DNA of 39,059 bases from the NCBI GenBank assembly GCA_910592205.1, contig CAJVPJ010000157.1, positions 1 through 39,059 of the forward strand. The letters run 5' to 3'. Origin of the DNA: Paraglomus occultum (lineage: Eukaryota; Glomeromycota; Glomeromycetes; Paraglomerales; Paraglomeraceae). This document shows positions 1 through 39,059 of this stretch, piece after piece. Under the pieces are notes generated by a model. The model saw only the letters and a list, made by a program, of their open reading frames with translations, searched no databases and was not told the origin of the DNA. The number at the start of each line of letters is the position of its first letter. The first letter of the stretch is position 1. The position numbers and the translations under genes were made by a program.

Positions 1-1520
1 TAGTAATCTTCTCTGCCCGTCAGAGGCTGGTCGTAGACGGTAGAATAGTATAAATTTAGTTTTATTAATGTATTATGGTACTATATACTAAATGACGACT
101 CTATACAGACCGATAACGATGATGAAAACGAATCAGCGATCCACTGATATACCTGACGCAATTCGCAACAAAATATCGATCGCGCAATGTAGAATGGATT
201 AGACAAAAAATGCTAAGAAGAGGTGAGAAGAGTAGTTCTTGTCGTTTATTGTTGGTGATTGTACGCATTCCAAAACACGGCTTGGTAGAAAATTTTGCCG
301 TGCAAGGTGTAAAAGATAACTTGTATAGACTTGGTTTACTTTAGGTACGTTAGATATATGCTATCAAGCGGCTGACATTGAGTTAACGCTAGCAGTTGGA
401 AGATATACCAGATACAATTGTCTCACTAACTAAAGTGGCGAGACGTCTGGCGCTAGCTAATAGCGAAGAATCAAAAGCATGTAACTGTTAATCGGACTGT
501 TCAACGAGGTGTTCATGTAAGAGTGAATAGTATTTGTAGTCAACGTTGTTATCGAAACTACATATAACCTGCCGCGTACCCTGTTGCGCATAAATTTTGT
601 GATTATATCGCATAGATATCACTCTGAGCTTATTCCGATTTGGGTCGACCCTATTCCGAATTGGGTCAGTTTTCGATTTGGGTCAGAACATATCTATCAG
701 TCGCTGTCCAAAATGTATCTTGATTCTGCATTTGTAAAATCAATTTAGAAATTCTTGTATGTGCATTATTTATTACAAAATTGAACTATTCTTATGCTTG
801 TCGTATTTCGTCTGGTTCGATATAGTCCTGATTATTAAAAAAGAGATTGTTAACGTAAATAGTATATTGACTTTTACAGTAAATAAAGAGATTTCAACAT
901 AACCGTTTGTGAAAACCAAAAATTTTATAAATTTATCAAGCCATTTACAGAAGAGAAAAAAACAAATTTCTTGCATTAAAAAAGTCGTTTACGCCCCGCC
1001 TGCCAACGACGGGCAGGCTATGCCATTACCTTCCCGGTTGTTATGATGATTATTAACATTACACGACATCTCATTATTGCAAATTTTTGACTTTAGGATC
1101 GTTCTATTATCCTATGCAGTATTCAAGTGCGACTACGGTGTTCTCAATAAAGAAGGCATTTATTATTTTCTACGTAAACTAATAATTTAATCAATGTAAC
1201 ATTTAAAAAACTTGGGTAGAAAGCCAATTATTGTTATCGAATAAGATTGTAACAAGTATATGTAATACTACTCGTGATGGCTTTATTTAGTTGTTTGTAG
1301 TTAAACAAGAAATTATGTTGAAACAATTATAAAATTTAAAGCCATTTATTTATAACAAGTTAATCAAATATCTTTTTGTTACAATTTTACATTTCGTAGC
1401 ACTTTTCGCTCAAATAAACCCATAAGCAGATATATACACAAGAAAGAACGGACAGATGACAGAACATTATACATAATTATTAGAAACCATGCCATTCCCG
1501 ATTAAGTAATACTGATCAAT
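1..1520. other. Non-coding stretch with short repeats
   Basis: No gene is supported. The frame at 773-976 (minus) is short, hydrophobic and shows no domain. The stretch holds three 14-base repeats at 633-684 and a GC-rich hairpin at 998-1018 (GCCTGCC, 7-base loop, GGCAGGC). A small hairpin lies at the very end (CTCTG at 11-15, CAGAG at 21-25). There are no telomere-type tandem repeats at the terminus. Confidence 0.6.
633..684. repeat. Three spaced copies of a 14-base GGGTC-ending motif
   Basis: Copies at 633-646 (TTCCGATTTGGGTC), 654-667 (TTCCGAATTGGGTC) and 671-684 (TTTCGATTTGGGTC). Between the first two lies the 10-base palindrome GGGTCGACCC at 642-651. Short spaced repeats of this type are common near the ends of DNA transposons, but no matching second end was found in this arm. 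Confidence 0.6.
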
Positions 1521-3336
1521 TCAAACAATTTCCTTATTATCGTCATCACCAACACTTATTACCACATTTTTATCGTCTGTGATCGCGATATAGTCTACGT
1601 TGACAACGTATTCCTTTAAAAATAATTCTAATGCAAGCTGTCTTTTTTCCATTGTCTCAAATTTCTGGTCGACCGAAAGATCACTTGATAATATAGAGTC
1701 CGAAAATGGGATACTTGGACGTAGACTTTTACGGAGAGTATCTTTAACGTTGTCTCGAATGCGTGGCAACTTTTGGACAAAACCCCATGGACCCATTGCC
1801 TTGACTCCTGTGTAAAGAAAAAAACAAGAGGGATTAATACAAACGCGTAACCAAATACGTATAGACTTGACAGGGATGCAGAGTAGTAAATAAATAGAAA
1901 TTAGTTTATATACCGAATAAGAACACATAAAGTGTTGTTACAAAACTGTATATACCGCCTGTTGAACTGAATAAATCAATAGCCGATAAATTACTAGTAG
2001 TTAAACAATGATACATGTTAGCGTACGATTGACTGTTCAACAATACTTCTTGTATAATTCAAACATCTTAAACGCCCACGACACTCACGAGTTTTCAGTT
2101 TCTACTGTAACTACATAAGATCTGGGTCTTATTACTACAGTCGCGTAATATGTGTGGTCAGCTGGATAAGGTACTGAGGACAAATATTTCGATTAGCACA
2201 TGTATTTACTTTGATAAAATAGGAATTGCTTGATTTATTATCCTATACCGTTTACTAGTTTCGCTTACCAAATATGCTGTCTATCAACGCTATCTCCAAA
2301 TGAGCGCCATTTCCAGAAAGTCTGTTTACGGCACTTTGCTCAAGACGTTTATGTACTTTACGTTCGTAAAGAAGATGGTACGACTAAGTTAATAAAGATG
2401 TTATTGTCATTAGCATACGTATTGTGGACATTATCGACATTATCGAGTAATATATCCAAATCTATACTTACTTGGTATTGACTAACAAAGTAGACGTTAC
2501 TGGAATCCGCTGTAGATTCGTAGTCATTCAATGATTTAAACACTGATCTGTGCTTATCCGCGTTGCTCAAAGCGATATCTGTTTCTAAAAGTTTTATGTT
2601 TTCCCCGTTAGAACATACGGTATCATAATCACATTGGGATTGTTATTATTCGCCATAACTTATACTAGCATACTTTGATCAAAAAACGTTGCAAGCATGA
2701 GAGCGTCAGTATTGGCAGTGTATGTTGAATCCGTTATATTAATTGACAAAGCGAGCGCAAATAAAGCGGATGCGTTAATGTTTTCCTGATCGATGTTGGG
2801 ATCACGAAACTGCAAGTCGAGTGCATTGACGCTTCCGATGTAGCCGCTTTCTGGATCGAATACATTGGGGATGATGTATTGGTTACAGTCAAGAGTAGTT
2901 CCTAACATACAGACAACATACATATTAGGATTGAAAATAGATAAACTTATTAAAATTTGCTACTTTGTTATATGACGTTACCATCCAAAAACACTTGAGT
3001 GCAGTTTATAGTAAAGTTATAAGCAGCGACAAAATAGGCGACTGGAGTAAAAAAAAGAATAAACTTATTAATATTATATAGCGGATTAATTTTGTTATAC
3101 TAGTAAAAGATTTACATACCTGGTGGAGGAATACCGCCACTATTCTGTTGCTTATAGATTAAGGTTCTTTCATCTTTGGCCAGTTTGTATGCTTTATAAC
3201 AAAAATAAATTCCTACGCATATGTAGAAACTATATAAAACTAACATTCTCATTTTTCGGATAAAAGGAATCTCGGAACGACGTGGAGGAATACGCTTGGC
3301 GAGCATATCTTTTACTTTCTCTTTTATCGTGCTCAT
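1521..3336 (-). CDS. Two-span membrane protein of unknown function, eight exons
   Basis: Exons by mirror of the right-arm copy: 3120-3336, 2982-3041, 2674-2901, 2472-2584, 2269-2383, 2089-2173, 1914-1993 and 1521-1807. All junctions are GT..AG and in phase, giving 394 residues. A short basic N-terminus leads into a first membrane span at about residues 31-50. A lumenal or extracellular domain follows, to about residue 275, with sequons NFT, NCT, NAS and NIT and two cysteines that could pair. A second span lies at about 280-299, and a basic cytoplasmic tail carries GPWGFVQ and ELFLKEYVVNVDY. The architecture recalls an uncharacterised family I associate with Rhizophagus; this is memory, not a search. 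The start ATG sits in a good context (ACAATGAGC). No function is known. Confidence 0.75.
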
Positions 3337-3400
3337 TGTGGTAAAAATTAAAAACTGTTAACACGGGTAAAGTTTAAATACCAAAATATTTTTCTTGGTT

Positions 3401-3601
3401 TTAGTTGAAACGTAAACCTTTTACGTAAAGGACAGCTTCTGGCGACTGGCAGTATTTATAATAATAATTCCTCGTGATAGTGTGTTGTGTTATCAAGCTT
3501 ATTTTTAGCGAAAGTTGTATTAATACTAAAAGCACAATGCAAATAAATAAACCTAATTGAATGAACTCATTCACGCTCTTGTTGTCAGTAGTATTGTCCA
3601 A
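3401..3601 (-). pseudogene. Truncated HMG-box-like fragment
   Basis: A 66-codon frame with no ATG (first possible start is TTG). It reads like a shortened HMG box. A helix-1-like stretch begins NEFIQLGLF, a helix-2-like KISLITQHT follows, and the start of helix 3 reads SPEAVLYVKGL before the stop. The middle is hydrophobic enough to be a membrane span instead. It ends 64 bases before the membrane-protein start and could alternatively be an upstream exon of that gene, since a GTAAAA donor and TTAACAG acceptor exist in phase, but no start codon supports that. Family assignment is by eye only. Confidence 0.3.
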
Positions 3602-4402
3602 AAAGATAATAAAGCTGTACTTTAAAATTTATTTTAATGTTTGTTCTATTTTTAGCTTGTTATAAATAGTTTTGACATTTTCTACATTCGATAAAACTTT
3701 TCACTATTTTAGACGCGGCAGTTATCAGCAGGTCGAGTAAAACAAACGATCGGAGGTTACGTTCTTAATTAATGGTCAGGGGGTCTGATAACATAAATTT
3801 GATGGTGGTAAGCATTACCTGATTGTGTTCTAATGTAAGCATAACAAAGACATCCTTCTGTTTACGTAAAATATTTGTAGTAAAAGAGAAAAAGTTATAT
3901 GCGTCTAACCGAATAACAAGTTTAAATCCAACCATTCAATTAGGCTAACAAGTGTTGAATTGTTAAAATGCTTCTTAATGATGGATAATTATAGATTAGA
4001 TGGCCAATTCGCGGCAATTGGTGACACAAGCAAAGATCAGACTTTAACTGATACAAGTAGCACATAACGGTATCCAATGATATGTTGAATGCAGGCACGG
4101 TACGCAAATTCACCAATCGTGATATTATAATTAATACAAAATTGTGTTAATTGGTTTGTTGTGAAAACAAAAGACGCCCTTAAAAACGAGTTTAAAGCAA
4201 GTTATAAACGTACATTTGCAATATAACCTATGAATCAAACGCAGACATTATCTCCACCACGTCTTTGTTATGTTAGTGAGAGTATATAATTGAGAAACTT
4301 TTATACAGTTTGTTGAGGCAAATCTTATTAATATAGTCTATTGCTAATTGTTACGTTATTGCGTGTTCGTATGTTGACATTAATATTACGCATCAAAGTT
4401 GT

Positions 4403-4435
4403 AGATTGGGCATTTCTTTATCAAATGCCCAATCT
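4403..4435. repeat. Perfect 13-base-pair hairpin
   Basis: AGATTGGGCATTT at 4403-4415 and its exact reverse complement at 4423-4435 enclose a 7-base loop (CTTTATC). Nothing nearby suggests a gene end. It may be a small transposon remnant. Confidence 0.7.
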
Positions 4436-4801
4436 TACCGTTTACGGCAAATAGACGACCATAAAATCTCTCACAGATCACTTCCTTTTATATTTTAATC
4501 CTTAAATAGGACCTCATATTTGGCATACTAATACTGTTGTAGTCTGCACGTTTTGCAATATATCGGAGCATGATGGACGAGCTATAGTTTGGGTGGGATG
4601 GTTTTTTTTTCAAACCGTAATAGGAAAGCCGACAATGTTAAGTAAATGTTTAAACTTGTGACAATTTAACCTAATTTGACTGTCGGGTTGATCGTTGGCA
4701 GTTACACGAAGACTTGTGCTCCGGTCATAGTCATGGGATTTCCCTATTCACTTTGAAACCCTCGTTTTGAATAAGGTTTTTTTTTTTGAGTTTTCCGAAT
4801 T

Positions 4802-5155
4802 TTGACAATTTCAATTTCAGCCAACATTTTGAGTAACATTGCCCCCCAAGATGTCAACTTTGCCAAGGCCCTGTGCTACAGCAACACAAAATCGCATGAT
4901 AAGAACACTGTACCACGTCAGAATGTATATCTTTTTTTAGCACGCTTACAAAAAATTGCATGCCTGTCAAATATGGTAGCGTATCTATGAAGCTTAAATT
5001 AGTATGGTGTGGAGAAACAGCACAACAGATTTGTTTATGCAATTGACTATGAGAAGCGTTGCCATTGTATGTCTAACTTTGTTCAAAGAAACGCCACCTG
5101 TTGCAGACAAACCGAAAACGATAAGCAATTAATTAGCTCAGGTAAACAGATATGA
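4802..5155 (+). pseudogene. Decayed HMG-box-like gene with two in-frame stops
   Basis: One reading frame of 118 codons is interrupted only by TGA at 4988-4990 and TAG at 5000-5002. Before the first stop it carries VPRQNVYLFLARLQK, like the Pro-Arg-x-Asn-x-Phe/Tyr start of an HMG box and helix 1, then LSNMVAYL like helix 2. After the stops, YGVEKQHNRFVYAIDYEKR resembles helix 3 and its basic end. A TTTCAATTTCAG acceptor-like site at 4808-4819 could mark an exon start. The two halves lie in the same frame, so point mutations rather than indels broke it. Assignment to the MATA_HMG group is inference from spacing and composition. Confidence 0.4.
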
Positions 5156-5485
5156 GATAATCAAGCAGTAAAGATAATGTTCTATTGTCGAATGCTTATT
5201 TATCGGAACTGAACGTTTTCTTAAATCGGATTCTTATCATCATGCAACCAAGATACAAAGAGCTTCAAATATTGAGTAGCGGATGTGTTTACGCAATGTT
5301 GCTAAAGATAATGCAAATTTGTACGTATTATTCCATATGGGCTAATGGTTTATTTTTTGCGTAAATAATAGCCTTTGTTTATTGCAATTTCGTAGTAATA
5401 GAAGAAAGAGATAGTAAAACGTTAAAAAATGCTTGCTTAAATATAATTTTATTTTGTTATATGACGGAAATTTAAATTAAAGTTG

Positions 5486-5653
5486 CTAACTAAGAAAAAT
5501 GTTGCTGTAAATGTAAACACAATTCTCGTTTTACAAGTTGCTTTGCATTTTTCGAACGCGTGACAGTGAATTGTTGATGGCTTTTTGCGTATCGGAATTA
5601 ACAATGTAAAGGACAATGAAGAACGATTCATTAATGAGCCATACAAATTGCAT
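5486..5653 (-). pseudogene. HMG-box-like relic with one internal stop
   Basis: A 40-codon ATG frame (5531-5653, minus) continues in frame past TAA at 5531-5533 to a second stop at 5486-5488. The first part reads INESFFIVLYIVNS (helix-1-like) then NNSLSRVRKMQ (helix-2-like). After the stop, NENCVYIYSNIFLS resembles the beginning of helix 3. The overlapping ATG frame at 5449-5688 has no such features. Weak evidence, listed because it fits the pattern of its neighbours. Confidence 0.25.
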
Positions 5654-6519
5654 TTGTGGTTATGAGTATTTGCGTATTTCAGAATCATTTCAAAGTTGCG
5701 TAATTATATATTATTTATCTTTGTAAACGTCAAGTTTTTCTACTATTAAATTTTTAAGTTTAAGTTTGGCCTTTTTTCGTTGACCAAAAATTTTGGGTTT
5801 TGCAACACTATTACTTCGAATGTCGTCATGTATGAATCGATCGCCAGAAACGACGTACTTGGATTTCTAATGGTAATACAACACGTTATGATAACTGTTT
5901 TACGGCGCTTATTGGACTAAGCCAAGTACAGAAAGTGGAACATTTGTCGCTGATTTTGCACGTGTAGTGTAGTAAAATAAACACAGCAAAAATTGTAAGT
6001 GCGAAGCATGCTAGGATAAATAATTTTTTAGAAAATATTTTAATATAAGTCAGCAAAAGTCATAAGAAGATACCGAGAGTGTGTTTTGAAAGAGATTAGG
6101 AGGAGTACCAGACTCTTTTATTGTCATCCGGAGAGAAAAATGTGGCGAGCCAGTTTGAGCTTTCCTATGCTTTTTTTCGATAATATAACACAAATATTTA
6201 TAAACACAACTTACATTCTGCGTATACAGACTTTTGTCATTATGTTTTACAATTTTCTAATTCAATGATTACAACAATTTATTTAAATTAGATGCATTAA
6301 TTTTACTTTTTTTTACCAGACCTTTTCAACAAACACACGTACCAATTTTTCTCATATGATTAAATTCCGTAATAATAATCGCTGCCATAATACACACAAT
6401 TGCTATACCGAAAAAAGTTTTTGAAATTTTATACTTTCTCTGCTTATTACTTATTGTTTATAACTTTATCATTTATTACCCAGCTTAGGTTTAATACAAA
6501 CTTTCAGTCAAATAACTAT

Positions 6520-6725
6520 TTACTTATATTTCCGTATTGTTAGTTTTTCATTTGCAACCTCCGAACATGCATTATCTAAATTGCGAATCTCACCTCTGTC
6601 CATTAAGATTTTTGTCGTCTCCCTAATTGCTTAACCATACGCTTGCGAAAATTAATGTACTGCGCAGCAGGTCTTTTACTATGCAAGTTTTTAGACATAT
6701 CAAAGTTTTCTTCTGGTTCAGTAAA
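6520..6725 (-). pseudogene. HMG-box-like relic split by a one-base frameshift
   Basis: The first frame gives TEPEENFDMSKN, then KRPAAQYINFRKRMVKQLG, a basic helix-1-like segment, and stops at 6603-6605. Moving by one base just before that stop opens a second frame to 6520 with MDRGEIRNLDNACSEVANEK and TIRKYK, like helix 2 running into helix 3. The two frames abut without a gap, so a single-base loss in an A-run (CAAAAATC) explains the break. An ATG lies at 6699 (minus). No longer a working gene if this reading is right. Confidence 0.4.
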
Positions 6726-7696
6726 TTATTTAGCAATAATAATAATCATTAACGCTCTCAATGGTTGGTTAACAGTTGAATAACTCGTAAAAAATTGCCG
6801 TTTACCCAATCCGACTCATACTAGGCGAGACGTTATCCATACTCAGAAGCTGGCGACATTTAATAAGGTGTTTCAACCGTATTACAATCGTAGGTTTGTT
6901 CATAAGATAGGATAATAATTCGCATCTACCATTGTTGATAAATGGTGACTTCTGCACTTAACGTCATCAATATCAGTTCTCATGTTAGTTCAAAAAGTTA
7001 GTAAACGTGCTTTACAAAAAAACATATAAGTAGGACCATCCCTTTACGAGCTGACGGAAATATTTATACAAACATCTTTAACTCTCGCTCGTTTGTTGCT
7101 CTGTTACACTTAGTAATCGCCTTCAGCAAACATATCGCGCTCTGTTGTATTTATTTGTAAGTTTCTTATGCAAATTTACATCACTTTTTGTTGTATGAAT
7201 ATGATAGTTTTAACCTTAATATTAACGCACACACGGGCGTACGCTTATTGTAAACATTCGGGGATATAATATATTACATGCGTCCCGATCAAGCTATTCT
7301 CGATTATAATGTGCATTTGTTGTCCTTCCGTTACGTTCGACTGTATCGGTTTCAATAGCGAGTCGTTTGCAGGATGTAACAAGATTTTTTCGACACAAGT
7401 CTAACGGTGTTTTATTGTGATTAAATTTTATGTCCGATATATCATGCTTATTTTATAATTAATTTTAACTGTCATAACCAATAATCCAATAATAAACTTA
7501 CCGTTCACCTATATGCAAAAATGTTCTTTATGAGAAGTTGATCCTTTATAAAGAGTTGTTACAGAAGAGTATAATATATAAAACATAATAGAAGAATTTT
7601 CTATAAATATGTGGCAACTATCATGGTAATAGTAACAATCATGAGAAATTAAAATGCCAATGTACACTTTCAATTTGATTAGCACCAAGATTCAAA

Positions 7697-10600
7697 TTAA
7701 TATGAGGCAAAGATGAATTTGATTCTAGAGCCTTTGCTAATGTTGTTGTTCCTGTATGTCCAATCAAGATATAAAGAAGTAAGAGATGAATTTGATTCTA
7801 GAGCTTTTGCCAATGCTGTTGCTCCTGCATCTCCAATCTGATTATTATCAAGATATAAAGAAGTAAGAGATGAATTTGATTCTAGAGCTTTTCCTAATGC
7901 TGTTACTCCTGCATCTCCAATCTGATTATAAGAAAGGTACAAAGAAGTCAGAGATGAATTTGATTCTAGAGCTTTTGCCAATGCTGTTGCTCCTGCATGT
8001 CCAATCAGATTATTAGCAAGATATAAAGAAGTCAGAGATGAATTTGATTCTAGAGCTTTTGCCAATGCTGTTGCTCCTGCATGTCCAATTTGATTAGAAT
8101 CAAGATTCAAAGAAATCAGAGATGAATTTGATTCTAGAGCTTTTGCCAATGCTGTTGCTCCTGCATCTCCAATCTGATTATAAGAAAGATACAAAGAAGT
8201 AAGAGATAAATTTGATTCTAGTACTAGAGCTTTTGCCAATGCTGTTGCTCCTGCATGTCCAATCTGATTAGAATCAAGATTCAAAGAAGTCAGAGATGAA
8301 TTTGATTCTAGAGCTTTTCCTAATGCTGTCACTCCTGCATCTCCAATCTGATTATAAGAAAGATACAAAGAAGTCAGAGATGAATCTGATTCTAGAGCTT
8401 TTGCCAATGCTGTTGCTCCTGCATGTCCAATCAGATTATTATCAATATATAAAGAAGTAAGAGATGAATTTGATTCTAGAGCTTTTGCCAATGCTGTTGC
8501 TCCTGCATGTCCAATCTGATTAGAATCAAGATTCAAAGAAGTCAGAGATAAATTTGATTCTAGTGCTTTTCCTAATGCTGTCACTCCTGCATCTCCAATC
8601 CAATTAGTATGCAGATTCAAAGAAGTCAGAGATGAATTTGATTCTAGAGCCTTTGCCAATGCTGTTGCTCCTGCATGTTTAATCCAATTATACCTAAGAT
8701 TCAAAGAAGTCAGAGATGAATTTGATTCTAGAGCTTTTCCTAATGCTGTTACTCCTGCATCTCCTATATTATTAGAGAATAGATTCAAAGAAGTCAGAGA
8801 TGAATTTGAATTTAGAGCTTCTGTCAATTCTGTCACTCCTGCATCTCCAATCCGATTAAACTCAAGATTCAAAGAAGTCAGAGATGAATTTGATTCTAGA
8901 GCTTTTGCCAATATTATTGCTTCTGCATCTCCAATATTATTAAAGACAAGTATCAAAGAAGTGATAGAAGGGTGTAATTTTAAAGTAGCAGACAGTGTTG
9001 TTACACTTTCATAATCTGGCTTATTACTATAAGAAAGGTCCAATGTTTCACCTTTTGACTGTTGGCTCTGATTATTAAATAATAATTCTAATTGTTTGTA
9101 TATGCCTTCACATAATGGTCTTTTATCAGGACTTTCACTACAACATGTTGAGTACAACTGAATATATGTTTCTGGTGTTCCTGGAAATGGCAAATCTCGG
9201 TATCCATTTTTCCTATATTCTGCCACATTCATACATTTCTTACAAGGAATTTGCCCACTAGAAATTTCCCAGAGCAGCACCCCAAGACTGAAAACATCAG
9301 ATTTCTTTCCCCGTTTATATAATGGAACTCTGAATGATAAGGGATCTCTGTATGCAGCAGCACCGTCTCCTATTGATGAGGACATAATCCGTCCAGATAG
9401 ACCAAAATCAGAAATTTTGGCAATACCAGATTTAATAAGAACATTAAAGGAAGACTGTAAATAAGAATTAAAGAATGACATGTGTAAGCTTTTGTGGATA
9501 GTTAGGTTTATGTCAACAGTAACATAATTATGTATTACCAAATCTTTGTGGATAATATCAAGTTTATGCATATATCTTAAACCATTGGTTATCTGCAAGC
9601 CAAGTTCATACTTGTCTTTCCAAGTTAAACTATCAAAGTGCTGCATCAAGTGTTTACGCAAGGTTCCGCCATCAGCAAACTCGAAGACCATATGGTAAAT
9701 ATCGGTTTTGTCTTTTCGATTAAGAAATACGTAATATAATAATAAATAGTAAGTTACGTATAAGTTTAAATATTGGCAATGATGCAATCATACTTACATA
9801 CACCTAAAAGTCTAATAATATTCGGATAACCGCTTACTTTCTTGTGATTTTTCAGCTATAATTGTTAATTATAGGTAAATAGTTGTACACGTAATAAACT
9901 CTATAGATGTGATGAGTATGTTAAAAGGTCGAGAATACCTCTTTGGCAAACTTCTTGTACAATTTTTCCTCATTACCGTGGGCATCCGGATATAACGTCT
10001 TAATGGCGACAGCCATTTTATTGCGTTTTATCGTTGCCTTATATACGACTCCAAAGGCCCCGCCAGCAATAGGCATATGACACATAGTAATGTCGCTTTC
10101 TGAATAACAGCGAATAGAACCCTGTTCAACACTTTTGTCTATCCATTCCTTATTATACACAATATTGGACTCTTCCTGCTGATTACGGATTACTTGAGAT
10201 TGCAAAGATGCTTCATCAATATCCATAGGAGCACAATCGCTTTGTAGTGGAGACACTTGGTGATGGATGTTTCCTTGTAACTGAAACGAATATGATGAAT
10301 AATGGTATGCAAAAAGTGAGCTTTGTACGGGCTGTTTCATAGTAAATCTATCTAGACGAACCTGTGACGGGTAATGCCCCGGAGAAACTCCAAACGTATT
10401 GGGCAGCGGGTTTTGTTTCTGTAATCCATGTTCAGATTGCATCGGCATGAATAATTCGTTCGATGTTTGTCCATCATGTTGCCTTGAATTCTGATACTGC
10501 GACGACCCTCCTCGTTGTTGATATTGCGTAAGCAGGTTTTGCCCAGCCAACGAAGTATCGTTCTGTTGCTGAATAAAACTTGGTAAGTAACGTTCATGCA

Positions 10601-10953
10601 AGCTCCGCCTACAACCGTCCAATACGTACCTGCGTTTGTTGTTCGCTTGCCGGATGCGAAATAGGATATGTTGGCAGACCAGTGGGTAATTGTAAGGAGC
10701 TATACGATGTTTCATATTGTTGTAACTGTCGCTGGGTCTCTATCTCTAGTGATCGCTGATTTGGGTCATCGGTGTAATCCGCAGACTGGTGGTATATGGT
10801 AGGATTACGCAAAGTATAGCGTTGTCGTTGCTGTTGTTGAGCAAAATGGTATGCGGTAGGATTACGCAAACGTGGTTGCTGCTGTTGCTCCTGTTGTTTC
10901 TCTTGTTCCTGCATCAATTCCTCTTGCTGAAAGGTGGTTGCGACCGACGTCAT
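7697..10953 (-). CDS. TKL-type protein kinase fused to leucine-rich repeats
   Basis: Exons 10630-10953, 9939-10568, 9798-9855, 9539-9711 and 7697-9454 give 980 residues. Residues 1 to about 265 are glutamine-rich and probably disordered. The kinase domain spans about 270-525: glycine loop IAGGAFGVV (275-283), VAIK lysine 298, helix-C glutamate 318, catalytic HKDL (Asp394, with Asn399 five residues on), DFG at 411-413, YRDP where most kinases have APE, SDVFSLGVLLWE, and DKRP. Fourteen 28-residue ribonuclease-inhibitor-type LRRs follow (558-951), plus a partial one. The catalytic residues are intact, so it is probably an active soluble signalling kinase with a ligand-sensing LRR tail. The C-terminus is altered by a small deletion after residue 959. 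Introns are 61-86 bases. Such kinases are strongly expanded in Rhizophagus. A further in-phase intron at 10281-10361 is possible but has a weak GTTCGT donor. Confidence 0.85.
7787..8968 (-). repeat. Tandem array of 14 LRR-coding repeats (84 bases each)
   Basis: Units encode SLTSLxLxxNxIGDAGATALAKALESNS with little change; one unit has two extra codons from a 6-base CTAGTA duplication near 8218-8229. Differences concentrate at the positions after LTSL (EF, FS, RY, HT, DS, DN, SY, AN) and at the residue after Asn. Near-identity at DNA level shows recent duplication or homogenisation. Confidence 0.9.
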
Positions 10954-11396
10954 GTGTGGATCGACTAGATAATCACATACCCATACGCATTAGCCAATAA
11001 TTATAATTCTATGGTATACAAAAGCAGACTGCAGAATTGTAACATCCACGATTTATTTATTTGGGTGACTTAATATAAATTAGTTCATTTCCTTTGGTTC
11101 TCATGATCAAATGTTTAGTCGCATCATGGAATAACAATTTTACGTTCAGCTTTCACGTCTGTTCTGTTATCAAACAATCTGTTTACTAAATAAACGTAAA
11201 ACATTTTAAGTTTGACCATTTTCATTGTATATTATGGTCGCAGGAAAGCTGCTACTGTCAAAGAATTTAACTTAAAAACGACCGGGACCGTGTAATTTAC
11301 AGTACTTACAAATACCTTTTCGGCACTTTCAACGGCAAATGAGACAGCTCTAGCTCGTAACAATAAATACTGACACTTGTTGAACCATCAACTTGT
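10954..11396. other. Region upstream of the kinase gene
   Basis: No gene supported. A CCAAT-type box (ATTAGCCAAT on the minus strand) lies near 10988-10998, about 40 bases upstream of the kinase ATG. No TATA box is evident. Confidence 0.4.
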
Positions 11397-11825
11397 CTAT
11401 TTTTGTTTACAAACCTTTTGTTTTAAATTTCTGCAAATAACTAAAAAAACTATTTTTTTTGGAAGGCTACGTTCCTTGCGTGGTTTATTAGGAATGTGCG
11501 GCGGCGTACAGAGATTAAATAAAGAAACTAATCTATTATTTAGACTACATTGGAAGTCTAGGTTATTAATATATTGGAACTTCTCTGGTTAATTGTAGAG
11601 CTTATTTTCGTGTTTGACGGGGGTTTGGGTTGGGTAAGTCGCTCAACTTTCGTTATTAATTTGGTTTAGCCGATATAACTGTGCTAGGTTCTGAGCAACT
11701 TGTTGTCGGTAGTGGTAGAAGCTTTTGACTTTTGGAAAGTTTGTCTCGAGTTTTATTAACAAATTGTATAATAATGCTATTTCTCGGAAACGATAATGGT
11801 TGATGTGTTTTTTTTGCGTTTCCAT
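11397..11825 (-). pseudogene. HMG-box-like gene, stop-interrupted
   Basis: An ATG frame of 60 codons runs from 11825 to a TGA at 11643-11645. It continues in frame to TAA at 11589-11591 and then to TAG at 11397-11399, so 143 codons hold only two internal stops. The first part has a basic N-terminus and FPKVKSFYHYRQQVAQNLAQ, a good match in spacing to an HMG-box entry and helix 1, then LNQINNES. After the TGA, ATYPTQTPVKHENKLYN resembles helix 2-3. The last part (PNKPRKERSLPKK) is basic. It could still make a 60-residue truncated protein: a TATA-like TATATATAA lies 28 bases upstream of the ATG. The antisense frame at 11377-11592 is treated as a shadow. Confidence 0.4.
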
Positions 11826-11852
11826 AATGATATTGTAAGAGATAAAAAAGGG

Positions 11853-11861
11853 TTATATATA
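11853..11861 (-). promoter_or_regulatory. TATA-like box upstream of the 11825 start
   Basis: TATATATAA ends 28 bases upstream of the ATG at 11825. It follows directly after the stop of the preceding small frame (11863-12072). Close spacing leaves a very short leader if used. Confidence 0.35.
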
Positions 11862-11862
11862 C

Positions 11863-12072
11863 TCATACTGATGCATAGGTTGTTTCATGTAGGTCGAGTG
11901 CACTCACTATTGAAATTTTGATCCCAATTTGTTCGATCATTGAGAGTTTGTTGTTGAACATTGTGTCAAACCATACGTCGACTTTGCGGAGAAACTGCTT
12001 CCGGAGACGTATTGCATTGACTATAAATATTGTCACTTTGTTAAAGTTGTTGTAACGATTGACCGGAGCCAT
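11863..12072 (-). CDS. Small open frame, possible diverged HMG-like unit
   Basis: A 69-codon ATG frame (MAPVNRYNNFNK...). The frame is open further upstream to about 12120, adding YFFESAYVNALCAYM, so the true unit may be longer and have lost its start. The order (ALCAYM, then NRYNNFNKVTIFIVNAIRLRK) can be laid on helix 2 and helix 3 of an HMG box, but the fit is poor and the rest (WFDTMFNNKLSMIEQ) matches nothing I know. It lies between two other small frames on the same strand, 37 bases from the next. Confidence 0.25.
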   Translation of the reverse strand: MAPVNRYNNFNKVTIFIVNAIRLRKQFLRKVDVWFDTMFNNKLSMIEQIGIKISIVSALDLHETTYASV

Positions 12073-12202
12073 GTATGCGCATAAGGCATTGACGTAGGCA
12101 CTTTCGAAGAAATATTGCGTTTACTTGAATAGATTGTATTGTTAGCAAAAAATGTTACAAATATTAAGTATTTATGGTATAGAATTTGTATACGTACAAG
12201 TA

Positions 12203-12421
12203 TTACATGTTGGTTACCGTGCCGGTTTTTTCTACTATGCCGTCGTGAAGAACGTGTTTGCAACAAGTTAAGGCATAGACTTCGAGATAGACGCAAATCA
12301 GCTTGTTTACAAAATTGAGGAAAATAATGTTTGCTTTAATCAAAATCGAAATGGTTTCAACCTTAGTTTCTTCTTTAGCGTCGTATATGTGGATGGCGGT
12401 AAAGTCACAGCGGACGAGCAT
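12203..12421 (-). CDS. Small open frame, possible HMG-like protein
   Basis: A 72-codon ATG frame with a clear start (AGCAATGCTC) and a strong TATA box (TATATAAAA, 12524-12532) about 100 bases upstream. The product begins MLVRCDFTAIHIYDAKEE, continues ETISILIKAN and FVNKLICVYLEVYA, and ends with a Cys-Cys-Lys-His stretch. The spacing can be read as three short helices of an HMG box, with CDFTAIHIYD as helix 1, but key aromatic and basic residues are missing. First of three closely spaced small frames on this strand. Function unknown. Confidence 0.3.
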   Translation of the reverse strand: MLVRCDFTAIHIYDAKEETKVETISILIKANIIFLNFVNKLICVYLEVYALTCCKHVLHDGIVEKTGTVTNM

Positions 12422-12523
12422 TGCTAACTACCGGTTGTTGATATGAGTAAATAATGTGTTTGGGTTTATGTTTGTAAAGCAGGCTGTTGATTTTTTTTTA
12501 ATTTGTTGTTGAGATAGTGTTGG

Positions 12524-12532
12524 TTTTATATA
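12524..12532 (-). promoter_or_regulatory. TATA box upstream of the 12421 start
   Basis: TATATAAAA on the minus strand, followed by a C/A-rich stretch typical of fungal transcription starts (CCAACACTATCTCAACAAC). Confidence 0.4.
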
Positions 12533-12865
12533 CATAAAAGATGCATTTGTATAGTCGTAAACTGAGACATTTATTTACATTAACGAAAATTATAATGGGA
12601 AATTGACTGAAACAAGTTATTTGGTTTTGCTTACATTTTACACGTATAATACTTGATGTAAATATTTTACTGCTAATGCTTTTTTATAGACATCTAACTA
12701 TACGGATACGAGCGCATACAGTATATTTTTGGATTGACGAAATTATGCGGTAAAGTTTTTGCATATCAACTCTATTTCACTGTTCTATGATAGTTTAATG
12801 TATTTGGGAAATAATACTATAGTTACGATAGGTGTTATATAAATGAAATTAAACAAAGAAACACT

Positions 12866-13243
12866 TTACAAGCTGTATACTAGTTTAAGCTGTTGTAAAA
12901 TATTGAAATTAAGAATATTAAAGACAGTGTTAGTCCACCACAATAAGTCCGCTAATAACAAACAGCAACGTACAATTAAGAATGATTTAATTGTTAATTT
13001 ATTACTAAACCAATTTTGCGTAATTAATTTGTATAAAACGTTTATTGCCATAATAGCAATTAAGTAATAACATAACTGGCGTGTTACGTAACGTATAATA
13101 TGTAACGCTGTTAACATTTTTAAGATAACACAAACAAAAGTTTGACGTTGACCAGTAGTCAACCATGAACTATAAATAAAGTTTACTTTACACTTTGTTT
13201 CAACTAAAATCCATACACACTTGTCACAGAAAAAATAATACAA
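12866..13243 (-). pseudogene. 125-codon open frame without a start, HMG-like spacing
   Basis: The frame is open for 125 codons but the first ATG is at codon 43 (13117), leaving 83 codons. The product is very hydrophobic (CYYLIAIMAINVLYKL, FLIVRCCLLLADLLWW), so a small membrane protein is an alternative. Read as an HMG box, QRQTFVCVILKML would be helix 1, LYKLITQNWF the helix 2 with its tryptophan, and IKSFLIVRC helix 3. Length alone is only modestly above chance in AT-rich DNA. The opposite-strand frame at 12843-13067 is a shadow. Confidence 0.2.
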
Positions 13244-14326
13244 AACTTATCTTGTTTCTAAAAATTAAATAATTGTTTTAAGTATGCAAATTAAAGGTAG
13301 TAACAGTATATTGTTTTCATAATATACAAACCAATTAAAATAATCGTATTGTTCAAAATAACAAGCTATTCCGAATAAATTGTTTATTTTGTCAACGATT
13401 GTGAATAACACACTTTTTTAAATTGGCTAAACTGGTTAAGCATTTAAGTAGTAGACTAATTAATACGATATTACTGGATGAGATATCCGTTAAACCGTAT
13501 TGATTCAAAGTTTTGACGTACGCTAGTATGACGCTTTAGAAAAATTTTCGCCAATAATAGTAGCCGCTTTTAACAATTATTCATACGTAATTCCGAATTA
13601 ATTCCAAACATAAAAGCAAAATAACACTACAAAGTTTGTTTGTAAAAGATAAAAGTCAATGTAATACTGTTAATAAGCCGAAAGCCTCAACATAATAACA
13701 ATGCAAAAATTTTTAACAAAAACTCAATATTTGCACTAATATCGAGCAACAAAATCGATAAAACTTTTACGACAAAAATTTATCTCGTACCATTGATAGT
13801 ATCATATTGTAAGATTAAGGCAAAAAGCAAGACTGATACCGAGCAATCGCTAAATCATTGTGATGCTATAAGATAATGATAATTGCTTATAGAATAATAT
13901 TAAATACGTGTATCTATAACAAGCATAGTAGATAGTAGAGCAATTATTGGGAAGAAATTTTATACAGAGCATTTCTTCTGCTGCGTGGTCAAGGACTAAA
14001 TACAAACGCTAATGAAAATTATTCTTTTTTATTCGTGCGCTTACATTCCTTTGCACTAACACAATAATAAACATATTTAAAAATATAGTGATAGATTCTG
14101 ATAACGAACTGGTGATTTACGTCAATAATAATAATCGAGTTTAATATTGCAAGATTCCTTAATAGAATCTTGATGGAACAATCAGTTTATGCAACACCGC
14201 CACACAACAAATTGATGTAGTCCATAAATAGCCTGATCTACAATAAGACTGTTACCCAAACATTTTTGTGTATGATCGTGATATCCAACCCCTTGTTATT
14301 ATGCACAGTCCTTCCATCCGTCAAAA

Positions 14327-15886
14327 ATGAGCGGTTCTTTACCTCCTGAACTGCTTACGATTATTCTAAATGAATGTATTAATGACAGAGAAACGCTTCA
14401 TTCATGTATTCTAATCAACAAAGACTGGTCCAGACTGGCTGTTTTGTATCTCTGGGCCAACCCTTTCAAGCTCTTGTATAAGAAAAAGAAACGACGTGCG
14501 AAGCAACAGATAATCAAGCAAGGCGAAAATCTCATGACAACGTTTGTCGAAAGCTTTACCGACATGAACAAGATCTTGGACGGGTCCAGTACTCCAGACA
14601 CTCATTACGACAGACGCTCGACATTTGATTACAGTTTATACTTGCAAGAACTCGATTTCGGATACATGAGAAGGGCAATGAATAACTGGCTGTCTATCCG
14701 AAAGATCAATGCATGCGAAGAGACACTGACGCTTCGTATTCTCATGTCGGTTATGCAACACAGTCCCCGATGGTATGCACTCTATTTGTATGTTACCAAG
14801 GCACAGGTTTGCACTCAATTGAGCAAATTCTTTACGTCAGTCCAGAGTTTACCGCAACTGAAGAAATTCGCATGGGCATCCGCGCGACCGTGCAACGAAG
14901 TTTTTGCTTCGCTTTCAAAAGTCGCACAAGACATGGAATCGATCACGATACATATCGAGAACTGCGACTATAAACAAAAATTACGGACCACGCTGGCAAG
15001 TTTTCTCTCTTCACAGCGTCAACTAAAATCCCTCAAATTTCGAAACCTGTTTTGGAACATGTCTTCAATCCTGCAACTGCTGAGCAGTAACGCGCACACG
15101 CTTGAATCGGTTTCGATCGAATCGATCGGGTCACGGTGTGACGATGAATATTCCAAGTTTATCCGGCTCCACACGCTAAAGAGTATTGATATAACTCAGC
15201 ATTCGCATTTAAGCTTTTCACCGAACAATGTGCGATCATTAACAAAAGCCGATTTGCCGAATCTACAAAGTCTTGTATTAGCCGGAACTGGTTTTTCATC
15301 TGAAGTTTTGATGGCGATAATCCGCAAACATAAGAAGATGCTGACCACGTTAAAGATTGGGAATACGGTCGTTGATAGTTCAGTTTGTCTGACTATTCGA
15401 GAATCTTGCCAAAGTCTTGAAAACCTGTCAGTCGTCGTATCAGAGGCTAATATAGCGCCAGTCGCCGACATGATTGGAAATCTACCAAACTTGCATTCGG
15501 TAAAACTGACTTGGGATTTATTGGGATGGAAAACTGATGTGAACGAACTTTTCAATGCCCTTGCTTCTTACTATCTACCTTGTTTATACAAATTAGAAAT
15601 AACTCAAATATTAGGGTTTCAACCTCAATCTCTACAGAACTTTTTATCAAAATCAAAACCTCCGCTTAAAGCGTTGATCCTTGACAATCGATATCATGTC
15701 GTCGATGAGCATCTTAAAGTAATATTAGATAATCTTGGTGATACACTTCGGTTGTTGAGACTTTATTACAACGATAAATGTAAAGGCCTTAGTGAGCAGC
15801 GTATTCGACAAGTAGCGCGCGTAGTAGGAAATTTCAAAAAGTTTGACGTTAAGGAGAAATTTAGCAATCAACAAAAGAGCATTTGA
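14327..15886 (+). CDS. F-box protein with leucine-rich C-terminal region
   Basis: An intronless 519-residue protein. Residues 4-46 form an F-box-like domain (LPPELLTIILNECI...LHSCILINKDWSRLAVLYLW), the part that binds Skp1 in SCF ubiquitin ligases. A basic KKKKRRAKQQ stretch follows. From about residue 190 on, degenerate leucine-rich repeats appear (LKSLKFRNL, LPNLQSLVLAG, LENLSVVV, LPNLHSVKL, LYKLEI), the likely substrate-binding surface. The start is the first ATG (CAAAAATGAG). AATAAA overlaps the stop codon (15886-15891) and may be the polyadenylation signal. Large families of such F-box proteins are typical of Glomeromycotina. Codon use is less AT-biased than in the surrounding small frames, a sign of a gene under selection. 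Substrate unknown. Confidence 0.85.
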   Translation: MSGSLPPELLTIILNECINDRETLHSCILINKDWSRLAVLYLWANPFKLLYKKKKRRAKQQIIKQGENLMTTFVESFTDMNKILDGSSTPDTHYDRRSTFDYSLYLQELDFGYMRRAMNNWLSIRKINACEETLTLRILMSVMQHSPRWYALYLYVTKAQVCTQLSKFFTSVQSLPQLKKFAWASARPCNEVFASLSKVAQDMESITIHIENCDYKQKLRTTLASFLSSQRQLKSLKFRNLFWNMSSILQLLSSNAHTLESVSIESIGSRCDDEYSKFIRLHTLKSIDITQHSHLSFSPNNVRSLTKADLPNLQSLVLAGTGFSSEVLMAIIRKHKKMLTTLKIGNTVVDSSVCLTIRESCQSLENLSVVVSEANIAPVADMIGNLPNLHSVKLTWDLLGWKTDVNELFNALASYYLPCLYKLEITQILGFQPQSLQNFLSKSKPPLKALILDNRYHVVDEHLKVILDNLGDTLRLLRLYYNDKCKGLSEQRIRQVARVVGNFKKFDVKEKFSNQQKSI

Positions 15887-16075
15887 ATAAACAGATAGTC
15901 GGAGTTTCCGTGTTAATCGTTTCCAAGTTTGTGTTGGTGCTTGCATGCATCGTAACCCGAAAGTTAATGATCACAAGTATGGCCCGATGCGCTTTCAAAA
16001 TATTCGGCCTTTACACCTAGTGGCAGCAGCGTACTTTGGATACAAACACTCTCCAGAGTACCCAGTAAGAAATTT

Positions 16076-16297
16076 TTACATAATATCTTTGTTGGCTACG
16101 GAAAGCTTGTCTTTTGAGTCGTCGTTGGTGTGAGTTTTGTCAGATTGTTGGTTTTCGTGTCGTTTTAAGTAAACAGTCTTATTCAGTGTCAACTTTTTCA
16201 CTGTGGTCACGTCAAAGGGCCAAAAATTCTTAGTTATGTGCCTCACAAGTAAAGAAAAACAAGGTTGCGTGTATCGAAAAATGTGATATAGGCACAT
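16076..16297 (-). CDS. Small HMG-box-like frame lacking helix 1
   Basis: A 73-residue ATG frame. The core reads SLLVRHITKNFW (helix-2-like with the closing tryptophan), then PFDVTTVKKLTLNKTVYLKRHE, like helix 3 ending in basic residues and His-Glu, then a hydrophilic SDKTHTNDDSKDK tail. A proper helix 1 is not visible in this frame, so it is probably a 5'-truncated or frameshifted copy. It lies convergent to the F-box gene, 190 bases from its stop. Confidence 0.35.
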   Translation of the reverse strand: MCLYHIFRYTQPCFSLLVRHITKNFWPFDVTTVKKLTLNKTVYLKRHENQQSDKTHTNDDSKDKLSVANKDIM

Positions 16298-17193
16298 GAC
16301 ACACAATTTCTCTTATTAACCAACCAAAATGGACGTTACGTAAAAGAAAAATTTAGCCTAATCGATGGCTGGTGCGTAATATAAAAATAATGTGCATAAG
16401 AATCACCATATAAATTTCAAAATTGACAACTTTCTAAAAAAATTTAATTAACTTACTCAATACAGTAAGTTAGCACTAAATTCTTGACAAATCTGTGACT
16501 TTATTTTTAATTATTTGGGGGTAAATTGAGTTATTATAAGAAAATTACAAAATTTAAAAATTTGCACATTGCTTGTATAAGGAAATGCCCTCCTAAAAAA
16601 TAGTATTATTTTAAATAAATTTATATGTATGCGGATGTATTAGTATTAGATAAAGTGTAATTAAAAGACGTGTTTATTCTGGAAATTGACTGATGCAAAC
16701 TACCTTATTTTACTATTATCATATATAACTATAAAGATATTATTGTTATCGTTTTGTAACAATTATAAATTCAATGACTTGTTCACCAATTAACGTGTTT
16801 ACTGTACTCCAGAACATTCACGATATTATGTCATAGTAAACTTACTATTGATTAAAAGTCACAAATTTTTACACTTACTGAATACCTAACAATTCTTATA
16901 AGGTGCAAAGCGGTGGCAAATCAACTAACTAATTAAATTGGTGAGCGATAATTGCTTATTCTGTATATTAAATTTTTTTAGATATGCTTGTTGCCAAGTG
17001 CGGGATGCAGAAAGAGAACATGTTACGTTAATACACGCAATACTTATTAAAATTCGAAATGTAAAATTTTATAATAAAGTATGGGATTTTGTTTGGTGTG
17101 GTACAAGTCAAAGTTAGTGCTTTTTTTGTAAATCAATAGAGCAAATAAACTGTGCTGTATCGATTGGAAGATGCTTTGAGTTTACATAAATGT
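16298..17193. other. AT-rich stretch between two HMG-like frames
   Basis: Contains a 9-base-pair hairpin (TAACTTACT at 16449-16457, AGTAAGTTA at 16464-16472). I see nothing else. Confidence 0.5.
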
Positions 17194-17433
17194 TCACAGA
17201 ATGTATTTGCACTGTTGAATGTGAACGTACGTATAAGCTTGGTAGTAAAGTCGTAATTCTATCGTAAATGATCGTATAATATGTTGCGCATACATTATGC
17301 ATGATACCAGCAAATAGTACAAGTCATGTTCGCATACGTTACGTAGTTGGTTATATTCTGTGGCGAAGGTCTGGGTGGATTTATAAACATAAAATTTAAG
17401 TTTGGGCAATTGGTTGTTGTTCACATTCAACAT
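17194..17433 (-). CDS. Small HMG-box-like protein, best preserved of the set
   Basis: A 79-codon ATG frame about the length of a single HMG box. After MLNVNNNQ it has LPKLKFYVYKSTQTFATEY (box entry and helix 1), then DLYYLLVSCIMYA (helix 2) and HIIRSFTIELRLYYQAY (helix 3), ending VHIQQCKYIL, which recalls the H...YP.Y.Y tail of MATA-type HMG boxes. The usual helix-2 tryptophan is replaced by methionine-tyrosine. The start shares the palindromic CATG with the plus-strand frame at 17432-17812. The ATG frame at 17114-17302 overlaps in another phase and is ignored. HMG boxes bind DNA; if real, this is a small nuclear DNA-binding protein or a recent relic. Confidence 0.42.
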   Translation of the reverse strand: MLNVNNNQLPKLKFYVYKSTQTFATEYNQLRNVCEHDLYYLLVSCIMYAQHIIRSFTIELRLYYQAYTYVHIQQCKYIL

Positions 17434-17812
17434 GTTGGATGTGATGCTTTCTGAGAGGCTTATTCAAATTAGTCTAAGCATAAATCTTGCCAGATATAGT
17501 AAGGCAGCGATATCTCTCGCTTCCAGTTGGACAGTATTCGCAGACTTTTTTTGGTGTAAAGCGGGAACAGTGTGTAAAAAAGTATATATCGTCTTTTGGA
17601 AAATATATTTGATGGATATAACAATGAACGGAGCCTCGTTATTTGGGTTGTACCTTTATCAATTGTTTGAGCGTGTGTTTGTGATATATTGGATGAATGG
17701 CAACCATTACACCTATGATCTGCTAATTATAAGTATCCCTTGTTTACTCTGCAAGTTTGCTGCGGGATATGTGCATAAGCTATGTAGCATCGATCATTTC
17801 CAAACTTCATAG
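17432..17812 (+). CDS. Hypothetical hydrophobic protein, 126 residues
   Basis: An ATG frame head to head with the HMG-like frame, the two ATGs overlapping in one CATG. The product has several hydrophobic stretches (SLFGLYLYQLF, FVIYWM, LLIISIPCLLCKFAAGY) and several cysteines, so a small membrane protein is possible. No family is recognised and the length is only mildly unexpected by chance in AT-rich DNA. Confidence 0.2.
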   Translation: MLDVMLSERLIQISLSINLARYSKAAISLASSWTVFADFFWCKAGTVCKKVYIVFWKIYLMDITMNGASLFGLYLYQLFERVFVIYWMNGNHYTYDLLIISIPCLLCKFAAGYVHKLCSIDHFQTS

Positions 17813-17838
17813 ATCTACATCCTCGTACAAGCAAATAA

Positions 17839-18085
17839 TACCGTATATTATCGTGAATAAGCACACCTCCTCGATCATATGAAAATGATCGGCAAAACCG
17901 TCACGTAAATAACAAGCCTAGGGGTTAGTTTATAGTAATCACAGTAACCAGAATTGTATATAGAATTGAAACAAAAAGTTTATAATTACGTGTACTATGT
18001 AATGAATTGTTAATGAGGGGTACATTGTGCGGGTAATCATGGTAATCATGGGGGTGGGTGTGCTTATTCACGATAATATACGGTA
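17839..18085. mobile_element. MITE-like element with 29-base terminal inverted repeats
   Basis: The ends 17839-17867 and 18057-18085 are perfect reverse complements over 29 bases, beginning TACCGTATATTATCG. Complementarity stops right outside. The element is 247 bases and has no coding capacity. If the repeats proper begin at CCGTAT, the flanking TA on each side is a TA target-site duplication, as made by Tc1/mariner-type transposases. The interior has the direct repeat GGTAATCAT twice at 18032-18050. It would be mobilised only by a transposase encoded elsewhere. Confidence 0.7.
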
Positions 18086-18146
18086 ATTAAAATTACACTA
18101 ACATCTGCAAAAAATACAACTTTCGTTGTCCATAAGTATTAGTCTA

Positions 18147-18150
18147 CAGC

Positions 18151-18226
<76 letters not shown>

Positions 18227-18236
18227 GCATCAACAG
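18147..18236 (+). repeat. (CAA)25 microsatellite flanked by CAG codons
   Basis: CAG, then 25 uninterrupted CAA triplets (18150-18224), then CAG-CAT-CAA-CAG. On the plus strand it reads as polyglutamine. Identical length in both arms is notable because such tracts mutate fast. Confidence 0.9.
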
Positions 18237-18586
18237 CCGTCAAGCAACTGGTTCTCTAATGCACTGACTGCACTCACTACAATTATCACAACCAGCTGAA
18301 CGGTCTCATGTTATTCTCACGTTATTATCCAATCTAATCCCATTCTCATCACATATGAACGAGCAAGCATACAACAGTGACGTTAACCAATTTTCAACAC
18401 TAATCCAACCACAGCAAGTTGCATCAATACGAAGAAGAGCAACGACAACTGTCAGTATATCGGCCACAGCATTATTTGCTACAAAAGTAGCAGCAAATTC
18501 AACGACAATCACAACTAGAACATATATCCGTACAATCTCCTTATAATTCACAACCCGAGTATAAGCAGCCACAAGCTAATGTTTGA
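18147..18586 (+). pseudogene. Decayed glutamine-rich coding relic
   Basis: Beyond the CAA tract, glutamine-rich sequence continues but hops between frames: MNEQAYNSDVNQFST...QPQQ from 18355, then a different frame near 18415 gives LHQYEEEQRQLSVYRPQHY, a TAG at 18488-18490, then QQIQRQSQLEHI and YNSQPEYKQPQANV to a TGA at 18584-18586. Composition and short phrases (QRQL, QYE) resemble the glutamine-rich N-terminus of the kinase gene, so it may be the remnant of a paralogue. No kinase motifs follow. The antisense frame at 18306-18572 is a shadow. Confidence 0.35.
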
Positions 18587-19407
18587 ATTCAAAATTCCAA
18601 ACCGACATACAATATATTAAATATTTCTTACAATGCGCCAAAGCCCAGCCGATAATTGTGCAATATGAGACCCAAAGATTGGTGCCTCTACGAAGAGGTT
18701 TCTTGTGAAGACAAACTCGATTTGCTGTAAATTGGTGCTGTTATACTGATTGTATTTCATCCAACCTTCTTGACTTGAGAAAAATCAAACTGTAAGTACA
18801 GTACTATATCTTTCGGAAAATGTTACCAAATTTAACGTCGTATCAACGTCTCGATTGTCAGCTAAGACAATATCTAAACTTGCAACTGACCTAAATTTGT
18901 AATATTTTTGCGCGGCCATACGAAAATCGTTATGCATATCTAAATAGTGTACGTGCGATACTATTATACCACATAGTCGAAGGAAAACATTTATTTTAAC
19001 AATTAAAGAGCAAACTTCGATTTTGTATTTTGACTAGTAGAGTAGACGTAATTTTCTTGAACCAACTAATTAAGCAGCTATGGTTAGTTAATATTTATTA
19101 TAAGCTCATGTTTATTACTGCACTTCATTGATTAAATATAGTTTTACAGCTTAAGTGAGCCATTTATAGGTATATCCGCGTATTAATATTTGAAAAAAAA
19201 ATAATTCGATTTCAGCGAAAATCGTTTATTCAATCTTTATGACACGGAAAAAATGACACATTCGGAAAGAACTGGTTTGAATATGAAACAATGACAGCAA
19301 ACACATTGTGCAGCTGATGCTAGAGCGAGCTCGAATGTTGCTACGTTTTATTAGCATCAAACACATTACCAATTTTAAATATTGTCTCAAAATTTACTAT
19401 TTAATAA
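18587..19407. other. Inner end of left arm, no gene seen
   Basis: No supported gene, RNA or element. A coding-like fragment (KYFLQCAKAQPIIVQYETQR near 18620) may extend the relic just upstream, but it is open only briefly. Confidence 0.4.
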
Positions 19408-19572
19408 ATGGCGTATCATATTCTTTTGCATAGTCAATATCCAGCAAAGTCAACTTACAATATTAACCGTGCATTTCTTGTATTTAGAGACTCAACCTCT
19501 TTTTTGGAAAAACGTGTAATATTACAAAGGTTTGAATTATATGATGTGCTTCCACATGGCCAATATGGTTGA
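19408..19572 (+). CDS. 54-codon frame crossing from left arm into spacer
   Basis: ATG at 19408 lies in the arm; codon 14 ends the arm and the rest lies in the spacer. The product starts MAYHILLHSQYPAK and continues NINRAFLVFRDSTSFLEKR then LQRFELYDVLPHGQYG. The segment RAFLVFRD resembles HMG helix 1, and the frame goes on past the stop for 16 codons to a second TGA. It looks more protein-like than the minus-strand frame that shares the first 14 codons (19455-19652). This suggests the left junction is the natural one and the right junction the join. Confidence 0.25.
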   Translation: MAYHILLHSQYPAKSTYNINRAFLVFRDSTSFLEKRVILQRFELYDVLPHGQYG

Positions 19573-19610
19573 GTTAACGAAATAAATTTCTGCATGTTAT
19601 TGTTACTTGC
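19450..19610. other. 161-base unique spacer at the centre of the palindrome
   Basis: This is the only single-copy sequence in the window. Its two outer edges are partly complementary. Read outward from the arms, positions 19451-19462 (CAACTTACAATA) and the reverse complement of 19598-19609 (CAAGTAACAATA) match at 10 of 12 bases, so the inverted repeat fades rather than stopping cleanly. A plus-strand frame (19408-19572) and a minus-strand frame (19455-19652) both run from arm into spacer and share their first 14 codons. Confidence 0.95.
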
Positions 19611-19652
19611 CTTTGCTGGATATTGACTATGCAAAAGAATATGATACGCCAT

Positions 19653-20473
19653 TTATTAAATAGTAAATTTTGAGACAATATTTAAAATTGGTAATGTGTT
19701 TGATGCTAATAAAACGTAGCAACATTCGAGCTCGCTCTAGCATCAGCTGCACAATGTGTTTGCTGTCATTGTTTCATATTCAAACCAGTTCTTTCCGAAT
19801 GTGTCATTTTTTCCGTGTCATAAAGATTGAATAAACGATTTTCGCTGAAATCGAATTATTTTTTTTTCAAATATTAATACGCGGATATACCTATAAATGG
19901 CTCACTTAAGCTGTAAAACTATATTTAATCAATGAAGTGCAGTAATAAACATGAGCTTATAATAAATATTAACTAACCATAGCTGCTTAATTAGTTGGTT
20001 CAAGAAAATTACGTCTACTCTACTAGTCAAAATACAAAATCGAAGTTTGCTCTTTAATTGTTAAAATAAATGTTTTCCTTCGACTATGTGGTATAATAGT
20101 ATCGCACGTACACTATTTAGATATGCATAACGATTTTCGTATGGCCGCGCAAAAATATTACAAATTTAGGTCAGTTGCAAGTTTAGATATTGTCTTAGCT
20201 GACAATCGAGACGTTGATACGACGTTAAATTTGGTAACATTTTCCGAAAGATATAGTACTGTACTTACAGTTTGATTTTTCTCAAGTCAAGAAGGTTGGA
20301 TGAAATACAATCAGTATAACAGCACCAATTTACAGCAAATCGAGTTTGTCTTCACAAGAAACCTCTTCGTAGAGGCACCAATCTTTGGGTCTCATATTGC
20401 ACAATTATCGGCTGGGCTTTGGCGCATTGTAAGAAATATTTAATATATTGTATGTCGGTTTGGAATTTTGAAT
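19653..20473. other. Inner end of right arm, no gene seen
   Basis: Mirror of 18587-19407. No supported gene or element. Confidence 0.4.
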
Positions 20474-20833
20474 TCAAACATTAGCTTGTGGCTGCTTATA
20501 CTCGGGTTGTGAATTATAAGGAGATTGTACGGATATATGTTCTAGTTGTGATTGTCGTTGAATTTGCTGCTACTTTTGTAGCAAATAATGCTGTGGCCGA
20601 TATACTGACAGTTGTCGTTGCTCTTCTTCGTATTGATGCAACTTGCTGTGGTTGGATTAGTGTTGAAAATTGGTTAACGTCACTGTTGTATGCTTGCTCG
20701 TTCATATGTGATGAGAATGGGATTAGATTGGATAATAACGTGAGAATAACATGAGACCGTTCAGCTGGTTGTGATAATTGTAGTGAGTGCAGTCAGTGCA
20801 TTAGAGAACCAGTTGCTTGACGGCTGTTGATGC

Positions 20834-20909
<76 letters not shown>

Positions 20910-20913
20910 GCTG
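20474..20913 (-). pseudogene. Decayed glutamine-rich relic (right-arm copy)
   Basis: Mirror of 18147-18586, with the same frame break and the same internal stop (20570-20572). Confidence 0.35.
20824..20913 (-). repeat. (TTG)25 microsatellite (right-arm copy)
   Basis: Mirror of 18147-18236, with the same 25 triplets at 20836-20910. Confidence 0.9.
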
Positions 20914-20974
20914 TAGACTAATACTTATGGACAACGAAAGTTGTATTTTTTGCAGATGTTAGTGTAATTTTAAT

Positions 20975-21221
20975 TACCGTATATTATCGTGAATAAGCAC
21001 ACCCACCCCCATGATTACCATGATTACCCGCACAATGTACCCCTCATTAACAATTCATTACATAGTACACGTAATTATAAACTTTTTGTTTCAATTCTAT
21101 ATACAATTCTGGTTACTGTGATTACTATAAACTAACCCCTAGGCTTGTTATTTACGTGACGGTTTTGCCGATCATTTTCATATGATCGAGGAGGTGTGCT
21201 TATTCACGATAATATACGGTA
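20975..21221. mobile_element. MITE-like element (right-arm copy)
   Basis: Mirror of 17839-18085; terminal repeats at 20975-21003 and 21193-21221. Confidence 0.7.
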
Positions 21222-21247
21222 TTATTTGCTTGTACGAGGATGTAGAT

Positions 21248-21628
21248 CTATGAAGTTTGGAAATGATCGATGCTACATAGCTTATGCACATATCCCGCAG
21301 CAAACTTGCAGAGTAAACAAGGGATACTTATAATTAGCAGATCATAGGTGTAATGGTTGCCATTCATCCAATATATCACAAACACACGCTCAAACAATTG
21401 ATAAAGGTACAACCCAAATAACGAGGCTCCGTTCATTGTTATATCCATCAAATATATTTTCCAAAAGACGATATATACTTTTTTACACACTGTTCCCGCT
21501 TTACACCAAAAAAAGTCTGCGAATACTGTCCAACTGGAAGCGAGAGATATCGCTGCCTTACTATATCTGGCAAGATTTATGCTTAGACTAATTTGAATAA
21601 GCCTCTCAGAAAGCATCACATCCAACAT
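21248..21628 (-). CDS. Hypothetical hydrophobic protein (right-arm copy)
   Basis: Mirror of 17432-17812; 126 residues, no family recognised. Confidence 0.2.
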   Translation of the reverse strand: MLDVMLSERLIQISLSINLARYSKAAISLASSWTVFADFFWCKAGTVCKKVYIVFWKIYLMDITMNGASLFGLYLYQLFERVFVIYWMNGNHYTYDLLIISIPCLLCKFAAGYVHKLCSIDHFQTS

Positions 21629-21866
21629 GTTGAATGTGAACAACAACCAATTGCCCAAACTTAAATTTTATGTTTATAAATCCACCCAGACCTTCGCCAC
21701 AGAATATAACCAACTACGTAACGTATGCGAACATGACTTGTACTATTTGCTGGTATCATGCATAATGTATGCGCAACATATTATACGATCATTTACGATA
21801 GAATTACGACTTTACTACCAAGCTTATACGTACGTTCACATTCAACAGTGCAAATACATTCTGTGA
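21627..21866 (+). CDS. Small HMG-box-like protein (right-arm copy)
   Basis: Mirror of 17194-17433. Open upstream in frame only to a TGA a few codons away, so the ATG at 21627 is the natural start. Confidence 0.42.
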   Translation: MLNVNNNQLPKLKFYVYKSTQTFATEYNQLRNVCEHDLYYLLVSCIMYAQHIIRSFTIELRLYYQAYTYVHIQQCKYIL

Positions 21867-22762
21867 ACATTTATGTAAACTCAAAGCATCTTCCAATCGA
21901 TACAGCACAGTTTATTTGCTCTATTGATTTACAAAAAAAGCACTAACTTTGACTTGTACCACACCAAACAAAATCCCATACTTTATTATAAAATTTTACA
22001 TTTCGAATTTTAATAAGTATTGCGTGTATTAACGTAACATGTTCTCTTTCTGCATCCCGCACTTGGCAACAAGCATATCTAAAAAAATTTAATATACAGA
22101 ATAAGCAATTATCGCTCACCAATTTAATTAGTTAGTTGATTTGCCACCGCTTTGCACCTTATAAGAATTGTTAGGTATTCAGTAAGTGTAAAAATTTGTG
22201 ACTTTTAATCAATAGTAAGTTTACTATGACATAATATCGTGAATGTTCTGGAGTACAGTAAACACGTTAATTGGTGAACAAGTCATTGAATTTATAATTG
22301 TTACAAAACGATAACAATAATATCTTTATAGTTATATATGATAATAGTAAAATAAGGTAGTTTGCATCAGTCAATTTCCAGAATAAACACGTCTTTTAAT
22401 TACACTTTATCTAATACTAATACATCCGCATACATATAAATTTATTTAAAATAATACTATTTTTTAGGAGGGCATTTCCTTATACAAGCAATGTGCAAAT
22501 TTTTAAATTTTGTAATTTTCTTATAATAACTCAATTTACCCCCAAATAATTAAAAATAAAGTCACAGATTTGTCAAGAATTTAGTGCTAACTTACTGTAT
22601 TGAGTAAGTTAATTAAATTTTTTTAGAAAGTTGTCAATTTTGAAATTTATATGGTGATTCTTATGCACATTATTTTTATATTACGCACCAGCCATCGATT
22701 AGGCTAAATTTTTCTTTTACGTAACGTCCATTTTGGTTGGTTAATAAGAGAAATTGTGTGTC
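21867..22762. other. AT-rich stretch (right arm)
   Basis: Mirror of 16298-17193; only a small hairpin is seen. Confidence 0.5.
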
Positions 22763-22984
22763 ATGTGCCTATATCACATTTTTCGATACACGCAACCTTG
22801 TTTTTCTTTACTTGTGAGGCACATAACTAAGAATTTTTGGCCCTTTGACGTGACCACAGTGAAAAAGTTGACACTGAATAAGACTGTTTACTTAAAACGA
22901 CACGAAAACCAACAATCTGACAAAACTCACACCAACGACGACTCAAAAGACAAGCTTTCCGTAGCCAACAAAGATATTATGTAA
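22763..22984 (+). CDS. Small HMG-box-like frame lacking helix 1 (right-arm copy)
   Basis: Mirror of 16076-16297. Confidence 0.35.
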   Translation: MCLYHIFRYTQPCFSLLVRHITKNFWPFDVTTVKKLTLNKTVYLKRHENQQSDKTHTNDDSKDKLSVANKDIM

Positions 22985-23173
22985 AAATTTCTTACTGGGT
23001 ACTCTGGAGAGTGTTTGTATCCAAAGTACGCTGCTGCCACTAGGTGTAAAGGCCGAATATTTTGAAAGCGCATCGGGCCATACTTGTGATCATTAACTTT
23101 CGGGTTACGATGCATGCAAGCACCAACACAAACTTGGAAACGATTAACACGGAAACTCCGACTATCTGTTTAT

Positions 23174-24733
23174 TCAAATGCTCTTTTGTTGATTGCTAAA
23201 TTTCTCCTTAACGTCAAACTTTTTGAAATTTCCTACTACGCGCGCTACTTGTCGAATACGCTGCTCACTAAGGCCTTTACATTTATCGTTGTAATAAAGT
23301 CTCAACAACCGAAGTGTATCACCAAGATTATCTAATATTACTTTAAGATGCTCATCGACGACATGATATCGATTGTCAAGGATCAACGCTTTAAGCGGAG
23401 GTTTTGATTTTGATAAAAAGTTCTGTAGAGATTGAGGTTGAAACCCTAATATTTGAGTTATTTCTAATTTGTATAAACAAGGTAGATAGTAAGAAGCAAG
23501 GGCATTGAAAAGTTCGTTCACATCAGTTTTCCATCCCAATAAATCCCAAGTCAGTTTTACCGAATGCAAGTTTGGTAGATTTCCAATCATGTCGGCGACT
23601 GGCGCTATATTAGCCTCTGATACGACGACTGACAGGTTTTCAAGACTTTGGCAAGATTCTCGAATAGTCAGACAAACTGAACTATCAACGACCGTATTCC
23701 CAATCTTTAACGTGGTCAGCATCTTCTTATGTTTGCGGATTATCGCCATCAAAACTTCAGATGAAAAACCAGTTCCGGCTAATACAAGACTTTGTAGATT
23801 CGGCAAATCGGCTTTTGTTAATGATCGCACATTGTTCGGTGAAAAGCTTAAATGCGAATGCTGAGTTATATCAATACTCTTTAGCGTGTGGAGCCGGATA
23901 AACTTGGAATATTCATCGTCACACCGTGACCCGATCGATTCGATCGAAACCGATTCAAGCGTGTGCGCGTTACTGCTCAGCAGTTGCAGGATTGAAGACA
24001 TGTTCCAAAACAGGTTTCGAAATTTGAGGGATTTTAGTTGACGCTGTGAAGAGAGAAAACTTGCCAGCGTGGTCCGTAATTTTTGTTTATAGTCGCAGTT
24101 CTCGATATGTATCGTGATCGATTCCATGTCTTGTGCGACTTTTGAAAGCGAAGCAAAAACTTCGTTGCACGGTCGCGCGGATGCCCATGCGAATTTCTTC
24201 AGTTGCGGTAAACTCTGGACTGACGTAAAGAATTTGCTCAATTGAGTGCAAACCTGTGCCTTGGTAACATACAAATAGAGTGCATACCATCGGGGACTGT
24301 GTTGCATAACCGACATGAGAATACGAAGCGTCAGTGTCTCTTCGCATGCATTGATCTTTCGGATAGACAGCCAGTTATTCATTGCCCTTCTCATGTATCC
24401 GAAATCGAGTTCTTGCAAGTATAAACTGTAATCAAATGTCGAGCGTCTGTCGTAATGAGTGTCTGGAGTACTGGACCCGTCCAAGATCTTGTTCATGTCG
24501 GTAAAGCTTTCGACAAACGTTGTCATGAGATTTTCGCCTTGCTTGATTATCTGTTGCTTCGCACGTCGTTTCTTTTTCTTATACAAGAGCTTGAAAGGGT
24601 TGGCCCAGAGATACAAAACAGCCAGTCTGGACCAGTCTTTGTTGATTAGAATACATGAATGAAGCGTTTCTCTGTCATTAATACATTCATTTAGAATAAT
24701 CGTAAGCAGTTCAGGAGGTAAAGAACCGCTCAT
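23174..24733 (-). CDS. F-box protein with leucine-rich C-terminal region (right-arm copy)
   Basis: Mirror of 14327-15886, 519 residues, identical in protein sequence. If both copies are real they are a perfect duplicate; if the palindrome is an artefact this is the same gene. Confidence 0.85.
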   Translation of the reverse strand: MSGSLPPELLTIILNECINDRETLHSCILINKDWSRLAVLYLWANPFKLLYKKKKRRAKQQIIKQGENLMTTFVESFTDMNKILDGSSTPDTHYDRRSTFDYSLYLQELDFGYMRRAMNNWLSIRKINACEETLTLRILMSVMQHSPRWYALYLYVTKAQVCTQLSKFFTSVQSLPQLKKFAWASARPCNEVFASLSKVAQDMESITIHIENCDYKQKLRTTLASFLSSQRQLKSLKFRNLFWNMSSILQLLSSNAHTLESVSIESIGSRCDDEYSKFIRLHTLKSIDITQHSHLSFSPNNVRSLTKADLPNLQSLVLAGTGFSSEVLMAIIRKHKKMLTTLKIGNTVVDSSVCLTIRESCQSLENLSVVVSEANIAPVADMIGNLPNLHSVKLTWDLLGWKTDVNELFNALASYYLPCLYKLEITQILGFQPQSLQNFLSKSKPPLKALILDNRYHVVDEHLKVILDNLGDTLRLLRLYYNDKCKGLSEQRIRQVARVVGNFKKFDVKEKFSNQQKSI

Positions 24734-25816
24734 TTTTGACGGATGGAAGGACTGTGCATAATAACAAGGGGTTGGATATCACGATCATACACAAAAATGT
24801 TTGGGTAACAGTCTTATTGTAGATCAGGCTATTTATGGACTACATCAATTTGTTGTGTGGCGGTGTTGCATAAACTGATTGTTCCATCAAGATTCTATTA
24901 AGGAATCTTGCAATATTAAACTCGATTATTATTATTGACGTAAATCACCAGTTCGTTATCAGAATCTATCACTATATTTTTAAATATGTTTATTATTGTG
25001 TTAGTGCAAAGGAATGTAAGCGCACGAATAAAAAAGAATAATTTTCATTAGCGTTTGTATTTAGTCCTTGACCACGCAGCAGAAGAAATGCTCTGTATAA
25101 AATTTCTTCCCAATAATTGCTCTACTATCTACTATGCTTGTTATAGATACACGTATTTAATATTATTCTATAAGCAATTATCATTATCTTATAGCATCAC
25201 AATGATTTAGCGATTGCTCGGTATCAGTCTTGCTTTTTGCCTTAATCTTACAATATGATACTATCAATGGTACGAGATAAATTTTTGTCGTAAAAGTTTT
25301 ATCGATTTTGTTGCTCGATATTAGTGCAAATATTGAGTTTTTGTTAAAAATTTTTGCATTGTTATTATGTTGAGGCTTTCGGCTTATTAACAGTATTACA
25401 TTGACTTTTATCTTTTACAAACAAACTTTGTAGTGTTATTTTGCTTTTATGTTTGGAATTAATTCGGAATTACGTATGAATAATTGTTAAAAGCGGCTAC
25501 TATTATTGGCGAAAATTTTTCTAAAGCGTCATACTAGCGTACGTCAAAACTTTGAATCAATACGGTTTAACGGATATCTCATCCAGTAATATCGTATTAA
25601 TTAGTCTACTACTTAAATGCTTAACCAGTTTAGCCAATTTAAAAAAGTGTGTTATTCACAATCGTTGACAAAATAAACAATTTATTCGGAATAGCTTGTT
25701 ATTTTGAACAATACGATTATTTTAATTGGTTTGTATATTATGAAAACAATATACTGTTACTACCTTTAATTTGCATACTTAAAACAATTATTTAATTTTT
25801 AGAAACAAGATAAGTT

Positions 25817-26194
25817 TTGTATTATTTTTTCTGTGACAAGTGTGTATGGATTTTAGTTGAAACAAAGTGTAAAGTAAACTTTATTTATAGTTCATGGTTG
25901 ACTACTGGTCAACGTCAAACTTTTGTTTGTGTTATCTTAAAAATGTTAACAGCGTTACATATTATACGTTACGTAACACGCCAGTTATGTTATTACTTAA
26001 TTGCTATTATGGCAATAAACGTTTTATACAAATTAATTACGCAAAATTGGTTTAGTAATAAATTAACAATTAAATCATTCTTAATTGTACGTTGCTGTTT
26101 GTTATTAGCGGACTTATTGTGGTGGACTAACACTGTCTTTAATATTCTTAATTTCAATATTTTACAACAGCTTAAACTAGTATACAGCTTGTAA
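25817..26194 (+). pseudogene. 125-codon startless frame, HMG-like spacing (right-arm copy)
   Basis: Mirror of 12866-13243. A TAA lies two codons upstream of the frame's first TTG; the first ATG is at 25943. Confidence 0.2.
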
Positions 26195-26527
26195 AGTGTT
26201 TCTTTGTTTAATTTCATTTATATAACACCTATCGTAACTATAGTATTATTTCCCAAATACATTAAACTATCATAGAACAGTGAAATAGAGTTGATATGCA
26301 AAAACTTTACCGCATAATTTCGTCAATCCAAAAATATACTGTATGCGCTCGTATCCGTATAGTTAGATGTCTATAAAAAAGCATTAGCAGTAAAATATTT
26401 ACATCAAGTATTATACGTGTAAAATGTAAGCAAAACCAAATAACTTGTTTCAGTCAATTTCCCATTATAATTTTCGTTAATGTAAATAAATGTCTCAGTT
26501 TACGACTATACAAATGCATCTTTTATG

Positions 26528-26536
26528 TATATAAAA
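26528..26536 (+). promoter_or_regulatory. TATA box upstream of the 26639 start
   Basis: TATATAAAA; mirror of 12524-12532. Confidence 0.4.
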
Positions 26537-26638
26537 CCAACACTATCTCAACAACAAATTAAAAAAAAATCAACAGCCTGCTTTACAAACATAAACCCAA
26601 ACACATTATTTACTCATATCAACAACCGGTAGTTAGCA

Positions 26639-26857
26639 ATGCTCGTCCGCTGTGACTTTACCGCCATCCACATATACGACGCTAAAGAAGAAACTAAGGT
26701 TGAAACCATTTCGATTTTGATTAAAGCAAACATTATTTTCCTCAATTTTGTAAACAAGCTGATTTGCGTCTATCTCGAAGTCTATGCCTTAACTTGTTGC
26801 AAACACGTTCTTCACGACGGCATAGTAGAAAAAACCGGCACGGTAACCAACATGTAA
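26639..26857 (+). CDS. Small open frame, possible HMG-like protein (right-arm copy)
   Basis: Mirror of 12203-12421; 72 residues. Confidence 0.3.
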   Translation: MLVRCDFTAIHIYDAKEETKVETISILIKANIIFLNFVNKLICVYLEVYALTCCKHVLHDGIVEKTGTVTNM

Positions 26858-26987
26858 TACTTGTACGTATACAAATTCTATACCATAAATACTTAATATT
26901 TGTAACATTTTTTGCTAACAATACAATCTATTCAAGTAAACGCAATATTTCTTCGAAAGTGCCTACGTCAATGCCTTATGCGCATAC

Positions 26988-27197
26988 ATGGCTCCGGTCA
27001 ATCGTTACAACAACTTTAACAAAGTGACAATATTTATAGTCAATGCAATACGTCTCCGGAAGCAGTTTCTCCGCAAAGTCGACGTATGGTTTGACACAAT
27101 GTTCAACAACAAACTCTCAATGATCGAACAAATTGGGATCAAAATTTCAATAGTGAGTGCACTCGACCTACATGAAACAACCTATGCATCAGTATGA
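26988..27197 (+). CDS. Small open frame, possible HMG-like unit (right-arm copy)
   Basis: Mirror of 11863-12072; 69 residues, frame open further upstream. Confidence 0.25.
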   Translation: MAPVNRYNNFNKVTIFIVNAIRLRKQFLRKVDVWFDTMFNNKLSMIEQIGIKISIVSALDLHETTYASV

Positions 27198-27198
27198 G

Positions 27199-27207
27199 TA
27201 TATATAA
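27199..27207 (+). promoter_or_regulatory. TATA-like box upstream of the 27235 start
   Basis: TATATATAA; mirror of 11853-11861. Confidence 0.35.
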
Positions 27208-27234
27208 CCCTTTTTTATCTCTTACAATATCATT

Positions 27235-27663
27235 ATGGAAACGCAAAAAAAACACATCAACCATTATCGTTTCCGAGAAATAGCATTATTATACAATTTG
27301 TTAATAAAACTCGAGACAAACTTTCCAAAAGTCAAAAGCTTCTACCACTACCGACAACAAGTTGCTCAGAACCTAGCACAGTTATATCGGCTAAACCAAA
27401 TTAATAACGAAAGTTGAGCGACTTACCCAACCCAAACCCCCGTCAAACACGAAAATAAGCTCTACAATTAACCAGAGAAGTTCCAATATATTAATAACCT
27501 AGACTTCCAATGTAGTCTAAATAATAGATTAGTTTCTTTATTTAATCTCTGTACGCCGCCGCACATTCCTAATAAACCACGCAAGGAACGTAGCCTTCCA
27601 AAAAAAATAGTTTTTTTAGTTATTTGCAGAAATTTAAAACAAAAGGTTTGTAAACAAAAATAG
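27235..27663 (+). pseudogene. HMG-box-like gene, stop-interrupted (right-arm copy)
   Basis: Mirror of 11397-11825. Internal stops are TGA at 27415-27417 and TAA at 27469-27471, all in one frame ending at TAG 27661-27663. Confidence 0.4.
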
Positions 27664-28106
27664 ACAAGTTGATGGTTCAACAAGTGTCAGTATTTATTGT
27701 TACGAGCTAGAGCTGTCTCATTTGCCGTTGAAAGTGCCGAAAAGGTATTTGTAAGTACTGTAAATTACACGGTCCCGGTCGTTTTTAAGTTAAATTCTTT
27801 GACAGTAGCAGCTTTCCTGCGACCATAATATACAATGAAAATGGTCAAACTTAAAATGTTTTACGTTTATTTAGTAAACAGATTGTTTGATAACAGAACA
27901 GACGTGAAAGCTGAACGTAAAATTGTTATTCCATGATGCGACTAAACATTTGATCATGAGAACCAAAGGAAATGAACTAATTTATATTAAGTCACCCAAA
28001 TAAATAAATCGTGGATGTTACAATTCTGCAGTCTGCTTTTGTATACCATAGAATTATAATTATTGGCTAATGCGTATGGGTATGTGATTATCTAGTCGAT
28101 CCACAC
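27664..28106. other. Region upstream of the kinase gene (right arm)
   Basis: Mirror of 10954-11396; a CCAAT-type box near 28062-28072, nothing else. Confidence 0.4.
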
Positions 28107-31100
28107 ATGACGTCGGTCGCAACCACCTTTCAGCAAGAGGAATTGATGCAGGAACAAGAGAAACAACAGGAGCAACAGCAGCAACCACGTTTGCGTAATC
28201 CTACCGCATACCATTTTGCTCAACAACAGCAACGACAACGCTATACTTTGCGTAATCCTACCATATACCACCAGTCTGCGGATTACACCGATGACCCAAA
28301 TCAGCGATCACTAGAGATAGAGACCCAGCGACAGTTACAACAATATGAAACATCGTATAGCTCCTTACAATTACCCACTGGTCTGCCAACATATCCTATT
28401 TCGCATCCGGCAAGCGAACAACAAACGCAGGTACGTATTGGACGGTTGTAGGCGGAGCTTGCATGAACGTTACTTACCAAGTTTTATTCAGCAACAGAAC
28501 GATACTTCGTTGGCTGGGCAAAACCTGCTTACGCAATATCAACAACGAGGAGGGTCGTCGCAGTATCAGAATTCAAGGCAACATGATGGACAAACATCGA
28601 ACGAATTATTCATGCCGATGCAATCTGAACATGGATTACAGAAACAAAACCCGCTGCCCAATACGTTTGGAGTTTCTCCGGGGCATTACCCGTCACAGGT
28701 TCGTCTAGATAGATTTACTATGAAACAGCCCGTACAAAGCTCACTTTTTGCATACCATTATTCATCATATTCGTTTCAGTTACAAGGAAACATCCATCAC
28801 CAAGTGTCTCCACTACAAAGCGATTGTGCTCCTATGGATATTGATGAAGCATCTTTGCAATCTCAAGTAATCCGTAATCAGCAGGAAGAGTCCAATATTG
28901 TGTATAATAAGGAATGGATAGACAAAAGTGTTGAACAGGGTTCTATTCGCTGTTATTCAGAAAGCGACATTACTATGTGTCATATGCCTATTGCTGGCGG
29001 GGCCTTTGGAGTCGTATATAAGGCAACGATAAAACGCAATAAAATGGCTGTCGCCATTAAGACGTTATATCCGGATGCCCACGGTAATGAGGAAAAATTG
29101 TACAAGAAGTTTGCCAAAGAGGTATTCTCGACCTTTTAACATACTCATCACATCTATAGAGTTTATTACGTGTACAACTATTTACCTATAATTAACAATT
29201 ATAGCTGAAAAATCACAAGAAAGTAAGCGGTTATCCGAATATTATTAGACTTTTAGGTGTATGTAAGTATGATTGCATCATTGCCAATATTTAAACTTAT
29301 ACGTAACTTACTATTTATTATTATATTACGTATTTCTTAATCGAAAAGACAAAACCGATATTTACCATATGGTCTTCGAGTTTGCTGATGGCGGAACCTT
29401 GCGTAAACACTTGATGCAGCACTTTGATAGTTTAACTTGGAAAGACAAGTATGAACTTGGCTTGCAGATAACCAATGGTTTAAGATATATGCATAAACTT
29501 GATATTATCCACAAAGATTTGGTAATACATAATTATGTTACTGTTGACATAAACCTAACTATCCACAAAAGCTTACACATGTCATTCTTTAATTCTTATT
29601 TACAGTCTTCCTTTAATGTTCTTATTAAATCTGGTATTGCCAAAATTTCTGATTTTGGTCTATCTGGACGGATTATGTCCTCATCAATAGGAGACGGTGC
29701 TGCTGCATACAGAGATCCCTTATCATTCAGAGTTCCATTATATAAACGGGGAAAGAAATCTGATGTTTTCAGTCTTGGGGTGCTGCTCTGGGAAATTTCT
29801 AGTGGGCAAATTCCTTGTAAGAAATGTATGAATGTGGCAGAATATAGGAAAAATGGATACCGAGATTTGCCATTTCCAGGAACACCAGAAACATATATTC
29901 AGTTGTACTCAACATGTTGTAGTGAAAGTCCTGATAAAAGACCATTATGTGAAGGCATATACAAACAATTAGAATTATTATTTAATAATCAGAGCCAACA
30001 GTCAAAAGGTGAAACATTGGACCTTTCTTATAGTAATAAGCCAGATTATGAAAGTGTAACAACACTGTCTGCTACTTTAAAATTACACCCTTCTATCACT
30101 TCTTTGATACTTGTCTTTAATAATATTGGAGATGCAGAAGCAATAATATTGGCAAAAGCTCTAGAATCAAATTCATCTCTGACTTCTTTGAATCTTGAGT
30201 TTAATCGGATTGGAGATGCAGGAGTGACAGAATTGACAGAAGCTCTAAATTCAAATTCATCTCTGACTTCTTTGAATCTATTCTCTAATAATATAGGAGA
30301 TGCAGGAGTAACAGCATTAGGAAAAGCTCTAGAATCAAATTCATCTCTGACTTCTTTGAATCTTAGGTATAATTGGATTAAACATGCAGGAGCAACAGCA
30401 TTGGCAAAGGCTCTAGAATCAAATTCATCTCTGACTTCTTTGAATCTGCATACTAATTGGATTGGAGATGCAGGAGTGACAGCATTAGGAAAAGCACTAG
30501 AATCAAATTTATCTCTGACTTCTTTGAATCTTGATTCTAATCAGATTGGACATGCAGGAGCAACAGCATTGGCAAAAGCTCTAGAATCAAATTCATCTCT
30601 TACTTCTTTATATATTGATAATAATCTGATTGGACATGCAGGAGCAACAGCATTGGCAAAAGCTCTAGAATCAGATTCATCTCTGACTTCTTTGTATCTT
30701 TCTTATAATCAGATTGGAGATGCAGGAGTGACAGCATTAGGAAAAGCTCTAGAATCAAATTCATCTCTGACTTCTTTGAATCTTGATTCTAATCAGATTG
30801 GACATGCAGGAGCAACAGCATTGGCAAAAGCTCTAGTACTAGAATCAAATTTATCTCTTACTTCTTTGTATCTTTCTTATAATCAGATTGGAGATGCAGG
30901 AGCAACAGCATTGGCAAAAGCTCTAGAATCAAATTCATCTCTGATTTCTTTGAATCTTGATTCTAATCAAATTGGACATGCAGGAGCAACAGCATTGGCA
31001 AAAGCTCTAGAATCAAATTCATCTCTGACTTCTTTATATCTTGCTAATAATCTGATTGGACATGCAGGAGCAACAGCATTGGCAAAAGCTCTAGAATCAA

Positions 31101-31363
31101 ATTCATCTCTGACTTCTTTGTACCTTTCTTATAATCAGATTGGAGATGCAGGAGTAACAGCATTAGGAAAAGCTCTAGAATCAAATTCATCTCTTACTTC
31201 TTTATATCTTGATAATAATCAGATTGGAGATGCAGGAGCAACAGCATTGGCAAAAGCTCTAGAATCAAATTCATCTCTTACTTCTTTATATCTTGATTGG
31301 ACATACAGGAACAACAACATTAGCAAAGGCTCTAGAATCAAATTCATCTTTGCCTCATATTAA
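28107..31363 (+). CDS. TKL-type protein kinase fused to leucine-rich repeats (right-arm copy)
   Basis: Exons 28107-28430, 28492-29121, 29205-29262, 29349-29521 and 29606-31363 (324+630+58+173+1758 = 2943 bases, 981 codons with stop). Donors are GTACGT, GTATTC, GTAAGT and GTAATA; acceptors are CAG, TAG, AAG and CAG. Exon 3 supplies VSGYPNIIRLLGV, the conserved stretch between helix C and strand 4, which no single long frame contains; this confirms the splicing. The fourth intron (84 bases) is in frame and without a stop. Domain description as for 7697-10953. Confidence 0.85.
30092..31273 (+). repeat. Tandem array of 14 LRR-coding repeats (right-arm copy)
   Basis: Mirror of 7787-8968. Units 6-8 and 11-13 repeat the same order of variants (DSNQIGHAG, xNNLIGHAG, SYNQIGDAGV), so blocks of five units were duplicated. 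Confidence 0.9.
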
Positions 31364-32334
31364 TTTGAATCTTGGTGCTAATCAAATTGAAAGTGTACAT
31401 TGGCATTTTAATTTCTCATGATTGTTACTATTACCATGATAGTTGCCACATATTTATAGAAAATTCTTCTATTATGTTTTATATATTATACTCTTCTGTA
31501 ACAACTCTTTATAAAGGATCAACTTCTCATAAAGAACATTTTTGCATATAGGTGAACGGTAAGTTTATTATTGGATTATTGGTTATGACAGTTAAAATTA
31601 ATTATAAAATAAGCATGATATATCGGACATAAAATTTAATCACAATAAAACACCGTTAGACTTGTGTCGAAAAAATCTTGTTACATCCTGCAAACGACTC
31701 GCTATTGAAACCGATACAGTCGAACGTAACGGAAGGACAACAAATGCACATTATAATCGAGAATAGCTTGATCGGGACGCATGTAATATATTATATCCCC
31801 GAATGTTTACAATAAGCGTACGCCCGTGTGTGCGTTAATATTAAGGTTAAAACTATCATATTCATACAACAAAAAGTGATGTAAATTTGCATAAGAAACT
31901 TACAAATAAATACAACAGAGCGCGATATGTTTGCTGAAGGCGATTACTAAGTGTAACAGAGCAACAAACGAGCGAGAGTTAAAGATGTTTGTATAAATAT
32001 TTCCGTCAGCTCGTAAAGGGATGGTCCTACTTATATGTTTTTTTGTAAAGCACGTTTACTAACTTTTTGAACTAACATGAGAACTGATATTGATGACGTT
32101 AAGTGCAGAAGTCACCATTTATCAACAATGGTAGATGCGAATTATTATCCTATCTTATGAACAAACCTACGATTGTAATACGGTTGAAACACCTTATTAA
32201 ATGTCGCCAGCTTCTGAGTATGGATAACGTCTCGCCTAGTATGAGTCGGATTGGGTAAACGGCAATTTTTTACGAGTTATTCAACTGTTAACCAACCATT
32301 GAGAGCGTTAATGATTATTATTATTGCTAAATAA

Positions 32335-32540
32335 TTTACTGAACCAGAAGAAAACTTTGATATGTCTAAAAACTTGCATAGTAAAAGACCTGCTGCGCAG
32401 TACATTAATTTTCGCAAGCGTATGGTTAAGCAATTAGGGAGACGACAAAAATCTTAATGGACAGAGGTGAGATTCGCAATTTAGATAATGCATGTTCGGA
32501 GGTTGCAAATGAAAAACTAACAATACGGAAATATAAGTAA
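32335..32540 (+). pseudogene. HMG-box-like relic with one-base frameshift (right-arm copy)
   Basis: Mirror of 6520-6725. First frame ends at TAA 32455-32457; second frame is open 32451-32540. Confidence 0.4.
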
Positions 32541-33406
32541 ATAGTTATTTGACTGAAAGTTTGTATTAAACCTAAGCTGGGTAATAAATGATAAAGTTAT
32601 AAACAATAAGTAATAAGCAGAGAAAGTATAAAATTTCAAAAACTTTTTTCGGTATAGCAATTGTGTGTATTATGGCAGCGATTATTATTACGGAATTTAA
32701 TCATATGAGAAAAATTGGTACGTGTGTTTGTTGAAAAGGTCTGGTAAAAAAAAGTAAAATTAATGCATCTAATTTAAATAAATTGTTGTAATCATTGAAT
32801 TAGAAAATTGTAAAACATAATGACAAAAGTCTGTATACGCAGAATGTAAGTTGTGTTTATAAATATTTGTGTTATATTATCGAAAAAAAGCATAGGAAAG
32901 CTCAAACTGGCTCGCCACATTTTTCTCTCCGGATGACAATAAAAGAGTCTGGTACTCCTCCTAATCTCTTTCAAAACACACTCTCGGTATCTTCTTATGA
33001 CTTTTGCTGACTTATATTAAAATATTTTCTAAAAAATTATTTATCCTAGCATGCTTCGCACTTACAATTTTTGCTGTGTTTATTTTACTACACTACACGT
33101 GCAAAATCAGCGACAAATGTTCCACTTTCTGTACTTGGCTTAGTCCAATAAGCGCCGTAAAACAGTTATCATAACGTGTTGTATTACCATTAGAAATCCA
33201 AGTACGTCGTTTCTGGCGATCGATTCATACATGACGACATTCGAAGTAATAGTGTTGCAAAACCCAAAATTTTTGGTCAACGAAAAAAGGCCAAACTTAA
33301 ACTTAAAAATTTAATAGTAGAAAAACTTGACGTTTACAAAGATAAATAATATATAATTACGCAACTTTGAAATGATTCTGAAATACGCAAATACTCATAA
33401 CCACAA

Positions 33407-33574
33407 ATGCAATTTGTATGGCTCATTAATGAATCGTTCTTCATTGTCCTTTACATTGTTAATTCCGATACGCAAAAAGCCATCAACAATTCACTGTCAC
33501 GCGTTCGAAAAATGCAAAGCAACTTGTAAAACGAGAATTGTGTTTACATTTACAGCAACATTTTTCTTAGTTAG
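33407..33574 (+). pseudogene. HMG-box-like relic with one internal stop (right-arm copy)
   Basis: Mirror of 5486-5653; internal TAA at 33527-33529. Confidence 0.25.
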
Positions 33575-33904
33575 CAACTTTAATTTAAATTTCCGTCATA
33601 TAACAAAATAAAATTATATTTAAGCAAGCATTTTTTAACGTTTTACTATCTCTTTCTTCTATTACTACGAAATTGCAATAAACAAAGGCTATTATTTACG
33701 CAAAAAATAAACCATTAGCCCATATGGAATAATACGTACAAATTTGCATTATCTTTAGCAACATTGCGTAAACACATCCGCTACTCAATATTTGAAGCTC
33801 TTTGTATCTTGGTTGCATGATGATAAGAATCCGATTTAAGAAAACGTTCAGTTCCGATAAATAAGCATTCGACAATAGAACATTATCTTTACTGCTTGAT
33901 TATC

Positions 33905-34258
33905 TCATATCTGTTTACCTGAGCTAATTAATTGCTTATCGTTTTCGGTTTGTCTGCAACAGGTGGCGTTTCTTTGAACAAAGTTAGACATACAATGGCA
34001 ACGCTTCTCATAGTCAATTGCATAAACAAATCTGTTGTGCTGTTTCTCCACACCATACTAATTTAAGCTTCATAGATACGCTACCATATTTGACAGGCAT
34101 GCAATTTTTTGTAAGCGTGCTAAAAAAAGATATACATTCTGACGTGGTACAGTGTTCTTATCATGCGATTTTGTGTTGCTGTAGCACAGGGCCTTGGCAA
34201 AGTTGACATCTTGGGGGGCAATGTTACTCAAAATGTTGGCTGAAATTGAAATTGTCAA
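33905..34258 (-). pseudogene. Decayed HMG-box-like gene (right-arm copy)
   Basis: Mirror of 4802-5155, with the same two in-frame stops. Confidence 0.4.
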
Positions 34259-34624
34259 AATTCGGAAAACTCAAAAAAAAAAACCTTATTCAAAACGAGG
34301 GTTTCAAAGTGAATAGGGAAATCCCATGACTATGACCGGAGCACAAGTCTTCGTGTAACTGCCAACGATCAACCCGACAGTCAAATTAGGTTAAATTGTC
34401 ACAAGTTTAAACATTTACTTAACATTGTCGGCTTTCCTATTACGGTTTGAAAAAAAAACCATCCCACCCAAACTATAGCTCGTCCATCATGCTCCGATAT
34501 ATTGCAAAACGTGCAGACTACAACAGTATTAGTATGCCAAATATGAGGTCCTATTTAAGGATTAAAATATAAAAGGAAGTGATCTGTGAGAGATTTTATG
34601 GTCGTCTATTTGCCGTAAACGGTA

Positions 34625-34657
34625 AGATTGGGCATTTGATAAAGAAATGCCCAATCT
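34625..34657. repeat. Perfect 13-base-pair hairpin (right-arm copy)
   Basis: Mirror of 4403-4435. Confidence 0.7.
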
Positions 34658-35458
34658 ACAACTTTGATGCGTAATATTAATGTCAACATACGAACACGCA
34701 ATAACGTAACAATTAGCAATAGACTATATTAATAAGATTTGCCTCAACAAACTGTATAAAAGTTTCTCAATTATATACTCTCACTAACATAACAAAGACG
34801 TGGTGGAGATAATGTCTGCGTTTGATTCATAGGTTATATTGCAAATGTACGTTTATAACTTGCTTTAAACTCGTTTTTAAGGGCGTCTTTTGTTTTCACA
34901 ACAAACCAATTAACACAATTTTGTATTAATTATAATATCACGATTGGTGAATTTGCGTACCGTGCCTGCATTCAACATATCATTGGATACCGTTATGTGC
35001 TACTTGTATCAGTTAAAGTCTGATCTTTGCTTGTGTCACCAATTGCCGCGAATTGGCCATCTAATCTATAATTATCCATCATTAAGAAGCATTTTAACAA
35101 TTCAACACTTGTTAGCCTAATTGAATGGTTGGATTTAAACTTGTTATTCGGTTAGACGCATATAACTTTTTCTCTTTTACTACAAATATTTTACGTAAAC
35201 AGAAGGATGTCTTTGTTATGCTTACATTAGAACACAATCAGGTAATGCTTACCACCATCAAATTTATGTTATCAGACCCCCTGACCATTAATTAAGAACG
35301 TAACCTCCGATCGTTTGTTTTACTCGACCTGCTGATAACTGCCGCGTCTAAAATAGTGAAAAGTTTTATCGAATGTAGAAAATGTCAAAACTATTTATAA
35401 CAAGCTAAAAATAGAACAAACATTAAAATAAATTTTAAAGTACAGCTTTATTATCTTT

Positions 35459-35659
35459 TTGGACAATACTACTGACAACAAGAGCGTGAATGAGTTCATT
35501 CAATTAGGTTTATTTATTTGCATTGTGCTTTTAGTATTAATACAACTTTCGCTAAAAATAAGCTTGATAACACAACACACTATCACGAGGAATTATTATT
35601 ATAAATACTGCCAGTCGCCAGAAGCTGTCCTTTACGTAAAAGGTTTACGTTTCAACTAA
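35459..35659 (+). pseudogene. Truncated HMG-box-like fragment (right-arm copy)
   Basis: Mirror of 3401-3601. Confidence 0.3.
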
Positions 35660-35723
35660 AACCAAGAAAAATATTTTGGTATTTAAACTTTACCCGTGTT
35701 AACAGTTTTTAATTTTTACCACA

Positions 35724-37539
35724 ATGAGCACGATAAAAGAGAAAGTAAAAGATATGCTCGCCAAGCGTATTCCTCCACGTCGTTCCGAGATTCCTTTTAT
35801 CCGAAAAATGAGAATGTTAGTTTTATATAGTTTCTACATATGCGTAGGAATTTATTTTTGTTATAAAGCATACAAACTGGCCAAAGATGAAAGAACCTTA
35901 ATCTATAAGCAACAGAATAGTGGCGGTATTCCTCCACCAGGTATGTAAATCTTTTACTAGTATAACAAAATTAATCCGCTATATAATATTAATAAGTTTA
36001 TTCTTTTTTTTACTCCAGTCGCCTATTTTGTCGCTGCTTATAACTTTACTATAAACTGCACTCAAGTGTTTTTGGATGGTAACGTCATATAACAAAGTAG
36101 CAAATTTTAATAAGTTTATCTATTTTCAATCCTAATATGTATGTTGTCTGTATGTTAGGAACTACTCTTGACTGTAACCAATACATCATCCCCAATGTAT
36201 TCGATCCAGAAAGCGGCTACATCGGAAGCGTCAATGCACTCGACTTGCAGTTTCGTGATCCCAACATCGATCAGGAAAACATTAACGCATCCGCTTTATT
36301 TGCGCTCGCTTTGTCAATTAATATAACGGATTCAACATACACTGCCAATACTGACGCTCTCATGCTTGCAACGTTTTTTGATCAAAGTATGCTAGTATAA
36401 GTTATGGCGAATAATAACAATCCCAATGTGATTATGATACCGTATGTTCTAACGGGGAAAACATAAAACTTTTAGAAACAGATATCGCTTTGAGCAACGC
36501 GGATAAGCACAGATCAGTGTTTAAATCATTGAATGACTACGAATCTACAGCGGATTCCAGTAACGTCTACTTTGTTAGTCAATACCAAGTAAGTATAGAT
36601 TTGGATATATTACTCGATAATGTCGATAATGTCCACAATACGTATGCTAATGACAATAACATCTTTATTAACTTAGTCGTACCATCTTCTTTACGAACGT
36701 AAAGTACATAAACGTCTTGAGCAAAGTGCCGTAAACAGACTTTCTGGAAATGGCGCTCATTTGGAGATAGCGTTGATAGACAGCATATTTGGTAAGCGAA
36801 ACTAGTAAACGGTATAGGATAATAAATCAAGCAATTCCTATTTTATCAAAGTAAATACATGTGCTAATCGAAATATTTGTCCTCAGTACCTTATCCAGCT
36901 GACCACACATATTACGCGACTGTAGTAATAAGACCCAGATCTTATGTAGTTACAGTAGAAACTGAAAACTCGTGAGTGTCGTGGGCGTTTAAGATGTTTG
37001 AATTATACAAGAAGTATTGTTGAACAGTCAATCGTACGCTAACATGTATCATTGTTTAACTACTAGTAATTTATCGGCTATTGATTTATTCAGTTCAACA
37101 GGCGGTATATACAGTTTTGTAACAACACTTTATGTGTTCTTATTCGGTATATAAACTAATTTCTATTTATTTACTACTCTGCATCCCTGTCAAGTCTATA
37201 CGTATTTGGTTACGCGTTTGTATTAATCCCTCTTGTTTTTTTCTTTACACAGGAGTCAAGGCAATGGGTCCATGGGGTTTTGTCCAAAAGTTGCCACGCA
37301 TTCGAGACAACGTTAAAGATACTCTCCGTAAAAGTCTACGTCCAAGTATCCCATTTTCGGACTCTATATTATCAAGTGATCTTTCGGTCGACCAGAAATT
37401 TGAGACAATGGAAAAAAGACAGCTTGCATTAGAATTATTTTTAAAGGAATACGTTGTCAACGTAGACTATATCGCGATCACAGACGATAAAAATGTGGTA
37501 ATAAGTGTTGGTGATGACGATAATAAGGAAATTGTTTGA
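35724..37539 (+). CDS. Two-span membrane protein of unknown function (right-arm copy)
   Basis: Exons 35724-35940, 36019-36078, 36159-36386, 36476-36588, 36677-36791, 36887-36971, 37067-37146 and 37253-37539 (1185 bases, 395 codons with stop). Introns are 78, 80, 89, 88, 95, 95 and 106 bases. The acceptor of exon 7 could also be at 37093, in the same phase and nine codons shorter; the one at 37066 gives the more usual intron length. Exon 4 could alternatively begin six bases later (AACAG acceptor). Protein features are given at 1521-3336. Confidence 0.75.
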
Positions 37540-39059
37540 ATTGATCAGTATTACTTAATCGGGAATGGCATGGTTTCTAATAATTATGTATAATGTTCTG
37601 TCATCTGTCCGTTCTTTCTTGTGTATATATCTGCTTATGGGTTTATTTGAGCGAAAAGTGCTACGAAATGTAAAATTGTAACAAAAAGATATTTGATTAA
37701 CTTGTTATAAATAAATGGCTTTAAATTTTATAATTGTTTCAACATAATTTCTTGTTTAACTACAAACAACTAAATAAAGCCATCACGAGTAGTATTACAT
37801 ATACTTGTTACAATCTTATTCGATAACAATAATTGGCTTTCTACCCAAGTTTTTTAAATGTTACATTGATTAAATTATTAGTTTACGTAGAAAATAATAA
37901 ATGCCTTCTTTATTGAGAACACCGTAGTCGCACTTGAATACTGCATAGGATAATAGAACGATCCTAAAGTCAAAAATTTGCAATAATGAGATGTCGTGTA
38001 ATGTTAATAATCATCATAACAACCGGGAAGGTAATGGCATAGCCTGCCCGTCGTTGGCAGGCGGGGCGTAAACGACTTTTTTAATGCAAGAAATTTGTTT
38101 TTTTCTCTTCTGTAAATGGCTTGATAAATTTATAAAATTTTTGGTTTTCACAAACGGTTATGTTGAAATCTCTTTATTTACTGTAAAAGTCAATATACTA
38201 TTTACGTTAACAATCTCTTTTTTAATAATCAGGACTATATCGAACCAGACGAAATACGACAAGCATAAGAATAGTTCAATTTTGTAATAAATAATGCACA
38301 TACAAGAATTTCTAAATTGATTTTACAAATGCAGAATCAAGATACATTTTGGACAGCGACTGATAGATATGTTCTGACCCAAATCGAAAACTGACCCAAT
38401 TCGGAATAGGGTCGACCCAAATCGGAATAAGCTCAGAGTGATATCTATGCGATATAATCACAAAATTTATGCGCAACAGGGTACGCGGCAGGTTATATGT
38501 AGTTTCGATAACAACGTTGACTACAAATACTATTCACTCTTACATGAACACCTCGTTGAACAGTCCGATTAACAGTTACATGCTTTTGATTCTTCGCTAT
38601 TAGCTAGCGCCAGACGTCTCGCCACTTTAGTTAGTGAGACAATTGTATCTGGTATATCTTCCAACTGCTAGCGTTAACTCAATGTCAGCCGCTTGATAGC
38701 ATATATCTAACGTACCTAAAGTAAACCAAGTCTATACAAGTTATCTTTTACACCTTGCACGGCAAAATTTTCTACCAAGCCGTGTTTTGGAATGCGTACA
38801 ATCACCAACAATAAACGACAAGAACTACTCTTCTCACCTCTTCTTAGCATTTTTTGTCTAATCCATTCTACATTGCGCGATCGATATTTTGTTGCGAATT
38901 GCGTCAGGTATATCAGTGGATCGCTGATTCGTTTTCATCATCGTTATCGGTCTGTATAGAGTCGTCATTTAGTATATAGTACCATAATACATTAATAAAA
39001 CTAAATTTATACTATTCTACCGTCTACGACCAGCCTCTGACGGGCAGAGAAGATTACTA
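37540..39059. other. Non-coding outer end of right arm
   Basis: Mirror of 1-1520, with the GGGTC-type repeat cluster at 38376-38427 and a GC hairpin at 38042-38062. Confidence 0.6.

Follow-up and report, generated by a model that had tools for sequence, protein, structure and literature searches.

The 39,059-nucleotide window analysed here, which is the whole of contig C157 of the Paraglomus occultum assembly, is with a probability of about 0.93 an in vitro fold-back (inverted) chimera from whole-genome amplification that was subsequently written twice by a short-read assembler. This estimate is based on the recurrence of the palindrome in other contigs, on the joints of the window itself, one old and one new, and on the amplification steps behind the data from which the assembly probably derives. 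The same three lines of evidence support the sequence-only reading of this DNA, which had named a fold-back chimera from whole-genome amplification as its first choice.

When the window was compared with its reverse complement, differences appeared at 97 of 39,059 positions, every one of them within 19450-19610. The left arm (1-19449, plus strand) is an exact inverted copy of the right arm (19611-39059, minus strand), with 0 mismatches over 19,449 bases, and the arms are separated by a unique spacer of 161 bases (19450-19610). Chance is far too weak to explain a perfect inverted repeat of 19.4 kb. The full self-comparison hence agrees with the perfect palindrome described earlier, and also with the claim that its outer ends coincide with the ends of the arms: C157 is exactly 39,059 bases long and symmetric to both termini, so both ends of the window are contig ends. 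Fast-changing repeats had also been reported inside the arms. Both were found, an 84-base tandem array (7762-8962 in the left arm, 14.2 copies, 85% match) and an (ACA)n microsatellite (18146-18235, 94% match), the latter with 30 copies instead of the 25 units originally counted. The assembly that was searched comprises 32.3 Mb in 1408 contigs, which are apparently sorted by size, from 146 kb (C1) to 10,000 bases for the last. Among these contigs, no further full copy of the arm was found for window positions 1000-3000 (two self-matches and diverged pieces at 70-81% identity) or 1-1000 (two self-matches and partial or diverged repeat copies).

The two joints that flank the spacer differ in kind. 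The central stretch at 19446-19812 (plus strand) also occurs in a dispersed repeat. Six copies of this repeat were aligned (72-85% identical), and in these diverged copies from elsewhere in the genome the spacer is contiguous with the right arm. All six span the right joint (19610/19611) in a single alignment, which for L012 and L013 contains internal gaps. The gain in alignment score was larger at the right than at the left joint in six of six copies (28-125 vs 1-54); the left-joint gain of 54 belongs to L012 and derives mostly from the match to the spacer alone, and L013 supports the right joint of the window only weakly. Because diverged repeat copies run across the right joint, the alignments argue firmly, for the window, that this joint represents the ordinary genomic order and that the left joint (19449/19450) is new. 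The common start of the matches at 19446 was also considered as the end of a transposon. This was rejected, since five of the six copies share further sequence upstream of the spacer that is absent from the window; the boundary at 19446 is therefore attributed to the chimeric joint. No near-identical match to the C157 spacer with an ordinary flank was found among contigs of at least 10 kb, where the single-copy form is thus unseen.

The new left joint directly follows the motif AAAG (19446-19449), which ends the arm and also precedes the spacer in four of the six repeat copies. L010, L011, L012 and L013 carry ACAAATAAAG ahead of the spacer, and the window carries CCAGCAAAG; at the position of AAAG, the other two copies read AAAA (L008) and TAAG (L009). 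As these four copies and the window all end in AAAG before the spacer, the motif is likely to have served as the priming microhomology, judged from copies that are 72-85% identical and not from the flank of this copy itself. Beyond AAAG, the likeness of the two spacer ends is not unusual, as 7.6% of 20,000 random pairs reach at least this score. For the minus strand that terminates at the new joint, a fold back onto that joint is predicted, with 16 pairs close to the strand terminus. An equally good fold occurred in 2 of 600 random windows, in a test that was defined after the fold had been seen and is supportive only.

The most likely setting for these events is the multiple displacement amplification (MDA) of fungal nuclei with phi29 polymerase. 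A minus strand whose 3' end (...GACTTT) coincides with the left spacer edge would come free, pair again through its last four bases with a complementary site lying 161 bases back, and prime synthesis with the opposite strand as template. Sequencing of the chimeric molecule would then lead to a graph path of arm, spacer and reverse arm, so that a single genomic arm would be output twice. The outer contig ends would correspond to the stop of the arm path inside a dispersed repeat, and the genome itself would most likely contain one copy of arm and spacer, followed by the ordinary flank.

Inverted chimeras of phi29 MDA, as described by Lasken and Stockwell (2007, PMC1855051), share with the palindrome studied here the inverted join, the intervening segment and the recurrence at many loci. 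According to their report, more than 85% of 475 chimeras were inverted and more than 70% were primed on 2-21 complementary bases, to which AAAG, proposed as the primer for the window only, would correspond; inverted joins below 10 kb became rarer as the distance grew (PMC1855051). Those chimeras were observed in single reads, whereas here whole symmetric contigs of 29-39 kb are concerned that apparently stem from short reads and for which an in vitro origin is proposed. The Pacasus paper likewise describes, for long reads obtained after whole-genome amplification, artificial palindromes that turn up in assemblies as inverted duplications, as here (PMC6218980). The tool presented there corrects long reads, and Illumina shearing is stated to lessen the effect; in the present case, by contrast, the mirror persisted in contigs that appear to be built from short reads.

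Amplification is documented for related material. Single nuclei of arbuscular mycorrhizal (AM) fungi, including two Paraglomus isolates, were subjected to phi29 MDA and Illumina HiSeq-X sequencing; after pooling and normalisation to 100x, the single-nucleus reads were assembled with SPAdes 3.12 (PMC10512289). Single-nucleus work is reported to have yielded 49 Mb for P. occultum and P. brasilianum, and the largest scaffold of a bulk P. occultum assembly is given as 104 kb (PMC9453076). The sample underlying the present assembly was probably amplified, with the single-nucleus project as its presumed source.

To determine how common the design is, a midpoint check was applied to other contigs, 2 of 138 of which are palindromic (C155 and C312). 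The sample was mixed. It consisted of 40 contigs hand-picked to spread across ranks, several of them near C157 in length (C155 among these), a first random set in which 58 of the 60 contigs drawn were used (C1306 and C1325 were left out) and a second random set of 40 drawn from ranks 120-341; ranks 1-71 lie outside it. If the sample were random throughout, 2 of 138 would correspond to an interval of 0.2-5.1%. With the random draws only, one of 98 contigs is palindromic (C312). By size rank, the palindromes account for 2 of 67 contigs in ranks 120-341 and 0 of 71 elsewhere. The count of 2 in 138 is a lower bound, as the check overlooks palindromes that are off-centre or whose spacer is larger (above about 280 bases where the margins are narrowest), and short off-midpoint inverted matches in L060, L061, L102 and L157 were left out of it. 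The phrase 'palindromic contig' is reportedly already in published use.

Both additional contigs repeat the architecture of the window. C155 has a length of 39,328 bases, a palindrome centre at 19664.5, which is the exact midpoint, and a spacer of 246 bases (19542-19787); C312 is 29,200 bases long, with its centre likewise at the exact midpoint (14600.5) and a spacer of 316 bases (14443-14758). In both, exact reverse complementarity holds for the terminal pieces compared (600 and 800 bases) and for 500 bases from the middle of the arms. No match to the window arm was found over 1401 bases of C155, and the central 700 bases of C312 matched only in C312 and C122. The joined segments are close together in all three palindromes (161, 246 and 316 bases apart).

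Five diverged copies could be aligned to the joints of C155. At its left joint, the joined score exceeds that of either piece alone by 22, 7, 6, 3 and 0, and at the right joint a stricter test yielded a gain over the arm alone of 0-1 in five of five copies. L140 does not span the left joint in the stricter test, and L141 barely does. With permissive gap costs, four of the five copies span the left joint in one alignment, and the right joint is overrun by L139 (21 bases), L142 (42 bases) and L141 (2 bases). The left joint of C155 is thus modestly better supported as the ordinary one. C312 has a single diverged relative, C122, whose matches are collinear to either side of the left joint, and one of them spans this joint weakly, by 4 bases (E 0.003); no C122 match crosses the right joint. 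These alignments hint that C155 and C312, too, each combine an ordinary joint with a new one, which is what a fold-back would need. No near-identical match to the C155 and C312 spacers with an ordinary flank was found among contigs of at least 10 kb.

Traces of the assembly procedure are visible in the contigs themselves. C719 and C1146 are identical over their first 76 bases and divergent afterwards. A 76-base stretch is also shared by C572, where its position, estimated from rank, is close to the contig end. In C1069, C295, C1220 and C1119, the match to the repeat that all these contigs have in common breaks off 74-77 bases from the contig start. Since contigs have common 76-base starts and then diverge, it seems that short reads were assembled through a de Bruijn graph with k near 77. 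The proposal that the palindrome came from a two-strand long read does not fit, as the common 76-base starts point to short reads.

In a de Bruijn graph of this type, both arms would be one path read twice. It follows that the identity of the arms, microsatellites included, and their coincident ends say nothing about age and count neither for a young palindrome nor for a molecule with hairpin ends. The sequence-only reading had used both features as discriminating arguments. The first loses its force because the graph gives the same base-for-base identity, fast-mutating repeats included, for a real palindrome of any age, and the second because coincident outer ends would be expected in such a graph for a real palindrome too.

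The graph could also be held responsible for the entire structure, the assembler or scaffolder having connected the arm with itself although no chimeric molecule existed. The assembly does look graph-based, and graphs readily yield symmetric contigs. However, the match proposed for the new joint comprises only 4 bases, far below the overlap of about 77 expected of the k-mers, and each of the three contigs has a spacer of different length and sequence. Because the 4-base match falls so far short of k, the joints were probably present in the reads, i.e. chimeric molecules were sequenced. A purely computational mirror, which had been raised earlier as a graph artefact, is accordingly a poor fit and very improbable.

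The in vitro timing of the fold-back has to be weighed against an origin in the living fungus, where a real young inverted duplication, carried by the sequenced strain, would be made in the nuclei by fold-back priming at a broken end. Such an event would leave the same joint anatomy (a short match, a spacer, one old and one new joint), and a short-read graph would turn a real palindrome into an identical contig. In vivo fold-back inversion occurs in yeast lacking Mre11 or Sae2 activity. As reported for yeast, a 3' end folds onto a short inverted repeat and primes synthesis, as is proposed here, so the joint anatomy is no proof of an in vitro origin (PMC10622511). The yeast inversions arose in vivo and were recovered as clones, and the case described there has an 11-base imperfect repeat and a 6-base spacer, compared with a 4-base match 161 bases away in the window (PMC10622511). 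Against an in vivo origin stands the presence of three such contigs in one assembly, with no relation detected among the pieces compared and with symmetry to the ends where tested. It would be unusual for one genome to contain several independent palindromes with arms of 14-20 kb, whereas chimeras are common products of amplification: a single-cell study of E. coli reported 495 in 10.9 Mb of mapped reads (PMC1855051). A young duplication formed in the nuclei is therefore regarded as unlikely. The broader proposition that P. occultum nuclei carry recurrent young fold-back palindromes with arms of about 14-20 kb, and that nuclei differ by inverted duplications, is rated slightly lower still. If the palindromes were real, they would indicate a striking instability of the genome in fungi in which the nuclei live in a common cytoplasm.

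The outer ends and the gene content of the arms bear on a further alternative, namely a linear molecule with hairpin ends or a palindromic linear replicon, similar to the palindromic minichromosomes that carry rDNA. The symmetry of the contig to its very ends would be in line with such a molecule. The ends, however, lie inside another dispersed repeat (1-692, mirrored at 38368-39059), whose best copy is found in C265 (82%) and which is a natural stopping place for a short-read contig. The first 2.4 kb are without a tandem array, and tandem TTAGGG or TTTAGGG was not detected; TTAGGG occurs singly only, far from the ends. The telomere repeats that would cap a linear palindrome are thus absent from the outer ends of the window. 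Moreover, the identified genes are ordinary fungal ones and two other contigs have the same design. A hairpin-ended or linear replicon is consequently hardly credible. Several other contigs begin at a distance of about 77 bases from the edge of the outer repeat (614-693), which is likely a trace of the k-mer length of the assembler.

Among the arm genes that were identified, all are of ordinary fungal or eukaryotic type. A gene with a kinase domain and leucine-rich repeats lies at 7697-10715 on the minus strand and is mirrored in the right arm; its two open reading frames (9921-10715 and 7697-9787) are probably two exons of a single gene. The 84-base tandem array, read on the minus strand, encodes leucine-rich repeats of 28 residues adjoining the kinase domain. 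A further open reading frame (14327-15886, plus strand, also mirrored in the right arm) encodes a protein of 519 amino acids. Besides the window's own protein, a search with it returned three relatives at 34-40% identity, two of them named, from P. occultum (35%) and P. brasilianum (40%). An Rfam scan of window positions 1-20000 and a tRNA scan of the whole window gave no matches.

In single-nucleus assemblies of mycorrhizal fungi, mirrored contigs can exaggerate the number of genes, the share of repeats and the apparent extent of gene duplication. Each gene of C157 is present twice in the assembly, and the same apparently applies to the genes of C155 and C312. A screen of every contig against its own reverse complement would catch such cases.

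A separate observation concerns C967, which harbors pieces of bacterial rpoB and rpoC at 1065-5213 (L031), with one TGA within the rpoB match. The closest proteins belong to records under Paraglomus, Ambispora and Funneliformis; with one protein recorded for P. occultum, the rpoB piece shows 100% identity across 86% of its length. These bacterial pieces presumably derive from a Mollicutes-related endobacterium of the fungus.
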